The notes beneath the pieces were generated by a model. The model was not told where the DNA came from and searched no databases. It saw only the letters and a program-made list of their open reading frames with translations. This document shows positions 1 through 64,000 of a stretch of DNA of 64,000 bases, in pieces. The stretch is from Natrarchaeobius oligotrophus (GTDB lineage Archaea > Halobacteriota > Halobacteria > Halobacteriales > Natrialbaceae). The stretch spans positions 248,001-312,000 of the forward strand of contig NZ_REFZ01000002.1 of assembly GCF_003841465.1 (NCBI RefSeq). The letters run 5' to 3'. Both the position numbers and the translations under genes were made by a program. The stretch's first letter is position 1. The number at the start of each line of letters is the position of its first letter.

Positions 1-286
1 TGACGATGACCTCCGTCTCGGGGTCGGCCGAGATGCCGTTTTCGCGCTCGAGTTTCGCCGACAGCGCCTCCCGCAGATCCGGCCGCCCCTGCGTCGGCGT
101 GTAGTGGGTCGCGCCGCTTCTGACGCGGTCGTCGACGCGGTCGACGATCGGTTCCGGCGTCGTAAAGTCCGGCTCGCCGATGCTCAAATCGGCGACGTCG
201 TCGTACGTGGCCGCCTCGTCGAACACTTCCCTGATTCCGGATTCGGGCATCCGAACGATCCGTCCCGCGAGTTCGCTCTCGTCCAT
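1..286 (-). CDS. PLP-dependent class I/II aminotransferase, N-terminal part (runs off left edge)
   Basis: Only the first 95 residues are inside the window; the C-terminus lies beyond position 1. The visible part has the standard N-terminal arm of aspartate-type aminotransferases: the DLSIGEPDF motif, then PEPIVDAV, then a THYTPTQGRPDLREAL segment with the conserved tyrosine and glycine that shape the substrate pocket. The PLP lysine is not visible. The start was placed at the ATG whose product begins MDESELAGR, which fits the family. Such enzymes move amino groups between amino acids and 2-oxo acids. It is on the same strand as the following dehydrogenase, 57 bp away, and may be co-transcribed. 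Its substrate cannot be told from this fragment. Confidence 0.85.
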   Translation of the reverse strand, partial: MDESELAGRIVRMPESGIREVFDEAATYDDVADLSIGEPDFTTPEPIVDRVDDRVRSGATHYTPTQGRPDLREALSAKLERENGISADPETEVIV

Positions 287-343
287 GTGAGTACCTGTCA
301 GAGGATGGCTAAAGTCGTTTGGTCTCCGTACGGTGGTTCGTTC

Positions 344-1333
344 CTACTCGAGCGCCTCGGGATTGACGATCCCCTCGTGCTCGCGGCGCTCGTAGGCCGC
401 GACGACGGCTTCGGATCCCTTCTCGATCAGCGCCTCGACCGATCGCTCGGAGTACCACGCGGCGTGGGGCGTCACGACGACGTCGTCGCGGTCGAGCAGC
501 GGGTTCGACGCCGACGGCGGTTCGGTCGCGAGCACGTCGAGTCCGGCCGAGAGCAGCGGTCCGTCCTCGAGGGCGTCGACGAGCGCGTCTTCGTCGACGA
601 GTTCTCCGCGGGAGGTGTTGACGAGGACGCTCGCCTCGGGCATCCGCGAGAGCACGTCGGCGTCGACGATCCCCCGGGTCTCGTCGGTCAGCGGCGCGTT
701 GAGCGACAGCACGTCGGATCGCTCGATCAGTTCGTCGAACTCGACGGGTTCGACGCCCGCGTCCCTGACGTCCTCGTCGTCGAGGAACGGGTCCGCGGCG
801 ACGCAGTCGAAGCCGATCGCGTTCGCGAGGTCGGCGGCCGCTCGGGCCTTGTTGCCGAACGCGAGGAATCCGAACGTGAGCTCCGAGAACGGACGAACGG
901 GGTCGACGAGGTCCCACTCCCACTCGCCGTCGGCCGTCGACGCGTCGTACTGCGGGAGCCCGCGGAGACACGAAAGCGCGAGCGCGATCACGTGTTCGCC
1001 GACCTCGCGGTTACAGTAGGTGGGGACGTTCGTGACGCGAACGCCGCGTTCGGTCGCGCCCTCCACGTCGATGCCGTCGATGCCGGTCGCGTACCGGCTG
1101 ACGACCGAACAGCCCGTCGCGTCCATCAGTTCGCCGGGAACGTCCGTGTAGTGCGTGAGCAACGCGTCGGCCTCGCCGACTCGCCGTGCGACGTCGTCCG
1201 CGGACTCCTCCGGCGAGACGTCCACGGCCTCGACGGCCACGGACTCGAACGCTCGCTCGAACGCGCGTCGCTCGCCGTCGACGGTACCGAACCAGTCTGG
1301 ATCGAGGTGAACGATCCGTACAGTACTGGACAT
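344..1333 (-). CDS. D-2-hydroxyacid dehydrogenase, CtBP-like
   Basis: A 329-residue member of the D-isomer specific 2-hydroxyacid dehydrogenase family, which reduces 2-oxo acids with NAD(P)H in the cytoplasm. The expected catalytic triad is present: Arg242 (in NTSRGELVD), Glu271 (ATEPP) and His290 (TPHAAW). An acidic Asp181 after the second strand of the nucleotide domain suggests NAD rather than NADP. The glycine loop is odd: residues 155-163 read GFLAFGNKA, so the first and last glycines of the usual GxGxxG are alanine. Closest general resemblance is to CtBP/phosphoglycerate dehydrogenase-like proteins. It sits at the edge of the N-heterocycle catabolic island and could reduce glyoxylate-like products, but this is inference only. 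Confidence 0.85.
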   Translation of the reverse strand: MSSTVRIVHLDPDWFGTVDGERRAFERAFESVAVEAVDVSPEESADDVARRVGEADALLTHYTDVPGELMDATGCSVVSRYATGIDGIDVEGATERGVRVTNVPTYCNREVGEHVIALALSCLRGLPQYDASTADGEWEWDLVDPVRPFSELTFGFLAFGNKARAAADLANAIGFDCVAADPFLDDEDVRDAGVEPVEFDELIERSDVLSLNAPLTDETRGIVDADVLSRMPEASVLVNTSRGELVDEDALVDALEDGPLLSAGLDVLATEPPSASNPLLDRDDVVVTPHAAWYSERSVEALIEKGSEAVVAAYERREHEGIVNPEALE

Positions 1334-1555
1334 ACGTTGTCACTTACTCGGATCGGCAAAAGATCTTCGGTGATTCGTCCGCAAAACTTCGATCACCACC
1401 CCCCGACTCCCCCCGAGTACACCGCCCCTCAGTGTCGTTGGCGTGCCGGTCGCCGGCCGGATGGCACGTCCCTCACGCCGACTGCAGACAGTCGTTGCCG
1501 GAGCGGCCGCGAGCCGTCCAGCAGTCGCTCCGACACTTCCGTACGCCAGACCGCA

Positions 1556-2050
1556 TCAATCGTCGGCCGGACTCGCTCGAGAGTCGTCGCTCATCTCCCC
1601 CGCCGCCCGCTTGACGCCCTCGAAGATCATGTCGTAGCCGGTGCACCGACAGGTGTTGCCGTGGAGTGCCGTCTCGATCTCTTCGTCCGTCGGATCCGAA
1701 TTCTCCTCGAGCAACGCGACGGTGGACATGACGAACCCGGGCGTACAGAAGCCACACTGGAGCGAGAACTCCTCGAGGAACGCCTCCTGGACAGGGTGGA
1801 GGTCGCCATCGTCGGCGAGATCCTCGACGGTCTGGATCGACTTGCCGTCGGCCATGCCGGCGATGTGCATGCAGGCTTTTCGCGGCTCGTCGTCGATCCT
1901 GACGGTGCAGGCACCGCAGACGCCCGTCGAACAGCCTTTCTTCGTTCCGGTCAGTCCGAGATCGTCCCGAAGGACGTCCACGAGCGGCTTCGAGGGATCG
2001 ACGTCGATCGTGTGCGATTCTCCGTTTACGGTCAGGGTCAGTTCCGTCAT
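1556..2050 (-). CDS. Molybdenum hydroxylase [2Fe-2S] small subunit (CoxS/XdhC-type ferredoxin subunit)
   Basis: A 164-residue iron-sulfur subunit of a xanthine dehydrogenase/CO dehydrogenase-family enzyme. The N-terminal plant-type ferredoxin domain binds one cluster through Cys40, Cys45, Cys48 and Cys60 (GCSTGVCGAC...C). The C-terminal helical domain binds the second cluster through Cys99, Cys102, Cys134 and Cys136 (QCGFCTPG and CRCTGY). Both clusters are intact, so electrons can pass from the Mo site to FAD. The ATG start overlaps the stop of the FAD subunit gene by 4 bp (ATGA), which shows translational coupling; an upstream-extended reading of the same frame would run through the FAD gene and is not credible. 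A short acidic tail follows CRCTGY. Confidence 0.95.
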   Translation of the reverse strand: MTELTLTVNGESHTIDVDPSKPLVDVLRDDLGLTGTKKGCSTGVCGACTVRIDDEPRKACMHIAGMADGKSIQTVEDLADDGDLHPVQEAFLEEFSLQCGFCTPGFVMSTVALLEENSDPTDEEIETALHGNTCRCTGYDMIFEGVKRAAGEMSDDSRASPADD

Positions 2051-2907
2051 GTGCGTGCTTCCTCGCGAGCGGTTCGGAGCGTTTTCTCCGCCAGGTTCCG
2101 AACCATCGACTGGCGGTACTCGGCCGATACGGACGGGTCGGGATCGACGGGAACCTCTTCGGCGGCGGCCGCGGCCGCAGCCTCGAGTTCCTCGTCGGTG
2201 ACTTCGGTACCGACGAGTTCGGCGGCGGCGTCCGACGCGGCGATCGGCCGGTCGGAGACGCTGCCGACGACGATGCGCGCGGTCTCGCACTCGTCGCCGT
2301 CGAACGAGAGGTACGAGGCGACGTTGACGACGGCCCGATCGTTCTCGCGGTAGGCCAGCTTCTCGTAGCCGACGCCCTCGCCGTCGCCGACGCGGGGGAC
2401 GCGGATCTCGGTCAGCAACTCGGTCGGGCCGAGCGCGCACTCGTAGAAGCCTGTGAAGAACTCGCCAGCGTCGCGTTCGATCTCGTCGTCGGTCGTCCGC
2501 GAGACGATCGTCGCGGCAAGCGCCATCAGCACGGGCGGGTAGTCGCCGGTCGGATCGGCGTACGCCGTCGCGCCGCCGATCGTCCCGGCGTTGCGGATCT
2601 GCAGGTCCGCGATCTCCCCCGCCGCCTCCGCCAGCACGGGAACCGCGTCGTGGACGACGTCCGAACGCTCCACGTCGCTGTGGTTGACGACCGCCCCCAG
2701 CGTGACGTGGTCGTCGTCCCGTTCGATCTCACCCAATCCCTCGACGCCGTTGATGTCGACCAGCGTATCGGGCGAAACGATCCCCTCTTTCATCAGTAGC
2801 CCGAGAGATTGCATCCCGGCGACGATCGTCGGGTCGGTTAATTCGTCTAGCATTTGACAGACCGAATCGACGGTCTCCGGCCTGTAGTACTCGGTTTGCG
2901 CTGACAT
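2047..2907 (-). CDS. Molybdenum hydroxylase FAD-binding medium subunit (CoxM/XdhB type)
   Basis: A 286-residue FAD-binding subunit of a xanthine dehydrogenase-family enzyme. The family FAD motifs are visible: a variant of the first PP-loop motif near residue 32 (VAGMQSLG) and the second motif with GTIGGATAYADPTGDYPP near residues 104-121. The CO dehydrogenase flavoprotein C-terminal domain follows (about residues 170-280). It accepts electrons from the FeS subunit and hands them to an external acceptor. The gene is first in its two-gene operon with the FeS subunit, overlapping it by 4 bp. A TATA-like element in the large inverted repeat at 2937-2982 lies about 30 bp upstream of the ATG, so the transcript is probably leaderless or nearly so. 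Confidence 0.93.
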   Translation of the reverse strand: MSAQTEYYRPETVDSVCQMLDELTDPTIVAGMQSLGLLMKEGIVSPDTLVDINGVEGLGEIERDDDHVTLGAVVNHSDVERSDVVHDAVPVLAEAAGEIADLQIRNAGTIGGATAYADPTGDYPPVLMALAATIVSRTTDDEIERDAGEFFTGFYECALGPTELLTEIRVPRVGDGEGVGYEKLAYRENDRAVVNVASYLSFDGDECETARIVVGSVSDRPIAASDAAAELVGTEVTDEELEAAAAAAAEEVPVDPDPSVSAEYRQSMVRNLAEKTLRTAREEART

Positions 2908-2936
2908 ACGCGTCGTCTCAAAGGTCGGGTGGAGAC

Positions 2937-2982
2937 GGTATTAAAACTTCGCCCGTGCCGGCGCGCCGAAGATTTTAATACC
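2937..2982. promoter_or_regulatory. Inverted-repeat bidirectional promoter of the Mo hydroxylase genes
   Basis: The left arm (2937-2951, GGTATTAAAACTTCG) and the right arm (2967-2982, CGAAGATTTTAATACC) are reverse complements except for one extra base in the right arm. Each arm holds an AT-rich TATA-like core in otherwise GC-rich DNA. The left core is correctly placed (about 30 bp) for the FAD subunit gene on the minus strand. The right core points at the large subunit gene but would leave a leader of roughly 100 nt, so a second promoter nearer that gene is possible. The symmetry may also be an operator. Confidence 0.6.
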
Positions 2983-3108
2983 GCCGCTACAGTCATCGAC
3001 ACGTACGGTAACGAGAGCGCTCGGTGACGAATAGCCGATTACGCGGCTCGTTCGTCGCTCGAGCGACTGACAGGCCGGTAACCGTACTCACGACCACGTC
3101 TACCACGC

Positions 3109-5436
3109 ATGACCGCTAACCAACTCCAGCAGGAACAGAAACAGAAGAAGACGTTCTCGAGCGTCGGTGATCGTCACTACGGTCCGGACGATCGATCGAA
3201 AGTCACCGGTGAACTAGCCTACGCGGACGACTTCGACAGGGAGGGGCTGTTACACGCCAAGGTGTGCCGATCGACCCGGGCGAGCGCCACCGTCGAGGAC
3301 GTCGACACGAGCGAGGCCGAAGCGATGGACGGCGTCGAAGCCGTCCTCACGGCGGACGACGTTCCGAACAACAAGTCGGCGTCGAACGTCGTCGGCCAGT
3401 CCCAGGAAGTCGGGTTGCTCGAGGCCAAACACCAGGTGCTCGCGGACGAGGTCGTCCGCTACTTCGGCGAACCCGTCGCGGTCGTCGCGGCGACCGATCC
3501 GGAGATCGCCGCGGAGGCGGCCGAGCGCATCCGCGTCAGCTACGGATCGAAAGAGGGCGTCTTCGATCCCGAGGAGGCGATGGACGACGACGCGCCGGCG
3601 GTCCACGGCGGGAACAACGTCATCGCCAGGTGGAAACTCAGGGAGGGCGACGTCGACAGCGCCTTCGACGAGGCAGACGTCGTCGTCGAAAACGAGTACC
3701 AGTCGTCCTTCCAGGAGCACGCCCACCTCGAGCCCGAATCCGGGGTCGCCTGGACCGACGACGACGGCGTCCTCAACCTCCGGGTCGCCACCCAGGTCAT
3801 CGAGCAGTACCGCGAGGTCGCCGAGATCCTCGGACTTCCCGAGAGCAAGGTTCGCGTTCGCGGGACGCTCATGGGCGGCGGCTTCGGTGGTAAGGAAGAC
3901 CTCACCGTCGAGCCTTACATCGCCCTGCTCGCCTGGGAGACCGGCCGACCGGTGAAACTCACCTACGACAGAGACGAGATGTTCGTCGGCCGCCACAAGC
4001 GGTCGCCGTTTACCGTCCGGTTCAAACACGCCGCCGACGACGAGGGGAACCTGCTCGCCGTCGAGTCCGAGCTGATCTCCGACTCCGGCGCGTACGTCTA
4101 CCTGAGTCCGTGGATCCTGCTGTACGCGACGTACCACTCGACGGGGCCGTACAAGATTCCGAACGTGAAAGCCGACGGCTACTCCGTGCTGACGAACAAC
4201 ACGCCGGGGAGCGCGTTCCGCTCGTTCGGCGCGGTCGAGATCACCTACGCCGTCGAACAGCAGATCGACGCCATCGCGCGCGAACTCGGGGTGGACCCCG
4301 CCGAGGTGCGCCGGAAGAACTACATCGAGCAAGGAGACACCACGGCGACGGGCCAGCCCATCCAGTCGGCGGTCATGCTCGAGGAGACCCAGGACGCCGT
4401 TCTCGACGCGCTCGGCGAACCCGAAGATCCCGACGATCCAGACGTCGTCGTCGGCCAGGGGATCGCAAGCAGCTGGCAGTCCTACGGCCGCATGCGCTAT
4501 CTCGGCGACCTCTCGTCGGCCTGGGTCGGCCTCGAGAAAGACGGCAGCGCCGTCGTCCGCAACGGCATTCCGGACCTCGGCGGCGGCCAGCGCGAGTCGC
4601 TGCGACAGATCGCCGCCGAGGAACTCGGCATCTCGACCGAGAACGTCCAGGTGAACTCGAGCGACACCCAGTCGACACCCCTCGGCGGGACCGTAACCGC
4701 GACCCGCGGCCTGTACATGTCCGGGAACGCGGTCAGAAAGACGGCGAACAAGCTCCGCCAGCAACTGCTCCAGAAGGCCGTCGAACTCACCGACGAGCGC
4801 GTCGACCCCGACGAACTCGAGCTGGTCAACGGCACCGTCCGAACGCCGGGACAGACGAGCGACATCCCGCTCGGCGAGGTCGTCAAAGCCTGTCACGCCG
4901 AAGGGAACCCGCTCCAAGAACTCGAGACGTTCCGCGCGCCGACCGAGCCGCCGATCGAAGACGAGGTGCTCGAGGGGTCGATCTTCCCCGACTTCACGTT
5001 CAGCACGCAGGGAGCCGAGGTCGCGGTGAACACCCGCACCGGGGACGTCTCGGTGAACAAACTCGCGCTCGCACACGACGTCGGGAAGGCGATCAACCCG
5101 GCGCGAGTGCAGGGCCAGATCGAAGGCGGCGCGGTCCAGGGACTGGGTTACGCGCTGATGGAGGACTACTCGCTCGACGACGGCGTCCCACTCACGCGAA
5201 ACCTCGCCGACTACAAACTCCCCTCGACGGCCGACGCGCCGGAGATGGAGACGATCATCTTCGAGTCCGAGTCCGGGGAGGGACCGTACGGCGCGAAAGG
5301 AATCGGCGAGCCGTCGATCACCGCCACACCGGGTGCGATCCTCAACGGGATCTACGACGCGGTCGGCGCGCGCATCACCGAGCTGCCGGCGTCGCCGGAG
5401 ACGGTGTACACGGCGATGCCAGACGACGAAAACTGA
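3109..5436 (+). CDS. Molybdenum hydroxylase molybdopterin-binding large subunit (xanthine dehydrogenase/aerobic CO dehydrogenase family)
   Basis: A 775-residue catalytic subunit with the a/b hammerhead domain (about residues 20-130) followed by the two molybdopterin-binding domains. Recognisable motifs are GGGFGGKED near residue 257, the GSAFRSFGAVE loop near residue 368, and KGIGEPS near residue 732, where the Glu is the general base of this family. The AFR-F-G loop resembles xanthine dehydrogenases more than form I CO dehydrogenase, whose loop carries a cysteine (AYxCSFR); CO oxidation is therefore unlikely. The enzyme hydroxylates an N-heterocycle or aldehyde at a Mo centre. It is divergent from the FeS and FAD subunit genes, and MoeA and XdhC encoded in the same island could supply and sulfurate the cofactor. 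The exact substrate is inferred from the neighbours as a purine or similar ring. Confidence 0.92.
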   Translation: MTANQLQQEQKQKKTFSSVGDRHYGPDDRSKVTGELAYADDFDREGLLHAKVCRSTRASATVEDVDTSEAEAMDGVEAVLTADDVPNNKSASNVVGQSQEVGLLEAKHQVLADEVVRYFGEPVAVVAATDPEIAAEAAERIRVSYGSKEGVFDPEEAMDDDAPAVHGGNNVIARWKLREGDVDSAFDEADVVVENEYQSSFQEHAHLEPESGVAWTDDDGVLNLRVATQVIEQYREVAEILGLPESKVRVRGTLMGGGFGGKEDLTVEPYIALLAWETGRPVKLTYDRDEMFVGRHKRSPFTVRFKHAADDEGNLLAVESELISDSGAYVYLSPWILLYATYHSTGPYKIPNVKADGYSVLTNNTPGSAFRSFGAVEITYAVEQQIDAIARELGVDPAEVRRKNYIEQGDTTATGQPIQSAVMLEETQDAVLDALGEPEDPDDPDVVVGQGIASSWQSYGRMRYLGDLSSAWVGLEKDGSAVVRNGIPDLGGGQRESLRQIAAEELGISTENVQVNSSDTQSTPLGGTVTATRGLYMSGNAVRKTANKLRQQLLQKAVELTDERVDPDELELVNGTVRTPGQTSDIPLGEVVKACHAEGNPLQELETFRAPTEPPIEDEVLEGSIFPDFTFSTQGAEVAVNTRTGDVSVNKLALAHDVGKAINPARVQGQIEGGAVQGLGYALMEDYSLDDGVPLTRNLADYKLPSTADAPEMETIIFESESGEGPYGAKGIGEPSITATPGAILNGIYDAVGARITELPASPETVYTAMPDDEN

Positions 5437-5497
5437 GCGGTCGAATCTGCGCCGTTCGACGGCGAACGATGCCCTTTTTCGCTTCGTTACTGCTCCG

Positions 5498-6838
5498 CTA
5501 GGATATTCTCCGTCCGTCGCCGGGCTCGTTCAGCGTCGCCATCTCCTCGGCGACGAGCGCGCCCCGCTGGTAGACCGCGGTCGGCATCCCCGTCAGCCTC
5601 AATCCGTCGAACGGGCTGTAGTCAGCCGCGCTCTCGAACCGCGTCGCGTCGACCGTCCACTCGCGGTCCGGATCGACGACCACCAGGTCGGCGTCGGCTC
5701 CCGGTCGAATCGCCCCCTTCCGCGGGTAGAGCCCGTGGAGTCTGGCCGGCCGTTGCGCGTAGAGATCGACGAGTTGCGAGACGGTGAGCCGGCCGCGATC
5801 GATCGCATCGAGCATCGCGGGGACGGCAGTCTCGAGCTGGGGCATCCCCGGCGGCACCTCGAGCGGTGGTCGGTCGCGCTCCTCGAGCTGGTGGGGGGCG
5901 TGGTCCGATCCGAGTAGCTGGACGTCGCCCGACTCGAGGTGATCCCAGAGCCGTTCGAAGTTCTCGGCGTCGCGAGCCGGCGGGGTACCGATCGCGTGCG
6001 TTCCGATCGAGGCGACGTCGTCGCGATCGAACGTGAGGTGGTACGGAGTAACCTCGGCGTGGACCGGGAGCCCGTCCGCTCTCGCGTCTCGGATGCGCGC
6101 GAGCGCTTCGGCGGTCGTGACGTGTGCGATCACCGTCTCGGTGCCCGTCTCGGCGACGACGTCGAGGACGTCGCTCACGGCCGTCGTCTCGGCGATCGGC
6201 GGCCGCGAGTCGAAGAAGGCGTCCATGCCGCCGTCGTCCGCACAGCGCGCGCGGAACTCGTCGAGGTACTCCTCGTCCTCGGCGTGGATGTACAGCGGCA
6301 ATCCGGCGTCGGCCACCTCCTCGAACGCGCGGTAGAGTACGCCCTTGTCGTCCATGAGCAGCGGACCGAAACTCGTCGCCATGAAGGTCTTGAACGCAGT
6401 CACGCCGGCGTCGGCGAGCGCCCGAATGTCGCCCGTACCCACGTTCTCCTCGGTGATCGCGCCGAAAAAGGCGTGGTCGACGTGGGAGTCCCGATCGAAC
6501 CGGTCGGCCTTCGACCGCAGCCGATCCACGTCGAGGACGGGCGGCACCGTGTTGGGCATCTCGACGATCGTCGTCACCCCGCCCGCGACCGCCGCGGCCG
6601 TTCCCGACTCGATCCCCTCTTTTTCCACGTAGCCCGGCTCACGCAGGTGGATGTGGCCGTCGACGAATCCGGGGAGGAGCCACTCGCCGTCGAGGTCGAC
6701 TCGTTCGTCGGCCTCGAGTTCCGCGTGCGGTTCGACCAGGTGCGTGACGATCCCGTCGGTCACGCCGACGGTCAGGTCCTGCAGTTCGCCGGCGTGGTAG
6801 ACGCGACCGCCGGAGAACTGAATATCGACGTCAGACAT
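5498..6838 (-). CDS. Allantoinase/dihydroorotase-family cyclic amidohydrolase
   Basis: A 446-residue cyclic amidohydrolase of the dihydroorotase/allantoinase/hydantoinase class, which opens cyclic ureide rings. All metal-site elements are visible: HIHLREPG (about residue 62), the lysine that becomes carboxylated in FKTFMATS (about residue 149), a histidine in YIHAEDE, a histidine in IAHVTTAE, and the aspartate in GSDHAPH (about residue 315). The C-terminal part (GADADLVVVDP) rebuilds the small b-sandwich typical of the superfamily. With a Mo hydroxylase and allantoate/carbamoyl-type amidohydrolases nearby, allantoinase or hydantoinase is more likely than biosynthetic dihydroorotase. The gene converges on the Mo large subunit gene. 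Confidence 0.88.
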   Translation of the reverse strand: MSDVDIQFSGGRVYHAGELQDLTVGVTDGIVTHLVEPHAELEADERVDLDGEWLLPGFVDGHIHLREPGYVEKEGIESGTAAAVAGGVTTIVEMPNTVPPVLDVDRLRSKADRFDRDSHVDHAFFGAITEENVGTGDIRALADAGVTAFKTFMATSFGPLLMDDKGVLYRAFEEVADAGLPLYIHAEDEEYLDEFRARCADDGGMDAFFDSRPPIAETTAVSDVLDVVAETGTETVIAHVTTAEALARIRDARADGLPVHAEVTPYHLTFDRDDVASIGTHAIGTPPARDAENFERLWDHLESGDVQLLGSDHAPHQLEERDRPPLEVPPGMPQLETAVPAMLDAIDRGRLTVSQLVDLYAQRPARLHGLYPRKGAIRPGADADLVVVDPDREWTVDATRFESAADYSPFDGLRLTGMPTAVYQRGALVAEEMATLNEPGDGRRIS

Positions 6839-6940
6839 ATCTCGAGTCTGTTCGCCGTATCCGCATAAAAGGTTCGCAACCGCCGCCGTTCGGCGTCCAC
6901 CGCCGTCGCTCGTCCGTTCGGTTCGATCGGTGGCGTCCGC

Positions 6941-7411
6941 TCAGGTGTCGACGGTACCCTCTGTGGCCGGCTCCGCGAACTCGGCCTGGACGTTGTCGAC
7001 CATCGTCTGCATCCGCTTGTTGACCGTGCTACGAAGCATCCGAAAGCCCAGCGAGGCGAGTTTGCCGCTGACGTCGATCGTCATCGTCTGGTGGATGTCA
7101 GTCCCGTCGCCGGTTTCCTCCAGAACGTAGCTCGCTTCGGCCTGAACCTGGGTGTTGCTTCCCGGCGCTTCGCCGTCGACGCTGACCACGAACGAGTTCG
7201 GCGGATCGAACTCCGTGATCTCGAGGTCGACCTCGAGGTCGAGCGAGACGCGGGAGATCGACTCCGAAACCTCCACCCGGTAGGACCGATCGCCGGTCTG
7301 TTCCGCGCCCGTGCAGTTCGGGATGACGCGCTCGAGGACTTCCGGGCGCTGCATTTCTTCGATGACGGTCTCTCGGGCAGTAGGTACTGTAACTGTCTCC
7401 TCGATCTCCAT
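6941..7411 (-). CDS. CoxG-like SRPBCC-family protein
   Basis: A 156-residue protein of the START/SRPBCC fold, in the branch called carbon monoxide dehydrogenase subunit G. The N-terminal half has the typical alternation of strands with a VPTARETVIEEMQRPEVLERVIP helix region, followed by GDRSYRVEV and a long hydrophobic C-terminal helix with SLGFRMLRSTVNKRM. In bacteria CoxG is linked to membrane recruitment of Mo hydroxylases, and its genes commonly accompany xanthine dehydrogenase-family operons. Its position 102 bp from the allantoinase-like gene, on the same strand, fits such an accessory role here. No catalytic residues can be proposed. Confidence 0.82.
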   Translation of the reverse strand: MEIEETVTVPTARETVIEEMQRPEVLERVIPNCTGAEQTGDRSYRVEVSESISRVSLDLEVDLEITEFDPPNSFVVSVDGEAPGSNTQVQAEASYVLEETGDGTDIHQTMTIDVSGKLASLGFRMLRSTVNKRMQTMVDNVQAEFAEPATEGTVDT

Positions 7412-7480
7412 GATACCTCGTAAGACGGTCCAGGGATATATTTCCGGCGATTGCTACCACGGCCTGTGATACCGACTCGC

Positions 7481-7924
7481 TCAGATGCGTCGGATCACGT
7501 CGCCGTCGGGTTCGATCGCGGCTATGTCATCCTCGGAGAGCGGGACTTCGACCTCGATCTCGAGCATGTACCCTTCGTGTGCGAGCTGATCGGCTCCGAG
7601 CACCGTATGACAGGGGTACGGTTCGTCGAACGTCTCCATGTAGACCTCCTTGTAGCCGTTGAAGTACTGCTCGTACGGATCGATGATGTGCGTCGTCACC
7701 TTCACGACGTCCTCGAAGCCCTTGTCGATCGTCTCGAGCAGGATGCCGACGTTCTCGTAGGCTTTTCGGGCCTGCGTCTCGACGTCGTCGCCGATGATCT
7801 CGGAAGTTTCGTCCATCGCGACCTGTCCGGCCGAGTAGAGCTGTCCGTTGGCGACGATGCCGTGGTTGTAGCCGATCTCGCGTGCGTCTTTCAGTTCGGG
7901 CGGGTTGATGGCGTATCGTTCCAT
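7481..7924 (-). CDS. RidA/YjgF-family imine deaminase-like protein
   Basis: A 147-residue RidA-family protein. It carries the family core NGQLYSAGQVAMDETSEI, the QARKAYENVGILLE helix and the C-terminal HTVLGADQLAHEGYMLEIEVEVP segment; the arginine usual in the catalytic pocket is not at its common place, so activity cannot be assumed. RidA members deaminate reactive enamines/imines, and catabolic clusters for purines and pyrimidines often contain a dedicated one. The ATG giving MERYAINPPEL was preferred over an in-frame ATG eight codons upstream because it starts at the conserved N-terminal strand. It lies between CoxG and the first M20 amidohydrolase gene on the same strand. Confidence 0.88.
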   Translation of the reverse strand: MERYAINPPELKDAREIGYNHGIVANGQLYSAGQVAMDETSEIIGDDVETQARKAYENVGILLETIDKGFEDVVKVTTHIIDPYEQYFNGYKEVYMETFDEPYPCHTVLGADQLAHEGYMLEIEVEVPLSEDDIAAIEPDGDVIRRI

Positions 7925-8067
7925 ACCTGCAGTACGCGAACCCGTCAATAAAAACTACTGCCGCCATAGGCGGTATCATCGTCTCGGCGGTGAGCGATCG
8001 GGCTACTCGGATCGCAACCGGCGACCGTTCGGTCACGTCGATCGGGACGGCGCTCGAGTGCAAGAAT

Positions 8068-9312
8068 TCAGGCGAGCTCGAGCGCGGCCGCACCGAGGAC
8101 CGCCGCGCTGGTCGCACAGTCGTCCCAGTCGGTCCACTCGAGCGGGGAGTGAGAGACGCCGTCGCGCGACGGCGCGAACAGCATGGCCGCGTCGGTCATC
8201 GCGGCGACGTTGCCGGTGTCGTGGATCGCCGCCGAGTGCATCGTCGTGGCTTCGACGTCGAGGCGGTCTGTCGCTCGTCCGATCGCGTCGACGCATCGGT
8301 CGCTCAGGTGGACCGGCGGCGAGTCGCGGTGGCGATCGAACGACGTCTCGACCGGCCGCTCCGACTCGAGTCGCTCGAGGCGTTCCGCGCTTCGCTCGAC
8401 GATCGCGTCGATCGCGTCTGCCTCGACGCTTCGGACGTCCATCTCCATCCGAACGCGACCCGGGACGATGTTTCGGACGTTCGGCTCGACGTCCTGTCTA
8501 CCGACGGTGGCGACGGCCGTCGGGTGGTCGTCCGTCACGCCCTTCGCGATGCGTTCGACGTCGACGACGAACTCCGAGGCGGCCGTCAGCGCGTCGCGAC
8601 GGTCGGCCATCGACGTCGCACCGGCGTGGTTCGCCTCGCCGGAGACCGTTGCCGTGCAGTTGGTGATCCCGGAGATCGAATTCACGACGCCGATCGGAAT
8701 CCCCGCGGATTCCAGTTTCGTGTCCTGCTCGACGTGAACCTCGAGCCAGGCGTTCCAGGTCGATGGATCGACCTCGTCCGAGCCGACGAATCCGATCCCC
8801 TCGAGACGTTCCTCGAGTGTTTCGCCGGCGTCGTTCGTCAGCGCGTGGGCCTCCTCGACGGACAGTCGGTCCGCCGCGACGCTCGAGCCGAGGGTTCCGA
8901 CGCCGAACTGGGCTCCCTCCTCCTCGGTGAACGAGACGACTTCGAGCGGGCGCTCCGGCGTCGTCGCTGACTCCTGGATCGCCCGAACCGCTTCGAGCGC
9001 CGCGTAGACGCCGAGCGGGCCGTCGAAGATTCCGCCACGCGGGACGGAGTCGAGGTGGCTCCCGAGCGCGATCGGTGCGACGTCCGGGGAAACTCCGTCC
9101 GGAACCCAGCGGCCCGCGACGTTGCCCACCGGATCGACGCGCACCTCGAGGCCGGCGGCCTCGAGTCGGTCGACCAGTCGTTCCCGCGCCTGTCCGTCGG
9201 CTTCGGACCCCGTCAGCACGGTCCGTCCGCGGCCGGCGTCTGACTCGACTGTGCCAAACTCCGCATTCGCTTCGATGTCGGCACGGAGGCGGTCTCGATC
9301 GACAGAGATCAT
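8068..9312 (-). CDS. M20-family Zn-dependent amidohydrolase (allantoate amidohydrolase / N-carbamoyl-L-amino acid hydrolase type)
   Basis: A 414-residue bimetal hydrolase. Metal ligands are recognisable in GSHLDSVPRGG (His), FDGPLGV (bridging Asp), FTEEEGAQFG (Glu), EVHVEQD (His of the second metal/substrate region) and a C-terminal HSAAIHDTGNVA (His). The central lid/dimerisation domain (about residues 210-330) contains the usual NHAGATSM stretch. Members hydrolyse allantoate, ureidoglycolate or N-carbamoyl amino acids and release ammonia and CO2. The start was set at the ATG giving MISVDRDRL because the upstream extension is arginine-rich and without homology. A paralogue of identical length lies next to it on the same strand. 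Confidence 0.88.
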   Translation of the reverse strand: MISVDRDRLRADIEANAEFGTVESDAGRGRTVLTGSEADGQARERLVDRLEAAGLEVRVDPVGNVAGRWVPDGVSPDVAPIALGSHLDSVPRGGIFDGPLGVYAALEAVRAIQESATTPERPLEVVSFTEEEGAQFGVGTLGSSVAADRLSVEEAHALTNDAGETLEERLEGIGFVGSDEVDPSTWNAWLEVHVEQDTKLESAGIPIGVVNSISGITNCTATVSGEANHAGATSMADRRDALTAASEFVVDVERIAKGVTDDHPTAVATVGRQDVEPNVRNIVPGRVRMEMDVRSVEADAIDAIVERSAERLERLESERPVETSFDRHRDSPPVHLSDRCVDAIGRATDRLDVEATTMHSAAIHDTGNVAAMTDAAMLFAPSRDGVSHSPLEWTDWDDCATSAAVLGAAALELA

Positions 9313-9740
9313 GGTGACACACTGCGTTGCGGGGGGTGAAAATACCACCGTCCGTCGGCGCGGTCGAATCGTCGACGAGCGCGGTTTGCATACCGTCGAC
9401 AGACCCCGTGCGAACACATGACTAGATTACAACAGTATTCGTGTAAACTAAGTGGTAAGTGTTCGAGAAATTGCGGGGTGTGAACGGCCAACAGCGGGCC
9501 GGCGAACGGCGGCGGCCCTCCGTGGGACCGGCAGATCGGGAGCCGTTCTTTGAACGAGCGTGTAACGTATCGAGATACGACGGTGACCGAGATACGACGG
9601 TGACCGAGATACGACGGCGACCGATGCGATACGGACGGCGCTCCAGACGGTGCCGTCGAATCGATGGAAACCGCGGATACCGTACCAAAATGGGAATCGA
9701 TCACACCGAACCGGACGCATCGAGTGTCACCGACGGACCG
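9313..9740. other. 428-bp intergenic gap between the two M20 hydrolase genes
   Basis: No credible gene was found here; open frames on both strands have arginine/serine-rich products and no family features. The only clear structure is the 3 x 17-bp tandem repeat at 9571-9621. The gap probably holds the promoter of the downstream M20 gene (start at 9312), and the repeat may be part of its control region. Confidence 0.5.
9571..9621. repeat. Tandem repeat, three 17-bp units
   Basis: Three head-to-tail copies of CGAGATACGACGGTGAC at 9571-9587, 9588-9604 and 9605-9621; the third copy differs by one base (C for T in GGTGAC). A degenerate fourth half-unit may follow. It lies in the 428-bp gap between the two M20 hydrolase genes. 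Tandem direct repeats of this size can be iterated regulator sites, or simply slippage products. Confidence 0.8.
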
Positions 9741-10985
9741 TTACGCCGACGGTGGTCCCTCGAGGATCGCCCTGGCCAGGAGTTCCGTCCCGGCGGCGAT
9801 GGCGTCCGTGGTCGTCTCCTCTTTGGGGTTGTGGCTGATGCCGTCGATGCTCGGGACGAACACCATCCCCGTCGGAACGCCGACGTGCTGGAAGTTCATC
9901 GCGTCGTGGCCGCCGCCGCTGGCCATGACGCGGTGGCTCGCGTCCATCGACTCGGCGATCCCGTCGAGCGACTCGATCATTCGTCCGTCGAGTTCGACCG
10001 GATCGGACCGGTCCAGCAGCTCCGTCTCGAGGCTCACGTCGCGGCGCGTGGCGACGTCCTCGAGGTCGGCGAGGACGTCTTCCTCGACTCGATCGCGAAA
10101 GTCGACGTCGTTGCTCCGGACGTCGATCGGAAACGAGACGGAGCCACAGACCTTGTTGATCGCGCCGTCGTGGGCGGTGACGTCGCCGACGGTCGCGACC
10201 ACGTCGCCGTCGTCGTGAGCCTCGCGGCCGATGCGCTCGACGGAGAGGATCATCTCGCTGGCGGCGGTCACGGCGTCGCGGCGCATCGTCATCGGCGTCG
10301 CGCCGGAGTGGTCCTCGTCGCCCTCGACGGTCACGTGATAGCGCACGGGCGCGCGGATCGACGAGACCAGACCGAGGTCGTTGTCGGTCTCGTCGAGCAC
10401 TCGGCCTTGCTCGATGTGGAGCTCGAGGAACGCCCCGACGCGGTCGAGGTCGATCGTCGGCTCGGAGAGGTTTTCGGGCTGGAAGCCGGCCTGCTGAATC
10501 GCCTGCCACAGCGGAACGTTCTGTTCGTCGACCGCCGAAAACTCCTCGACGGTCAGCAGTCCGAGCGCACCGCGGCTGCCGACCGTGTGCTGGCCGAACC
10601 GTGACGACTCCTCGCACCGAAAGATCGCGAGCGTCGGCGGCGCGGGCGGGGTCTCGTCCACCTGTTCGACGGTTTCGATGGCCTCGAGCGCGGTCAGTAC
10701 GCCGAGCGTGCCGTCGAGCTTCCCCCCGTTGTAGACCGAATCGAGGTGGCTGCCGACGAAAAACGACTGCTCCGCGTCGGGCTCGCGAGTGGCGAACACG
10801 TTGCCGATCGAGTCGGTACGGACGGTGACGTCGTCGTCGAGCTCGTCGACGACGTATTCGATGGCCCTCTCCTCCTCTTGGGTGTACGCGAGGCGGGTGA
10901 CGCCGCCGCCGTCCGTCCGGCCGATCTCCCAGAGGTCCTCGAGCCGTCGTTCGATGCGATCAGTATCGATGCGATCCGTGAGCAT
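9741..10985 (-). CDS. M20-family Zn-dependent amidohydrolase, second paralogue (hydantoinase/carbamoylase type)
   Basis: A 414-residue paralogue of the neighbouring M20 hydrolase, with the same layout. Ligand motifs are GSHLDSVYNGG (His), LDGTLGV (Asp), RCEESSRFG (Glu), ELHIEQG (His) and a C-terminal GGGHDAMNF (His); DHSGATPM marks the lid domain. The second Glu motif (CEES) differs from the first paralogue's EEEGAQF, which suggests a different acyl substrate. A plausible division of labour is allantoate hydrolysis by one enzyme and ureidoglycolate/ureidoglycine or N-carbamoyl amino acid hydrolysis by the other; the sequence cannot assign which. The start MLTDRIDTDR sits just downstream of an AT-rich stretch around 10984-10992. 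Confidence 0.88.
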   Translation of the reverse strand: MLTDRIDTDRIERRLEDLWEIGRTDGGGVTRLAYTQEEERAIEYVVDELDDDVTVRTDSIGNVFATREPDAEQSFFVGSHLDSVYNGGKLDGTLGVLTALEAIETVEQVDETPPAPPTLAIFRCEESSRFGQHTVGSRGALGLLTVEEFSAVDEQNVPLWQAIQQAGFQPENLSEPTIDLDRVGAFLELHIEQGRVLDETDNDLGLVSSIRAPVRYHVTVEGDEDHSGATPMTMRRDAVTAASEMILSVERIGREAHDDGDVVATVGDVTAHDGAINKVCGSVSFPIDVRSNDVDFRDRVEEDVLADLEDVATRRDVSLETELLDRSDPVELDGRMIESLDGIAESMDASHRVMASGGGHDAMNFQHVGVPTGMVFVPSIDGISHNPKEETTTDAIAAGTELLARAILEGPPSA

Positions 10986-11239
10986 ATATTTCGTGTACGT
11001 GGATACGAGTGTGCGGCCGCGGTAGGCTGTCCTCGCAGCCGACGCGGGAGATCCGCGCCACTGCGCGTTTGCGGAGATGCAGTATTATCATTACACATAC
11101 TTATGCGTTTCCCCGTTGGGGCGGCCAGTGGACCCGGAATGCACTCATCACGATCCCGAACCGACGGTTCGACGACCGGTCGTAAAAGTGTATCCGAAAA
11201 AACACAATTGATTTACTCCCGGCAACCGAAACCCGAGCG

Positions 11240-11770
11240 ATGTCCGATATTGCGACGCTGATCGAAGACAGCGGGGCGATCAAACGAGGAAAGTTCAAAC
11301 TCTCCAACGGTCGGCTGTCCGATTACTACGTCGACAAGTACTCGTTCGAGGCGAATCCCGACGTAATGCGAGCGATCACCCGCGAGATCGCGGATCGGAT
11401 CGACGAGTCGGAGATCGACGTGATCACCGGGCCCGAGCTCGGTGCAGTTCCACTCGTCACCGCGGTCTCGCTCGAGCTCGACGTTCCGGCGGCGTTCATC
11501 CGAAAGGGGGAGAAACACTTCGGAACGCAGGCCCGGATCGAAGGAACGATCGACAAGGGCGATCGCGTGGCCATCCTCGAGGACGTGACGGTGACCGGCG
11601 GGACGGTGCTGGACACGGCCGAACTAGTCGAGGAAGTCGGCGGGGTCGTCGAACGACTCCTCGTCGTCGTCGATCGAAACGAAGGCGCGGTCGAGAACGT
11701 CCGGGACGAAGGCCACGAACTCGAGTACCTCGTTCAGGTGGGCGACAACCTCGAGATCACCGCCGAGTAA
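11240..11770 (+). CDS. pyrE: Orotate phosphoribosyltransferase
   Basis: A 176-residue type I phosphoribosyltransferase. The N-terminal hood begins with GKFKLSNGRLSDYYVDKY, typical of archaeal PyrE; the PRPP-binding signature is at about residues 109-122 (VAILEDVTVTGGTV). It transfers the phosphoribosyl group of PRPP to orotate to make OMP in pyrimidine synthesis, or salvages a related base. It is divergent from the second M20 gene; a TATA-like TGATTTAC lies about 30 bp upstream. Haloarchaea often carry two PyrE-like proteins, and only the true OPRT supports uracil prototrophy, so a salvage role in this catabolic setting is an open alternative. Confidence 0.85.
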   Translation: MSDIATLIEDSGAIKRGKFKLSNGRLSDYYVDKYSFEANPDVMRAITREIADRIDESEIDVITGPELGAVPLVTAVSLELDVPAAFIRKGEKHFGTQARIEGTIDKGDRVAILEDVTVTGGTVLDTAELVEEVGGVVERLLVVVDRNEGAVENVRDEGHELEYLVQVGDNLEITAE

Positions 11771-12011
11771 GCCGACTCTCACGACGCGGCCGGACGCGAT
11801 CGTTGCGTGAGACCGATCGAACGGGTGACGACGGGTGCGGTCGCTCGCGGTATCGGATCCAGGGACGACGACCGCTTGCGCACGGACGGTACCGTTCTGG
11901 ACGAAGCTTCCGAACGCAACAGTTCGAGCGAGGGTATCGGGGCGTTCGGGTCGGATCGTCCGTCACGCCGAGTGTCGAATCGGCCACAACACGTTTACGA
12001 GTTTAGGTGAG

Positions 12012-12022
12012 TTGTTCAACAA
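12012..12022. promoter_or_regulatory. TATA box and small palindrome directly before the chemotaxis transducer gene
   Basis: The 11-bp palindrome TTGTTCAACAA at 12012-12022 abuts the ATG at 12023. A TATA-like GTTTACGA at about 11993-12000 lies 25-30 bp upstream of that ATG, so transcription should begin in or next to the palindrome and give a leaderless mRNA. The palindrome could be an operator. Confidence 0.4.
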
Positions 12023-14797
12023 ATGCCTAGCGGAGTCGCGACCTCGATTCGGGAATCCGTCGGAGCAGCCGCCAAACGAGTCGTTCCGAACCGAATCAGG
12101 GAGAGCTACCTGTCGAAGTTCGGACTCGTGATACTGCTGGTGCTCGTCGTCACCGCGGCGACGGCGCTGTTTTTCTACGGCGACATCACCGACGAGATCA
12201 CGTCCGACGTTCAGCACAACGTCGAGACGAACACGGCCTCGGACGGCGACCAACTCGCCGTCTGGTTGACGGAGTACGAACGATCGGCCGAGCTGCTCGC
12301 CAACTCGGACGTCATGACGGAGGGGTCCGAGTCGGCGATCAGGATCGCCCTCATGAATCAACGGGGCGTGTTGCCGCCCGAGACGGACGCGATCCACTAC
12401 GTCGACCTCGAGTCGAACGAGATCCGCGTGAGCACCGACAGCGGCGCGACGGGAACCGACGTCTCCGCGTACGATCTCTCCGTACACGAGCGGACGGCGA
12501 CCGACGTGACCGAGCTATCGTACGGAGAGATCGACGACTGGGACTTCGACGTCACGTACACCGACACCTACGAGCGAGACGGCGACCTGGTCGTCGCGTT
12601 CATCGCGCCGATCGACGACAGCGACGCCGAAACCGCGGTGATGATCGAGGCCGACGTCACCGACATCGGCCACCTGTTCGGCGACTCGATCGACGGAAGT
12701 TCGACGAAGATCGTGGACGCGTCGGACGGCCAGGTCGTGTTCGCCGACGACGCGGAGGCGATCCTCTCGACGTACCGCGACGGGGCGGAAAGCACCGCGA
12801 TCGCGAACGCGGTCGCGGACGACGAGGGCGTCCTCGAGTACGACGACAGCGACGAGGTGGTCGGCTACGCGGCGGTCACCGGAACGGACTGGGTACTCCT
12901 CACCCACGCACCCCAGTCGAGCGCCTACGCGCTGGTCGACGGCGTCGCGACGTCGCTGGCCGGGTTGATCGCCGTCTCGCTCGCCGGATTCGTTCTGATC
13001 GGCGCGACGATCGGGCGAACGACCGCGGGAGCGATGGACGAACTCGCCGACGGCGCGACGGCCCTCTCGAACGGGACCACCGAGATCGAACTCGAAGAAC
13101 ACGACCGCCTCGACGAGGTCGGACAGGTTCGGGACTCCTTCGACGGCATTCGCCGGTACCTCGAGACGGCGGCCGACCAGGCCGACGCGATCGCCGCCCA
13201 GGAGTTCGACGACCCGATCCTCGAAGAAGAGGTCCCCGGACGGCTCGGCGACTCGCTCGAAACCATGCGCGACGATCTCGAGACGTCGATCGCCGACCTC
13301 GAGGCCTCGACGGCGGAGGCCGAGACGGCGCGAGAGGAGGCCGCCGCCGCCCGTGAGGAGGCCGAAGAACTCGCGGACCGGCTCGAGCGGAGAGCCGGCG
13401 AGTTCGGTGAGAGGATGGCCCGGGCCGCCGCCGGCGACCTCACCCAGCGCCTCGACGAGGGGATCGACAACGAGGCGCTCGCGGAGATCGCCCGCGCGTT
13501 CAACCAGATGCTCGAGGACCTCGAGCGAACGATGGCGACGGTGCACGCGCTGGCCGAGGACGTCGACGGCGTGAGTGGTGACGTCACGAACCGGATCGAG
13601 GAGATCGAAGCGGCGAGCGACGAGGTGAGCCGCTCGGCCGAGGAGATCGCGACGACGACCGCCGACCAGAACGAGCGGTTCCGGGAGGTCTACGATCGGA
13701 TGAACGACCTGTCGGCGACGGTGGAAGAGATCGCCTCGACGGCCGACGACGTCGCGTCGGTGTCCGCGAACACCGCCGACGAAGCGGAACTCGCCGGAAC
13801 CGCGGCCGGCGAGATTCGAACCGAGATGGATCGGCTGGAACGACGCGCCGACGCGATCGGCGACCAGGTGGAGCACCTCGACGACGAGATGGACGAGATC
13901 GTCGAGATCGTCGACCTCATCGACGAGATCGCGGATCAGACGAATCTCCTCGCACTGAACGCCTCGATCGAGGCCGCGAGCGCCGGCGAGGAGGGTGACG
14001 GCTTCGCCGTCGTCGCGAGCGAGGTCAAGTCGCTCGCCGAAGAGACCGGCGAGGCCACACAGCGCGTCGACGAGTTGATCCGGGGCGTTCGAGGGATGGT
14101 CGACGAGACCGTCGCGGAGATCGAACGGCTGCGCGAGCGCGTCGACCGCGGAACCGACGCCGTCGACGACGGAATCGACGCGATCGAGACGATCACCGAA
14201 CACGTCGAGCGGACGAACGAGCGGGTCCAGTCGATCAACGACGCGACGGACGAGCAGGCTCGCGCCACGGAGCGCGTGGTCGCGATGGTCGACGAGGCGA
14301 CCGAGCGCAGCGAGGCGACGAGGGACGAAACCGGGACCGTCGCCGCCGCAGCCGAGGAGCAGGCCGCGACCATCGCGGACGTCTCCGCCGGCGTCCGGTC
14401 GCTCGCCGAGTCGGCCGACGACCTCCGGAGTTCGCTCGACGCGTTCGAGATTCGCGCGGACGTCGCGAACGGGGGCGACGACGACGCGGACGCGCCCGAG
14501 GTAACCGCCGACTCCGATCGAGAGAGCGCCGGCGGAGCGGGCGTGTCGGCCGACCGATCGGGCGACGGCCGGAGCGGCGAGACGAGAGCGACGACCGGCT
14601 ACGAAGAGAACTGGAACGAAAGCGAAACGGACCGAAACGACGGTGGGAGTACGCTCGAGTCGGACGGCGAATCGACCGAAAACGACGGCGAGACGGGCGA
14701 CGGTTCAGGGAGTGAATCCGTCGATGGCGACGGCGACGGCCGAGCGGATCGCACGCTCTCGTACGATTCGACCGACCTCGAGGATCACGGGGGCTGA
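12023..14797 (+). CDS. Methyl-accepting chemotaxis transducer (halobacterial transducer, membrane type)
   Basis: A 924-residue membrane receptor. A first transmembrane helix at about residues 33-52 is followed by an extracellular Cache-like sensor domain (about 55-300), a second helix at about 305-327, a HAMP region, and a long helical signalling domain. The conserved hairpin tip ([17 protein letters not shown]) is at about residues 636-652, so it should engage CheA/CheW. After residue 825 comes an acidic, low-complexity tail of about 100 residues. It probably controls swimming in response to an extracellular ligand. The position between pyrE and the Mo-cofactor genes of the catabolic island makes a purine or its breakdown product a reasonable but unproven ligand. 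Confidence 0.92.
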
Positions 14798-14835
14798 TCG
14801 ACGCACAGGAACGCCGCGGCGGCCGACCGAAGTCG

Positions 14836-16062
14836 TCACTCGAGGACGGGATACGGAACGACCGACACGGCCGTTCCCTCCTCGAGCGCAGATCGCGTGA
14901 CGACGACGCCGTCGGCGCTGCTCGCTCGCGTGCTCGAAGAGAGGACGCTCGGATCGAACTGGCGGTCGTAGACGGAAAGCGGCGAGTCGGCGTGGCCGAG
15001 TCCGGTCGCCGCGTAGCCGCCATCGTCCTCCTCGAGCAGGACGGGGATCACGTACTCGAACCCCTCGGGTCCGAGTTCGATGTCGTGGGTCATCGTCGCC
15101 TCAACCGTCGAGAGTGCGGTTTCGCCCGTGAAGAAGGGACGCATCACGAACGTCGAGATCGTGTGCGCGCCGATCGGTTTGCCCGGGATCGCGAACGCGA
15201 CCGCGTCGTGATCGGGCATGGTCGCCATCGCGATGGGCTTTCCGGGACGGATGCGAACGCGGTGGAACGAGACCTCGCCGAGCGAGTCGAGGGCGCGGAC
15301 GACGTGATCCTTGTGTCCGACGCTCGTCCCGCCGGTGGTCAGCACGACATCGTACTCGCTCGCGAGGCGGTCGATGGCGGACTCGACCCGGTCGTAGTCG
15401 TCGGGGACGCTTCCCTCGTAGGTCGCCTCGTGGCCCCACGAACGAATCAGTCCGGCGAGCATGTCCGAATCGAGGTCGGCGATCCGACCTTCGTGGATTT
15501 CGGTGCCGGTCGCGAGCAGCCCCGTCGAGAACCGCTCGTGGACGGGGACGGTTTCGCGTCCGAGGTCGCCGAGCAGTATCGCGTCCTTGGACGACAGCCG
15601 CTCGCCCCGTTCGAACAGCGTCTCCCCCGCCGAGAGGTTGCTCCCGCGCTCGTAAGTGTACGTACCCGGCTCGAGTTCCGTTCCCCGAAGCAAGCCGTCC
15701 TCGACCGACGACTCCTCCCGCTTGAGCACCGCGTTCGCCTCCGGCGGGAGGGGAGCCCCGGTCGCGATCGCTACCGCCTCGCCGGCCTCGATGGAGGGCG
15801 GTTCGTCCTCCGGAAACACCTCCTCGTCGACGAGCGCCAGGGGATAGTCGTCGGTCGCGTCGAAGGCGTAGCCGTCCATCGTCGCGCGATCGTGTGCCGG
15901 AACGTCGCGTTCTGCGACGATCGGTTCCGCGAGCGTTCGGCCGCCGATCTCGTCGAGAGAGACCGACTCCGTCCCGTGGTTCTCGAGGACGATCGATCGC
16001 CGTTCCAACACGAGCTTCGTCGCCTCGCTCCGCCATCGCATGTCGTCGTGTCCGTGGTCCAT
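14836..16062 (-). CDS. moeA: Molybdopterin molybdenumtransferase MoeA
   Basis: A 408-residue MoeA-family protein, which inserts molybdate into adenylylated molybdopterin. Domain order is standard: an N-terminal domain with EPIVAERDVPAHDRATMDGYA, a central domain with GAPLPPEANAV and STGLLATGTE, the MPT-binding domain with LTTGGTSVGHKDH and RPGKPIAMA, and a C-terminal b-domain. The start was set at the ATG giving MDHGHDDMRW; a GTG/ATG seven codons upstream is possible. It converges on the transducer gene and lies upstream in direction of xdhC-like maturation, so it probably serves the island's Mo hydroxylase. The family also occurs as a general Mo-cofactor gene. Confidence 0.93.
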   Translation of the reverse strand: MDHGHDDMRWRSEATKLVLERRSIVLENHGTESVSLDEIGGRTLAEPIVAERDVPAHDRATMDGYAFDATDDYPLALVDEEVFPEDEPPSIEAGEAVAIATGAPLPPEANAVLKREESSVEDGLLRGTELEPGTYTYERGSNLSAGETLFERGERLSSKDAILLGDLGRETVPVHERFSTGLLATGTEIHEGRIADLDSDMLAGLIRSWGHEATYEGSVPDDYDRVESAIDRLASEYDVVLTTGGTSVGHKDHVVRALDSLGEVSFHRVRIRPGKPIAMATMPDHDAVAFAIPGKPIGAHTISTFVMRPFFTGETALSTVEATMTHDIELGPEGFEYVIPVLLEEDDGGYAATGLGHADSPLSVYDRQFDPSVLSSSTRASSADGVVVTRSALEEGTAVSVVPYPVLE

Positions 16063-16230
16063 GACGGCGCATTCGCGTGACACCCAGTTGAATCATGCGG
16101 TGTTCCGAACGGACGGGGCGGCGCGAACTGCTCGAAGACTCTCCAACGCCGACAGACACCGAATGCACGCAGCTCTCGTGCCGGTGGAAACGCCGACGAA
16201 ACGAAACCGAGGGACGGCTGCAGCCGACGC

Positions 16231-17385
16231 TCAGTCGTCGGTAATCGACGAGATTCGCCGGTGGATCGGTCCCTCGCGCTCGGATAGGTGGCGGGGAGTC
16301 CGGTCGTTGTGAACGGCCAGCAACTCCGCGACGATGCTGTGGGCGATCTGGTACGGCGAGCCGCCGCCGAGGTCGAGTCCGACGGGCGTGTACACCCGCC
16401 GATCCAGCTCGCCGTCGTCGAACGACCTGTCCTCGTCCGCGAACTCCTCGAGCATCTCCTCGAAGCGCTCGCGCGGCCCCATCAAGCCGACGTACGGCAC
16501 GGGCGTCCGCAGCAGTTCGTCGATCGCGAGGCGGTCGTCGAGGAAGTTGTGCGTCATCACGACGACGTAGGTGTTTTCGTCGAAGTCGTGGGCCTCGCGA
16601 AGGGTTGACGGCGACGTCGAGCTGACGGCTGCGGCGTCCGGGAACCGATCGGCCACCGCGTCAGCCCCGCGGAAACCGATGACGCGGACGCGAAAGTCGT
16701 TTTTCGCGGCGAGTTCGACGATCGGCGCGACGTCGTGGCCCGTCCCGAGGACGACCAGCTCCGGCGGAGCGGCGATGCCGTCGACGAACAGCTCGATCGA
16801 TCGATCGTCCGCGCTCACGGGGATCGTTCCGCCCCGGCCGCGCTCGACGAGTTCGTCGACGACGTCGACGTCCGACTTCTCGAGCCACTCGAATCCGTCG
16901 TCCGTCGAGACGACGCCGTCGGTCGGGTCGTAGTAGCCCCGGTCGAAGCGCGACACGTCGTCGTGGTCGCTCTCGAGGACGGTGAGCGACGCGACGTCGT
17001 CGCCGTCCTCGAAGGCGTCTACGACGGGGCGAAATCCGTCGTCGAGCGGCTCCAGCAGGACGTCGATGATGCCGTTACAGCCGACGCCGAGTCCCCACAC
17101 GTCGTCGTCCTCCATCAGGTCGTAGGTCTCGATCCGGGACTCGCCGTCCTCGAGGACCCGACGGGCGAGTTCGACCACCTCGTCCTCGAGACAGCCAGCA
17201 GTGATGCTTCCGACGCCCGAGCCGTCCGGCGTGACGAGCATCTTCGCGCCGGGCCTGCGGTAGGCGTTGCCCTCGACGTCGACGACGGTGGCCAGCACGG
17301 CCTCCCGACCGTCGCGGACGATCTCGGCGACCGCGCGCATCACGTCCGTCTCGGAGACGCTCCAAGCTGGTTCAGACGATTCCAT
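16231..17385 (-). CDS. xdhC: XdhC/CoxF-family Mo hydroxylase maturation protein
   Basis: A 384-residue XdhC-family protein. The N-terminal XdhC/CoxI domain (about residues 13-90) has the family run AYRRPGAKML and GSITAGCLEDEV with a conserved cysteine, and a second cysteine in GVGCNGIIDV. The C-terminal Rossmann domain (about residues 215-360) starts with VVLGTGHDVAPIV and ends with YTPVGLDLGGGSPYQIAHSIVAELLA. In bacteria XdhC binds Mo cofactor and delivers the sulfurated form to xanthine dehydrogenase. Its presence supports the view that the local Mo enzyme needs the sulfido ligand. It lies on the same strand as moeA, 168 bp from it. Confidence 0.92.
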   Translation of the reverse strand: MESSEPAWSVSETDVMRAVAEIVRDGREAVLATVVDVEGNAYRRPGAKMLVTPDGSGVGSITAGCLEDEVVELARRVLEDGESRIETYDLMEDDDVWGLGVGCNGIIDVLLEPLDDGFRPVVDAFEDGDDVASLTVLESDHDDVSRFDRGYYDPTDGVVSTDDGFEWLEKSDVDVVDELVERGRGGTIPVSADDRSIELFVDGIAAPPELVVLGTGHDVAPIVELAAKNDFRVRVIGFRGADAVADRFPDAAAVSSTSPSTLREAHDFDENTYVVVMTHNFLDDRLAIDELLRTPVPYVGLMGPRERFEEMLEEFADEDRSFDDGELDRRVYTPVGLDLGGGSPYQIAHSIVAELLAVHNDRTPRHLSEREGPIHRRISSITDD

Positions 17386-18112
17386 GGTTCTCGAGGCTGA
17401 CGTTCGGATCGCCGGCTCTCGGTTCGGTTCCCGTCCGACGCGCGTCGAACCGGTTCGATTCGATTCGCTCTCTCGAGGTAGTGGTCATTGGTATCAACTG
17501 TGTGCCGACGCCGATTAACAGTTTCGCAAGCGCGAACCGCCTCCGGGTTCGATGGAGGCAGGCGGCCGAGGTGCAAGCGGTTCTGGGCGCTCGCGGACGA
17601 GAGCGATCGACGGGGAAGAGGCGACAGCCCTCACGGACGAGAAATCGTCTCCCGACGCGAACGCGTCCGATCCGGATACGCCGTCTTCGCATTCCAAAAT
17701 ACCAAACTCATCTACATCATACTAAATTTATATTATTTTGATTATGTATTCGGCGATGATCTCGTTAATTCCAGAACAGATGTCGAACTCCGGGTGATCA
17801 GCACGTTTTCAGGGCTCGTGTTCGTGTTACGCTCGAAGACGTCGGGAAGAGGACGATACGACGCCGTTGGTGAGCCAGTGAAGCCGAAAACCCGCTTACG
17901 GAGGAATTAAACCGAAAGAGACGGTATTCAGGGAGATCGAATCGTTCACTATTAATCTACCAGACACAGATGTGATTTAATATACTATTCCAATACACTC
18001 AATTTATTTATCTATCTACGCCACCGGGTTCGACACGAACGCGGCCACGAACGTCTGTGCGCTCACGAGGACGGCTGGCGGAGACTGTGCGGACGGGAGA
18101 CGCGGCAACCGC
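17386..18112. other. 727-bp AT-rich intergenic region
   Basis: No gene was recognised here on either strand. Parts (about 17690-17760 and 17900-18020) are far richer in A and T than the rest of the window. The gap separates the Mo hydroxylase island from the nitrous oxide reductase operon, and marks a boundary between gene blocks. It may contain the xdhC promoter at its left end; the right half lies downstream of the nos operon and may hold its terminator, but no clear stem-loop with a T-run was found. Confidence 0.5.
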
Positions 18113-18760
18113 CTACGAGAGGTCCGTCCACGAGCGGACGTCGCCGCCGTGTTCGGCGGCGAACTCCTCCGCATCCGCCGGATCGGAAAACGGTACGTAG
18201 TCCGCACCCATAGCCCCGTGAACGTCGGTTTCGACGACGTACGACAGGTCCGTCGCGTCGGCGAACGCGTCGGCCTCGACGTGACTCGAGACGAACGTCG
18301 TCCCGTCTCGTCGCTCGAGCTCGTACTCGACCGCCGAGTAATCGGTAGCGAACGCGCGCTGGAGCGTCCATCCCTGTCGGTCGCGCTCGTCCCGATATGT
18401 AACGAGTTCGACGAGGCTGTCGAAGCGCGCCGGGCCGTCCCGTCCGTCGGGTTCGTCGTCGGCGTAGAAGAGCTGGCCCGCCGGGCCGTGGTGCTCTTCG
18501 ATCACCATGCCGCAGACGTCGCAGGTCAGCCCGCCGGAGAGCGAGATCGGTTCGAGAGTCTCCGGATCGACGGCGTCGTCGCCGTCGGTGCAACCGGCCA
18601 TCGCCACGGCGACGACGCTACCCCCCGACGCCAGAAGTCGGCGACGCGACCAGCACTCGCGTCCGCCATCCTCGCTGTCGGCGCGTCCGGAATCGCAGTC
18701 GTTCGAATCGACGCGGCGACCGTCCCGACCGGCGTCCGTTCCGTCGATCGATCGGATCAT
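18113..18760 (-). CDS. nosL: NosL-type copper chaperone lipoprotein (nos operon)
   Basis: A 215-residue exported protein. The N-terminal region is long and acidic before a twin-arginine-like stretch (RRRLLASGG), a hydrophobic segment and a lipobox (MAGC), so it is probably Tat-exported and lipid-anchored. The NosL domain follows with the copper motif CDVCGM and a downstream pair of histidines (EEHHGP), then the b-rich half ending in the YVPFSDPADAEEFAAEHGG helix. NosL gives copper to nitrous oxide reductase outside the cell membrane. It is the last gene of the six-gene nos operon, overlapping nosY by 4 bp. A shorter start closer to the twin arginines is possible. Confidence 0.92.
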   Translation of the reverse strand: MIRSIDGTDAGRDGRRVDSNDCDSGRADSEDGGRECWSRRRLLASGGSVVAVAMAGCTDGDDAVDPETLEPISLSGGLTCDVCGMVIEEHHGPAGQLFYADDEPDGRDGPARFDSLVELVTYRDERDRQGWTLQRAFATDYSAVEYELERRDGTTFVSSHVEADAFADATDLSYVVETDVHGAMGADYVPFSDPADAEEFAAEHGGDVRSWTDLS

Positions 18761-19677
18761 AGCCGCCGCCTCCGGATGATGAGCGCCGCGAGCGCGATCG
18801 GGACCGCGATCCAGGCGAGCAGCGCGCCGACGAGGACCGGGGTCGAAAGCCCCGCGTCGGCGAGCACCGTCGCGAAGCCGGCGTCTCCGGCGGCACCGAG
18901 CGTGCCGAGTACGAGCGCCCGGAAGATCCCCGTGGGATTCGCGAGGATCGTCGCCGACACGGCGGCGTCGGGGAGGTCGAACGCCGCGACGATTCCGAGC
19001 CCGAGCAGGTCGTGGACGAGCACGAACCAGGCCCAGGCGAGCAGCGAGAGTCCGAGTGCGTGGGTTTTCTCGGCGGCGAGCGTCGACGCGAGGATGCCGA
19101 GGCCGAGAAAGACGAGCCCGAGCGCCACGGTCGAGAGCAAGAACGCCGCGTAGACGTCGAACCCGCCGACGCCGTGTTCAGCCAGCAGGAAGCCGCCGGC
19201 GATTCCGAACCCGAGGATCGTCGCGCTCGCGAACGCGATCGCCCGTCCGAGCGCCGCGCCGACGACGAGCCACGCCCGGTCGATCGGCAGCGCAAACAGC
19301 GTCTGCAGCCAGCCGCTCTCCTCGCGGCCGACGATCGCGTCGTAGCCGAACGCGAGCGCGACCAGCGGCACGAGGTAGACCGCCAGCACCGCGAGGCTGG
19401 CGACGATTCGCTCGTAACCGACCGGGCTCGCGCTCGAGCCGCTGAACGTCGTCAGACCGAGCGCGAAGGCGGCGAAGATCGCGGTCATCGCAACGGCCCA
19501 GCGGCTCCGGATCGCGAGGCGATACTCGGTCTCCGCGACGACCAGCAGCTGTCTGTACCAGACGCCGGCGTCGTCCGTGCGTCCGACCTCGGCCGCCGCT
19601 GCCGTCGCGAAGCCGCCGTCCGCCGTCGTCCGACGGCAGTCGCCGTCCGCTCCCGGTCGTTCGTCGTCGACCATCAC
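18757..19677 (-). CDS. nosY: ABC transporter permease NosY (nos operon)
   Basis: A 306-residue membrane protein with about 45 soluble N-terminal residues and then six hydrophobic helices. The motif following the second helix, EESGWLQTLFALPIDRAWLVVGAALGRA, matches the ABC-2 permease group of NosY. With NosF and NosD it forms the complex that supports copper-site assembly in NosZ. It overlaps nosF upstream and nosL downstream by 4 bp each. The start may be the second methionine, one codon later. Confidence 0.9.
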   Translation of the reverse strand: MMVDDERPGADGDCRRTTADGGFATAAAAEVGRTDDAGVWYRQLLVVAETEYRLAIRSRWAVAMTAIFAAFALGLTTFSGSSASPVGYERIVASLAVLAVYLVPLVALAFGYDAIVGREESGWLQTLFALPIDRAWLVVGAALGRAIAFASATILGFGIAGGFLLAEHGVGGFDVYAAFLLSTVALGLVFLGLGILASTLAAEKTHALGLSLLAWAWFVLVHDLLGLGIVAAFDLPDAAVSATILANPTGIFRALVLGTLGAAGDAGFATVLADAGLSTPVLVGALLAWIAVPIALAALIIRRRRL

Positions 19678-20636
19678 GCGCTCACCTCCGTCGGATCAAC
19701 GTTCGTCCCGTCGCGTTCGTCGGTGCCGAGCGCAGCGCGGAACGCCGCCTCGAGTCCCGGCTCTCGGACCTCGAACCGCTCGAGCAGATCGGGGTCCAGG
19801 GCCGAACAGAGCGCGATGGCCTCGTCCCGGTCGCAGACGACCTCGATTGCGTCGTCCGTCTCGATTACGTCGCCGTACCGCTGAACCGTCTCGAGGAGCC
19901 GTTCGCGTGGCCGATCCGGCCTCCCGGCCGGGTCGGCCGGACGGATCTCGACCGTCACGTCGTCACCGGCTGCGGTCCAGAGGTCGTCGATCGAACCGAC
20001 CGCGCACAACCGGCCGTCGTCGAGGATCGCGACCTCGTCGCAGAGCCGTTCGACCTCCTCGAGCGCGTGCGAGGAGAGGACGACGGTCGCGTCGGTCTCG
20101 CGGTCGATCCGTTCGACGATCTCGTGGAACGTCGCGACGCCGCGAGGGTCGAGCCCCGCCGTCGGTTCGTCGAGGACCAGCACCGGCGGGTCGGCGAGCA
20201 GCGCCGACGCGAGTCCGAGCCGTCGTCCCATCCCGTTCGAGTAGCCCGCGACGGCGCGATCCGCCGCCTCGGAAAGGCCAACGGTCTCGAGGGCGTCCTC
20301 GATGCGCTCGCACCGGGCGGACAGTCCGCGGATGCGCGCGTGAACGTCGAGCACTTCCCGCCCGGTCATCGCGGGGGGAAACCCGGCGTGCTCCGGCAGG
20401 AAGGCGACGCGTTCGCGGACGCGGTGGCCCGCCGCCGCGACGTCGAGTCCGCCGACTTCGATTCGCCCCTCGTCGGGTCGGTCGTGACCGACCAGCAACT
20501 CGAAGAGGGTGGTCTTTCCCGCGCCGTTCGTTCCGAGGACGCCGTACGTCGACCCCGACGGGATCTCGAAGGACGGTCCGTCGAGGGCGACGACGTCGCC
20601 GTAGCGTTTGCGGACGTCAGTGATCGTGATCTGCAT
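19674..20636 (-). CDS. nosF: ABC transporter ATPase NosF (nos operon)
   Basis: A 320-residue ABC ATPase. Walker A is GTNGAGKT at residues 35-42, the signature loop is YSNGMGRRL (a variant of LSGGQ, common in NosF), Walker B is VLVLDEPTAGLDPRG and the switch histidine is in LSSHALEEVE. A C-terminal extension of about 100 residues follows, as in drug-export/Nos-type ATPases. It powers the NosFY transporter on the inner face of the membrane. The ATG at 20636 lies 20 bp inside nosD and was chosen because the product begins directly at the first ABC strand (MQITITDV). Confidence 0.93.
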   Translation of the reverse strand: MQITITDVRKRYGDVVALDGPSFEIPSGSTYGVLGTNGAGKTTLFELLVGHDRPDEGRIEVGGLDVAAAGHRVRERVAFLPEHAGFPPAMTGREVLDVHARIRGLSARCERIEDALETVGLSEAADRAVAGYSNGMGRRLGLASALLADPPVLVLDEPTAGLDPRGVATFHEIVERIDRETDATVVLSSHALEEVERLCDEVAILDDGRLCAVGSIDDLWTAAGDDVTVEIRPADPAGRPDRPRERLLETVQRYGDVIETDDAIEVVCDRDEAIALCSALDPDLLERFEVREPGLEAAFRAALGTDERDGTNVDPTEVSA

Positions 20637-22002
20637 AGTAGTCCCTCCATTCGTCGTGGGGCGGTTCGGCGAGCGGTCGGTGGTCGACCACGCCGGGCGA
20701 CTCGAGCACCGGGAACGAACTCTCGGCGGCGCGAACCGCGTCGAAGGCGGGGCTCTCGGCGAAGACCGCGGCCTGCGGCCGATCGTGAACCAGCCGTTCG
20801 ACGGTTCCGGCCGGTCGGTGGCGCACCTCGCTCGTGCCGTCGCCATCGAGGTCGAGCGATCTCGCGTCCGACCAGTAGTTGCCCCGCTCGGAGTCGTTCC
20901 AGTGGATCTGTTCGTTCGTCGGCGCGTACGCCGACTGGCCGTTCGCAACGAAGCTGTTGCCGACGACGCGCTCGTCGGAGCTTCCCGCCGTGAACTGGAT
21001 TCCCACCGCGTTCTCGAGCACGAGGTTGTCGACGATCTCGTTGCCGTGGGCGTTGTAGACGTAGAAGCCGTTGCGGTTGGCGACGACGGCGTTGTCGCGG
21101 ATCTCGCTGCGGTCGACCTCCTTGACGAGGATCCCCTGTCCGCTCGGACCGTCGTTGTTCACCGCGACGTTGTCGACGACGGTCAGATTCGACGAGACCA
21201 TCAGCGCGAAGCCGACGTCGTTGTCGAACGCGACGTTCTCCTCGAGGCGGTTGTCGTCGGAGTACATGTAGTGGACGCCGTACCGCAGCTCCCACATCGC
21301 GTTGCCCGACGCGACGACTCGCTCGGACCACGAGAAGTAGATGCCGTCCCGGACGGTCGTGATCCGGTTGTCCCGGAGGTCGGCGCCGTCGGCCCTGTCG
21401 AGGTGGACGCCGTTGCCCCGTTCGGATTCGGGAACGTCCGCGCGGCCGACGATAGTCGCGTTCGAGACGGTCACGTCCTCCGCCTCGCCGATCCAGACGC
21501 CGTAGGTCGTCTCGGTGATGCGGACGTCCGAAAGCGTCGATCCCGACCCCTCGACGAGAACGCCGGCATCCTCGTTCGAGCGCTCGTGGCCCGACTCGCG
21601 CACCCAGACGCCGTCGAGCGTGACGTTCTCCGCGGCCACGCGGACGACGGTCCCCTCGCCGCCGCCGTCGATCGCCGCGCCGCCGTCGCTCGCTCGCAGC
21701 GCGACGTCGGCCGTCTCGATCGTGACGCGTTCCTCGAAGCTGCCCTCGAGGAGGATCGTCTCGCCGGGCTCGGCGGCGTCAGCGGCCGCCTGGACGGAGT
21801 CGAACTCCCGGTCGTCAACGGTGGCGACGCCGACGCCTTCCGGCGGGTCAGCGTCGTGGACGTCGCCGATCTCGGGCGTCCAGCCGTCGACCGTCGCGTC
21901 GCGGTCGTCGGTGCCGTCCGCCGCCGCAACGGCCGCCGCGATCAGCGAGACGACGAGGACGACCGCCGCGGCGGCGACGAACCACGATTCTCGATCACTC
22001 AT
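20617..22002 (-). CDS. nosD: NosD copper-site assembly protein (b-helix, nos operon)
   Basis: A 461-residue protein with an N-terminal hydrophobic signal/anchor (about residues 8-30) and a right-handed parallel b-helix made of CASH/NosD repeats. Typical rungs read N-x-I/L-x-x-N with N/G turns, for example YMYSDDNRLEENVAF and SNLTVVDNVAV. The C-terminal region contains the NYWSD motif common in NosD. It acts outside the membrane with NosF/NosY to build the CuZ site of NosZ. It overlaps the upstream membrane-protein gene by 8 bp and nosF by 20 bp. A longer NosD paralogue with an extra N-terminal domain lies at 51141-53078. Confidence 0.93.
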   Translation of the reverse strand: MSDRESWFVAAAAVVLVVSLIAAAVAAADGTDDRDATVDGWTPEIGDVHDADPPEGVGVATVDDREFDSVQAAADAAEPGETILLEGSFEERVTIETADVALRASDGGAAIDGGGEGTVVRVAAENVTLDGVWVRESGHERSNEDAGVLVEGSGSTLSDVRITETTYGVWIGEAEDVTVSNATIVGRADVPESERGNGVHLDRADGADLRDNRITTVRDGIYFSWSERVVASGNAMWELRYGVHYMYSDDNRLEENVAFDNDVGFALMVSSNLTVVDNVAVNNDGPSGQGILVKEVDRSEIRDNAVVANRNGFYVYNAHGNEIVDNLVLENAVGIQFTAGSSDERVVGNSFVANGQSAYAPTNEQIHWNDSERGNYWSDARSLDLDGDGTSEVRHRPAGTVERLVHDRPQAAVFAESPAFDAVRAAESSFPVLESPGVVDHRPLAEPPHDEWRDYYADHDH

Positions 22003-22750
22003 CGCTGCTCACCTCCGAACCGGTTCGCGGGACGGTCTCGCGCTCCCCGTCGCCGACGATCGGCAGCCGCCGGCGAAGTCGCTCGAGCCCGCGGTCGGCC
22101 AGCACGGGGACGTCGTCGATCGTCGCGTTCGAGTCCCGCAACAGGAACGCGAGGACGACGAGGGCGAGCGCCGTCACGGTGAGGTAGCCGCCGGGTCCGA
22201 GCCAGGCGAAGCCGCTGATGTTCGCGATCTCGTAACTGCCGAGCAGCGGCGGCGTGAACGGATCGATACCGCGCATCGGCGCGTCCGGATCGAGCGCGTG
22301 GCCGGCCTGGTGGAGCCGGTACTGGATGAGCGCGAACATCCCGACGAAGACGGCGATCGTCCCGACGAGCTGGCACGCGAGGCCGAGTTTGAGCTTTCGG
22401 ACCGTCGGTGCGAACGCGACGAAGACGCCCGTCGTGGCCGCGGCCACGAACGCGAGCGGGCCGAACGACCACTCGGGAACCTCGATCGCGTTCGGGTGAA
22501 CCTCGTAGTTCGGATCGAGGTACACCGGATCCGGATAGTAGAAGCCGACGTACCGGTTGAGCGACTGAGTTTCGCCGACGTCGCCCTCGAGTCGTGGGTA
22601 GGCGTACAGCTCGACGAGCATTCCGTCCGGATACTGGGGTGCCTCCAGCGTGATCCGCCACATCGGGAGCGCGATCGCGACGAGCAACAGCGCCGCCGCT
22701 GCCAGCGGGAGGAGCCGACGGAGTTCGGACGGGCGAGGGATGGGTGACAT
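21995..22750 (-). CDS. Nos operon membrane protein of unknown function
   Basis: A 251-residue protein with an N-terminal hydrophobic helix (about residues 11-28), a polar external loop rich in tyrosine and proline (about 29-90), then about four more membrane helices. The loop contains YAYPRLEGD and RYVGFYYPDP. I recognise it only as the type of membrane protein found next to nosZ in some archaeal and non-proteobacterial nos clusters; it has no assigned reaction. Its position between nosZ and nosD (23 bp after nosZ, 8-bp overlap with nosD) makes a role in electron delivery or copper assembly for NosZ likely. No heme (CxxCH) motif was seen. Confidence 0.75.
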   Translation of the reverse strand: MSPIPRPSELRRLLPLAAAALLLVAIALPMWRITLEAPQYPDGMLVELYAYPRLEGDVGETQSLNRYVGFYYPDPVYLDPNYEVHPNAIEVPEWSFGPLAFVAAATTGVFVAFAPTVRKLKLGLACQLVGTIAVFVGMFALIQYRLHQAGHALDPDAPMRGIDPFTPPLLGSYEIANISGFAWLGPGGYLTVTALALVVLAFLLRDSNATIDDVPVLADRGLERLRRRLPIVGDGERETVPRTGSEVSSDE

Positions 22751-22773
22751 GGGTGGCGGATGGGGGTGTGTGG

Positions 22774-24669
22774 TCAGTCGGCCGGTTCGACGAGCAGTCG
22801 CGAGCGCATCTCGAGGTGGAGCGCGCTACAGAAGTACGCACAGTAGATCCAGTAGACGCCGGGCTTGTCGGCGGTGAACGTCACTTCCCGGGTCTCCTGT
22901 GGGGCCGTCTTCACGTTGACGTCGTACTGCGGAATCGCGAGCGAGTGGAGGATGTCCTCCTCCTGTTCGATGTTCGTCGTCCTGATCGTCACCTCGTCGC
23001 CCTCGGAAACGGCGATGTCGGAGAACCCGAAGTGGTTGCGCGTGTTGTACATCTCGACGTGGACCCGATCACCGTCGCGCTCGACGAAGTTGTCCTCGTC
23101 GCTCGCCGAGATGAACTCCAGCTCGAGGTCGTCGGGATCGTACACCGAAGCGGGTTCGAGCCTGTCGGCGCGGACGATCGAGGCGTCGTGCGGTTCGGGG
23201 TACGCCGGCGTATCCTTGACCAGTTGCATTCCGGCCTCGTCGTCGCCGATGTAGAACAGCTGGTCGTTCTCGGGGAACACCGGTCCGACCGGGAGGAACC
23301 GATCCTTCGAGAGCTTGTTGAGGACGATCAGCCAGTCGCCCTGCGGATCGCCGGTGTACGACTCCGCGGCGATCAGGTGGCCTGGACTGTAGTGGACGTC
23401 GTGTTTCTCGATGACCGGATCCTCCGAGCCCATCTCCGCCTCGACGGCGGCCTCGATGTCCCACTTGACGACCTGCGAGTCGACGAACAGCGTCGTGTAG
23501 GCGTGGCCACGGTCGTCGTAGGCGGTGTGCAAGGGTCCGTTGCCGACGTTGACGCGGCCGACGACCGCGTCGTTCGGGTCGTCGACCTCGTCGAGCCGGT
23601 CGATCTCGATGATCGTACAGGTGGGATCGAGCTTGCCCGAAGCGATGGCGTACCGTCCGTCAGGCGTGACGCTGACGCCGTGGGGGTTCGTCGGCACGTC
23701 GACGTATCGAACCAGCGGTTCGCTGTTCCGGTTGAGCGGGCTGTCCTCGGTGCCGTCGACGACCGGCACGCCGTTTACCTCCTCGTACTCGCCGGCCTCG
23801 ACGGCGTCTTCGATCGCGGGCACGTTGAACGCGACCACGTAGTCCGTGTCCGCGGACGTCATCTCGGATTCGGTCACTCCCTCCTCCGTGTTGTAGCTGG
23901 TCGTGAAGAACCACGTGCCGTCCTTTCCGGAGTCGCCGTTGTCCAGATTGCAGTCGACTTTCACGTCCCATTGGTGGTTGAACGGGTCCGGGTCGATCGC
24001 GGACAACACGGAGCCGTACGCGCCGGGATCGTCGAGGTCGCGCCCGTCGTTCGGCATCGGGACGCGAAACTCCCCGACGCCGAAGACGAGCCTCGTGTCG
24101 GGCATCAGCGCGCACGCGCCGTGGGTTCCCTGCTGGTTCGGCAGGTCGACGATCGCGTCGGTCTCGAAGTACTCCAGATCGATGCGGGCCATCCGACCGT
24201 TGGCCTTGTCGTTGACGAACAGCCACTCGCCGTCGTAGGTGTTGTCCGTCTGGCTCGGGCGAGGGTGGTGGACGTCACCCCACGTGTAGCCGCCCGACTC
24301 CTCGAGCATCGCTCTGGTTTCGTCGTCGAAGCCGTACCCGCGTGCGCTCTCGATGTTGAACACCGGAATGCGCATGAGTTGGCGCATCGAGGGAACGCCG
24401 TAGACGCGAACGTCGCCGGAGTGACCCCCGGAGAGGAACGCGTAGTAGTCGTCGTGCTCGCCGGGCGGAACGGAGCCGTCCACGTCGGCTCCCGACGGCG
24501 TCTCGTCGGTGTCGAGCAATCCGGTACAGCCGGCGAGCGAACTCATCGCGCCGACGGCCGCACCCGCCTTGACGAAGTCCCGTCGGGGAATCCGTGCGAA
24601 CAGCGGGTCTCGGTCGTCGGTCGTCGGTTCGTCGGTCCGTCGGTCGTCGGTGGGGTTGGATGTCGTCAT
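22774..24669 (-). CDS. nosZ: Nitrous oxide reductase NosZ
   Basis: A 631-residue enzyme reducing N2O to N2. The N-terminus has a twin-arginine motif (PRRDFVKAG) and a lipobox (LAGC), so it should be Tat-exported and perhaps lipid-anchored. The seven-bladed propeller supplies the CuZ histidines in DVHHP, THGAC, NPHGV, LHTAYDDRGHA, YSPGHL and PEPHDA. The C-terminal cupredoxin domain carries the CuA site with Cys610, Cys614, His618 and Met621 (CAYFCSALHLEM). All key ligands are present, so it looks functional. It is the first gene of the operon; a TATA-like stretch lies upstream near 24725-24740. The final step of denitrification, or N2O scavenging, can be predicted for this organism. Confidence 0.96.
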   Translation of the reverse strand: MTTSNPTDDRRTDEPTTDDRDPLFARIPRRDFVKAGAAVGAMSSLAGCTGLLDTDETPSGADVDGSVPPGEHDDYYAFLSGGHSGDVRVYGVPSMRQLMRIPVFNIESARGYGFDDETRAMLEESGGYTWGDVHHPRPSQTDNTYDGEWLFVNDKANGRMARIDLEYFETDAIVDLPNQQGTHGACALMPDTRLVFGVGEFRVPMPNDGRDLDDPGAYGSVLSAIDPDPFNHQWDVKVDCNLDNGDSGKDGTWFFTTSYNTEEGVTESEMTSADTDYVVAFNVPAIEDAVEAGEYEEVNGVPVVDGTEDSPLNRNSEPLVRYVDVPTNPHGVSVTPDGRYAIASGKLDPTCTIIEIDRLDEVDDPNDAVVGRVNVGNGPLHTAYDDRGHAYTTLFVDSQVVKWDIEAAVEAEMGSEDPVIEKHDVHYSPGHLIAAESYTGDPQGDWLIVLNKLSKDRFLPVGPVFPENDQLFYIGDDEAGMQLVKDTPAYPEPHDASIVRADRLEPASVYDPDDLELEFISASDEDNFVERDGDRVHVEMYNTRNHFGFSDIAVSEGDEVTIRTTNIEQEEDILHSLAIPQYDVNVKTAPQETREVTFTADKPGVYWIYCAYFCSALHLEMRSRLLVEPAD

Positions 24670-24978
24670 CGTCTCGTGTGTCGTCGTATCGGGTGGTGCT
24701 GCACCGGTCGGCGGCGGATTCGGTACGAGTTTATCTCGGGAGAGAACGACATTAGGGGTGTTTTCGATTCTTACGGGCCAATAATCCGCATGAACGTGTT
24801 CGGGAAAGCGGATACCGTGGACGCGCGCACAGTTCTAGAGCGCCGGAACGGTCATCGGGTACGGTTCGTCGGTCCGTTCGGCGGCCGCGCGACCGTCGCG
24901 ACCGACGAGCGCGAACCCGACGGCGGCGACCGGTCGCTCGCCGTAGCATTATCACCCAGTCCGTGGTCGGCGTACCCG
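24670..24978. promoter_or_regulatory. Divergent intergenic region between nosZ and the DUF389 gene
   Basis: No gene was found in these 309 bp. They must hold the promoter of the six-gene nos operon (leftward) and that of the DUF389 gene (rightward). An AT-rich GCATTATCACC at about 24947-24957 lies roughly 25-30 bp before the DUF389 ATG and may be its TATA box; a GATAAACTCG on the minus strand near 24727-24737 is a candidate for nosZ. Confidence 0.4.
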
Positions 24979-26319
24979 ATGCGCTATCTCGAGATCGCGG
25001 TCCCGGAAGGGCGACGACGGGCGGTACTCGACGTGCTCGAGGACGAAGGGATCGAGTACGTCGCGAGCGACGAAACGAGCGGCAGGGCTCGGACGACAGT
25101 CGTCCGGTTTCCCGTTCCGATTCGCGCCGTCGAACCGATACTGGATCGACTCTCGGAGGCGGGCATCGACGACGCGCGCGTCGTCGTCATCGACGCCGAG
25201 ACGGTCGTCTCGAGCGAGTTCGACGACCTGCTAGAGCAGTACAGCCACGGCGGAGCGAGCGGCGTTCGGACCTCGAGACAGGTGTTGCGAACGAAAGCCG
25301 ACGAACTGACGCCCGCGTTTTCGATCTACGTCGTGATGTTGCTGATCAGCGCGGTCGTCGCCACGGCGGGACTGCTGTCGGATTCGCCCGCCGTCGTCGT
25401 CGGCTCGATGGTAATCGCACCGCTTCTCGGGCCCGCGTTGGCCGCGAACGTCGGGATCGTCACGGGCGACGACGAGCTTCGATCGACGGGATTTCGCTAT
25501 CAGGTCGTCGGCGTTGCGGTCGTGATTTCGGCTTCGATCGGGCTCGCGCTACTCGCCCGGCTCGCTGGTCTCGAGCCGGCGGGGATCGACATCGTGGTCG
25601 TCGCCGAGTTACAGGAGCGCGTCTCGCCGAATCTGTTCTCGCTTGCGGTCGCACTCGGGGCCGGAATCGCGGGAATCCTGAGTCTGACGCGGGGATTCTC
25701 GGAAGCGATCGTCGGCGTCATGATCGCGGCCGCGCTCATCCCCCCGTCGGCTGCGGTTGGCATCACGACCGCCTGGGGGATGTACGGTGCGGCCGTCGGC
25801 GCGTTCGTTCTCGTCGTCGTGAACGTCCTCTCGATCAACGCCGCGGCGTTGCTCACGCTCTGGGTCGCCGGCTACAGGCCACAGGGGCTGTTCGAAGTGT
25901 CGCCGACGCGAACGGCGACGTTCACGTACGCGACGATCTTCGGGGTCGGTTTGCTCGTACTCGCAGCGCCGCTGGCCGGCATCACGCTCGTCGAGTTCCA
26001 GACGACGCAACTGAACTCGACGGCGGAGGAGGCGGTCGACGAGGTGCTCGAGGATCCGCAGTACGACGGCCTCGAGGCGGAGTCGGTCGAGGTTCGACTG
26101 GACGACGCGTACCCGCTCCGGTCGATCGACCGGGTCGTCGTGACGGTACGGGGTCTCGATCCCGGACCGGAGCCCGAACTGGGCGAGCGAGTCCACGAAC
26201 GGGTCGACGCGAACGCCGACGGCTCGCCGATCGTCGAAGTGCGTTACGTCGTCGCGGAGGAACGCGGCAACGAGCGAGCGGATCGGCTGACCGTCACCCG
26301 AACCGTCGACGGTTCCTGA
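24979..26319 (+). CDS. DUF389/TIGR00341-family membrane protein
   Basis: A 446-residue protein. The N-terminal 90 residues form a soluble ferredoxin-like region (MRYLEIAVPEGRR...). Six or seven hydrophobic segments follow between about residues 112 and 345, with the family hallmark SPAVVVGSMVIAPLLGP (about residues 135-151) and AALIPPSAAVGI. A soluble C-terminal domain of about 90 residues ends the chain. The family is widespread and without an assigned substrate. The ATG at 24979 was preferred over far upstream starts in the same frame because the longer frame runs antisense through nosZ. A UspA gene follows 62 bp downstream on the same strand. Confidence 0.85.
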   Translation: MRYLEIAVPEGRRRAVLDVLEDEGIEYVASDETSGRARTTVVRFPVPIRAVEPILDRLSEAGIDDARVVVIDAETVVSSEFDDLLEQYSHGGASGVRTSRQVLRTKADELTPAFSIYVVMLLISAVVATAGLLSDSPAVVVGSMVIAPLLGPALAANVGIVTGDDELRSTGFRYQVVGVAVVISASIGLALLARLAGLEPAGIDIVVVAELQERVSPNLFSLAVALGAGIAGILSLTRGFSEAIVGVMIAAALIPPSAAVGITTAWGMYGAAVGAFVLVVVNVLSINAAALLTLWVAGYRPQGLFEVSPTRTATFTYATIFGVGLLVLAAPLAGITLVEFQTTQLNSTAEEAVDEVLEDPQYDGLEAESVEVRLDDAYPLRSIDRVVVTVRGLDPGPEPELGERVHERVDANADGSPIVEVRYVVAEERGNERADRLTVTRTVDGS

Positions 26320-26381
26320 GGCGTCGGCGACGCCGTCTCGTCTGGCCGGGATTTATTGATGGCGTCCGCGAATCGCCCCGT

Positions 26382-26792
26382 ATGTACGAACGAATTCTCG
26401 TTCCGACGGACGGACGCGAGAACACGGAGCGTGCGATCGACGAAGCCATCGATCTCGCGGGCGAGCACGACGCGACGTTGCACACGCTGTACGTCATCAA
26501 CTCGGCCGCGATCGCGCCGGGAATCGACTTCGACGACCTCGAGGAGATCGGTCAGCAGGCGGTCGACTACGTCGCCAATCGCGCCCGCGAGAACGGCGTC
26601 GAGGACGTCGAGCGGAACGTGATCCACGGCCTTCGCCACAGAGCGATCCTGCAGTACGCGGACGAACACGACATCGATCTGGTCGTACTCGGTCGGCGAC
26701 AGAAACTCGACCACCTCCTCCGCGGGAGCGTCTCGGAGCGGGTGTCCTCGGAAGCAACGATACCGGTCCTCATCGTCGATCAGGACGGCTGA
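26382..26792 (+). CDS. Universal stress protein, single UspA domain, degenerate nucleotide motif
   Basis: A 136-residue UspA protein starting MYERILVPTDG. The C-terminal ATP loop, normally G-2x-G-9x-G-S/T, reads GRRQKLDHLLRGSV here, so the second glycine is Gln; the first and last glycines remain. ATP binding may therefore be weakened. A TATA-like GGGATTTATTGATG at about 26348-26361 lies some 25-30 bp upstream, giving an almost leaderless mRNA. It follows the DUF389 gene. Confidence 0.9.
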   Translation: MYERILVPTDGRENTERAIDEAIDLAGEHDATLHTLYVINSAAIAPGIDFDDLEEIGQQAVDYVANRARENGVEDVERNVIHGLRHRAILQYADEHDIDLVVLGRRQKLDHLLRGSVSERVSSEATIPVLIVDQDG

Positions 26793-26952
26793 TACCGCCT
26801 GCTGTAACAGTTACCGGTGTGTCCCCGACAAACCACACGACACGTCGGAACAGGCGGACGGCAGTCCGTCCGAGACGTCGCAGGTCGGCGTGATCGAAGC
26901 GCCATCGCCGGCTCCGAGTTCGTCCGATCGGACGCTCGCCGCAGTTCGATCG

Positions 26953-27402
26953 TCACTCGTCCGATCGCGCCATCTCGGCGAGTTCGTCGTCCGAAGCGAT
27001 TACGTCGAGTCCGCGCAGGAGACGGAGGCGATTCGTGATCCACCACGATTCGGCGATCGCTCCGTTCTCGAGGCGGTGAAACGCCATTCCGTCGTACGTC
27101 ACTTCGTTCCCCGTCGGGGGAATGCCCATGAACTCGCCTTCGTGCGTGCCGGTGATCATCCAGTGCTGGGAGACGAACTCGCCGTCGCCGGTCGCGTGTA
27201 ACAGGCCCATCGAGTAGTCCGGAAACGCCCGACGAAAGCCGGATTCGGCCTCGAGGATCTCCGAGATTCCGGAGTACGTCGATCCGAGTCCTTCCGGACC
27301 CCAGTGATCGACGGCATCCGGACGGTAGATCTCCCGGAGCTCGTCCGTGTCGTTTTCGTCCCACGCGTCGACCAGTCGGCGAACGATCTCTTCGTTGGCC
27401 AT
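26953..27402 (-). CDS. SnoaL-like/NTF2-fold polyketide cyclase-type protein
   Basis: A 149-residue small a+b barrel protein. The opening IVRRLVDAWDENDTDELREIYRPDAVDHW and the later GTHEGEFMGIPPTGNEVTYDGMAFHRLENGAIAESWW pattern are typical of SnoaL-like ester cyclases. Many such proteins have no known reaction. It was started at the ATG giving MANEEIVRR. The TATA box CATAAATC (27426-27433) lies about 25 bp from that ATG, so the mRNA should be leaderless, with a perfect palindrome between the two. Confidence 0.85.
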   Translation of the reverse strand: MANEEIVRRLVDAWDENDTDELREIYRPDAVDHWGPEGLGSTYSGISEILEAESGFRRAFPDYSMGLLHATGDGEFVSQHWMITGTHEGEFMGIPPTGNEVTYDGMAFHRLENGAIAESWWITNRLRLLRGLDVIASDDELAEMARSDE

Positions 27403-27412
27403 ATTAATGGTA

Positions 27413-27424
27413 TGTGCTAGCACA
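27413..27424. promoter_or_regulatory. 12-bp palindromic operator candidate
   Basis: TGTGCTAGCACA is a perfect palindrome located between the TATA box (27426-27433, minus-strand GATTTATG) and the start codon (27402) of the SnoaL-like gene. A repressor bound there would block transcription initiation, so this is a strong operator candidate. No gene for a cognate regulator is adjacent. Confidence 0.55.
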
Positions 27425-27598
27425 GCATAAATCGGGCAGGTCGCTCGAGGCGGTTTCCATCGCAATCACGCCCGCCGGTGTGCTCGGTCTGCGGTCCACG
27501 TGGGGAAGGCGGCGAACGGTCCTTCGAGTCGATCCGAACGGGCGACTCGGTGATTCACCACCACCCTCATATAGCGCGGCGGTCTACCCGACTGCGAA

Positions 27599-28813
27599 AT
27601 GTCTCGCCGTTCGCGGTACATCTACTACCTGGGAGTGCTGTTCGTCCTGTTCGCGGGCGGTCAGTCGTTCGTCAAAGTCGCCACGGACGGCCCGATGCTC
27701 GAGGCGGCGATCGACTTCGGTCTGATCGGACTGCCGGGACTGTTACTGATGTACGTCGGCCGGTGGATCGCGGGGACGGAACTGGAGCCGGAGCTGTACC
27801 CGCGCATCGTTCTGTGGTGTCTCGGCGGCATCGGCGTCATGTTCGTTTTTATCGTTCTGCGAGCGATTCACCCCGGCGTCGAAACGCCGTTTTCGTTCGG
27901 TACGAGAGCCATCGCGCTGTTCATCGGATCGATCGCGGGGCTCGGCATCGGCGTTCACGAGGCTCGGGCGCTCGCGCGCGAACGAGAGCTCAACCAGCGA
28001 AACGACGCGCTAAAACGAACGCAGCAGGCGCTCGAGCGACGGAATCGAGAACTCGATCGAACGCGAGCGGACTTGCAGGAGACGAACGCGCGGTTGAAAG
28101 AGTCGAACGAGCAACTCGAGCAGTTCGCATACGCCGCCTCCCACGATCTCCGGGAGCCGCTTCGAATGATCTCGCGGTATCTGGAACTGCTCGAGGATCG
28201 CCACGCGGATTCGCTCGACGACGACGCGAGGGAGTTCGTCGCGTTCGCGGTCGACGGAGCGGCGCGGATGAAAGGAACGATCGACGGACTGTTGCAGTAC
28301 TCGCGGATCGAAACGCGGGGTGCGTCGTTCGAGTCGGTCGATCTCGAGGCGGTACTGGAGTCCGTGCGCACCGATCTGCAGGTGAAAATCGACGAGACGA
28401 ACGCGGAGATCTCCGTCGACGAACTGCCGCGCGTTACGGGCGACGAGAGCCAGCTCCGCCAGCTGTTTCAGAATCTGCTCGGGAACGCGCTCGAGTACGC
28501 CGGGGACGGTCCGCCCCGCGTTCGAATCTGGGCCGAGCGAGGCGACGACGAGCACGTGATCTCGGTCGCGGACGACGGGATCGGAATCGAATGCGAGGAT
28601 CGAGACCGCATCTTCGAGATGTTTTGCCGGCTCCACTCCGTCGACGAACAGTCGGGCTCGGGGATCGGTCTGGCGGTTTGCCGGCGGATCGTCGAGCGAC
28701 ACGGCGGCAGCATCAGGGTCGACTCCGAACCGGACGAAGGATCGACGTTCTCGGTTGCGCTTCCCTCCAGCGACCCTCGTTCCGTCCCGACGGCGAGCAG
28801 GTCCAACGGGTGA
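27599..28813 (+). CDS. Membrane sensor histidine kinase
   Basis: A 404-residue kinase. Four hydrophobic segments fill roughly residues 5-117, then a coiled coil (about 118-170). The phosphoacceptor is His182 in the ASHDLREPL motif. The ATPase domain has the N box (LFQNLLGNALEYA, near residue 290), the G1 box (VADDGIGIE) and the G2 region (GSGIGLAVCRRIVERHGG). It should phosphorylate a response regulator, but no receiver protein gene is in the window. There is no separate extracellular sensor domain, so the signal may be sensed in the membrane. Downstream lies a gap with IS-like remnants. Confidence 0.92.
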   Translation: MSRRSRYIYYLGVLFVLFAGGQSFVKVATDGPMLEAAIDFGLIGLPGLLLMYVGRWIAGTELEPELYPRIVLWCLGGIGVMFVFIVLRAIHPGVETPFSFGTRAIALFIGSIAGLGIGVHEARALARERELNQRNDALKRTQQALERRNRELDRTRADLQETNARLKESNEQLEQFAYAASHDLREPLRMISRYLELLEDRHADSLDDDAREFVAFAVDGAARMKGTIDGLLQYSRIETRGASFESVDLEAVLESVRTDLQVKIDETNAEISVDELPRVTGDESQLRQLFQNLLGNALEYAGDGPPRVRIWAERGDDEHVISVADDGIGIECEDRDRIFEMFCRLHSVDEQSGSGIGLAVCRRIVERHGGSIRVDSEPDEGSTFSVALPSSDPRSVPTASRSNG

Positions 28814-29330
28814 CCTCCTCCTCGCCGTAAACGGAAGGGCTTCCCACGGCACCGCACCGCTGGGTTGGGACATTTGCTGGTTTACGACCTGTCGGCATGA
28901 GAGGCCGGTGGCGGGGCAACACCGGCGTTACTCCTATCCCGGAAGTGACTCGGAGTTATCTTGTTGACTGAGACACCATAGCGGTTCGAGAGGGTGTCTC
29001 GAACGGTTTGTGTCTCGGAGTCTCGATATTGCCCAATTAGTGGGGCGGGCATGCCGCCTCGGTATACACCATGTTACACCGCAGTTACATATAAATATCC
29101 GTATTGCTGCCGAACGTAGATTGTGTAGGCGTCGTCGGATTCACGCCTGCCGTGAACGGCAGGATTCTCTCCTTGAAGAAAGATAGGGACGTCGGCGATG
29201 GATACGGTGGGGGCCTCTCCGTCGGACGGGGTCCCCGCCAGGGATCGAACGACGCTGACGGTCCGACGGCTATCAACGAGCGGATCCATCGGTAGATTGA
29301 AATCGACACGGAGCCCTCACATGCACACAC
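28814..29330. other. 517-bp gap with hairpins, possible insertion-sequence remnant
   Basis: No intact gene is present. Two strong hairpins are visible: TTCGAGA/TCTCGAA with a 5-nt loop at 28985-29003, overlapping an outer GAGACACC/GGTGTCTC pair at 28970-29000; and CCTGCCG/CGGCAGG with a TGAA loop at 29146-29163, followed by GATTCTC. Short minus-strand frames around 28800-28920 give small peptides that recall haloarchaeal mobile-element debris, and the second hairpin followed by GATTCTC resembles the end of an IS200/IS605-type element. This is weak, memory-based evidence. Confidence 0.3.
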
Positions 29331-29735
29331 ATGAGCGACGGCCGAAACGTTGGGGGGATCGTTCTGCTGGCGGGCTGTGTGATCGCGACGCTTCTCGTCT
29401 ACCTCGTTCTGGTGCCGCGATCGGTCGTCGCCGACGAACACGCCCGAGCGCTCCGGTACCTCGTCGTCGGCTGGCTCCCCTACACGCTGGCGTTCTACAT
29501 GGTCGGTCGGCTGTTCTCGTCACCGTCGGCGCTCCCCACCATGCGGACGGCGGACGTCGGCCTCGGCGTCTTCCTCGTCTCCCTGCTGGTCAGTCTCGGT
29601 CTCGACGCCTGGGGATTCTCGCCGGAACTTGTTCCGGTCGCTCACGTCCTGCAGGCCGTGGCCATCTTCGCTAGCCTCGCGCTGCTCGGCTGGGGAATCG
29701 GACGACGGTCGCGAGCGATCGCCGGCGACGAGTAA
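29331..29735 (+). CDS. Small integral membrane protein, unknown function
   Basis: A 134-residue protein with four hydrophobic stretches: about residues 8-28, 44-60, 74-93 and 103-124. It starts MSDGRNVGGIVLLAGC and ends with a short charged tail. I do not recognise a family. It lies just before a convergent UspA gene, with 126 bp between the stop codons. Membrane topology and haloarchaeal codon use support it as a real gene. Confidence 0.65.
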   Translation: MSDGRNVGGIVLLAGCVIATLLVYLVLVPRSVVADEHARALRYLVVGWLPYTLAFYMVGRLFSSPSALPTMRTADVGLGVFLVSLLVSLGLDAWGFSPELVPVAHVLQAVAIFASLALLGWGIGRRSRAIAGDE

Positions 29736-29861
29736 CGAGGAGGGGGTCGAGGAGCCGGTCGAGATTCCCGTCGACGACCCTATAGTAGCCACTGAAAGTC
29801 AGTACGCCCCCGATCGCAGGACGGCATCGCGATCGGTGCGTAAATCGTTTCAGGTGCCACA

Positions 29862-30332
29862 TCAGCGTTCGTCGACCGACGCGGACGACGCCACGGAATC
29901 GGCGTTCCGACCGACGACGAGGACGTCGACAGTGCCGTACCGCGTCACCCCTTCGGTGACGCTCCCGAGCATCGCGCGGCCGAGTCCGCTTCGACCTTTC
30001 GACCCCATGACGATAGCGTCGGCGGCGATTTCGTCCGCGCACTCGAGGATCTCCTCTACCGGAACGCCGCGACGAATTTCGGTTTCGACCTCGAGGCCGC
30101 GGTCTCCGGCGCGTTCGGCGATCCGGGAGACGAACTCGGTGGCCCGATCTTCGAACACCTCGGCCGCGCTCGCGCCGTCGCCCGGGAGCGAAATCGTACC
30201 GAGCGGTCCCGACTCGACGACGCAAACGACGTGTACCGCCGCGTCGAGTTCCGTCGCCAGCTCGAGCGCGGTGTCGGCGGCGTCGTCGGCGAATTCGCTT
30301 CCGTCCGTCGGAACGAGTATCCGGTCGTACAT
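29862..30332 (-). CDS. Universal stress protein, single UspA domain
   Basis: A 156-residue UspA protein starting MYDRILVPTDGSEFADDAA. The ATP-binding loop is canonical (GSKGRSGLGRAMLGSV), so ATP binding is expected. The C-terminal 15 residues after LVVGRN are extra. A minus-strand TATA box (TTTTATAG, plus strand about 30354-30361) lies some 25 bp upstream of the ATG. It is divergent from the next histidine kinase. Confidence 0.93.
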   Translation of the reverse strand: MYDRILVPTDGSEFADDAADTALELATELDAAVHVVCVVESGPLGTISLPGDGASAAEVFEDRATEFVSRIAERAGDRGLEVETEIRRGVPVEEILECADEIAADAIVMGSKGRSGLGRAMLGSVTEGVTRYGTVDVLVVGRNADSVASSASVDER

Positions 30333-30492
30333 AGGTAGCCTCTCTCCTCCGATACTATAAAATCCGGCGGCGGCGGGCGATCCGCGGGACTCGAGTGCGC
30401 TCGCACGCCGATGCGATGTTCCGGCTCGACGCCGAACGTGAACTTTCGATACGTTTCTATACCGTGAACACCCACGAGTTCGTACTATTACG

Positions 30493-32034
30493 GTGAGTGG
30501 GGAGATTATGGGGGCGTTCCGGACGGAGAGGCGCGCAGCGGCGGTCATCGGAGGAATCGGACTCGCACTCGCGCTCGTTCACGCGCTCCACGTCGTCGGT
30601 CACGACAAGCCGCCGCTCGCGACCCTCGTCGGCGGGGTCTTTCCGCTCGTGCTGTCGCTCGTGATCGTCTACGCCGGCTACTGGACCGCACGAAGCGAAT
30701 CGAACCGGGCGTACGTCGACCGACTGGTGCAGTGGACGGCCCTCGGCGGGGTCGGAATGGGCGCGCTCGTCGGAACGATCGCGATTCACCAGTATCTAAG
30801 CGGGCACCTTCCCGAAGACGCCGCCTTCCAGCTCGCTACCGCCGCCACCGGGGGCGCACTCGGCGGATTTCTCATCGGCGTCTACGACGCCCGGATGCGA
30901 CGACGATCGGATCGAATCCGGTCGTTGCAACGAGCGACGGGCGAGTTCGTCGTGGCGGAGACGAAACGGGACGTCTGCGAACAGGTCGTCCAGTTCGCCG
31001 CGTCGGAACTGGACATGCCGCTCACGGGCGCGTGGCTATACGACGAGACGACGGACGCACTCGAGCCGGTCGCGATCACCGACGAAGGACGAGATACGTT
31101 CGACGATTCGCCGACGTATGAGGGCGGAGACAGTCTCACCTGGGACGCGTTCGAAAGCGGCGACGTTCGGGTGTACGCCGACGTTCGCGATCACCCGAAC
31201 CGATACAACCCGGAGACGATCGTTGGAAGCGAGATCGTCGTGTCGCTTGGCTCACACGGCGTTCTCAACATCGGCTCGAGGGAGACCGACGCGTTCGACG
31301 ACGTCGACGTGTCGACGGCCGAGTTGCTCGCGTCCGCGACGAGCGCCGTCCTCGATCGAACGGAGCGCGAAGCGCAGTTGCGAGCGAAACGGGAGGCGCT
31401 CGAAACGCAGAACGAGCGCCTCGACGAGTTCGCGAGCATCGTCTCCCACGACCTTCGCAATCCGCTGACGATCGCGCAGGGGAATCTCGAGCTCGCGGCC
31501 GAGGAGTGCAACAGCAACGCGCTCGAGGAGATCGAACTCGCTCATCGACGGATGGAGACGCTGATCACGGACCTGTTACAGCTCGCACGCGCCGGAAAGA
31601 CGATCGACGAGACCGATCGTGTGAGTCTACAGTCGGCGGCGACGAGAGCGTGGCAGATGGTCGCCGCCGACGAGGCGACGCTCGCGATCGAGCCGTCGTC
31701 CGTCGAACTCGAAGCCGACGAGCGGCGGCTCAATCAGCTCCTCGAGAACGTCTTTCGAAACGCGATCGATCACGGGGGACCCGCGGTGACCGTCCGGGTG
31801 ACGGCGCTCGAGGGCGAAGCGGGATTCGCCGTCGAAGACGACGGGCCGGGAATCCCCCCCGCAGATCGCGATCGGGTGTTCGATTCGGGATACACGACCC
31901 GCGAGAACGGAACGGGGCTGGGACTCGTGACGGTCCAGCGAATCGCGGAGGCCCACGGGTGGTCCGTGGACGTGACCGACGGAGAAGACGGCGGGGCGCG
32001 GTTCGAGATCAGGACGTCACCGTCCGCCGACTGA
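30493..32034 (+). CDS. Membrane sensor histidine kinase with GAF domain
   Basis: A 513-residue kinase. Four membrane helices cover about residues 11-130. A GAF-type sensor domain (about 148-290) has FVVAETKRDVCEQVVQ and ends in VSTAELLASATSAVLDRTERE. The HisKA domain contains the phosphoacceptor His319 in IVSHDLRNPLT; the ATPase domain has NQLLENVFRNAIDHGG, FAVEDDGPGIPP and GTGLGLVTVQRIAEAHG. The first start codon is GTG at 30493; an ATG at 30508 (MGAFRTERR) is an alternative. GAF domains can bind heme, flavin or small molecules, and the ligand is unknown here. It may be the regulator of nearby stress genes, but no receiver gene is seen. Confidence 0.92.
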   Translation: MSGEIMGAFRTERRAAAVIGGIGLALALVHALHVVGHDKPPLATLVGGVFPLVLSLVIVYAGYWTARSESNRAYVDRLVQWTALGGVGMGALVGTIAIHQYLSGHLPEDAAFQLATAATGGALGGFLIGVYDARMRRRSDRIRSLQRATGEFVVAETKRDVCEQVVQFAASELDMPLTGAWLYDETTDALEPVAITDEGRDTFDDSPTYEGGDSLTWDAFESGDVRVYADVRDHPNRYNPETIVGSEIVVSLGSHGVLNIGSRETDAFDDVDVSTAELLASATSAVLDRTEREAQLRAKREALETQNERLDEFASIVSHDLRNPLTIAQGNLELAAEECNSNALEEIELAHRRMETLITDLLQLARAGKTIDETDRVSLQSAATRAWQMVAADEATLAIEPSSVELEADERRLNQLLENVFRNAIDHGGPAVTVRVTALEGEAGFAVEDDGPGIPPADRDRVFDSGYTTRENGTGLGLVTVQRIAEAHGWSVDVTDGEDGGARFEIRTSPSAD

Positions 32035-32211
32035 ACCGCTCGGGCGTTGCCGTCGGCGGCCCACTCGAGTATCGTGCGTACGTACCCGTTTTTCGGCAGT
32101 GTGTACGGATTCGAACCGTTCGACGCACAGCATGTGCGGAACGTCCGCCGTCCGGGATCGGCTCGGGGAGACAGCCGCGTTCTCGAGGGTCCGGGGTCGG
32201 TCGAGCCGCGA

Positions 32212-33090
32212 TTACGAGAGCGGAAGTAACCGACGGAGTCGGGACGGGACGGGATCGTGACGCCTGGCCAGGACGACCGTCCCGGCCGCGTGTCTCCCGA
32301 CCGCCTCCGAGATCGTTCCGAGCAACGCGCGCTGGAGGAGACCGCCTCGAGACACGCCGAGGAGGGTCACGTCGTGGTCGGTCGTCCAGTCGGTTATCGT
32401 TCCGGCGACGTCGTCGTCGGAGACGAGTTCCCGGTCGACCGACTGGACCTCCTCGAACTCGGCCGCAGCCGCCCCGAGCACGGTTCGAGCCTGCTCCCGT
32501 GAGCGCTCCGACTCGTCCGACTCGAGGACGTGTAACAGCGTCACCGCGGCGTCGTTCCGGCGGGCGATCGAGGCAGCGGTTTCGACGGCGTACTCGTCGT
32601 GCGGACCGCCCGCGACCGGAACGAGCACCGACTCGACGCTCGGCGTCGGCGTCTTGATTCGCTTGACGAGGACGTCGCACTCGGCGTTTCGGAGCACCCT
32701 GTCGATGTGGCTCCCGAGGACCACGTTCGATCGCGGCGGCCTGCCCCGCCAGCCCAGCAGGATCGCGTCGACATCGTACTCGGCGGCGGCGCCGACGATT
32801 CCGGTCGCGACGCCGCGGGCTATCCGGATTCGACGCCGAACCGGGATTCCGGCGGACTCGACGCGTTCCGCGGCCGTCTCGAGCAGTCGTTCGTCCTCGT
32901 CCTCGAGCAGATATCGACGCCCGTCCTGTAACGAAAGCTGGGACGGAACCTCGAGGACGAACACGAGGAGAACGTCGTGGGACCGGTCCGTCGCGACGTC
33001 GATCGCCGTGTCCAGCTGGCGATCCGCCGTCTCCTCGTTCGCGATCGGAACCAACAGCGTGCCGTCGGCCGTCGGCGACTCCTCACTCAT
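32212..33090 (-). CDS. Tandem universal stress protein (two UspA domains)
   Basis: A 292-residue protein with two UspA domains of about 140 residues. The first ATP loop is near canonical (GWRGRPPRSNVVLGS); the second reads GVSRGGLLQRALLGT, where the second glycine is Arg. Domain 1 starts TLLVPIANEE, lacking the usual DGS; domain 2 starts VLVPVAGGPHDEYA. The start is the ATG giving MSEESPTADG. On the minus strand an AT-rich ATAATAAT (about 33116-33124) lies 26-34 bp upstream. It is the most divergent of the tandem stress proteins in this window. Confidence 0.88.
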   Translation of the reverse strand: MSEESPTADGTLLVPIANEETADRQLDTAIDVATDRSHDVLLVFVLEVPSQLSLQDGRRYLLEDEDERLLETAAERVESAGIPVRRRIRIARGVATGIVGAAAEYDVDAILLGWRGRPPRSNVVLGSHIDRVLRNAECDVLVKRIKTPTPSVESVLVPVAGGPHDEYAVETAASIARRNDAAVTLLHVLESDESERSREQARTVLGAAAAEFEEVQSVDRELVSDDDVAGTITDWTTDHDVTLLGVSRGGLLQRALLGTISEAVGRHAAGTVVLARRHDPVPSRLRRLLPLS

Positions 33091-33198
33091 ATCGGTCGGA
33101 TGTTGAACGGCCGGGATTATTATCGGTTCGGCCGTTCTCTCGGTACGGAGCGGACTCACCGTTGCCCGTCGACCGCGCGGAGACTCCGGAGCCGACCG

Positions 33199-34398
33199 TC
33201 ATTCGCTCAGCCACCAGCCGTACATTTTCGCGACGACGTCCTCGCCCGACGGCATCCGGGCCCGTTCGGACGTCTTGCCCTCGAGAATCTGGCGTTCGAT
33301 GGCGTTCAGCGCGAGCGAGAACGCGTGGCGATCGCCGTAGCCCTCGTCGGACGCGACGAAGGTCCCCTTGTCCGTGTAGAGGCGAATCCGCGCGTGGATC
33401 TGGGCCACCCCGCGGAGTCGCTCCTTGTGCTCCTGGAAGTGGACCTTCGCCTCGAGGACGCGCATCGCGCCGTACTTGCGCGAGACGGCCTCGATGCGTT
33501 CCGAGAGTTCCTCGCGGGTCGTATCCGACATCAACTCGGCTCCGAACACCTGCACGGGAAGCCGGCGTTCCTCCGACCAGGTTAGCGACTCGAGGAGGTC
33601 GGTTTTCGTGACGATCCCGGCGAGCGAGCCGTCGTCGAGCAGAATCGAGGACGACGCGTCGAACTCGAGCATCGACTCGAGCACCTCTTCCAGCGATTCG
33701 TCGGGCGTCGTCGTACCGACGGCTTCGACCATGACGTTTCGAACCGGCAGCGCGAGCAGGTCGTCGCGTTCGCCCTCTCGAGCGCCGCGTCCGCCGTGGT
33801 GGCCGCCTTTGCTCGCGTCCATGTGCTCCGGTGAATCGCCACCCTGTGAGCGCTGAAGTTCGCGCGTGACGAACGAGAGGACGTCGGCGAGGCTCACGAT
33901 CCCGACGACGTCGTCGCCGGAGACGACGGGGAGGTGTTCGATGCGCTCGGTCCTGAACGTCGAAAGTGCCTTCCCGAGCGAGGTGTCGGGTTCGACCGAG
34001 ACCACGTCGGTCGTGGCGACGTCCGACGCGTCGAGGACGGCGAGGTACGGCTGAACGCTTCGGAGGAGCGCTTCCGTCCGGACGACGCCCACGAGGTCGT
34101 CGCCCTGGAGGACCGGCAGGAGCCTCGTATCGCTCGCGATCATGAGACGGGCGGCTTCGCGAACGTCTTCGTGCGGACCGATGGTCGGGACCGACCGAAC
34201 CAGTGATCGAGCCTTTCGCGTCGTCTTCTCGTGGGACGAGAGCACCTCCTTTCGGGTGACGATTCCCACGAACTCGCCGTCTCGCTCGATCACGAGCGCC
34301 TTGCGATTCGAATCTTCGAACGCGCCGCGGAGTTTCGATACGCGCGTCGTCTCGTCGTACGTCTCGAACTCCCGGTCGACGATATCGGTGACGTCCAT
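33199..34398 (-). CDS. Four-CBS-domain protein fused to an HPF/S30EA-like ribosome hibernation domain
   Basis: A 399-residue protein. Four CBS domains can be marked by their hydrophobic repeats: ALVIERDGEFVGIVTRKEVL (near residues 34-53), LLPVLQGDDLVGVVRTEAL, HLPVVSGDDVVGIVSLADVL and SILLDDGSLAGIVTKTDLL (near 253-270), with a Gly/His linker (GGHHGGRG) before the last one. From about residue 285 the chain changes to a b-a-b-b-b-a layout: AVSRKYGAMRVLEAKVHFQEH, IHARIRLYTDKGTF and DRHAFSLALNAIERQILEGK. That matches the ribosome hibernation promoting factor/sigma-54 modulation family. CBS domains bind adenosine nucleotides, so energy-dependent ribosome silencing is a fair inference. It sits among stress protein genes. 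Confidence 0.85.
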   Translation of the reverse strand: MDVTDIVDREFETYDETTRVSKLRGAFEDSNRKALVIERDGEFVGIVTRKEVLSSHEKTTRKARSLVRSVPTIGPHEDVREAARLMIASDTRLLPVLQGDDLVGVVRTEALLRSVQPYLAVLDASDVATTDVVSVEPDTSLGKALSTFRTERIEHLPVVSGDDVVGIVSLADVLSFVTRELQRSQGGDSPEHMDASKGGHHGGRGAREGERDDLLALPVRNVMVEAVGTTTPDESLEEVLESMLEFDASSSILLDDGSLAGIVTKTDLLESLTWSEERRLPVQVFGAELMSDTTREELSERIEAVSRKYGAMRVLEAKVHFQEHKERLRGVAQIHARIRLYTDKGTFVASDEGYGDRHAFSLALNAIERQILEGKTSERARMPSGEDVVAKMYGWWLSE

Positions 34399-34612
34399 AC
34401 CGGAGAAACGACGGGCGGTGATATACCAGTTACCGACGTTCCCACCCGCGTGGGAGTTCCGAAAGGCGGGCGCGTCCGGACGCCTCGGCCGGGGAGACGA
34501 TACCGACCGATCGACCGTCGCGAGCGCCAGCGTTCGGCTTTGAAACGGCGCGGGGTGACGAGAACAGAGAACGGCGACGAGATCCGGCGCGGATCGAAAC
34601 CAATCGACGACG

Positions 34613-35932
34613 TCAATAGACGTACTCGTCGGCGAGTTCTCGCGGGGAGATCGGCTCGAGGTCGCCGGCGTCCCGGTGTTCTGCGATCCGTTCGGCCGTC
34701 GCCTCGAGGGCCTCGGCGTCGTCTTCGTCCATCTCGTAGAAGACGATCGTCGTGATGCCGCCGCGTGCTGCCGTCCAGTCGACCGCGTCGATCATCTCCT
34801 CGGCGTCGAGGTTGCGCTGGTCGACGTGGCCCGAGATGCGCGTGATGGTGAGGTGGTTGCTCGCCCAGCCCTGCGATCGGTGGCGGTCCGCGAAGCCGAG
34901 GTCGTAGTGTTCGTCGATCAGGTCGTACGTCCGCCGATCGAACCGACCGCCGGGGAACGCGAAGTACCGCGCGTCGTCGTAGCCGCGCTCGTCGAACCAC
35001 TCGAGCGGATCCAGCACGTGGGATTCGGCGGCGTCCGCGTCGACCTCGTGGAGGTGCTGTCCCCGCACGCCGACGGTCCCGACCGACCAGCCGGCGTCGA
35101 CGAGTTCCGACAGTTGCCCTTCCGTCAGGTGATCGCCGTCCGTCTCCGCGCTTTCGCGGATCCTGGCGGTCGGAACGAACGTCGCTCCCGGCAGATCGTA
35201 CTCCTCGAGGATCGGATACCCCATCGTGTAATCCGTCTCGAATCCGCGCTGGAACTGGATCATCACCCGGCCGTCCTCGACGCGGGGGACGAAGTGCAGG
35301 TCGTCGACCCACAGTTCCTCCTCGGTCTCGTCGTCGACCAGCGAGACGATCTGGATCTCGGTGATCGCACTCGGATCGGGATCGCCCGAGACGGACGTGT
35401 GTCCGAAGTTGCGTCGCATGAACGGTTGTCCTCGAGTGACGTGCTGTTGAAACTGGAGAATGTCGCCGTCTTCGTCGTGGAGCTGGATGATCGGGCTCGC
35501 CGCACTGTCGCACGAAAGCGCCAGCCCCGGAACGACCCCCTGGACGTCGATCGGCTCCGAGAGTTCCCGGACGATCCTGACCTGCTCTTCGGACTCGGTC
35601 GTCGTCAGGAGCGCCGACTGCGACCCCTCGTAGGCGAACTCGTCGTCGGCCTCGAGCGACCCGAGTCGGGCCTCCCACGCGTCGAGGTCCTCGAAATCGT
35701 CGAAGGTACCGAGCAGATCCGACGGTTCGTCGTCTTCTTCGTCTTCCTCCTCGTCTTCGTCGTCGGTTTCGTGATCGTCGTCGATTTGGTCGTCGTCGGA
35801 GTGGGCGTCGTCGGAATCACCGTCGTCCTCGTCGACGGTATCGCCGTCCTCTTCGGGGTTGCCACCTGCGCAACCGGCGATCGCGGTCGTCACGGCCGCG
35901 GACGCGGCCGTGAGGTAGATACGTCGTTTCAT
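34613..35932 (-). CDS. Polysaccharide deacetylase-like lipoprotein
   Basis: A 439-residue exported protein. The N-terminus has a signal helix and lipobox (IAGCAGG), then a very acidic Asp/Glu-rich linker (about residues 26-75). A b-sandwich-like middle region follows (about 76-225), then a NodB-like region (about 226-400) with FQRGFETDY, TEGQLSELVDAGWSVGTVG, and FAFPGGRFDRRTYD. The usual NodB metal motifs (FDDG and HSxxHP) are not intact: the first reads FETDY and the second histidine motif is replaced by VGTVGVRGQH. The enzyme may be inactive or use other ligands. It faces the cell surface and could act on exopolysaccharide or glycans. No partner gene is nearby. Confidence 0.75.
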   Translation of the reverse strand: MKRRIYLTAASAAVTTAIAGCAGGNPEEDGDTVDEDDGDSDDAHSDDDQIDDDHETDDEDEEEDEEDDEPSDLLGTFDDFEDLDAWEARLGSLEADDEFAYEGSQSALLTTTESEEQVRIVRELSEPIDVQGVVPGLALSCDSAASPIIQLHDEDGDILQFQQHVTRGQPFMRRNFGHTSVSGDPDPSAITEIQIVSLVDDETEEELWVDDLHFVPRVEDGRVMIQFQRGFETDYTMGYPILEEYDLPGATFVPTARIRESAETDGDHLTEGQLSELVDAGWSVGTVGVRGQHLHEVDADAAESHVLDPLEWFDERGYDDARYFAFPGGRFDRRTYDLIDEHYDLGFADRHRSQGWASNHLTITRISGHVDQRNLDAEEMIDAVDWTAARGGITTIVFYEMDEDDAEALEATAERIAEHRDAGDLEPISPRELADEYVY

Positions 35933-36354
35933 AGAGGCTGTACCGTCCGGGAGTCTATCTCACGTAATTGTTATATCGCCGCTATCGATCTGTACGATCG
36001 ACGTAGCCCGACCCGTCGCAATATTGCGGTTCGGACGGCGGATACTGCCGATCGACGGGTGTGAACCCGCCAGTCGGCAGCGATCCGCTCTACGGTTCCC
36101 TTACAGCGAATTCCTGCGGACGAAGAACGAACTCGAGGTCGTCGATCGCAACGGACTCGAGCGGGAGCGGCTGTAGCGTGGGACTGAACCGACGCGGTGG
36201 GAGGGCGATCCGGCGTGGTACACATCCGGTAAGGAGATACTCGGGGACCGACCGGTACTCGAAGGTCTGACTCGATCGACCGGTGACAGCGACGCTCCGT
36301 CCGGGAACCGACGCGGTTCGTCGGTTTCGAATACGGTCGCACGGCCCCCGTTCC
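35933..36354. other. 422-bp intergenic region with no recognised gene
   Basis: Both strands were read; short frames have arginine-rich or serine-rich products without family features. A minus-strand AT-rich stretch (about 35967-35979) lies 35-45 bp upstream of the deacetylase-like lipoprotein gene and may belong to its promoter. The rest shows no clear repeat or terminator. Confidence 0.5.
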
Positions 36355-36555
36355 TTACGTCGGCGTTTCGTTTTCGGACCGGGCGTGGTCGTCAACCGGC
36401 GATAGCGCCACGTACAGCGCCGCGAAAATCAGGACGACGTTCACGGCCGCGACGAATCCCGACAGTCCCGGTCGACCGATTCCGTAGACGATGGTCGGAA
36501 CGAGCGCCACCAACCCAACGGCGGCGGCCCGACGCGGCGAGACGTCCTCGAACAT
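36355..36555 (-). CDS. Small membrane protein, possible cytochrome ba3 oxidase accessory subunit (CbaE-like)
   Basis: A 66-residue protein with two hydrophobic helices (about residues 10-26 and 33-52) and a charged C-terminal tail. Tiny two-helix proteins accompany the ba3 oxidase genes of haloarchaea such as Natronomonas. It lies 151 bp downstream of the ba3 operon on the same strand. The assignment rests on context and size, not on a motif. Confidence 0.6.
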   Translation of the reverse strand: MFEDVSPRRAAAVGLVALVPTIVYGIGRPGLSGFVAAVNVVLIFAALYVALSPVDDHARSENETPT

Positions 36556-36706
36556 AGTGGCGAAGTTCCGGCTCGAGGGCGTTAACTCCCGTCACCGTTT
36601 CCGGACCGGAAACGAGAGCGTATCGTCGAATAGGCTGCAATTTCGCGACGGGGTTCCGACGAGTCGACCGTGGACCGAACGCGACCGCGGCGCGCTCGAG
36701 ACCGGA

Positions 36707-36901
36707 TTACGGCTCCGACGTCTCCTCGTCGGCCGGTCGAACGGCCCACACGACGAGTGCCGTGATAGCCACGACGCCGACGAGAGCGATCTCGAGCACC
36801 GACACCTCGACGTCGAAGAACGCGAGAATCGTTCGCGCCTCGACGAGGACGACGAGACAAAGCGCGATTACGATGAGTAGTTTGGCGGGGGAGATGCGCA
36901 T
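36707..36901 (-). CDS. Small two-helix membrane protein of the ba3 oxidase operon
   Basis: A 64-residue protein starting MRISPAKLLIVIALC. It has two hydrophobic helices (about residues 7-27 and 34-54) and an acidic tail. Its ATG overlaps the stop codon of the oxidase subunit I gene by one base (TGATG), which implies coupled translation and a role as an oxidase subunit or assembly factor. Confidence 0.75.
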   Translation of the reverse strand: MRISPAKLLIVIALCLVVLVEARTILAFFDVEVSVLEIALVGVVAITALVVWAVRPADEETSEP

Positions 36902-38655
36902 CAGGTGATCAACACTCCGACGTATGCAACTCCGTGCTGGAGGTACATGACGCCGTCGACGACGACGGGGAACGGTCCGACGTCGGGACCGAAGAGCCCG
37001 CCGCGATCCACGATGCTCGCGAGCGGAATCGCGTACGCGATGACGACCAGGACGAGGGCGATGCCGATCCACACGCGAAGATCGTCGAGGACGCGCGGGG
37101 AGTCCTCGGGACCGGAGAGCGCCGGCGGGATCGTTCCGTCGACGAGGGGATCGCTGTCGGTGTTGAACGCCGTCAGGAGGATGATCGCGAGAAACAGGAC
37201 CGTCGAGACGAACAACAGGACGCCGCCGAGAGCGAGCTGGACGTCGAGTTCGGTCATCGATCCGACGCCGACCTCGTAATCGAAGGCGTACTGCGGCTCC
37301 GCGGATCGTCGCGGGACGCCGATGAGACCGGCCCGGTACATCGAGTTCGTCATGAAGACGATTCCGACGAACCAGAGGACGACCTGGAACAGTGCGATCT
37401 GTCGGCCGACGAGCCGGTTTCCGGTCAACTGTGGAACGAGCCAGTAGGAGCCGGCCATGAACGTCAACGCGACGGCGGTCCCGACCTGGGTGTGGATGTG
37501 ACCGGGCACCCACAGCGAGTTGTGCACCAGGTAGTTGATGTTCATCCCGGCGTTGACGATGCCGGTGAAGCCCCCGAAGGCGAACACGAGTCCGGCGAGG
37601 GCCATTCCCGTAAACGCCGGGTCCTTCCAGGGAAGCGCTCGGAGCCAGTTGAGCGTTCCCGTGCCTCCCCGCTGACGGGCACCGTGTTCCATGCTAGCTA
37701 CCACGGTGAACGCCGTCAGGAGGCTCGGTAACAGGAGGAACATCGTGTTCGTCATCGCGATGAACTTGAACCCCTCGGAGATGCCCGGATCGAGATACTG
37801 GTGGTGGATACCGACCGGAGTCGAGAGCAACACGAACAGGATAAAGACGACCCTGGCGAGCGGGTCGCTGAACAGGCGTCCGCCGGAGAGTTTCGGGAGA
37901 ACGATGTACCACAGGAGGTACGCCGGCAGCAACCAGAAGTAGACGACGGGGTGGCCGAAGTACCAGAACAGCGTTCGCGTCAGCGTCGGGTTGAGGCTGT
38001 CGATCAGTCCGAGCGACCACGGCAGGATGAACGCGAGAATCGCGACCGCGACCCCGATCGAGGAGATGTACCACATGATCATAGTCGTCAACACCATGAA
38101 CGTCGGCAGCGGGATTCGCTCGCCGGGATGGTCGCGCTTCCAGGCCCACCAGGTCCGGAACCAGTCGGCGCCCGCGAGCCACGTACCGACGACAAACAGT
38201 ACGAGACCGGCGTAAAAGATCGGATTCGCTTGTAACGGCGCGTAGAACGTAAAGAGGACGTCCGCACTCAGTTCGGAACCGAGTACGTCAGGGGGATCGT
38301 CGAGAAATCCCGCGAGTATCGCGATCGCTGCGATCAGCGTTCCGACCGACATCAGTCCGTACCACGACCACGTAAGCCGCGCGTCTACCGGCCCCCGCTG
38401 TAAGCTGTCCGTTACCGCCCACTGATAGAGACCGACGAGGAAAAATATCGTGAACGTGATGACGAGAAAGACGCCGTGGCCGGTCAGGACGGTGTAGTAC
38501 GTCGTCGACTCGACGATTCGGAACACGCCGGTCCGGTGGAGCGCCTGGATGACGCCGAAGAGCGCGCCGATCCCGAGCGCGACGAACGACGTCAAAAATG
38601 CGGCCCGAACGAGTCGCGCCTGTTCGGGATACTCGTCGACGAACAGGTCAGTCAC
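36901..38655 (-). CDS. cbaA: Cytochrome ba3-type terminal oxidase subunit I
   Basis: A 584-residue heme-copper oxidase subunit I of the B (ba3) family, with about 13 membrane helices. The low-spin heme histidine lies in GHGVFLVITF; the CuB ligand and its cross-linked tyrosine are in GHPVVYFWLLPAY (about residues 230-242); further CuB ligands are the pair in HHQYLDP (about 283-284); the high-spin heme and second low-spin heme histidines are in GHIHTQVG (about 383-385). No E from an A-type channel (e.g. GHPEVY) is present, which separates it from aa3 oxidases. It reduces oxygen with high affinity. The start overlaps the subunit II stop by 4 bp. Confidence 0.94.
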   Translation of the reverse strand: MTDLFVDEYPEQARLVRAAFLTSFVALGIGALFGVIQALHRTGVFRIVESTTYYTVLTGHGVFLVITFTIFFLVGLYQWAVTDSLQRGPVDARLTWSWYGLMSVGTLIAAIAILAGFLDDPPDVLGSELSADVLFTFYAPLQANPIFYAGLVLFVVGTWLAGADWFRTWWAWKRDHPGERIPLPTFMVLTTMIMWYISSIGVAVAILAFILPWSLGLIDSLNPTLTRTLFWYFGHPVVYFWLLPAYLLWYIVLPKLSGGRLFSDPLARVVFILFVLLSTPVGIHHQYLDPGISEGFKFIAMTNTMFLLLPSLLTAFTVVASMEHGARQRGGTGTLNWLRALPWKDPAFTGMALAGLVFAFGGFTGIVNAGMNINYLVHNSLWVPGHIHTQVGTAVALTFMAGSYWLVPQLTGNRLVGRQIALFQVVLWFVGIVFMTNSMYRAGLIGVPRRSAEPQYAFDYEVGVGSMTELDVQLALGGVLLFVSTVLFLAIILLTAFNTDSDPLVDGTIPPALSGPEDSPRVLDDLRVWIGIALVLVVIAYAIPLASIVDRGGLFGPDVGPFPVVVDGVMYLQHGVAYVGVLIT

Positions 38656-39443
38656 GGTTCGTCACCCCCGTCGTCCGCATCGTCGCCGATCGTCACTGTC
38701 CCCGTCTCCACCTCGTCGTCGACCGAGGCGGACCACTCCGCGTCGCCCGGTTCGAGATCGTCGCCGTCGACGGTGACGGACACCTGCTCGGTTTCGCCTC
38801 CCGGGACCGTGACGTCCTGCTCGAGGGTCTCGTCGCCGACCTCGACGTCGACGGTCGTCTCCAGATCCTCGAGTAGACCGTTCTGAATCGAGATCGTCAG
38901 TTCGACGTCCTCTCCCGGCCCGACCTGGTCGGGCGCGTCGACCGAGAGCTCGGTAAGGCTGTACTCGTCTTCCGGGTGGACGATCAGCGATCCCTCCATG
39001 TCGTGGTGACCTGGACCGCAGTACTCGTTACAGACCACGCCGTACTCGCCGGGTTCGTCGAACTCGACGGTCATCGCCGACACCTCCCCGGGGATGACCA
39101 TGGTGTTCGTGTTCGTCCCGACGACCGTGAAGCTGTGAATGACGTCCCTGCTCGTGACGTAGAACGTCACCTCGTTGTTCGCCGGAATCTCGATCGGATC
39201 GGGTTGGAAGAGAAACGTCATGGAGACGACGTACGCTTCGAACTCGTTTTCGCCGACCTGTTCGACGCGGGGGTCCTGGAACCGATCGTCCTCGTCGACA
39301 TCGTCCGGACTGATCGTCTCCTCGCGATCGTCGACCATCGTGATTCCGAGCCCGACCGTTCCGTACGTGATCGTGACGATGAATCCCACGATGAGCACCA
39401 TCGACGCGACCAGCCACAGCCGTTCGTAGGCGTGAATATTCAT
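38652..39443 (-). CDS. cbaB: Cytochrome ba3-type oxidase subunit II (CuA) with a C-terminal CARDB-like domain
   Basis: A 263-residue subunit II. One membrane helix (about residues 9-31) is followed by the cupredoxin domain with the CuA site: a histidine in DVIHSFTVV and the cluster CNEYCGPGHHDM, which supplies two cysteines, a histidine and a methionine. Beyond the cupredoxin fold, from about residue 165, there is an unusual b-rich, very acidic extension (VGPGEDVELTISIQN, VTVPGGETEQVSVTV), like a CARDB/Ig-type domain. It takes electrons from a cupredoxin donor. The start is the ATG giving MNIHAYERLW, overlapping the preceding small gene by 4 bp. Confidence 0.92.
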   Translation of the reverse strand: MNIHAYERLWLVASMVLIVGFIVTITYGTVGLGITMVDDREETISPDDVDEDDRFQDPRVEQVGENEFEAYVVSMTFLFQPDPIEIPANNEVTFYVTSRDVIHSFTVVGTNTNTMVIPGEVSAMTVEFDEPGEYGVVCNEYCGPGHHDMEGSLIVHPEDEYSLTELSVDAPDQVGPGEDVELTISIQNGLLEDLETTVDVEVGDETLEQDVTVPGGETEQVSVTVDGDDLEPGDAEWSASVDDEVETGTVTIGDDADDGGDEP

Positions 39444-39604
39444 AGCAGAACAGTCGGTGTAGGGGCGTTTCCGACGAACTCGACGAAGTAGGTGAACAAC
39501 CACATCAGCGTGAGAACCACGAAGTACAGCGCGATGAGCGCGAGCGTTCCGATCGGATCGAACTCGTCGTGACTGATCTCGGTCGAGATCCCCGAATCGT
39601 CCAT
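39440..39604 (-). CDS. 54-residue ba3 oxidase small subunit (CbaD-like)
   Basis: A 54-residue protein beginning MDDSGISTEISHDEFD, with one membrane helix (about residues 21-43, LALIALYFVVLTLMWLFTYF) and a short proline-rich end. It is the first gene of the ba3 operon, coupled to subunit II by a 4-bp ATGA overlap. The pattern of an acidic N-terminus followed by a single helix matches the tiny subunit IIa/CbaD type of ba3 oxidases. A TATA box 27 bp upstream of its ATG supports this start as the 5' end of a leaderless transcript. Confidence 0.8.
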   Translation of the reverse strand: MDDSGISTEISHDEFDPIGTLALIALYFVVLTLMWLFTYFVEFVGNAPTPTVLL

Positions 39605-39630
39605 GTCGCGTGGGTAACGACGATCGGTAG

Positions 39631-39685
39631 TATAAAATCGGGACCTGGTAACGTACGATGAACTGAACGTTACACCGTTGTAACG
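39631..39685 (-). promoter_or_regulatory. ba3 oxidase operon promoter with upstream hairpin/operator
   Basis: On the minus strand an ATTTTATA TATA box occupies 39631-39638, about 27 bp before the first start codon of the operon at 39604. Upstream of it a perfect palindrome CGTTACA-CCGT-TGTAACG lies at 39668-39685, and related TAACG motifs occur at 39614-39618 and 39649-39653. The palindrome is at the right place (about 30 bp upstream of TATA) for an activator or repressor. Confidence 0.6.
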
Positions 39686-39903
39686 CCGATCAACGAGCGG
39701 TTTTACTCGATCTATCGGTCACGCGACCGGGGTTTCAGACCGGCGTGAACCAGTCTCGAACGCCGGACGGCGATTTTCTGACAAACGACGCGGAGTTCGC
39801 GCACCCGGCTCGAATAACGAGCGCGTACGGGCGGATGTGACGACTGATCGCGGGAACCAGAGCGACTGCACCGCCGAGAGGACCGCCTCGAGCGCGTCGC
39901 CGA

Positions 39904-40416
39904 TCACTGGGTTCGAACGTCGATGGCGCCGGCCATCTCGGTGCCGTGGGTCTCACAGAGGTACAGTTCCATTTCGGCGGTGGCTTCGGCGATGATCGCA
40001 CTCCGCTCGCCGTCATCGTCCTCGAAGTCCGTCGAGATGAGCGGGTCGGACTCGTCCCAGATCGCGAGGTTGTGCACATCGCCGTCGCGGTTGACCCAGG
40101 CGAATTCGTACTCGCGACCCTCGTACAGTTCTAGGTCGGGATTCTCCACACCGTCGATCGCCGCCGGTCGACGGCCGACCCAGTCGCCACCGTCGGCTGC
40201 CTCGAGTTCGATCGCGTCGACGTCCTCCCACCCATCTTCCCAGCCTGCGTCGGCTGGTTCGGCGTCGTCTGCAATTTCGTCGATCGGTTCGTCGGTCTCC
40301 ATGTCGTCCGGATCGTTCGCCGCGTCCTCGGTACAACCCGCGACGATGGTCCCGCTCGCGATGCAGGCACCGATACGAAGCGCCGCCCGCCGCGATAGAC
40401 GTGGTGAGTGACTCAT
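39904..40416 (-). CDS. Halocyanin-like blue copper protein (cupredoxin lipoprotein)
   Basis: A 170-residue exported protein. The N-terminus has twin arginines (SRRAALRIG), a hydrophobic segment and a lipobox (VAGC). A long acidic linker (about residues 35-65) leads to a cupredoxin domain with the type 1 copper ligands His115 (VHNLAIW), Cys154, His157 and Met161 (CETHGTEM). It should carry single electrons outside the membrane. It lies 300 bp upstream of the ba3 oxidase operon on the same strand, so it is a natural candidate for the oxidase's donor, though it has its own promoter region. The ATG giving MSHSPRLSRR was chosen; an ATG five codons upstream is also possible. Confidence 0.88.
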   Translation of the reverse strand: MSHSPRLSRRAALRIGACIASGTIVAGCTEDAANDPDDMETDEPIDEIADDAEPADAGWEDGWEDVDAIELEAADGGDWVGRRPAAIDGVENPDLELYEGREYEFAWVNRDGDVHNLAIWDESDPLISTDFEDDDGERSAIIAEATAEMELYLCETHGTEMAGAIDVRTQ

Positions 40417-40567
40417 CACGTTCGCTTGCACGGTAGCTCGGATACGTCTGCGGCCGACACCTGCGTGGACGATTCGCAGGGTCAGGCGTCTCCCCGCGGC
40501 TGGTCGGGGTTTATCGTCGTCGACGTGGAAGTCGACCGGGGCGGGTCGACGCTCGCCACAGAAACAG

Positions 40568-41443
40568 ATGCCAGAACACGTCCTCGTTCCGATCGACGGA
40601 TCGGATCACGCATTCGCGGGTCTGGAGTACAGCCTTGGGTCGTTTCCCGACGCGACGATCGACGTCCTCTACGTGGTCGATCCGAGCCACGATCACGTCG
40701 CATCCGTCGGTTCCCGCGAGTCTGTCGAAGCGCGGGCGGAACAACGCGGTGAGCGCGTTCTCGATCGCGCCGTCGAGTACGCCGAAGAGCGCGATCGACA
40801 GATCGGAAGCTTCCTCCGGGAAGGAGCGCCGCACACGGAGATCCTCGAGTCAACCAGTACCGACGTCGATCACGTCGTGATCGGAAGCCACGGCGAATCA
40901 CCGCTCAGGCGTCCGTTTCTCGGTCACGTGAGCGAAGCCGTCGTCCGCCGAGCGCCGGTCACCACGACGGTCGTGCCGGAGCCGGTAGAGGCGATTCGCG
41001 AGCGCGAGTTACCGGGGTCCGTCCTCGTCCCACTCGACGGTTCGGAACAGGCCGAAGCCGCCCTCGAGTTCGCCCTCGAAACGTTTCCCGATGGGGACGT
41101 CACTGCGTTTCACGCGCTGTCGCTCCCGTTCGACCGCGACCGCACGGGCGTCCGCGGAACGTACCTCGAGGAGATCGTACGCGTTCGCAACGACCGCGCC
41201 GACGCAGTTTTCGAGGACGCGAGGGAGATCGCGGACGACCACGGAGCCGACGTTCGAACGGACACCGACGACGCCGATCCGGCGACGGCGATCGTCGAAC
41301 GCGTCGAAACCGACGACTACGACCAGATCGTGATGGGGAGTCACGGTCGATCGCTCGCCGCCCGACTGATCACGGGAACGGTCGCGGAGCGGGTCGCGCG
41401 GCGGTCGCCGCGAGCGGTCACGCTCGTCCGAGGCGCGAACTGA
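40568..41443 (+). CDS. Tandem universal stress protein (two UspA domains)
   Basis: A 291-residue protein with two UspA domains. The first starts MPEHVLVPIDGSDHAFAGLE and has the loop GSHGESPLRRPFLGH; the second starts VLVPLDGSEQAEAALE and has GSHGRSLAARLITGT. Both keep the G-2x-G-9x-G frame, so both could bind ATP. It is closely similar in layout and wording to the tandem protein at 44361-45221 (for example FALETFPDG and SLAAR), so the two arose by duplication. It is divergent from the cupredoxin gene. Confidence 0.93.
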   Translation: MPEHVLVPIDGSDHAFAGLEYSLGSFPDATIDVLYVVDPSHDHVASVGSRESVEARAEQRGERVLDRAVEYAEERDRQIGSFLREGAPHTEILESTSTDVDHVVIGSHGESPLRRPFLGHVSEAVVRRAPVTTTVVPEPVEAIRERELPGSVLVPLDGSEQAEAALEFALETFPDGDVTAFHALSLPFDRDRTGVRGTYLEEIVRVRNDRADAVFEDAREIADDHGADVRTDTDDADPATAIVERVETDDYDQIVMGSHGRSLAARLITGTVAERVARRSPRAVTLVRGAN

Positions 41444-41538
41444 TCCAGCCATCGATTCGTACCGACAGGTGAAAGTCAGTTCCGGTGGGCCCGCAGGGCG
41501 GTCGCGGTTTCGCCGGTAACTCGGTGGAATAGACCCCA

Positions 41539-42261
41539 TCAGCCGTCGAGCGATCCGTCCGGCTCGCAGACGACGATTTCGACCGGCAACCGCCAGACCG
41601 TGCTCGTCCGGTGGGCGACGATCCGAAACCCACACTCGAGTACGGTGTCGCGGAGGTAGATGGGGCGACAGTCGACGAGTTCGGGAACGACGCGGTGGAC
41701 GAGTTCGTAGAGGCGGGTAGAAACTCCGACGTCGCGGCGGGAAAGCGAGACGACACAGCAGCGACCGTCCGGTTCGAGCACGCGTCGCCACTCCTCGAGT
41801 ACGGCCGGAATCTCGGGCGTGTCGAAGAGTTCGAGGACGAAGCTCGCGAACAGCGCGTCGAAGGAGTCGTCGGGAAACGGCGTGGCCGCGGCGTCGGCTC
41901 GAACGACCGCACCGCGACCGAGGGAGTCGACAGCGAGGGCCGCCTCCGAGGACCGACACATTCCATCCGCGACGTCGATGCCCACGGCAGTTCCGTCCGG
42001 CGCCACCGAACGGGCGAGATCGACCAGGGCGGACCCGGTTCCGCAGCCGACGTCCAGCACCCTCTCGCCCGGACGGACGCCGAGCATCGCGAGTCCCGCC
42101 GACCGCGCCGGAGCTTCGAACGGCTCCGCCAGAACGTCGTACCACGTGCTGAGAGCGTCGTACCGATCGCGTGCGGCTGACTTCGGCCGACGAACGCGGC
42201 TGATCGGTCCGGGCGGTCGGTCGGACGGCGTTTCTGCCGATAGATCGGACGGGTCGGTCAT
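41539..42261 (-). CDS. Class I SAM-dependent methyltransferase
   Basis: A 240-residue methyltransferase of the UbiE/Methyltransf_11 type. Motif I is VLDVGCGTGSALVDLA (about residues 68-83), the acidic end of strand 2 is in GIDVADGM, and later motifs are VRADAAATPFPDDSFDALFASFVLELFD and LEPDGRCCVVSLSR. The substrate cannot be inferred. It is followed (in its upstream direction) by the DUF2267 gene on the same strand with a 24-bp gap, so the two may form an operon. Confidence 0.87.
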   Translation of the reverse strand: MTDPSDLSAETPSDRPPGPISRVRRPKSAARDRYDALSTWYDVLAEPFEAPARSAGLAMLGVRPGERVLDVGCGTGSALVDLARSVAPDGTAVGIDVADGMCRSSEAALAVDSLGRGAVVRADAAATPFPDDSFDALFASFVLELFDTPEIPAVLEEWRRVLEPDGRCCVVSLSRRDVGVSTRLYELVHRVVPELVDCRPIYLRDTVLECGFRIVAHRTSTVWRLPVEIVVCEPDGSLDG

Positions 42262-42285
42262 CGACGACCGTCTCGTTCCAGTCGA

Positions 42286-42675
42286 TCACTCCTCCGAACC
42301 GTCGACCAGTTCGAAGAGCGGATCGTAGTCCTCCGGGAGCTGGTTGGCGACCTTCGCGAGGTTGCCCGGCGGAACGACGTCTCCGACGACGGCGAGCAGT
42401 TGCTGGGCGTGGTAGTTGGCGTCCGAGCGGTCGACGCCCTCGCGTCTCGCCACCCTGTCGAGGAACTCCGAGTAGTCGAAGCGCTGTCCGTGATCCGCCT
42501 CCGTCAGGTAGCGGTCGATCTCCATGGGGAGCGGACTCGCCAGGTCGGTCGCTTCCCCCTCCTGTAAGCGTTCGCCGAGCGTCATCAGGACGGCGCGGGT
42601 CGCTCGCACGGCGGGGCCGAGCTGTGCGTACTCGAGTCTGTGCTGAACCTGTCCGACGAATTCTTTGTAGTTCAT
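42286..42675 (-). CDS. DUF2267-family protein
   Basis: A 129-residue helical protein beginning MNYKEFVGQVQHRLEYAQLG. It has the DUF2267 pattern: a first half with ATRAVLMTLGERLQEGEATDLASPLPMEI and a second half with DYSEFLDRVARREGV and HAQQLLAVVGDVVPPGNLAKVANQLPEDYDPLF. The reaction or target is unknown; members often occur with stress proteins and CBS proteins. It starts at the ATG giving MNYKEF, where homology begins. Confidence 0.9.
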   Translation of the reverse strand: MNYKEFVGQVQHRLEYAQLGPAVRATRAVLMTLGERLQEGEATDLASPLPMEIDRYLTEADHGQRFDYSEFLDRVARREGVDRSDANYHAQQLLAVVGDVVPPGNLAKVANQLPEDYDPLFELVDGSEE

Positions 42676-42887
42676 GGTGCGTGTTTCGTGGCGCGTCAGT
42701 TCGCTCGTCGTGCGATGTGGGGTCACGAGGGGACGGATCGAGGAAACCGCGAATCCTCGAGACGAGCGGGCGCCCCCAGTCCGATCGGAATCGGGACGGA
42801 CGTCGTACACCGCCCCCACAGATAAATGGTGATGGGAGGTTGCAAACGCTAGGACACGTCTTTTTCCGCCGCGGCGGTACGGGGGGT

Positions 42888-43110
42888 GTGCGCGTCGTCG
42901 TCGCCGGAACGTTCGGTCCGCTTCACGTCGGTCACCGCGCTCGCGGACGCGCTCCGGTTCGACGGCGACGGAGTGAACGTCGCGGTGACGAGCGACCAAC
43001 CGCGGACGAAACCCGAACCGCGTTCGATCCCGACCTTCGGCGGACGGGGAACCGATAGCCGCCTGCGCGGTCCTCGACGACCGGGGTCGAGAGACCACTC
43101 GAGGACGCGG
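42888..43110 (+). pseudogene. Remnant of a CoaD-like (HxGH) nucleotidyltransferase
   Basis: A GTG at 42888 begins VRVVVAGTFGPLHVGHR, which carries the GTF and HxGH motifs of the phosphopantetheine adenylyltransferase/cytidylyltransferase family. Immediately after GHR, near 42938, the homologous reading moves to the +1 frame and continues as ALADALRFDGDG, VNVAVTSDQ and PEPRSIPTF, as expected for the next strand and helix. After about 43040 no family-like sequence follows in any frame. The gene has therefore one frameshift and has lost its C-terminal two thirds. It lies between DUF2267 and a UspA gene. A sequencing error could explain the frameshift but not the missing end. Confidence 0.6.
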
Positions 43111-43742
43111 TCGACGGGGTCACGTCGAAGCGGAGAGTCGGGCTGACGGACGAGCCATCCGACAAGAATGTTGGCGGTCTGATACAGTAGATCGAACCGA
43201 CGCTGACGATGAATCGCGGTGGAAGCCTCGTACAATCGTCGCCGTTCCGAGCGATTCTGTTTGCCTTACTATCAGTTTTGAGCCATATTTCTCGCGAGGA
43301 CTCGAGGTTCGGCCGAAAGAAACAGTTACGATGGTACACCTGTAAATTTTCCCGAGTTTTTCCGTCATATGAGGGGTTCGGGTCGGAGGCGTCTGTACGG
43401 CCTGAGACCGGATCGAGAAGTTATCCATTACCTGGCAGAGTCCGTATGTTTTTCGTCGAGCTTCACCGAAGGAGGGTGAAACGATCGACTGCGGGCGATC
43501 GTGGCTCCCCAATCGTCACCGTAGTATAAGTTTTTTGATGTAGTTCAGAACGGGCAAAGCGGGCGATCGAGCGGGACCGATAGCCGAATTCGTCGAGGGC
43601 AGCGAGATCGGCGACTCGCCCTCGAGGAACGGCCCCGTCGTACCTCGACGAATCGAACGGACGACCATCGGACCGGCGATCCACCCCGGTCGAGCCCGAC
43701 AATCAGCGAAACGTATTTTATCCGGTGTTCCAATCACGTGAT
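43111..43742. other. About 630-bp intergenic region without a recognised gene
   Basis: It follows the CoaD-like remnant. Stretches near 43250-43370 and 43525-43540 are AT-rich. Short minus-strand frames (ending near 43463 and 43516) give no recognised family. The right end contains the UspA promoter: CGTATTTTATCC at about 43710-43721, some 25-30 bp before the ATG at 43743. Confidence 0.45.
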
Positions 43743-44183
43743 ATGGTAAAACACGTACTCGTTCCGGTAGACGGATCGGAGCCGGCCGAGAAGGCGATCG
43801 ACCACGTCCGAACGACCACGGCGGATAGCGTCGAGCGGGTTACCGTCATCCACGTCGTCGACCCCGCCGAAGGCGTCTACTCGGGTGCACACGAGGGGTA
43901 CTACGATCGGGCGGCCTACGACCGCGCCGTCGAGCGGGGCGAAGACCTCTGCTCGAGCGCGCGCGACGACCTGGAGGAGGCGCTACCGTCCTCTACGGCC
44001 GTCGAAACGGCGGTGTTGACGGGTGAGCCGGCACGCACGATCGTCAACTACGCGGACGAACACGACATCGATCACGTCGTCATTGGCAGTCACGGACGGG
44101 AAGGCGTCTCGCGGATCCTGCTCGGAAGCGTCGCCGAAACGGTCACCAGACGAGCCGCGGTGCCGGTCACGATCGTTCGGTGA
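43743..44183 (+). CDS. Universal stress protein, single UspA domain
   Basis: A 146-residue UspA protein beginning MVKHVLVPVDGSEPAEKA, with the canonical loop GSHGREGVSRILLGSV near the C-terminus, which predicts ATP binding. The middle has a longer insert rich in Tyr (SGAHEGYYDRAAYD) than other family members here. A TATA-like TATTTTATCC lies 25-30 bp upstream. The ATG giving MVKHVL was preferred over one six codons upstream. Confidence 0.93.
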   Translation: MVKHVLVPVDGSEPAEKAIDHVRTTTADSVERVTVIHVVDPAEGVYSGAHEGYYDRAAYDRAVERGEDLCSSARDDLEEALPSSTAVETAVLTGEPARTIVNYADEHDIDHVVIGSHGREGVSRILLGSVAETVTRRAAVPVTIVR

Positions 44184-44360
44184 GAGCGGGAGCGCGAGCG
44201 CGACCGTCGGTCGGGCCGGAAGACGTTCGTCGACGGCGTCCGGGAATCGAGCCGTTCGTCGGAACGATCGTCCCGTCGATCGAACCCACCAGTTATGCGT
44301 CGGGTCGTCGAAGGGGAACGTGGTGTCGCGACCGACGTTCGCGAACGCCGGAATCGAACA

Positions 44361-45221
44361 ATGCCACGCCACGTTCTCGTTTCGATCGACGACTCCGAAC
44401 GGTCGTTCGCCGCCCTCGAGTACGCGCTCGCCTCGTTTCCGAACGCGTCGCTGACCGCGCTCACCGTGGTCGATCCGCGCGCCGACCGAGCCAGTTCGCC
44501 TGACGAACGCGAAGGGCCGACGGAGACGGACGTTCTCGACCGAGCGGTCGAACGAGCCGAAGACCACGGCCTCGACCTCCGGACGGAACGTCGGACCGGA
44601 ACGCCACGCGGCGAGATTCTTTCGGCTGCGGTCGGACTGGACGTCGACCACCTCGTGTTGGGCAGTCACGGCCAGTCGCCGGTTTCGCGGCCGTTTCTCG
44701 GTCGGGTCAGCGAGGCGGTGCTCCGCCGGTCGGCCGTCTCGACGACGATCGTTCCCGAACCCGCGTCCGCCGTTCGCGACCGCGAGTTACCCGGACGCGT
44801 GTTGATCGCCGTCGACGGCTCCGAGCAGTCCGACGCCGCCCTCGAGTACGCCCTCGAGACGCTCGGCGGGGGAACGCACACCGCGTTGCACGTGATCTCG
44901 CTTCCGTTCGACCGGTCCCACGTGGACGTTTCGGGAACGTACCTCGACAAGATCCTCACGGCGCACGAAGCGAGCGCCGACGTCGTCCTCGAGTCGGCGA
45001 GGGAGATGGCCGACGGCCGGGGAATCGACCTCGAGACGGAGAGGGCGTACGGATCGCCGGCGGCCGAAATCGTCGAGTACGCCGAGACGAACGGGTTCGA
45101 CCAGATCGTCATGGGGAGCCACGGGCGCTCGCTCGCCGCGCGGATGGTGACGGGAACCGAGGCGGAACGGGTGGCGCGACGGACGACACGTTCGGTGACG
45201 CTGGTTCGGGGACGGGCATAA
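44361..45221 (+). CDS. Tandem universal stress protein (two UspA domains), paralogue of 40568-41443
   Basis: A 286-residue protein with two UspA domains. The loops are GSHGQSPVSRPFLGR in domain 1 and GSHGRSLAARMVTGT in domain 2; both keep the glycine frame. Domain 2 begins VLIAVDGSEQSDAALE. Segments such as RDRELPG, ISLPFDRSHVDVSGTYLDKI and SLAAR recur in the paralogue at 40568-41443. The ATG giving MPRHVLVSIDDSE was selected as the first that starts at the domain. It is followed 149 bp later by two single-domain stress protein genes. Confidence 0.93.
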   Translation: MPRHVLVSIDDSERSFAALEYALASFPNASLTALTVVDPRADRASSPDEREGPTETDVLDRAVERAEDHGLDLRTERRTGTPRGEILSAAVGLDVDHLVLGSHGQSPVSRPFLGRVSEAVLRRSAVSTTIVPEPASAVRDRELPGRVLIAVDGSEQSDAALEYALETLGGGTHTALHVISLPFDRSHVDVSGTYLDKILTAHEASADVVLESAREMADGRGIDLETERAYGSPAAEIVEYAETNGFDQIVMGSHGRSLAARMVTGTEAERVARRTTRSVTLVRGRA

Positions 45222-45307
45222 CGAGCACACCGGCGGAGCGTCGGGTACGGTCCTCGATCGGATGCTTCCGGCCGTGTCCCGCATCCAGGGTCGACTCGAG
45301 ACGGGGT

Positions 45308-45370
45308 CGAACGTATCAGCGATCGCGGTGTAAGCTATTAGCGGCCGTTCGTGATACGTGCGGTCGACCG
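45308..45370. repeat. Promoter-region direct repeat, copy 1
   Basis: These 63 bp before the ATG at 45371 are closely similar to 45823-45885 before the ATG at 45886: both begin CGAACGTATCA, include AGCTATTA and end GTGATACG...GACCG just before the start. The distance from repeat start to ATG is identical. The AGCTATTA core is a TATA-like element 25-30 bp from the ATG, so the two genes probably share regulation. Confidence 0.75.
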
Positions 45371-45781
45371 ATGTACGACACGATTCTCGTCGCGACCGAC
45401 GGCAGTGCGGCCGCAAACCGAGCCACGGAGCACGCACTCGATCTCGCGTCGACGTTCGACGCCGAGCTGTACGCGATCTACGTCGTCGACACGCGCCGGT
45501 ACGGAGAGACGGTACTCACCGACGAGATCGACGCCGTCGAGGAACTCGAAGAACGCGGCCACGACGTCCTCGACGACCTCGTCGGGCGGGCGTCCGTCGA
45601 GGCGACGAGCGAGATTCGCCGCGGTCGCCCCCACGACGAGATCAGCGAGTGTGCCGACGAGGTCGACGCCGACCTGGTCGTCCTCGGGAACCGCGGTCTC
45701 GGCGGGGGGCCGGGAAGCGAGGTCGGAAGCACAGCCGAGCGCGTCGTGCGCTACCTCGATCGACCGGTGATCACGGCCTGA
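45371..45781 (+). CDS. Universal stress protein, single UspA domain
   Basis: A 136-residue UspA protein beginning MYDTILVATDGSAAANRATEHAL. The nucleotide loop is GNRGLGGGPGSEVGST, with the glycine frame intact but an unusually glycine-rich middle. It is a tandem duplicate of the next gene, including the upstream 63 bp. Confidence 0.93.
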   Translation: MYDTILVATDGSAAANRATEHALDLASTFDAELYAIYVVDTRRYGETVLTDEIDAVEELEERGHDVLDDLVGRASVEATSEIRRGRPHDEISECADEVDADLVVLGNRGLGGGPGSEVGSTAERVVRYLDRPVITA

Positions 45782-45822
45782 AGCGCGCCGATCACCTCGA
45801 GACCGGTACCCGGAGACGAAGG

Positions 45823-45885
45823 CGAACGTATCAACGGTCGTGGTGTGAGCTATTAACGGTCCCGCGTGATACGTCCCTCCGACCG
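45823..45885. repeat. Promoter-region direct repeat, copy 2
   Basis: Second copy of the 63-bp upstream element described at 45308. It differs by scattered substitutions, mostly around the middle and the end, but keeps the order CGAACGTATCA, AGCTATTA and GTGATACG. It precedes the paralogous stress protein gene. Confidence 0.75.
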
Positions 45886-46305
45886 ATGTACGACACGATT
45901 CTCGTTCCGACCGACGGAAGCGATCCGGCGAACCGGGCGGTCGAACACGCACTCGAGCTCGCGGATCGGTACGACGCCGACGTCCACGCGATGTACTGCG
46001 TCGAGACCCACCGGTACGGCGAGCCGGCGCTGAGCAGCGCGGAGATCGTCCTCACGAGACTCGAAGAGCAGGGGGCGGCGATGCTCGAGGAGCTCGGCGA
46101 GCGGGCGGACACCCAGGGAATCGAGTGCACCTGGAACGTCTGTCACGGGCGGCCGTGGGAGGAGCTCCTCGAGAAGGCGGACGACCTCGACGCCGACCTG
46201 ATCGTCATCGGGTTCCAGGGCCAGAGTCACCGACGACCGGGGAAGATCGGAAGCGTCGCGGAACGGGTCGTCCGATCGGCCGATCGACCGGTGTTGACGG
46301 CCTGA
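45886..46305 (+). CDS. Universal stress protein, single UspA domain
   Basis: A 139-residue UspA protein beginning MYDTILVPTDGSDPANRAVEHAL, with the loop GFQGQSHRRPGKIGSV. The glycine frame is intact, though the loop composition is unusual (Gln, His, Pro). It is the paralogue of the preceding gene, produced by a tandem duplication that included the promoter. Confidence 0.93.
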   Translation: MYDTILVPTDGSDPANRAVEHALELADRYDADVHAMYCVETHRYGEPALSSAEIVLTRLEEQGAAMLEELGERADTQGIECTWNVCHGRPWEELLEKADDLDADLIVIGFQGQSHRRPGKIGSVAERVVRSADRPVLTA

Positions 46306-46558
46306 CCGGACTCGAGGCGATGACGACCACACGCCGAGGCCACGACGTTCCCCGTCCCGGTCGGCGGTTCGACGCTCGCGCAAGCGGCGCTCGACGACGT
46401 CGGTCGAGATGAGCTGATCCGCGTCGGGTGAGACGCCTGTGGTATCGGGAGTTCGTACAGGTCGGTGAACGGCGACAGCGTCTCCGGGGTCAGGGTGACG
46501 AACGTCGTCTCTGTCGTCGCGTGGACGGATCGCACCTGACGTGATGCTCACACCGCGG

Positions 46559-46909
46559 TCAGGTTCGATCCGCGCGTGCCTCGACGAGCGCCAGCAACTC
46601 CGACACCAGATCGCACCGGTAGTAGCGGACCGCGTCGCTCTGTTCGTCGTGCTCGAGGAGGCCCAGGTCGGCCAGCACCGGACAGTGGACGTGAACGAAC
46701 TCGCGTCGCCAGTCCGCTGCGGTGAGTCGGTCGTCACGTCCGGCGAGAATCGCGACCAGCCGCTCGCGACGGATCCAGCCGTGATCGCGCGCCTCGAGGA
46801 CCGAAACGAGCAGCCGCCTGCGGCCGTCGGCCAGGGCGCGAAGCAGCTCGTCCACCTCGCAGGTCGCCCGGGAGAGTCCGTCGTCGTCCACGATCGAGCA
46901 CTCGGTCAT
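46559..46909 (-). CDS. Small winged-helix domain protein (haloarchaeal DUF7344 type)
   Basis: A 116-residue protein. The core VDELLRALADGRRRLLVSVLEARDHG and the later REFVHVHCPVLADLGLLEHDEQSDAVRYYRC match haloarchaeal winged-helix DNA-binding proteins related to DUF7344. The terminal helix DLVSELLALVEA completes the fold. It probably binds DNA as a regulator. It has no partner on its strand nearby; the Sco/TauE operon begins 157 bp away and could be a target. Confidence 0.78.
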   Translation of the reverse strand: MTECSIVDDDGLSRATCEVDELLRALADGRRRLLVSVLEARDHGWIRRERLVAILAGRDDRLTAADWRREFVHVHCPVLADLGLLEHDEQSDAVRYYRCDLVSELLALVEARADRT

Positions 46910-47065
46910 GGATGGATGCAGTTCCAGCCTGGCGGTCCACCGTAAAGTATCGACCCCGTATTCCCACGGCCCGACATATTTTGGATTTGCAGTACGTCTG
47001 CGAAACGAACCGATCGGGAAAGATCGAGACCGGGGCTGGGGATGCAGTATCGTCGAACGAAACGG

Positions 47066-47920
47066 CTACAGCGGCTGGAAGTGAGGGATGGGAATCGGCG
47101 GCAGGGGAACGCCGAGCATCGCGAGTCCGTGCTGGATCGGAACGTACCCGAGAACCACGAACGCGAGCCCGAGGACGCGGTGAAGACCGGCCCTGGTCTC
47201 GGGTCCCAGCGACTGAACGAGCGTCCCGTACAGAAACAGCGACGGGATCGTTCCAGCACCGAGGACGGCGAGCGCGACGAATCCCTCGAGCGGCGAACCA
47301 CGGACGAAGGCGTACAGAAACGCAGGGTACAAAATCGAACAGGGAAGCAGCCCGTGTGCGCCGCCCAGCCCCACGATACGGTAATCGCCGACCCAGTCGT
47401 CGACGTTGTCGAGCAGCCACCGCTGGAGGCGACCGACGAGTGCGCCGACGAGCGGGACGCGAACGGCGGTGCCCACGCCTCGGTGCCCGACGAGATAGCG
47501 CACACCCATCGCGACGATGAGCGATCCTACCAGGACGCCGGAAATCGCGTGGACGTCGGTCACGACCGCCGAAACCGCCCGGGGAGTGACGAACACGAGC
47601 GTCCCCGCGAGTCCGAACAGACCGCCGAGAATCGCGTAACTGACTGTCCGCCCGAGGTTGAACAGCGCGTGCTGGCGAACCATACCGACGGTCACCTCCG
47701 CCCGCTCGGACGGCCCGGCGCGTCGGGCCCGGAGTCGATCCGAGTACGTCGTCACGAGCGGTCCACACATTCCCAGGCAGTGCGCACCGCCGAGTACTCC
47801 GATCAGTCCGAACACGACGAGACTCACCGGTTCGACGGCCGTCGGATCGAGCGTCAGATCGTAGCACTGCTGTTGGAGGACGACAGACGGACGGCGAGCC
47901 ACACCGACGTATACGCCCAT
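47066..47920 (-). CDS. Sulfite exporter TauE/SafE-type (DsbD-like) membrane protein
   Basis: A 284-residue membrane protein with about six helices in two repeats. The first repeat has VLGGAHCLGMCGPL, and the second GLGGAHGLLPCSILYPAFLYAF. Two cysteines in the first repeat (CLGMC) and one in the second suggest thiol/metal chemistry. Proteins of this type accompany cytochrome oxidase biogenesis genes in bacteria. It starts two bases after the stop codon of the Sco gene, so they form an operon; the pair may manage copper for the CuA site of the oxidase or NosZ. Confidence 0.85.
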   Translation of the reverse strand: MGVYVGVARRPSVVLQQQCYDLTLDPTAVEPVSLVVFGLIGVLGGAHCLGMCGPLVTTYSDRLRARRAGPSERAEVTVGMVRQHALFNLGRTVSYAILGGLFGLAGTLVFVTPRAVSAVVTDVHAISGVLVGSLIVAMGVRYLVGHRGVGTAVRVPLVGALVGRLQRWLLDNVDDWVGDYRIVGLGGAHGLLPCSILYPAFLYAFVRGSPLEGFVALAVLGAGTIPSLFLYGTLVQSLGPETRAGLHRVLGLAFVVLGYVPIQHGLAMLGVPLPPIPIPHFQPL

Positions 47921-47922
47921 CG

Positions 47923-48591
47923 TCACCAGAGATCGTCCACGGTTTCGAGGTCGGCTGTGAGACGGTCCGTCTCCGGGTCTTCGCCGCGATAGCTCCGTTC
48001 GACGTAGCCGTCCGGATTGACCAGGAACGTGACGGTGACGTGATGGAAGTCGTAGTCGCCACCGCCGAGGTCCTCGCGTTCGAACGGGACGCCGAGGCGT
48101 TCGTCGACGATCTCGACGGCTTCGTCGGCGTTCGCCGGTCGGAGATAGTGCCAGTTCGTCGCCTCGAGGTCGACGTTCATCATCTCCGCGTGCTCCCGTA
48201 GCGCCTCGGCAGTGTCCCGTTCCGGGTCGAACGTGATCGCCAGAAAGCGAACGTCGTCGATACCCATCTCGAGGCTGTTCGCCTGGACCGTCGACAGTGC
48301 GTTCATCAGCGGAATACACTCGGTAGGGCAGCTCGCGAAAAACGCCGTCGAGAGGTGGCAATCGTCGAGTTCGTCGACGGCAACGGTCGTCTCGGCGAGC
48401 GAGTCTGACAGTTCGAACGCCGGGAACTGATCGGCGTACGTCGGGTAGGAGGGATCTCCCTGCGCCTCGTCAGCCGGCGGCTCGAGTACGACGTGATCGG
48501 GGGAATCGTCCGCGATCAATCCGGTTAGACAGCCGGCGATCGTCGTGAGTCCGGCCGTTGCTCCAGCGCCGAGAATGCGGCGTCGGTTCAT
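47923..48591 (-). CDS. SCO1/SenC-family copper protein (CuA assembly)
   Basis: A 222-residue lipoprotein of the thioredoxin fold. The N-terminus has twin arginines (NRRRILGAG) and a lipobox (IAGC). The copper site is the CxxxC in FFASCPTECIPLM (about residues 87-91), and the third ligand is a histidine in DFHHVTVTFLVNP (about residue 180). Sco proteins deliver copper to, or reduce, the CuA site of terminal oxidases. The ATG giving MNRRRILGAG was chosen. It is divergent from a NosL gene, with 147 bp between them. Confidence 0.92.
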   Translation of the reverse strand: MNRRRILGAGATAGLTTIAGCLTGLIADDSPDHVVLEPPADEAQGDPSYPTYADQFPAFELSDSLAETTVAVDELDDCHLSTAFFASCPTECIPLMNALSTVQANSLEMGIDDVRFLAITFDPERDTAEALREHAEMMNVDLEATNWHYLRPANADEAVEIVDERLGVPFEREDLGGGDYDFHHVTVTFLVNPDGYVERSYRGEDPETDRLTADLETVDDLW

Positions 48592-48738
48592 CGTGAGGCG
48601 GTTGGAACGCAACGGCCAAGTAGCATCTGGTTAAAACGTCGAAATCGAGACGTAGACGCGGTCAAAACGAATATCGGGCCGAAACGATTCGGCGATCGTA
48701 CCAGACGAGACTTACTAGTGCGGTACCGATTACTCGGT

Positions 48739-49323
48739 ATGGACCCGAATCCACGTGGTGGGAACGAACGCACGCGACGGTCGCTGCTCGTTGGCGCGGC
48801 GGCCGTCGGGATCGGAGCGATTGCGGGCTGTCTGGGCGACGACGACGCCCCCGACCCGATCACCATCGCGGACGACCAGGCCTGTGACAACTGCACGATG
48901 GGAATCGGTCAGCATCCGGGTCCAGTCGGACAGGCCCACTACGAGGACGCCGACGAGGTCGTCGGCGAAGATCGACCGGCGCAGTTCTGTAGCTCGCTGT
49001 GTACGTACGCGTTCACATTCGAGCGGGCAAACGAGGGAACCGACCCACAGGTCACGTACATCACGGACTACTCGAGCGTGGACTTCGAGATTACGACCGA
49101 CGACGGGGAATTCGAGATCAGCAACCACCTGGACGGGGAGACGTTCGCGCCACCGTCCGACCTCACGCTGATCGCCGACAGCGAGGTGCTGGGTGCGATG
49201 GGACGGTCGATGGTCGGGTTCTCCGACGGAGACGATGCCGACGATTTCCGCGCGGAGTACGGCGGTGAGGAGTACGCACACGAGGACGTGACGATGGAAC
49301 TCGTGATGTCGTTGATGTCGTAA
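48739..49323 (+). CDS. nosL: NosL-type copper lipoprotein, second copy
   Basis: A 194-residue protein. It has twin arginines (RTRRSLLVG), a hydrophobic segment and a lipobox (IAGC), then a NosL domain. The copper motif is DNCTMGI (ACDNCTM), followed by an additional cysteine pair in FCSSLCTYAF. The later half (TDYSSVDFEI ... GRSMVGFSDGDDADDFRAEYGG) matches NosL. It differs from the operon copy by the second cysteine pair. With the divergently placed NosD, NosF and NosY genes it forms a second copper-delivery set. Confidence 0.9.
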   Translation: MDPNPRGGNERTRRSLLVGAAAVGIGAIAGCLGDDDAPDPITIADDQACDNCTMGIGQHPGPVGQAHYEDADEVVGEDRPAQFCSSLCTYAFTFERANEGTDPQVTYITDYSSVDFEITTDDGEFEISNHLDGETFAPPSDLTLIADSEVLGAMGRSMVGFSDGDDADDFRAEYGGEEYAHEDVTMELVMSLMS

Positions 49324-49531
49324 ACTCCCCCTCCTTCCCCTCGGCGAATGCGCGTCTCGGGCCTTTCGGGCGGGGGTCGCTTCGATTTGTGCCGACGGAT
49401 GCGAGAGCGTACGATCGATCACCCGAGACGGTCAGGTAGTACGATACACCAGTGAGACCGCAGGCGGATCGCGGTCGTGCCGGTACCGACGGCCCTCGGA
49501 CCGTACGAGTCACCGCTCGACAGTCCAGACC

Positions 49532-50392
49532 TTATCGGCCGACGGCCCAGACGGCGACCGCGAGCGAGGCGACGGTCCAGATCACCAGGCCAACTAGGCT
49601 CGCTACCGGCGAGGCGACGCGGGGGCCGGTTCCCGACGCCACGATCACCGTCGTCTCGAGGACGAGTCCGCGGTAGGCGCTGAGGGGACTCGCCGCCAGC
49701 GTGTAAAGCAGGTCCGCGTCGCCGACGATTCCCTCGGCCAGCCCGTAGACGATCGCGAGGTCGAAGCCGACGAGCAACGCGACGAGCGCGACGACGGAGA
49801 GCCCCAGTGCACTCCTGGTCACGCTGACGACCGCCGAGATCGCGACGGCGACCGCGAGCACGGCGAGCCCGAAGAGGACGGTCAACACGAGAAACCGTGC
49901 GAACAGGATCGGCGAGTCCGCCCCCGAGTGACTGGCGTAGACGCGGACCGGGTCGTCGCCGCCGACGGCGATCGCGATGGCGGCGATCGCGAGCGCGACC
50001 GCGATCGTCACGGCGAGACCGATCGCCCGCCCCGCGTACACGCCGAGCACCAGTTCTCGCGCCGAGACGGGGTACGTCTCGAGAACGTCGAGTTCGCCCC
50101 GTTGTTGGTCGCCGAGGATCGCTCGGTAGCCGAACGCGATCGCGACGATCGGGACGAGCAACTCGAGCGGCGTCAGGAGGTCGACGATCGAGGGGAGATA
50201 TCCCGCGGTGAACCCGTCGCCGATCCAGGTGATGCCGACGACGACCGCGGTCAACGTCGCGGCGAGCAGGAGAAGCGAGCGGGCGCGGACCACCGTCCGG
50301 ACCTCGCGGACGACGACCGCCTCGAACAGTCGACGGCGCGTCGGGGGGGCTCGGCTGCGGCCGCTCCCGGTCGACGGACTCGAGTCGCTCAC
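49532..50392 (-). CDS. nosY: ABC transporter permease, NosY-like, second copy
   Basis: A 286-residue membrane protein of the ABC-2 type with about six helices. The region after helix 2, DQQRGELDVLETYPVSARELVLGVYAGRAIGL, is the counterpart of the NosY motif in the nos operon copy. A cytoplasmic N-terminus of about 30 residues precedes helix 1. The gene overlaps the ATPase gene by 4 bp, so the two are co-translated. It should move copper-related material with NosF and NosD. Confidence 0.87.
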   Translation of the reverse strand: MSDSSPSTGSGRSRAPPTRRRLFEAVVVREVRTVVRARSLLLLAATLTAVVVGITWIGDGFTAGYLPSIVDLLTPLELLVPIVAIAFGYRAILGDQQRGELDVLETYPVSARELVLGVYAGRAIGLAVTIAVALAIAAIAIAVGGDDPVRVYASHSGADSPILFARFLVLTVLFGLAVLAVAVAISAVVSVTRSALGLSVVALVALLVGFDLAIVYGLAEGIVGDADLLYTLAASPLSAYRGLVLETTVIVASGTGPRVASPVASLVGLVIWTVASLAVAVWAVGR

Positions 50393-51144
50393 GTCGTCAC
50401 CCCCTGGACGCGAACGGTTCGAGTGTCGCCGCTGATGGCCTCCTCGTATACCGCTCGAAGCGAGTCCAGTTCGAGGCGGTTGCGGACGTCAACGGGATCG
50501 CCCCGATCGACGATCGCACCGTCGTCGAGTATCGCGACCTCGTGGGCGTGACGCTCGAGGAGTTCCAGGTCGTGCGAGCTGAGGACGACCGCGGTCCCCG
50601 TCCCGGCCAGCTCCGTCGCGATCTCGAACACGTGCGTGCTCATTCCGGGATCGAGTCCGCTCGCAGGCTCGTCGAGGACGACGACGGGCGGATCGCCGAT
50701 GGTCGCCTGAGCGATACCGACCAGGCGCGTCATCCCTCCGGAGAGAGCGTCCACCGGCCGATCGGCGGCGTCAGCGAGACCGACGCGCTCGAGGTGCTCG
50801 ATCGGGGCCTCGTCGTCGTCACCGACGAGCGACCCGTAGAACCGGAGCGTCTCGCGGACGGTAAATCCGGGACGAAACGCCGGCTGCTGGGGAAGGTAGC
50901 CGATCCGTCGCGTCGCGTCGGGCCCTCGGTAGGTGACGGAGCCGCCGGTCGGCTCGAGGAGGCCAGCCAGCACCCGCAGCAGCGTCGTCTTTCCCGAGCC
51001 GTTCGGGCCGATCAGCGCGGTCACCGCGTCGGCGCGGATCGGGAGCGTGACTCCCTCGAGAACGGAGATCGATCCGTACTCGCGGTCGACGTTCTGTGCG
51101 TGCAGTATCGGTTCGGTCGCCGGTGGTGTCTGACGTTCGCTCAT
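50389..51144 (-). CDS. nosF: ABC transporter ATPase, NosF-like, second copy
   Basis: A 251-residue ABC ATPase. Walker A is GPNGSGKT at residues 46-53, the signature is LSGGMTRL, Walker B is VVVLDEPASGLDPG, and the switch histidine is in LSSHDLELLE. It is shorter than the operon NosF because it lacks the 70-residue C-terminal extension. The start is the ATG giving MSERQTPPAT, which overlaps the NosD-like stop by 4 bp. It should energise the second NosFY transporter. Confidence 0.9.
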   Translation of the reverse strand: MSERQTPPATEPILHAQNVDREYGSISVLEGVTLPIRADAVTALIGPNGSGKTTLLRVLAGLLEPTGGSVTYRGPDATRRIGYLPQQPAFRPGFTVRETLRFYGSLVGDDDEAPIEHLERVGLADAADRPVDALSGGMTRLVGIAQATIGDPPVVVLDEPASGLDPGMSTHVFEIATELAGTGTAVVLSSHDLELLERHAHEVAILDDGAIVDRGDPVDVRNRLELDSLRAVYEEAISGDTRTVRVQGVTT

Positions 51145-53078
51145 GGTGATGGTCCCCGCTCGATCCGTTCGCACGACCAGGCCCGATCGGCCCACGGCGT
51201 CTCCGCGAGCAGGTCCGGTTCGTTCGGCTCGCACGTCGGCGCGAGGTCGACGACGCTGCCGGTCCGCATCCCCGGAACGGTGCCCTGGAGTCCGGAGATC
51301 GCATCCAGCGCCGGCGAACGGGCCAGCGTCTCCGCACCGTCGGTTCGGTGGAGCTGCCGGTCGACCGGTGCCGTCGGCGAGTACGGACCGTCGACAGTCC
51401 GGTCGCCGGTGATGCTGCTCGCCCCCTGCCAGTAGTTACCCGTGCCGTCGTGGGTCCAGACGCGAAGCGGTCCGGTCCCAGCGTCGGCGTGAACGTCGTT
51501 CTCGACGAAGTCGTTCTCGAGAACCTGGTTCGTCGGCAACATCGCGCGAACCTGGGCACCGATCTCGTTGCCGGCGACGACGTTGCCTTCGTAACGCGAT
51601 CCCGTCGCGTCGATCCGGAGGCCGACCCGGTTGTCGACGAGGAGATTGTCCGCGACGTACGAGTCGCTGCCGTCGGGAAAGAGCCCGTACTCCGCCCCGC
51701 GGATCTCGTTGTCCACGATCGCGTTGCGCTCGGGACCGGTCATGACGTAAATCCCCGTGCTCGACTGATTCTCGAGGCGGTTGCTCGCGAGCAACGCGTC
51801 GGACGTGTGCATCAGGTGGACGCCGAGTCGGTTCCCCTCGAGCGTCGAGTTGCGGACGACAAGCCCCGTCGAACGGTGGGAGTAGACCCCGTCTCTGCCG
51901 TCGGAGATCGTCGCGTTTTCGACGACGGTCGGCGAGTGAAACGCGAGAACGCCGGCGTGTCCGTCCTCCCAGCGCTCGGGGCTGTCGACGGTAACGTCGC
52001 GGACGACGGAGTTCTCGCTTCGACGGAGGACGACACCGGTGACCTCCGAGTCGACCGAGACGTCCTCGATCAGCGATTCGTTCGCCGTGTGCAGGCCGAT
52101 CGCGGCGTCGCTGCCGGCGTAGTTCCGCTCGAAGGTGTCGTCCCACTCGCCGTCGTGTTCGTCGCCGGGAAGTTCGCCATCGCCCTGTCGCTGCGACCCC
52201 GAACCGGCGACGGCGAGGCCGACGGCGGCGGTTCGATTCGCCGTCGCGGTGATCACCGTCCCGTTCCCGTCGCCCCGAATCGTGGCGTCGTCCTCGCCGC
52301 GTAGCGTGATCGACCGGTCGACCTCGAGCGTCTCGTTGTACGTTCCCTCGGGAACGAGCACGGTCGTGTTCTCGGGTGCGCTGTCGATCGCCTCCTGTAC
52401 CGTGGCGGCGTCTTCGCCGACGACCGTCGAGACCGGCCGATCGGCCAGCGCGGAGACGGCCTCGATCCGTTCGTCGGCGTTCTGATGCTGCTGATCGACG
52501 CGATCGCGAACGACGGTCGCATCGTCCATCTCGACGTCCCGATCCAGGAGTTGCTCCCACGCGACGACCGACCCGCCGTGGGAGTCGACGAACGCCGTCG
52601 CGTCGTCGCGGTCCGCAAAGGGGACGATCGTCTGCCCGCTCGGCGTCGTCGCCTCGCTCCCGACCGCGAACCACGCGGATTCTGCGTCGGTCCACGCCGG
52701 CTCCCGATCGGCCGTCGGGTGACCGTCGGCCGACAGTTCGACGTCGACGCTCGAGTAATCGCTCACGTAGACGGTTCGCGGGTGGCCGAACCGGTCCGTG
52801 TGGCCGGCCTCCCGAAACGAGGCGACGAACATCTCGACGCCGTAGTAGCCGACGACGTACTCGTACTGTGAGTAAAACACCTGCGCTCTCGGGAGCCGAA
52901 CGTCGTCCTCGAGTCCGTACTCGTCTTCGAGCGCGAGCCCCATCGACACGGTGTCGTCGAAAAGCACCGGATCGGGATCTGCCGTCCCGCCGTCGACGAC
53001 GAAGACGCCGACGGCGACGACGGCGATCGCGACGAGTATCGCGACGACGAGCAGACGGATTCGCTGGCGCTCGATCAC
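51141..53078 (-). CDS. nosD: NosD-like b-helix protein with an N-terminal NosL-like domain (fusion)
   Basis: A 645-residue protein. A signal/anchor helix covers about residues 8-28. Residues about 35-195 resemble the second half of NosL: MFVASFREAGHTDRFGHP, TVYVSDYSSVDVEL, GSEATTPSGQTIVPFADRDD and ATAFVDSHGGSVV. The cysteine metal motif of NosL is absent from this part. From about residue 215 the NosD repeat region begins (VQEAIDSAPENTTVLVPEG) with many N/G-rich rungs, and ends with the NYWQG motif. The extra domain makes it about 180 residues longer than the operon NosD. It probably binds copper or docks with NosL during cofactor assembly. Confidence 0.88.
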   Translation of the reverse strand: MIERQRIRLLVVAILVAIAVVAVGVFVVDGGTADPDPVLFDDTVSMGLALEDEYGLEDDVRLPRAQVFYSQYEYVVGYYGVEMFVASFREAGHTDRFGHPRTVYVSDYSSVDVELSADGHPTADREPAWTDAESAWFAVGSEATTPSGQTIVPFADRDDATAFVDSHGGSVVAWEQLLDRDVEMDDATVVRDRVDQQHQNADERIEAVSALADRPVSTVVGEDAATVQEAIDSAPENTTVLVPEGTYNETLEVDRSITLRGEDDATIRGDGNGTVITATANRTAAVGLAVAGSGSQRQGDGELPGDEHDGEWDDTFERNYAGSDAAIGLHTANESLIEDVSVDSEVTGVVLRRSENSVVRDVTVDSPERWEDGHAGVLAFHSPTVVENATISDGRDGVYSHRSTGLVVRNSTLEGNRLGVHLMHTSDALLASNRLENQSSTGIYVMTGPERNAIVDNEIRGAEYGLFPDGSDSYVADNLLVDNRVGLRIDATGSRYEGNVVAGNEIGAQVRAMLPTNQVLENDFVENDVHADAGTGPLRVWTHDGTGNYWQGASSITGDRTVDGPYSPTAPVDRQLHRTDGAETLARSPALDAISGLQGTVPGMRTGSVVDLAPTCEPNEPDLLAETPWADRAWSCERIERGPSP

Positions 53079-53171
53079 GGTCGATTTTGGGACGGGAGCT
53101 ATCTATACCGTCTGGTCCGACGCTCGAAAGTCGGCCGTTAGGACTTGGTCCGTCCCCTCCGATCGTCGAGT

Positions 53172-53618
53172 ATGTACGACACCATCCTCGTGCCGACGGA
53201 CGGCTCAGAGAAGTCGAACGGCGCGCTCGAGCACGCGATCGACCTGGCGTCGACCTACGACGCGACGTTGCACGCCCAGTACGTCGTCGAGTCCTCGCCC
53301 GCGTTCTCGGCCGAGCTGGACCCGGAAACCGAAGACGAGATCTACGGCTCGCTGTTCGAGGCCGGCCGCCGGGCGGTCGAAGACGTCGCCGCTCGCGCCG
53401 ACGACGACGACGGCGTGACGGACGTCGAAACCGCCGTCGAACGTGGCCGGCCCCACGAGGAGATCCTCGCGCACGTCGACGACGCCGACGTCGATCTCGT
53501 CGTGATGGCAACCGCCGGCAGAACGGGAGCGTCCCGCGAACTGATAGGCAGCGTCGCGGAGCGGGTCGTCCGATCGTCGCCGGTCCCGGTTCTCACCGTG
53601 AACGCGGACGGCGAGTAG
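53172..53618 (+). CDS. Universal stress protein, single UspA domain, first Gly of loop missing
   Basis: A 148-residue UspA protein beginning MYDTILVPTDGSEKSNGALEHAI. Its nucleotide loop reads ATAGRTGASRELIGSV, so the first glycine of the G-2x-G frame is Ala. ATP binding may be lost or altered. The gene is divergent from the NosD-like fusion and precedes another UspA gene by 95 bp. Confidence 0.92.
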   Translation: MYDTILVPTDGSEKSNGALEHAIDLASTYDATLHAQYVVESSPAFSAELDPETEDEIYGSLFEAGRRAVEDVAARADDDDGVTDVETAVERGRPHEEILAHVDDADVDLVVMATAGRTGASRELIGSVAERVVRSSPVPVLTVNADGE

Positions 53619-53713
53619 ACGCGCTATCCGCCGTCCGAAAACCCGTCTCACGTTCCGGTTCGGCGGGAGCGACCTCCACTACTATCAGGGTCGACCGAGT
53701 AGACGGAAACGGA

Positions 53714-54166
53714 ATGTACGAACGGATCCTCTTGCCGACCGACATGAGCCCCGGCGTCGACGACGCCATCGATCACGCGGTCGACGCCGCACGGCGGTAC
53801 GACGCGACGCTACACGTTCTGTACGTCGTCGACGCGGAAGCCTACAGCTCCTACCCCGGCGACGAGTACGTCCACGAGTTCGAGGGGTTAGAGAACGCGC
53901 TCGAGCAGGCGGGTCGCGACGCCGTCGACGAGATCGCACGGCGGGCCGACGAGGCGGGCGTCGAGACGGAGACGGTCGTCAGACACGGCGTGCCACACGA
54001 GGAGATCCTCGTCTACATGGACGAAGCCGGCGTCGACCTGACGGTCGTCGGCTCGAAAAACCGATCGGGCGAGTACCGCCGCCTGCTCGGGAGCGTGGCC
54101 GAGCGCGTCGCGAACATGGCCGAGCGACCGGTGACGATCGTGAAAACTCCGATCGACGGGGAGTGA
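53714..54166 (+). CDS. Universal stress protein, single UspA domain, second Gly of loop missing
   Basis: A 150-residue UspA protein beginning MYERILLPTDMSPGVDDAI. The DGS loop near the N-terminus reads TDMSPG, and the ATP loop is GSKNRSGEYRRLLGSV, in which the second glycine is Asn. Two nucleotide contacts are therefore altered. A Tyr/Ser-rich stretch (AYSSYPGDEYVHEF) marks the middle. It follows the preceding stress protein gene in the same direction. Confidence 0.92.
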   Translation: MYERILLPTDMSPGVDDAIDHAVDAARRYDATLHVLYVVDAEAYSSYPGDEYVHEFEGLENALEQAGRDAVDEIARRADEAGVETETVVRHGVPHEEILVYMDEAGVDLTVVGSKNRSGEYRRLLGSVAERVANMAERPVTIVKTPIDGE

Positions 54167-54306
54167 GGCGGGCTGGCGTCCGTCCGTTTGCGACGACCGC
54201 AGCCCGCACCGTTCGCGACTCCGCCGGGAAGCCGTGCGGCCGTTCCCTCGAGTCGATCCGAAGACCGGTCGGTACGATTATAGTTCGCTCGTTCTAAAAT
54301 CGGAGT

Positions 54307-54735
54307 ATGTCCCGACTCCTGTTTGGCGCGGTCGGCGTCCTCGTCGCACTGGCACCGAACGCGGTAATCGACGCCTACGAGGCGGTCGCCCTCGAGAACC
54401 CGCACGACTGTACGGCCAAACCGTGGCTCGAGCCGGCGGTACGAGCGGAAGGCGTCGTCTACGCACTGGCCGGCCTCGCCGGCGGACGGTCGTACGCGTG
54501 GGTAATGAACGTCGCCGGCGTCGCCGGCCTCGTCGCAGCGCTCGCGCCGAAACGGTACCTCGAGTTCGGCGCGGCCGTCGCCTACGAGAACGGGGACGAG
54601 GTCGTCTGGAAGGACGGTGTTACCACGGCCGTGCGCGTACTCGGCGCGGCGTTCGTCGTGCTCGCGGTTCGGGCGGCCGCCGGACGCCGCGACGGCGAAT
54701 CCGCGACCGAGGTCGAGATCGACGAGAGCGAGTGA
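54307..54735 (+). CDS. Small membrane protein, unknown function
   Basis: A 142-residue protein with an N-terminal hydrophobic helix (about residues 3-22) and two further ones (about 60-78 and 103-121). Its loop has ENPHDCTAKPWLEPAVRAEG. I do not recognise a family. It starts MSRLLFGAVGVLVALAPN and lies 140 bp after a UspA gene and convergent with the next tandem UspA gene, 17 bp between stops. Codon use and composition fit a real gene. Confidence 0.65.
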   Translation: MSRLLFGAVGVLVALAPNAVIDAYEAVALENPHDCTAKPWLEPAVRAEGVVYALAGLAGGRSYAWVMNVAGVAGLVAALAPKRYLEFGAAVAYENGDEVVWKDGVTTAVRVLGAAFVVLAVRAAAGRRDGESATEVEIDESE

Positions 54736-54752
54736 GCGTCGGCGTCCGAGCC

Positions 54753-55631
54753 TCACCTGACGGTGAGGACGGGAACCGGAGAGCGGCGGACGACCTGCGC
54801 CGTCGTGCTGCCGAGCAGGCGACTCGAGTCGAGCGTTCGTCCTCGCGTACCCATCGCGACGAGGTCCGCGTCCGCGGCCGACGTGGCGGCGAGAACCTCC
54901 GCCGCCGGCGCGCCGCGGCGGAGTTCGGTCGTCGCCGAGAGGTCGCGCTCTCGAGCCGTCGCGGCGACCTCCTCGGTGGCCTTTTGCCCGCCCTCCCGGA
55001 GCAGCCCGATGACGCTACGCGGTGCGTCCTCGAGATCGTAGACCGTGGCGTCCACAACGTAGACGACGTGAACGTCCGATCCGTACGTTTCCGCGAGCTC
55101 GAGAGCGGTTTCGGCGGCGCGTTCGGCGACGTCGCTCCCGTCGGTCGGGACGACGACGGTGTCGTACCCGTCCGATGGCGGCGACGGTTCCGCGCCGTCG
55201 TCCGCCAGTCGAATCGAGAGAACGGGGACGTCCGCCCGGCCGAGGACCCGTTCGGTCGTGCTGCCGAGGCGGGCGCGATCGACGCCGGTTCGGCCGTGGG
55301 TTCCCATGAGAATCAGGTCGACGCCCTGCTCGTCCGCGTAGTCGAGGATCTCCCGGTACGGAACGCCGTCGCGGACTTCGCGGGCTGCGCCCAGCTCCTC
55401 CTCCTCGAGCCGGTTCGCGATCCGGATCGTCGCCTCCCGCCCGCGTCGTTCCGAGGGGGCCGAGAGCGCGTCGCGCTGATCCGGATCCAGCCCGCCGGGA
55501 ATCGATCCCGAGTCGACGACGAAAAGGGCGTGCACGTCGGCCCCGTACGTTCGGGCTATCTCCGTCGCGTGAGCGAGTACCGCCTCGGAACCGGCGCTCC
55601 CGTCGGTCGGAACGAGTACGTCGTGGAACAT
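54753..55631 (-). CDS. Tandem universal stress protein (two UspA domains)
   Basis: A 292-residue protein with two UspA domains. Loops: GTHGRTGVDRARLGST in domain 1 and GTRGRTLDSSRLLGST in domain 2, both with intact glycines. Domain 1 begins MFHDVLVPTDGSAGSEAVL, domain 2 DTVVVPTDGSDVAERAAE. The ATG giving MFHDVLVPTD was chosen. Unlike the tandem proteins at 40.6 and 44.4 kb, both halves keep the VPTDGS wording, so it belongs to a different tandem subgroup. Confidence 0.93.
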   Translation of the reverse strand: MFHDVLVPTDGSAGSEAVLAHATEIARTYGADVHALFVVDSGSIPGGLDPDQRDALSAPSERRGREATIRIANRLEEEELGAAREVRDGVPYREILDYADEQGVDLILMGTHGRTGVDRARLGSTTERVLGRADVPVLSIRLADDGAEPSPPSDGYDTVVVPTDGSDVAERAAETALELAETYGSDVHVVYVVDATVYDLEDAPRSVIGLLREGGQKATEEVAATARERDLSATTELRRGAPAAEVLAATSAADADLVAMGTRGRTLDSSRLLGSTTAQVVRRSPVPVLTVR

Positions 55632-55791
55632 ACGTCCCGTACCACGGTGGAACACATCAAACGCACCCCCGATCGGATCGCGGATTCGACGAAATCCGAG
55701 ACAGTGAATCCCATTACTTCGAAAACCGAAGTAACGGAGGAAGACGTTCCTCGAGGTGGTAACGAGCGACTGTCAACCAGAACCGGACGCA

Positions 55792-58338
55792 TCACTCGTG
55801 AGTCGAACGGTCAGCGCCGATCCCGATCCGGCGATCCCAGAGGACGAGCAGACTCGGAAGGACGAGTACGCTCGCCACCCAGGCGAACGCGATCGTCAGG
55901 GCGGTGACGGCACCGAAGCGTTGCAGCGACGGGACCAGCGTGAGCGTGAGAATTCCAAAGCCCGCGACCGTCGTGAGAGCGCTCGCCAGCAACGCGCCGC
56001 CGGTTCCCCTGACGGTCGCCGAGAGCGCCCCGATCGGTTCGTCGGCGTCGTCTCGCTCCTGGACGTACCGCTCCGTGATGTGGATCGCGAAGTCGACGCC
56101 GATACCGATCGCGATCCCGGTGATGATCGCCGTCTCGCTGTTGTACGGGATCTCGAGCAGGTACATCGCCCCCAGGATCCAACTGAGCGCGAACAGCACC
56201 GGGAGCATCGTCACGACGCCGAGGGAGTACCGCCCGTGTCGTCGGCCGAACAGCATCGACAGGAACGTCCCGACCAGGACGAGCGTGATCGTGAACGTCG
56301 TCACCAGCGTCTCGAGGACGGCGTCCTGGACGACCTCGAGGACGATCGGCTGGCCGGTCGCGACGGCGTCGACGCCGTCGGGTTCGTCCGCGATCGCCGC
56401 GGCCTCCCGAACCTCCGTGAGCAGCGCCTCGCCGTCGGCGTCGCCGCGAACGCCGATCTCGATGCGAGCGGCCTCGTAGCCGCCGTCGCCGTCGGTCGCG
56501 ACGACCGCGGCCATCGCCTCCTCGTCGGCCGCGAACGCCGCGTCGAACAGCGCCTCGATCTCGCGGTCGGGGACGCCGTCCCCGGATTCGTCCGAACGCT
56601 CGAGCTGTGCGGCGACGGTTTCGTTTTCGGCCGCGACGGACTCGACGACGGAGATCGGCGTCTCGACGGCCGCTTCGCCGGTCGCGTACCTGAACGTCGT
56701 CTCCGAGTCGTTCGCCGCGGCCGCCGCGTCGTCGATCGCCTCGAGCGCCGCCGGATCGGTCACGTTCCCGGTTATCAGAACGCCGGCGCTCGTGCCCGCG
56801 CCGGGTCCGCCGAACGTGGCGTCGAGGTACCGGGCCCGTTCCTGAAGCTGGTAGTCACTCGGCTGTACCGGTTCGGGTACCGACTCCATCCACGTCGGGC
56901 GCTCCTCCGGGAGGAAGTCGTTCTCGTCGATGCTCGTCTCGACGTTGGCCGCCCCGCCGGCGGCGACGAGACTCACGACGAGGACGATCGCGACGATGGC
57001 GAGCGGCGCTCGTCTCGCGCCCGCGGCGCCGACCCCCAGTATCCGCGAGGAGAGTCCGCCCGTGCCGAACGCGCGCCTGTCGCGGTCGATTCCGTGGGCC
57101 TCGAGCGCCGACTCGAGTTCGTACTTGACGGCCGGCAACAGCGCGCCGAAGACGACGAACGCCGCGAGGATCCCCAGCCCGCTGAGCAGGCCGAAGTCGC
57201 GGATCGACGCGAGATCGCTCGAGAGATTGGAGAAAAAGCCGATGCTCGTGGTCACGGTGGTCGCGCCGATCGCGACGACGACGCCGGCGAGCCCGGCCAC
57301 CATCGCCGTATCGACCGTCGCACCGGGTTCCGCTCGCTCCTCCCGGTAGCGCATGACGACGTGCAAGGCGTAGTCGATGCTCAACCCGATCAACAGGAAC
57401 GGAACCGCGACGAGAATCTGGGTGAACTCGATGCCGAGCCAGCCCACGAAGCCGCCCATCCAGACCAGCACGAGCGCGATCCCGGCCAGTCCGAGCGTCA
57501 CGTCCAGTACGTCGCGGTAGGCGACCGCGAGCAGGGAGACGACGAGCACGAGCGCGATCGGCCCGACGAGCGCGAAGCTCTCGCCGGTCGCCTGACCGGA
57601 GCGTTCGTCGACGATTCCCGGTCCGAACGCGAACGACTCGAGTCGGTCGCCACCGGCGGCGTCCGCGGTTCGCTCCGTCGCGATCTCGTCGATCGCGAGC
57701 TGGGCGTCGACCAGTTCCGGCGGGAGTTCCTCGGCGTCTGGATCGCCGCGGTCGTGGGTCACGACGAGCAGTTGCGCTTCGGCGGTCCCATCGCCGGGTT
57801 CGTAGTCCGCGGGAACGAACGCCAGGAGATCCGTTTCGCCCTCCTCGAGGACCTCGGCGACCAGGTCGTCGATCTCGTCGTCGGAACGGGTCTCGATCGC
57901 GTCGCGGCGGTCTTCGAACGACGGATCGGACGGGGGCGGACCGGCCGCGTCCTCGGCGAGTGCCACGTCGGCGACGACGTTCGCCAGCGCGATCGTCGAT
58001 TCCTCGTCCCGGAGCGTCGGTTCGACGGTCTCGTTTTCGGCGATCGCCTCCTGCAGCGAGAGCGACTCGAGCATCGCGTCCCGAGAGAGGGCGTCCCCGC
58101 CACCGGGGTCGCGCATCACGACCAGCGTCGTCACCGTCTCCTGGCCGGTGTCGAAGTTCTCCTCGACGTACTCGTCGGCGTCCGCCTCGGGCGAGTCCGT
58201 CTCGAACTCCGCGATGACGAACCCGTCGTCGGCCATCGTCGCGCCGTAGCCGACGAACGCACTCGAGAGGAGAACCAGCACGATGACGAGACGACTGCGC
58301 CGACGGACGAACGAGACGTACCGATCGACGCCGGTCAT
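55792..58338 (-). CDS. MMPL/RND-superfamily exporter
   Basis: An 848-residue membrane protein with two homologous halves, each with one helix, a large external loop and five further helices. Typical segments are SIDYALHVVMRYREERAEPG in the first half and GIGVDFAIHITERYVQERDD in the second, both with the conserved Asp of the RND family. Motifs such as VVAIGATTVTTSIGF and LTTVAGFGILTLTLVP support this. Haloarchaeal members are often described as hydrophobe/amphiphile or lipid exporters. The start was placed at the ATG giving MTGVDRYVSFVRRR, just before helix 1. Confidence 0.9.
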   Translation of the reverse strand: MTGVDRYVSFVRRRSRLVIVLVLLSSAFVGYGATMADDGFVIAEFETDSPEADADEYVEENFDTGQETVTTLVVMRDPGGGDALSRDAMLESLSLQEAIAENETVEPTLRDEESTIALANVVADVALAEDAAGPPPSDPSFEDRRDAIETRSDDEIDDLVAEVLEEGETDLLAFVPADYEPGDGTAEAQLLVVTHDRGDPDAEELPPELVDAQLAIDEIATERTADAAGGDRLESFAFGPGIVDERSGQATGESFALVGPIALVLVVSLLAVAYRDVLDVTLGLAGIALVLVWMGGFVGWLGIEFTQILVAVPFLLIGLSIDYALHVVMRYREERAEPGATVDTAMVAGLAGVVVAIGATTVTTSIGFFSNLSSDLASIRDFGLLSGLGILAAFVVFGALLPAVKYELESALEAHGIDRDRRAFGTGGLSSRILGVGAAGARRAPLAIVAIVLVVSLVAAGGAANVETSIDENDFLPEERPTWMESVPEPVQPSDYQLQERARYLDATFGGPGAGTSAGVLITGNVTDPAALEAIDDAAAAANDSETTFRYATGEAAVETPISVVESVAAENETVAAQLERSDESGDGVPDREIEALFDAAFAADEEAMAAVVATDGDGGYEAARIEIGVRGDADGEALLTEVREAAAIADEPDGVDAVATGQPIVLEVVQDAVLETLVTTFTITLVLVGTFLSMLFGRRHGRYSLGVVTMLPVLFALSWILGAMYLLEIPYNSETAIITGIAIGIGVDFAIHITERYVQERDDADEPIGALSATVRGTGGALLASALTTVAGFGILTLTLVPSLQRFGAVTALTIAFAWVASVLVLPSLLVLWDRRIGIGADRSTHE

Positions 58339-58674
58339 CGAACGCCCTCGCACGGCGGCACCGGAATCGACTCGAGCGAAACGTTCGCGAGCGAGAGACG
58401 ACGCCACACGTCCATGGGCTCACTCGCGGGACCGAGACGAAAGACGGTTTCGCCGAGTTTCGCACGGTGATGAAATCCCGCGAGTATCGACGCCCGAACG
58501 GAGAGGAGGCCGTATCACCGCGTTTGGAGAGTCGTCCCGCGGTGGTGTCGTCGAACTGCACCGCCGAACACGCAGTACGGCGGTGCCTGTTTCGGGAGCG
58601 TGTCGATACGGTACCCGCCCATCTCGAATTACCAGTTCGCAAGGTACTATGCGAACCCGTCCGGGACAACGTCC
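58339..58674. other. 336-bp intergenic region with no recognised gene
   Basis: It separates the divergent MMPL exporter and the deacetylase pseudogene. Both strands were read; the frames have low-complexity, basic products. It must contain the exporter's promoter. No strong repeat or terminator was seen. Confidence 0.5.
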
Positions 58675-59792
58675 ATGGATCGAACGATAACCGCCGTCTG
58701 GGACGAGAGTTTCATCGCTCACGAACAACCGGCCGGCGAGTTCGAATCCGAGTGGACGGGTCGAATCGCCTATCGAGAACCCCATCCCGACCGGCCCGAA
58801 CGGATCAAAAACATCTATCGCATCCTCCAGGAAGAGCTCTCGGAGTACGTCGAGTGGGCTCCCGTCGAACCGGCTAGCCGCGAACAACTAGAACGGGTTC
58901 ACACGAGCGATCACGTCGACGACCTGCGGGAGTTCTGCGCCGACGGTGGCGGTCGGCTCACGGCTGAAACGGGCGCGAACGAACACACGTACAGCGCCGC
59001 CCGTCACGCAGCCGGTGCAGCTGTCTAGCTGCGGATCGGGCGCTCGAGACGCCGCCCTCCGACGTCCCGTACGCGATGGTGAGGCCGAGTGGCTATCACG
59101 CTCAGCCGGAGCAGGTGGACGGCTTTTGCTACTTCAACAACGTCGCAGTCGCCGCCGAACACGTCCTCGAAACGACCCGCGCGTCCCGAGTAGCAGTCGT
59201 CGACTGGGACGTCCATCACGGGAACGGAACGCAAGAGTGCTTTTACGACCGCGACGACGTGCTCGTTATCGGCATCCACAACGACCACTGGTCGTGGGAT
59301 GCGGACGCACATCCGTAGACGGGAAACCGCGACGAACTCGGCGTTGGTGATGGCGAAGGGTACAATTTGAACGTCCCCCTTCCGGCGGGGACGGGTGATC
59401 GCGTATACGAGTACGTTTTCGAGAGCATCGTCGAACCCGTACTGGCTGACTACGATCCTGATATCTTGTTGATCAGCGCCGGTCAGGATCCGGGAACCGT
59501 CGATCCGCTCGGACGCAACGTCGTAACGAAAGACGGGTTCGAAGACCTCGGCAGGTGGGCACGAGAACTGGCCGAAGCATGTGCAGACGGGAACCTCGCT
59601 CTCATCCAGGAGAGAGGATACCAGCTGAGTCACCTCGGGTACGCGACGCTCGGCGTGCTGGAAGGGGTCCTCGACGTCGAAACGGGAATCGACGATCCGA
59701 TGGCGTGGATGAACGAAGATTACGCATCCGCGAGGCGCTCGGTCGATGAAACCGCGGACTTCTACTCCGAGTACTGGCCGGCACTCGAGTGA
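58675..59792 (+). pseudogene. Histone deacetylase/acetylpolyamine amidohydrolase-family gene, disrupted
   Basis: The intact ancestor would encode about 370 residues of a class II HDAC-like enzyme removing acetyl groups from lysines or polyamines. The first part (58675 to about 59025, MDRTITAVWDESF... to YSAARHAAGAAV) ends at a TAG at 59026. The homologous reading then continues in another frame (equivalent to a one-base loss or two-base gain) with AADRALETPP, RPSGYHAQPEQVDGFCYFNNV and VDWDVHHGNGTQE. That frame is broken at 59316-59318, where TAG follows DAHP in place of an expected glutamine codon (CAG). It resumes with TGNRDELGVGDG and ends near 59792. The metal ligands (D and H of WDVHH; D in SAGQDPGTVD) are still visible. 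Sequencing errors are a possible alternative. Confidence 0.8.
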
Positions 59793-60057
59793 TCAGGGGG
59801 GCCCATCGGATCGGTTCCCGGCAGTTACGGATCGGAGCGTCCGCAATAGGGAGTGGACAGATTTGCTCGCGAAAAAGCACCCCCACGCGTTGGGCCCTCT
59901 CAGCTTCGAAGGGGACGTCCCGATCCGAGTCGGTCAGAGCGAGGAGAGGCGGGTGCATCGCCGCGTCGGTCCGGCTGGCGGAAATTCGAGCCGAGACGGA
60001 GACGAGACGACGAAAACAGGAAGGAGTATTATGTCACCCGAGCGCGTAGGTTCGGCT

Positions 60058-60483
60058 ATGAGCGAACGAATTCTCGTTCCGTACGACGGATCGGCGCCGT
60101 CGGAGAAGGCCCTCGAGTACGCCTTCGACACGTTTCCGGAGGGGGACGTGACGGCGCTGTACGTGATTCCGGCCCCCGAAGGCTACCGAGCGGTCTTCGA
60201 GGACGCAGAAGACAGGATTCCGGCCGCCGACGAGGCCCACGACCAGGGACGGACGATCCTCGACGAGGCGGGATCGATCGCGACCGAGCGCGGACGCGCG
60301 CTCGAGACGGAGATCGTCACCGGCAAACCGGAGCGGGCGATCGTCGAACTGGCGGAAGAAGAGGCGTTCGAGACGATCGTCATCGGCAGCCACGGCCGGG
60401 AAGGGGTCTCGCGGGTGCTGCTGGGCAGCGTCGCGGAGTCGGTCGTCCGCCGCTCGCCGATCCCCGTCTTCGTGGTCAGGTGA
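60058..60483 (+). CDS. Universal stress protein, single UspA domain
   Basis: A 141-residue UspA protein beginning MSERILVPYDGSAPSEKALEYAF, with canonical loop GSHGREGVSRVLLGSV. The ATG at 60058 opens at the conserved strand; an alternative ATG at 60031 has a good AAGGAG ribosome-binding site four bases upstream, and the ten added residues would be unusual. It ends 3 bp before the next stress gene, so both are on one mRNA. Confidence 0.93.
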   Translation: MSERILVPYDGSAPSEKALEYAFDTFPEGDVTALYVIPAPEGYRAVFEDAEDRIPAADEAHDQGRTILDEAGSIATERGRALETEIVTGKPERAIVELAEEEAFETIVIGSHGREGVSRVLLGSVAESVVRRSPIPVFVVR

Positions 60484-60486
60484 ACG

Positions 60487-60936
60487 GTGCCGACCGACCA
60501 CGCAGACGCGATCCTGGTGGCGACCGACGGCAGCGACGCGTCGACCGCGGCGCTCGAGCGAGCGCTCGCCGTGGCGGAGCGCACCGGCGCGGTCGTCCAC
60601 CTCCTCGCCGTCGCGGACACCGCCGGCTCGCCGATGACGTTCGGCGTCGACGACGTCGAGGAGCTCGAACTGGCGAAACGGCGTCTCGTCGACGGCGTCG
60701 TCGAGACGATCGACGATCGAGACGTCGACGTCAGCGGTGTCGTACGACGAGGCGCTCCGGCGCGCGAGATCGTTCGGTACGCCGACGAAACCGACGTCGA
60801 CGCGATCGTCCTCGGACGAACCGGACGCGCGGGCGCGGCTGGCGCGATGCTCGGAAGCACGGCGGATCGCGTCCTCCGACGGACGGGGATCCCCGTGCTG
60901 GTCGTTCCCGACGCACCGGAAGACGGCGGTTCGTGA
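60487..60936 (+). CDS. Universal stress protein, single UspA domain (GTG start)
   Basis: A 149-residue UspA protein with a GTG start (MPTDHADAILVATDGSDAS). The loop GRTGRAGAAGAMLGST keeps the glycine frame. It lies 3 bp after the previous stress gene, so translation is coupled. No ATG is available near the domain start. Confidence 0.9.
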   Translation: MPTDHADAILVATDGSDASTAALERALAVAERTGAVVHLLAVADTAGSPMTFGVDDVEELELAKRRLVDGVVETIDDRDVDVSGVVRRGAPAREIVRYADETDVDAIVLGRTGRAGAAGAMLGSTADRVLRRTGIPVLVVPDAPEDGGS

Positions 60937-61084
60937 GAGAACGCGCACGCTCCGACCGGCCTCGAACCGCGCGCGCCGAACTCGGCGGACGTCGGCGGGG
61001 TGACGGTGGCCGGGGAGCGGCGACGGCGATCGCGTCCGCGAGCGGGGACAAAGTCAGTATCCCTCGTCACGAATGGACGGTCGA

Positions 61085-61510
61085 ATGCCCAGTTCGATCC
61101 TGGTCGCCCACGACGGCTCGTCCCACGCACAGTCGGCCCTGAAATACGCCCTCGAGACGTTTCCGGACGCGCGAATCGTGCTCTTTCACGCGATCGATCC
61201 GTTCGAAACGTCCCCGGGAGAGGACCGGCTGTCGTCGCTGACCGAGGAGTGGCTCCAGCGAGAGCGCGAAGCGGCCGAGGAGCTGTTCGAGGGGGCGCTC
61301 GCGGAACTCGACGTCGAACCGGATACGGTCGATACCGACACCGCCGTCGGGTCGCCGGCCCAGACGATCGTCGCCGCCGTCGAACGAACGGACGCGGACC
61401 AGATCGTCGTCGGCAGCCGCGGGCGCGGGGGCGTCGGCGAGTCGCACGTCGGAAGTACGGCCGAACTCGTCGTCAAACGCGCCAGCGTCCCCGTGACCGT
61501 CGTCCGCTGA
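61085..61510 (+). CDS. Universal stress protein, single UspA domain
   Basis: A 141-residue UspA protein starting MPSSILVAHDGSSHAQSALKYAL. The first loop reads AHDGS rather than VPTDGS, and the ATP loop is GSRGRGGVGESHVGST, with the glycine frame intact. It lies 148 bp after the previous stress gene on the same strand. An upstream in-frame ATG four codons earlier (MDGRMPSS) is possible. Confidence 0.92.
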   Translation: MPSSILVAHDGSSHAQSALKYALETFPDARIVLFHAIDPFETSPGEDRLSSLTEEWLQREREAAEELFEGALAELDVEPDTVDTDTAVGSPAQTIVAAVERTDADQIVVGSRGRGGVGESHVGSTAELVVKRASVPVTVVR

Positions 61511-61529
61511 GGTCCGAGCGAACGTGCGA

Positions 61530-61991
61530 TCAGTGAACGGATTCGTCGCGAACGACGGTTACGCTTACGGGAGAGCGCCGCACGACGGTCTCGGCGACGC
61601 TTCCCAGGAGGATTCGGGTCGGGCCCGTCCGACCGTGGCTGCCCATGACGATCCGATCGACGTTGTGTTCCTCGGCGGCGGCGACGATTTCGCGAGCCGG
61701 ATCGCCCGTCGAGTGATCGGTGATCAGCTCCGCGTCGTACTCGTCCGTCCGCTCGCGCGCTTTCTCGAAGAGTCGGTCCTCCTCGGCGTCGGCGCGCTCG
61801 TACCACTCCTCCGAGCCGCGAGGAGGTTCGGTACGGACGTCGACCGAGGTCGCCGAGCTGTACCCCGGATCCGTCGGATCGAGGACGTGGAGGGCGACGA
61901 TCGTGACGTCGTCGTACTCCTCGAGGACGAACTCGAGGGCGCGCAGTGACAGCGGCGAGCCGTCGATCGGAACGAGTATTCGCTTGGTCAT
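61530..61991 (-). CDS. Universal stress protein, single UspA domain
   Basis: A 153-residue UspA protein beginning MTKRILVPIDGSPLSLRALEFVL, with canonical loop GSHGRTGPTRILLGSV. It converges on the preceding stress gene, with 19 bp between stops. On the minus strand an AGTATTTA element at 62018-62025 lies about 27-34 bp upstream of the ATG, consistent with a leaderless transcript. Confidence 0.93.
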   Translation of the reverse strand: MTKRILVPIDGSPLSLRALEFVLEEYDDVTIVALHVLDPTDPGYSSATSVDVRTEPPRGSEEWYERADAEEDRLFEKARERTDEYDAELITDHSTGDPAREIVAAAEEHNVDRIVMGSHGRTGPTRILLGSVAETVVRRSPVSVTVVRDESVH

Positions 61992-62115
61992 CGGACGAGC
62001 GTACCTCGAGGAGCGCCTAAATACTATCCGACGGATACGATCGCAGCCGCCGGATCGCCTCGAGGCGTGTCAAGCCCCCCATAATTATTCACGCCGTCGC
62101 CGTAGGTGGCCGTCT

Positions 62116-63468
62116 ATGGTCACCTCGCGCCCGAACGTCGTACTGGTCACGTGTCACGATCTCGGCCGATACCTCGGTTGCTACGGTGTCGACGTCGAGA
62201 CGCCGCGGATCGACGAGCTGGCGGAGACGGGCGTCGCATTCGACAATCACTTCGTGACGGCACCGCAGTGTTCCCCCAGTCGCGGGAGCCTCATGACCGG
62301 CCGATTCCCGCACGTCAACGGATTGATGGGGCTCGCACACGGCGACTGGGAGCTCGACGACGGCGAACGCATCCTTCCCCACTACCTGGACGACGCCGGC
62401 TACGAAACCCACCTGTTCGGGCTCCAGCACATCACCCAGGACACCGACCGACTCCAGTACGAGTACGTCCACTCCGAGGGCAATCTCTACCCCGGCGTCT
62501 CGCCGGCGGTCCACCAGGCCAATCGGGCGCGAAACGTGGCCGACGTGGTCTCCGGGTTTCTCGAGCGCGATGCGTTCGAATCGCCGTTTTTCGCCGCTGT
62601 CGGGTTCTTCGAACTGCACCGGGTCGAAGAGGAGAACGGTCGCTTCGGCTTCGACAGCGACCACTACGAAACCGACGACCCCGACGAAATCCGGCCGCTG
62701 TCGTACCTCCCGGACCGACGCGGCATCCGCCACGACCTCGCGGAGATGCGAGGCATGGTGTACGCCGTCGACGAGGCGATGGGAACGATCCTCGATACGC
62801 TCGAGCGGACCGGTCTCGAGGAGGAGACGCTCGTCCTGTTCACGACCGAACACGGGATCGCGTTCCCCCGGGCCAAGGGAAGCTGCTACGACGCCGGCAT
62901 CGAAGCCGCGTTGTTGCTTCGCTGTCCGGAACTCGCGGCCGACGGGAGCCGGTACGACGAGCTGATCAGCAACGTCGACGTCCTGCCGACGCTGCTCGAG
63001 TTGATCGGCGAGGACGTCCCCTCGAGCATCGGGGGACGGAGCTTCCTGTCGCTTCTGGCGGAAGACGGCGAGTACGACGAGCGCGAGCGTGTGTTCGCGG
63101 AGATGACCTGGCACGACATGTACAACCCGGTGCGGGCGATACGGACGGAGCGCTACAAGTACGTTCGAAACTTCTGGCACCTGCCGAAGGTGTACCTCAC
63201 CAAGGACATCTTCGCGAGCGAGGCGGGCCGGATGGTCCGCGAGACCGACGGCGTCCCGCCCCGACCGTACGAGGAGCTGTACGACCTCCAGGAAAGTCCC
63301 CAGGAGGACGAAAACGTCGTCTTCGAGCCGACGTACCAGGACGTCAGGCGCGACCTTTCTCGCCAGCTCCACGAGTGGATGGTCGAGACCGACGATCCGT
63401 TACTCGACGGGCCGGTTCCTCCCGGCGATTACGGGACGATCACGTCCTGGGCCCACGAGGAAAATTGA
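62116..63468 (+). CDS. Sulfatase (type I, formylglycine class)
   Basis: A 450-residue sulfatase. The active-site signature CSPSRGSLMTGR (about residues 55-66) supplies the cysteine that must be converted to formylglycine, followed by the arginine. Metal ligands start with VTCHDLGRYLG (His and Asp) near the N-terminus, and TEHGIAF is the counterpart of the usual DHG motif. It would hydrolyse a sulfate ester, or the family's phosphonate/heparan analogues. A TATA-like ATAATTATTC at 62081-62090 is 26-35 bp upstream of the ATG. Neighbouring isomerase suggests use of a sulfated sugar, but the substrate is unknown. No formylglycine-generating enzyme is in the window. Confidence 0.9.
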   Translation: MVTSRPNVVLVTCHDLGRYLGCYGVDVETPRIDELAETGVAFDNHFVTAPQCSPSRGSLMTGRFPHVNGLMGLAHGDWELDDGERILPHYLDDAGYETHLFGLQHITQDTDRLQYEYVHSEGNLYPGVSPAVHQANRARNVADVVSGFLERDAFESPFFAAVGFFELHRVEEENGRFGFDSDHYETDDPDEIRPLSYLPDRRGIRHDLAEMRGMVYAVDEAMGTILDTLERTGLEEETLVLFTTEHGIAFPRAKGSCYDAGIEAALLLRCPELAADGSRYDELISNVDVLPTLLELIGEDVPSSIGGRSFLSLLAEDGEYDERERVFAEMTWHDMYNPVRAIRTERYKYVRNFWHLPKVYLTKDIFASEAGRMVRETDGVPPRPYEELYDLQESPQEDENVVFEPTYQDVRRDLSRQLHEWMVETDDPLLDGPVPPGDYGTITSWAHEEN

Positions 63469-63512
63469 TCCGCTCGTAGTCGGGGAGACGATGGAGACGC
63501 CGCGATCGAAGA

Positions 63513-64000
63513 TCACTCGAGGGTCTCCCGCGTCCGTCGTGCGGTGTCGGCCAGCAGCTCGCGATCGTCGGTAAACACCTCGACGGCGACGGTGCCGTCG
63601 AAGCCCGCGAGGTGGTCGGCCACGACGCCGTAGTCGATTTCGCCGGCACCGATCGGGAGGTGGGTGTCCCCTCGGCTCCGGGCGTCGTGGACGTGCAGGT
63701 GCGAGACGAGGTCGCCGTACCCGGAGAGGAACCGATCGACGCCGTCGTCGCCGTCTTCCATGTACGCGTGTCCGACGTCGAAACAGACGGCGGTGTCGGT
63801 CTCGCGGGCGAGGTCTCCCAGAACCGACAGCGGGAGTCCGCGTTTCTGGTGGCCGACGTTCTCGACGACCAGTTCGACGCCGGCCTCAGCGGCGGCGTCG
63901 CCGATCGCCGAGAGCTGGTCCGCAAACAACGGTCGAAGGTCCGTATCGTGCGGGTTCCTGGCGGTTCCGTGGAGGACGGCCTTCCGTGCGCCGGCAGCAC
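63513..64000 (-). CDS. Sugar phosphate isomerase/epimerase-like (xylose isomerase-like TIM barrel), C-terminal part
   Basis: The gene runs off the right edge; about 162 C-terminal residues are visible. The sequence VVENVGHQKRGLP, CFDVGHAYMEDG, HLHVHDARSRGDTHLPIGAGEIDY and VAVEVFTDD is typical of the AP endonuclease family 2/xylose isomerase-like barrel, with Glu, Asp, His and His metal ligands. These enzymes interconvert ketoses and aldoses or epimerise them. It converges with the sulfatase gene, 44 bp apart. An internal TTG at 63929 is not the start, because the family-like reading continues upstream of it to position 64000. Confidence 0.87.
   Translation of the reverse strand, partial: AAGARKAVLHGTARNPHDTDLRPLFADQLSAIGDAAAEAGVELVVENVGHQKRGLPLSVLGDLARETDTAVCFDVGHAYMEDGDDGVDRFLSGYGDLVSHLHVHDARSRGDTHLPIGAGEIDYGVVADHLAGFDGTVAVEVFTDDRELLADTARRTRETLE

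Follow-up and report, generated by a model that had tools for sequence, protein, structure and literature searches.

The 64,000-nucleotide stretch of the Natrarchaeobius oligotrophus genome analysed here (the window) carries a dense cluster of Usp genes together with a HibA-type CBS-HPF protein and a DUF2267 protein, and many Natrialbaceae genera likewise have Usp genes close to a HibA-type factor and DUF2267. We consider it probable, on the basis of the gene content, that this region represents a recurring energy-stress and ribosome-hibernation island of the family to which respiration genes became attached in this genome. The core of such an island would consist of old Usp paralogues, a stress-dedicated HibA paralogue, and a cassette of a double-domain Usp, a methyltransferase, and DUF2267.

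A dense set of old Usp paralogues

A Pfam search identified 19 PF00582 domains in 15 genes, four of which have double domains, at positions 26382-61991 (G000:C2:274382-309991; Table 1), precisely the fifteen UspA genes with nineteen domains in 36 kb counted in an earlier note on this DNA. All 19 pass PF00582, with scores of 51-124 bits against the Pfam cut-off of 24. The genome contains 93 PF00582 matches in 4.61 Mb, and therefore about 0.7 domains would be expected in 35.6 kb, compared with the 19 observed (Poisson P = 8e-21). When 78 Usp genes, the estimated number for the genome, were scattered at random, no more than seven fell within 36 kb in 2000 trials. One more Usp domain is located shortly beyond the window end (C2:312459). 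Searches of the window for Rfam families and tRNAs found neither.

We know of no molecular role that has been established for Usp proteins in general. A motif scan found the strict ATP motif, G-2x-G-9x-G(S/T), kept in 13 of the 19 domains and in 12 of the 15 genes, with Usp 1, 9 and 10 lacking it. Judged by this motif, most of the set would belong to the ATP-binding branch of the family. Every domain has its best relative outside the window, for 18 of the 19 in another genome, and paralogues inside the window score weaker than the outside relatives in each case. Because the nearest relatives lie outside, the set was assembled and kept without recent local copying. Recent local duplication was ruled out as the origin of the cluster, as the best match lay in the window for 0/19 domains. 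These comparisons suggest old, different paralogues held together and no fresh tandem expansion.

Table 1. Features at and around the Usp cluster (window coordinates).
Feature	Position	Strand	Basis
First nos set: nosL, nosY, nosF, nosD, linked ORF (21995-22750)	18113..22750	-	Pfam NosL, ABC2_membrane_2, ABC_tran, NosD
nosZ, clade I (TAT) nitrous oxide reductase	22774..24669	-	TIGR04244, nos_propeller domains
DUF389 membrane protein, start approximate	25108..26319	+	PF04087
Usp 1, single domain, without ATP motif	26382..26792	+	PF00582, motif scan
Histidine kinase with 4TM region	27599..28813	+	HisKA_4TM, HisKA, HATPase_c
Usp 2, strict ATP motif	29862..30332	-	PF00582, motif scan
Histidine kinase, 4TM + GAF	30493..32034	+	Pfam
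Usp 3, double domain	32212..33090	-	PF00582 twice
HibA-type CBS-HPF protein, hibernation factor paralogue	33199..34398	-	four CBS domains, PDB matches
Polysaccharide deacetylase-like protein	34613..35932	-	PF01522
ba3 oxidase subunit I (CbaA)	36901..38655	-	PF00115; 1EHK
ba3 oxidase subunit II (CbaB), CuA-type cupredoxin	38652..39503	-	COX2; sequence VCNEYCGPGHHDM
Halocyanin-like cupredoxin	39904..40431	-	position beside CbaB as in L180
Usp 4, double domain, member of conserved cassette	40568..41443	+	PF00582, relatives' gene order
SAM methyltransferase of cassette	41539..42261	-	Methyltransf_25/11, conserved order
DUF2267 protein, hub of Usp islands	42286..42684	-	PF10025
Usp 5	43743..44183	+	PF00582
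Usp 6, double domain	44361..45221	+	PF00582 twice
Usp 7	45371..45781	+	PF00582
Usp 8	45886..46305	+	PF00582; 86% to L181, 82% to own-genome C8 island
Possible DUF7344 protein, candidate DNA-binding regulator	46559..46909	-	PF24035, below cut-off
DsbD_2-type membrane protein	47066..47920	-	PF13386
Sco/SenC copper chaperone	47923..48612	-	PF02630
NosL 2	48718..49323	+	PF05573
NosY2, NosF2, NosL-NosD2 fusion	49532..53078	-	Pfam/NCBIfam
Usp 9	53172..53618	+	PF00582; 88% in L156
Usp 10	53714..54166	+	PF00582; 93% in L156
Usp 11, double domain	54753..55631	-	PF00582 twice
Usp 12	60058..60483	+	PF00582
Usp 13	60487..60936	+	PF00582
Usp 14	61073..61510	+	PF00582
Usp 15	61530..61991	-	PF00582

Conserved and variable neighbours of the Usp genes

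We compared the region across 80 genomes of the family (Natrialbaceae), taking single genes as anchors and counting the Usp domains within the roughly 20 kb surrounding an anchor; the loci from related genomes are dependent samples, and many stop at contig ends. Ribosome hibernation in archaea has been described only very recently. The CBS-HPF fusion named in the earlier note proved to be a protein with four CBS domains and an HPF part matching HibA. It aligned with PDB entry 9l96_a over residues 1-397 (E 2e-99) and, less closely, with Pyrococcus abyssi HibA (9sr9_H) over residues 5-379 (E 1e-32), so that the homology covers the whole protein, HPF part included. Having a CBS module joined in one chain to an HPF/RaiA domain at the C-terminus, the protein would belong to the HibA family by sequence, and it differs from that family in being a paralogue that resides in Usp islands. 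It is 41% identical to the housekeeping copy of the same genome, and a housekeeping CBS-HPF protein (36-41%) was found in nearly every genome of the set. Around the window-type HibA (66-78% identity, n=12) the median number of Usp domains was 7.5, with up to 11, compared with a median of 0 and a maximum of 1 around the housekeeping paralogue (n=20; Mann-Whitney p 5e-6). The second CBS-HPF class (~46%), with a median of 2 and up to 16, is near Usp genes in only part of the genomes. HibA of P. abyssi sits on ribosomes and inhibits translation, and it binds AMP best (Kd 12 uM), AMP leaving its ribosome binding in vitro unchanged (PMC13324472). Its Haloferax relative HVO_2384 was purified together with a Pat2 acetyltransferase variant (PMC12607858). 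A stress-specific HibA paralogue inside Usp clusters, with the housekeeping HibA outside, would tie hibernation to the Usp proteins.

The DUF2267 gene, likewise noticed earlier, matches PF10025; its single-sequence AlphaFold model was poor (pLDDT 50). At least two Usp domains lie within 2.5 kb of DUF2267 in 20 of 23 orthologues, and the ~20 kb around orthologues of 78-87% identity contained a median of six, with Usp present at 19 of 20. The cassette order of double-domain Usp, methyltransferase, and DUF2267 is identical to that of the window in several genera. A literature search found no paper naming a Usp/DUF2267 island; a link between UspA and transporters is known in haloarchaea (PMC3102087).

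To describe island content, we clustered the genes of 36 island loci and the window, the gene calls of the survey resting on a simple composition score, and assigned them with Pfam. The recurring families were DUF2267, HibA, a PNPOx-like flavoprotein, a type-IIA P-type ATPase, sulfatase, NAPRTase, DUF7344, ABC1 kinase, PAC2, TreT, nucleoside phosphorylase, and ADP-phosphofructokinase. Since these families were themselves selected from the islands, their enrichment p-values are circular, and the P-type ATPase and NAPRTase were for this reason re-tested as independent anchors. The P-type ATPase had at least two Usp domains at 14 of 16 new loci (p 2e-6). NAPRTase was ruled out as a constant island gene, with several Usp domains at only 6/16 new loci; like ADP-phosphofructokinase, trehalose synthase, and the PNPOx protein, it occurs only sometimes in the islands of relatives. 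The DUF7344 candidate of the window matches PF24035 below the cut-off (E 1e-4, 22.7 versus 27.8 bits), and its family, itself picked from the islands, occurred in 9/38 islands versus 1/113 controls. The DUF389 gene recurs in a few Usp islands (L082, L083, L102). Island layout differs between genomes, and the window-type HibA with the DUF2267 cassette in one 20-kb locus was found in no relative. The same genome contains two further Usp islands, at C8:9-29 kb and C31:3-22 kb, from both of which oxidase and nos genes are absent; the C8 island holds a HibA paralogue (46%), two DUF2267 genes, DUF389, and the same methyltransferase as the window. A small set at C2:171-191 kb (L197) comprises two Usp genes, TreT, ADP-PFK, nucleoside phosphorylase, and the P-type ATPase.

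The respiratory genes listed in the earlier note were largely recovered. The ba3 oxidase is present with both subunits at 36901-39503: CbaA is closest to the Thermus enzyme (1EHK, E 2e-112), and CbaB has a COX2 domain with C-x3-C/H/M in its sequence. A Thermus-like subunit I and a CuA-site subunit II identify it as a ba3-type (B family) oxidase. The Sco assignment agrees with Pfam, and the cupredoxin gene exists, with Pfam and NCBIfam searches giving no family match for it. The supposed TauE/SafE gene matches DsbD_2 instead, and this identity replaced the former one. The second copper-assembly set is there as announced, being in reality a second nosDFY plus nosL in which NosD carries a NosL domain. 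Nitrous oxide reduction does adjoin the island, as a clade-I nosZ (707 bits against the TIGR04244 cut-off of 625) with its own nosDFYL at 18.1-24.7 kb, outside 26382-61991; having NosZ, nosDFY, and nosL, this first set is predicted to be an N2O-reduction cluster.

In relatives, close ba3 orthologues (78-87%) had 0-2 Usp domains within 10 kb, NosL-NosD2 sets a median of 0 and a maximum of 2, and the flanks of nosZ (n=8) none in five cases and 1, 1 and 6 in the others. A low-oxygen character of the island, as the earlier note had it, is thus unsupported by loci at which ba3 and nosD2 have 0-2 Usp neighbours and nosZ 0-1 in 7/8. The gene-order comparison, in which scattering would have spoken against the single block proposed there, was split by these anchor counts: Usp, the HibA paralogue, and DUF2267 stay together, whereas the respiratory genes scatter. 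The region accordingly has two layers, one conserved (Usp, CBS-HPF, and the DUF2267 cassette) and one variable (ba3, Sco, nosDFYL2, and nosZ). The genes for oxygen and nitrous-oxide respiration beside the island appear to be mostly passengers.

Regulation and competing explanations

The two sensor kinases of the earlier note are histidine kinases with a 4TM region. Both are seldom near the Usp islands of relatives and do not recur, and the Pfam scans of island genes, kinases, and kinase neighbours gave no match to a response regulator. The shared upstream motif that the earlier note had proposed to search for did not emerge: a Gibbs search of the 15 Usp promoters found none common to all beyond shuffles (width 10, score 162 versus 157 +/- 6.5; width 16, 190 versus 184 +/- 6.2). 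Over many islands a TTAT-N13-GAA element was enriched in Usp promoters. TTA-N14-GAA occurred in 24/164 Usp versus 6/401 other promoters, with related promoters counted more than once (p ~4e-9, uncorrected for 270,000 patterns). We regard the element as only a lead because TTAT-N13-GAA is present at only 3 of the 15 window genes and related promoters were recounted.

These observations bear on whether the 36 kb together with the nos genes form a true low-oxygen regulon, controlled in a DosR-like manner by an oxygen or redox sensor through the local kinases. In favour of such a regulon, the island contains or adjoins ba3, cupredoxin, Sco, nosDFYL, and nosZ, and the bacterial parallels DosR, OsdR, and lxa are linked to hypoxia; oxidase or copper genes also recur with Usp sets elsewhere. 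Locus L180, from a different genus, has DUF2267, methyltransferase, double-domain Usp, cupredoxin, CbaB, and CbaA as in the window; L203 combines CbaAB, NosDFY, a P-type ATPase, and Usp; L125/L159 combine Usp, a HibA paralogue, and NosD2/Sco; and L156 has such genes in or beside its Usp sets. Nevertheless, the few or absent Usp neighbours at most ba3, nosZ, and nosD2 loci of relatives, the non-recurrent kinases, the Pfam-scanned kinase neighbours with no response regulator among them, and the 15 promoters with no common motif make this regulon unlikely. The respiratory genes might instead be a separate copper-respiration locus (ba3, cupredoxin, Sco, DsbD, NosL, and NosDFY2) for the assembly of copper centres, lying side by side with an unrelated Usp set. 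NosL-NosD2 occurs without NosZ in 31 of the 51 genomes that carry the nosD2 set, mostly without Usp, as this explanation would predict. On the other side, at least four further genomes have oxidase and/or copper-assembly genes within or close to a Usp set, among them the same-genus genome G063, where about 28 kb (L155-L157) hold CbaA, the DsbD/Sco/NosL/NosDFY set, seven Usp hits, and a HibA paralogue; we hold the juxtaposition of two unrelated systems to be a minority possibility, if a serious one.

The abundance of Usp genes, with 93 domains in the genome, could also mean that they pile up in variable regions as a neutral gathering place with no joint function. The island composition, which varies between genomes, the many passengers in the islands (sulfatase, glycosyltransferases, SDR), and a gene strand and order unlike an operon fit this explanation. 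The recurrence of specific paralogues (the window-type and not the housekeeping HibA, DUF2267 orthologues, and one class of P-type ATPase) and a cassette order conserved across genera speak against neutral gathering, which we think quite improbable.

The energy-stress and hibernation island, our preferred explanation, might serve survival of energy limitation. A fall in ATP with a rise in AMP may be reported by the Usp proteins that bind ATP together with HibA's adenylate-binding CBS module, and HibA could then park ribosomes via its HPF domain. The islands of other genomes add a cation P-type ATPase, NAD salvage, an ADP-dependent sugar kinase, and trehalose genes to this core. In the window, ba3, the halocyanin-like cupredoxin, Sco, and the copper-assembly set are lodged in the island, with N2O reduction adjoining it; since respiration genes lie in or next to the island, low-oxygen terminal respiration may be co-expressed with it. 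What we observe is the gene content, its clustering and recurrence, and the HibA homology; such co-expression, the inducing signal, and the action of the Usp proteins are what we infer.

Comparison with bacterial dormancy and hypoxia gene sets

The DosR (DevR) regulon of Mycobacterium tuberculosis combines many Usp proteins with the HPF-type factor Rv0079/RafH, the CBS protein Rv2626c, and the respiratory genes narX/narK2 (PMC4082495, PMC5309233). The window resembles it in its wealth of Usp genes, its ribosome factor of HPF type, CBS domains, and respiratory genes, and the islands of relatives add functional counterparts of ctpF (P-type ATPase), Rv0573c (nicotinamide salvage), and pfkB (phosphofructokinase) (PMC4082495, PMC5309233). 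However, the DosR genes are spread over nine separate blocks that a single response regulator controls, whereas the window genes that were scanned gave no DosR/DosS homologue, the HPF domain of the window is joined to CBS domains in one protein, and the islands carry a phosphofructokinase of the ADP-dependent family. Neither a DosR-type response regulator in the Pfam scans of island genes, kinases, and neighbours nor a shared operator in the Gibbs search of the 15 promoters was detected. Because the kinases are non-recurrent, the promoters have no common motif, and the respiratory genes lie apart, the likeness to DosR is an analogy of content only. Of the haloarchaeal DosR counterpart proposed in the earlier note, the overlapping content and the recurring island stand, while a common regulator and descent do not; the island would be a DosR analogue and not a member of the DosR regulon.

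In Streptomyces coelicolor, which has 11 USP genes, eight lie in the OsdR region SCO0167-SCO0219, where a nitrate reductase set is found too (PMC5069765); in contrast to the island, this region is controlled by the neighbouring OsdK/OsdR pair, whose binding site is known. The lxa locus of Burkholderia cenocepacia is contiguous and encodes six USPs along with a phosphofructokinase and a cytochrome, and it is missing in some strains, much as the islands vary between genomes (PMC6127331, PMC3759415). Its gene content and regulator are unlike those of the island, a further difference being that low-oxygen induction is reported for lxa. By analogy, the window appears to belong with DosR, lxa, and OsdR in its dense Usp genes, ribosome factor, CBS domains, and low-oxygen respiration genes, the respiration part being unconserved. 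We tentatively entertain, as a possibility short of even chances, a convergent dormancy island of the Natrialbaceae in which a stress-dedicated HibA paralogue, Usp, and DUF2267 would be co-expressed when energy or oxygen runs short, with oxidase and copper-assembly genes repeatedly recruited. Should low energy or oxygen turn out to induce it, the island would be an archaeal analogue of the mycobacterial dormancy sets, reached independently.

Promoter elements and HibA paralogues

A TTAT-N13-GAA element lies 5' of some island Usp genes and recurs across genera, being found in the window before Usp 1, Usp 4 and Usp 6 and at the compared Natrialbaceae loci L179, L183, L191, L125, L189 and L127. 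Usp 7 and Usp 8 have closely matching promoters, both with an inverted repeat, GTATCA ... TGATAC, around the TATA region; this likeness was observed for these two genes only. The window genome carries three paralogues of the ribosome hibernation factor HibA, two inside Usp islands and one housekeeping paralogue with zero Usp neighbours.

Features discussed (window coordinates unless a contig is named)
Feature	Position	Strand
Xanthine dehydrogenase-type molybdoenzyme, XdhC/CoxI, amidohydrolase, M20 peptidase-type hydrolases, large MCP transducer	within 3109-17385	
TTAT-N13-GAA promoters (gene starts)	26382, 40568, 44361	
Usp 7, Usp 8 (starts)	45371, 45886	
HibA, window island	33199-34398	-
HibA, C8 island	C8:13918-15132	
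HibA, housekeeping	C21:28377-29474	
NosL-NosD fusion	51141-53078	
Histone deacetylase-like gene (PF00850)	58600-59792	+

Flanking and broken genes

The gene group left of the nos genes probably serves to break down purines or amides. The histone deacetylase-like gene is in three pieces, with a frameshift at ~59025 and an in-frame stop at ~59317, and represents either a pseudogene or an assembly error.

The NosL-NosD fusion set

The fusion, together with NosF/NosY/NosL, is present in 51 of the 81 family genomes, 31 of which have no NosZ. The set probably assembles the copper centre of an enzyme other than NosZ, with an oxidase as a possible candidate.
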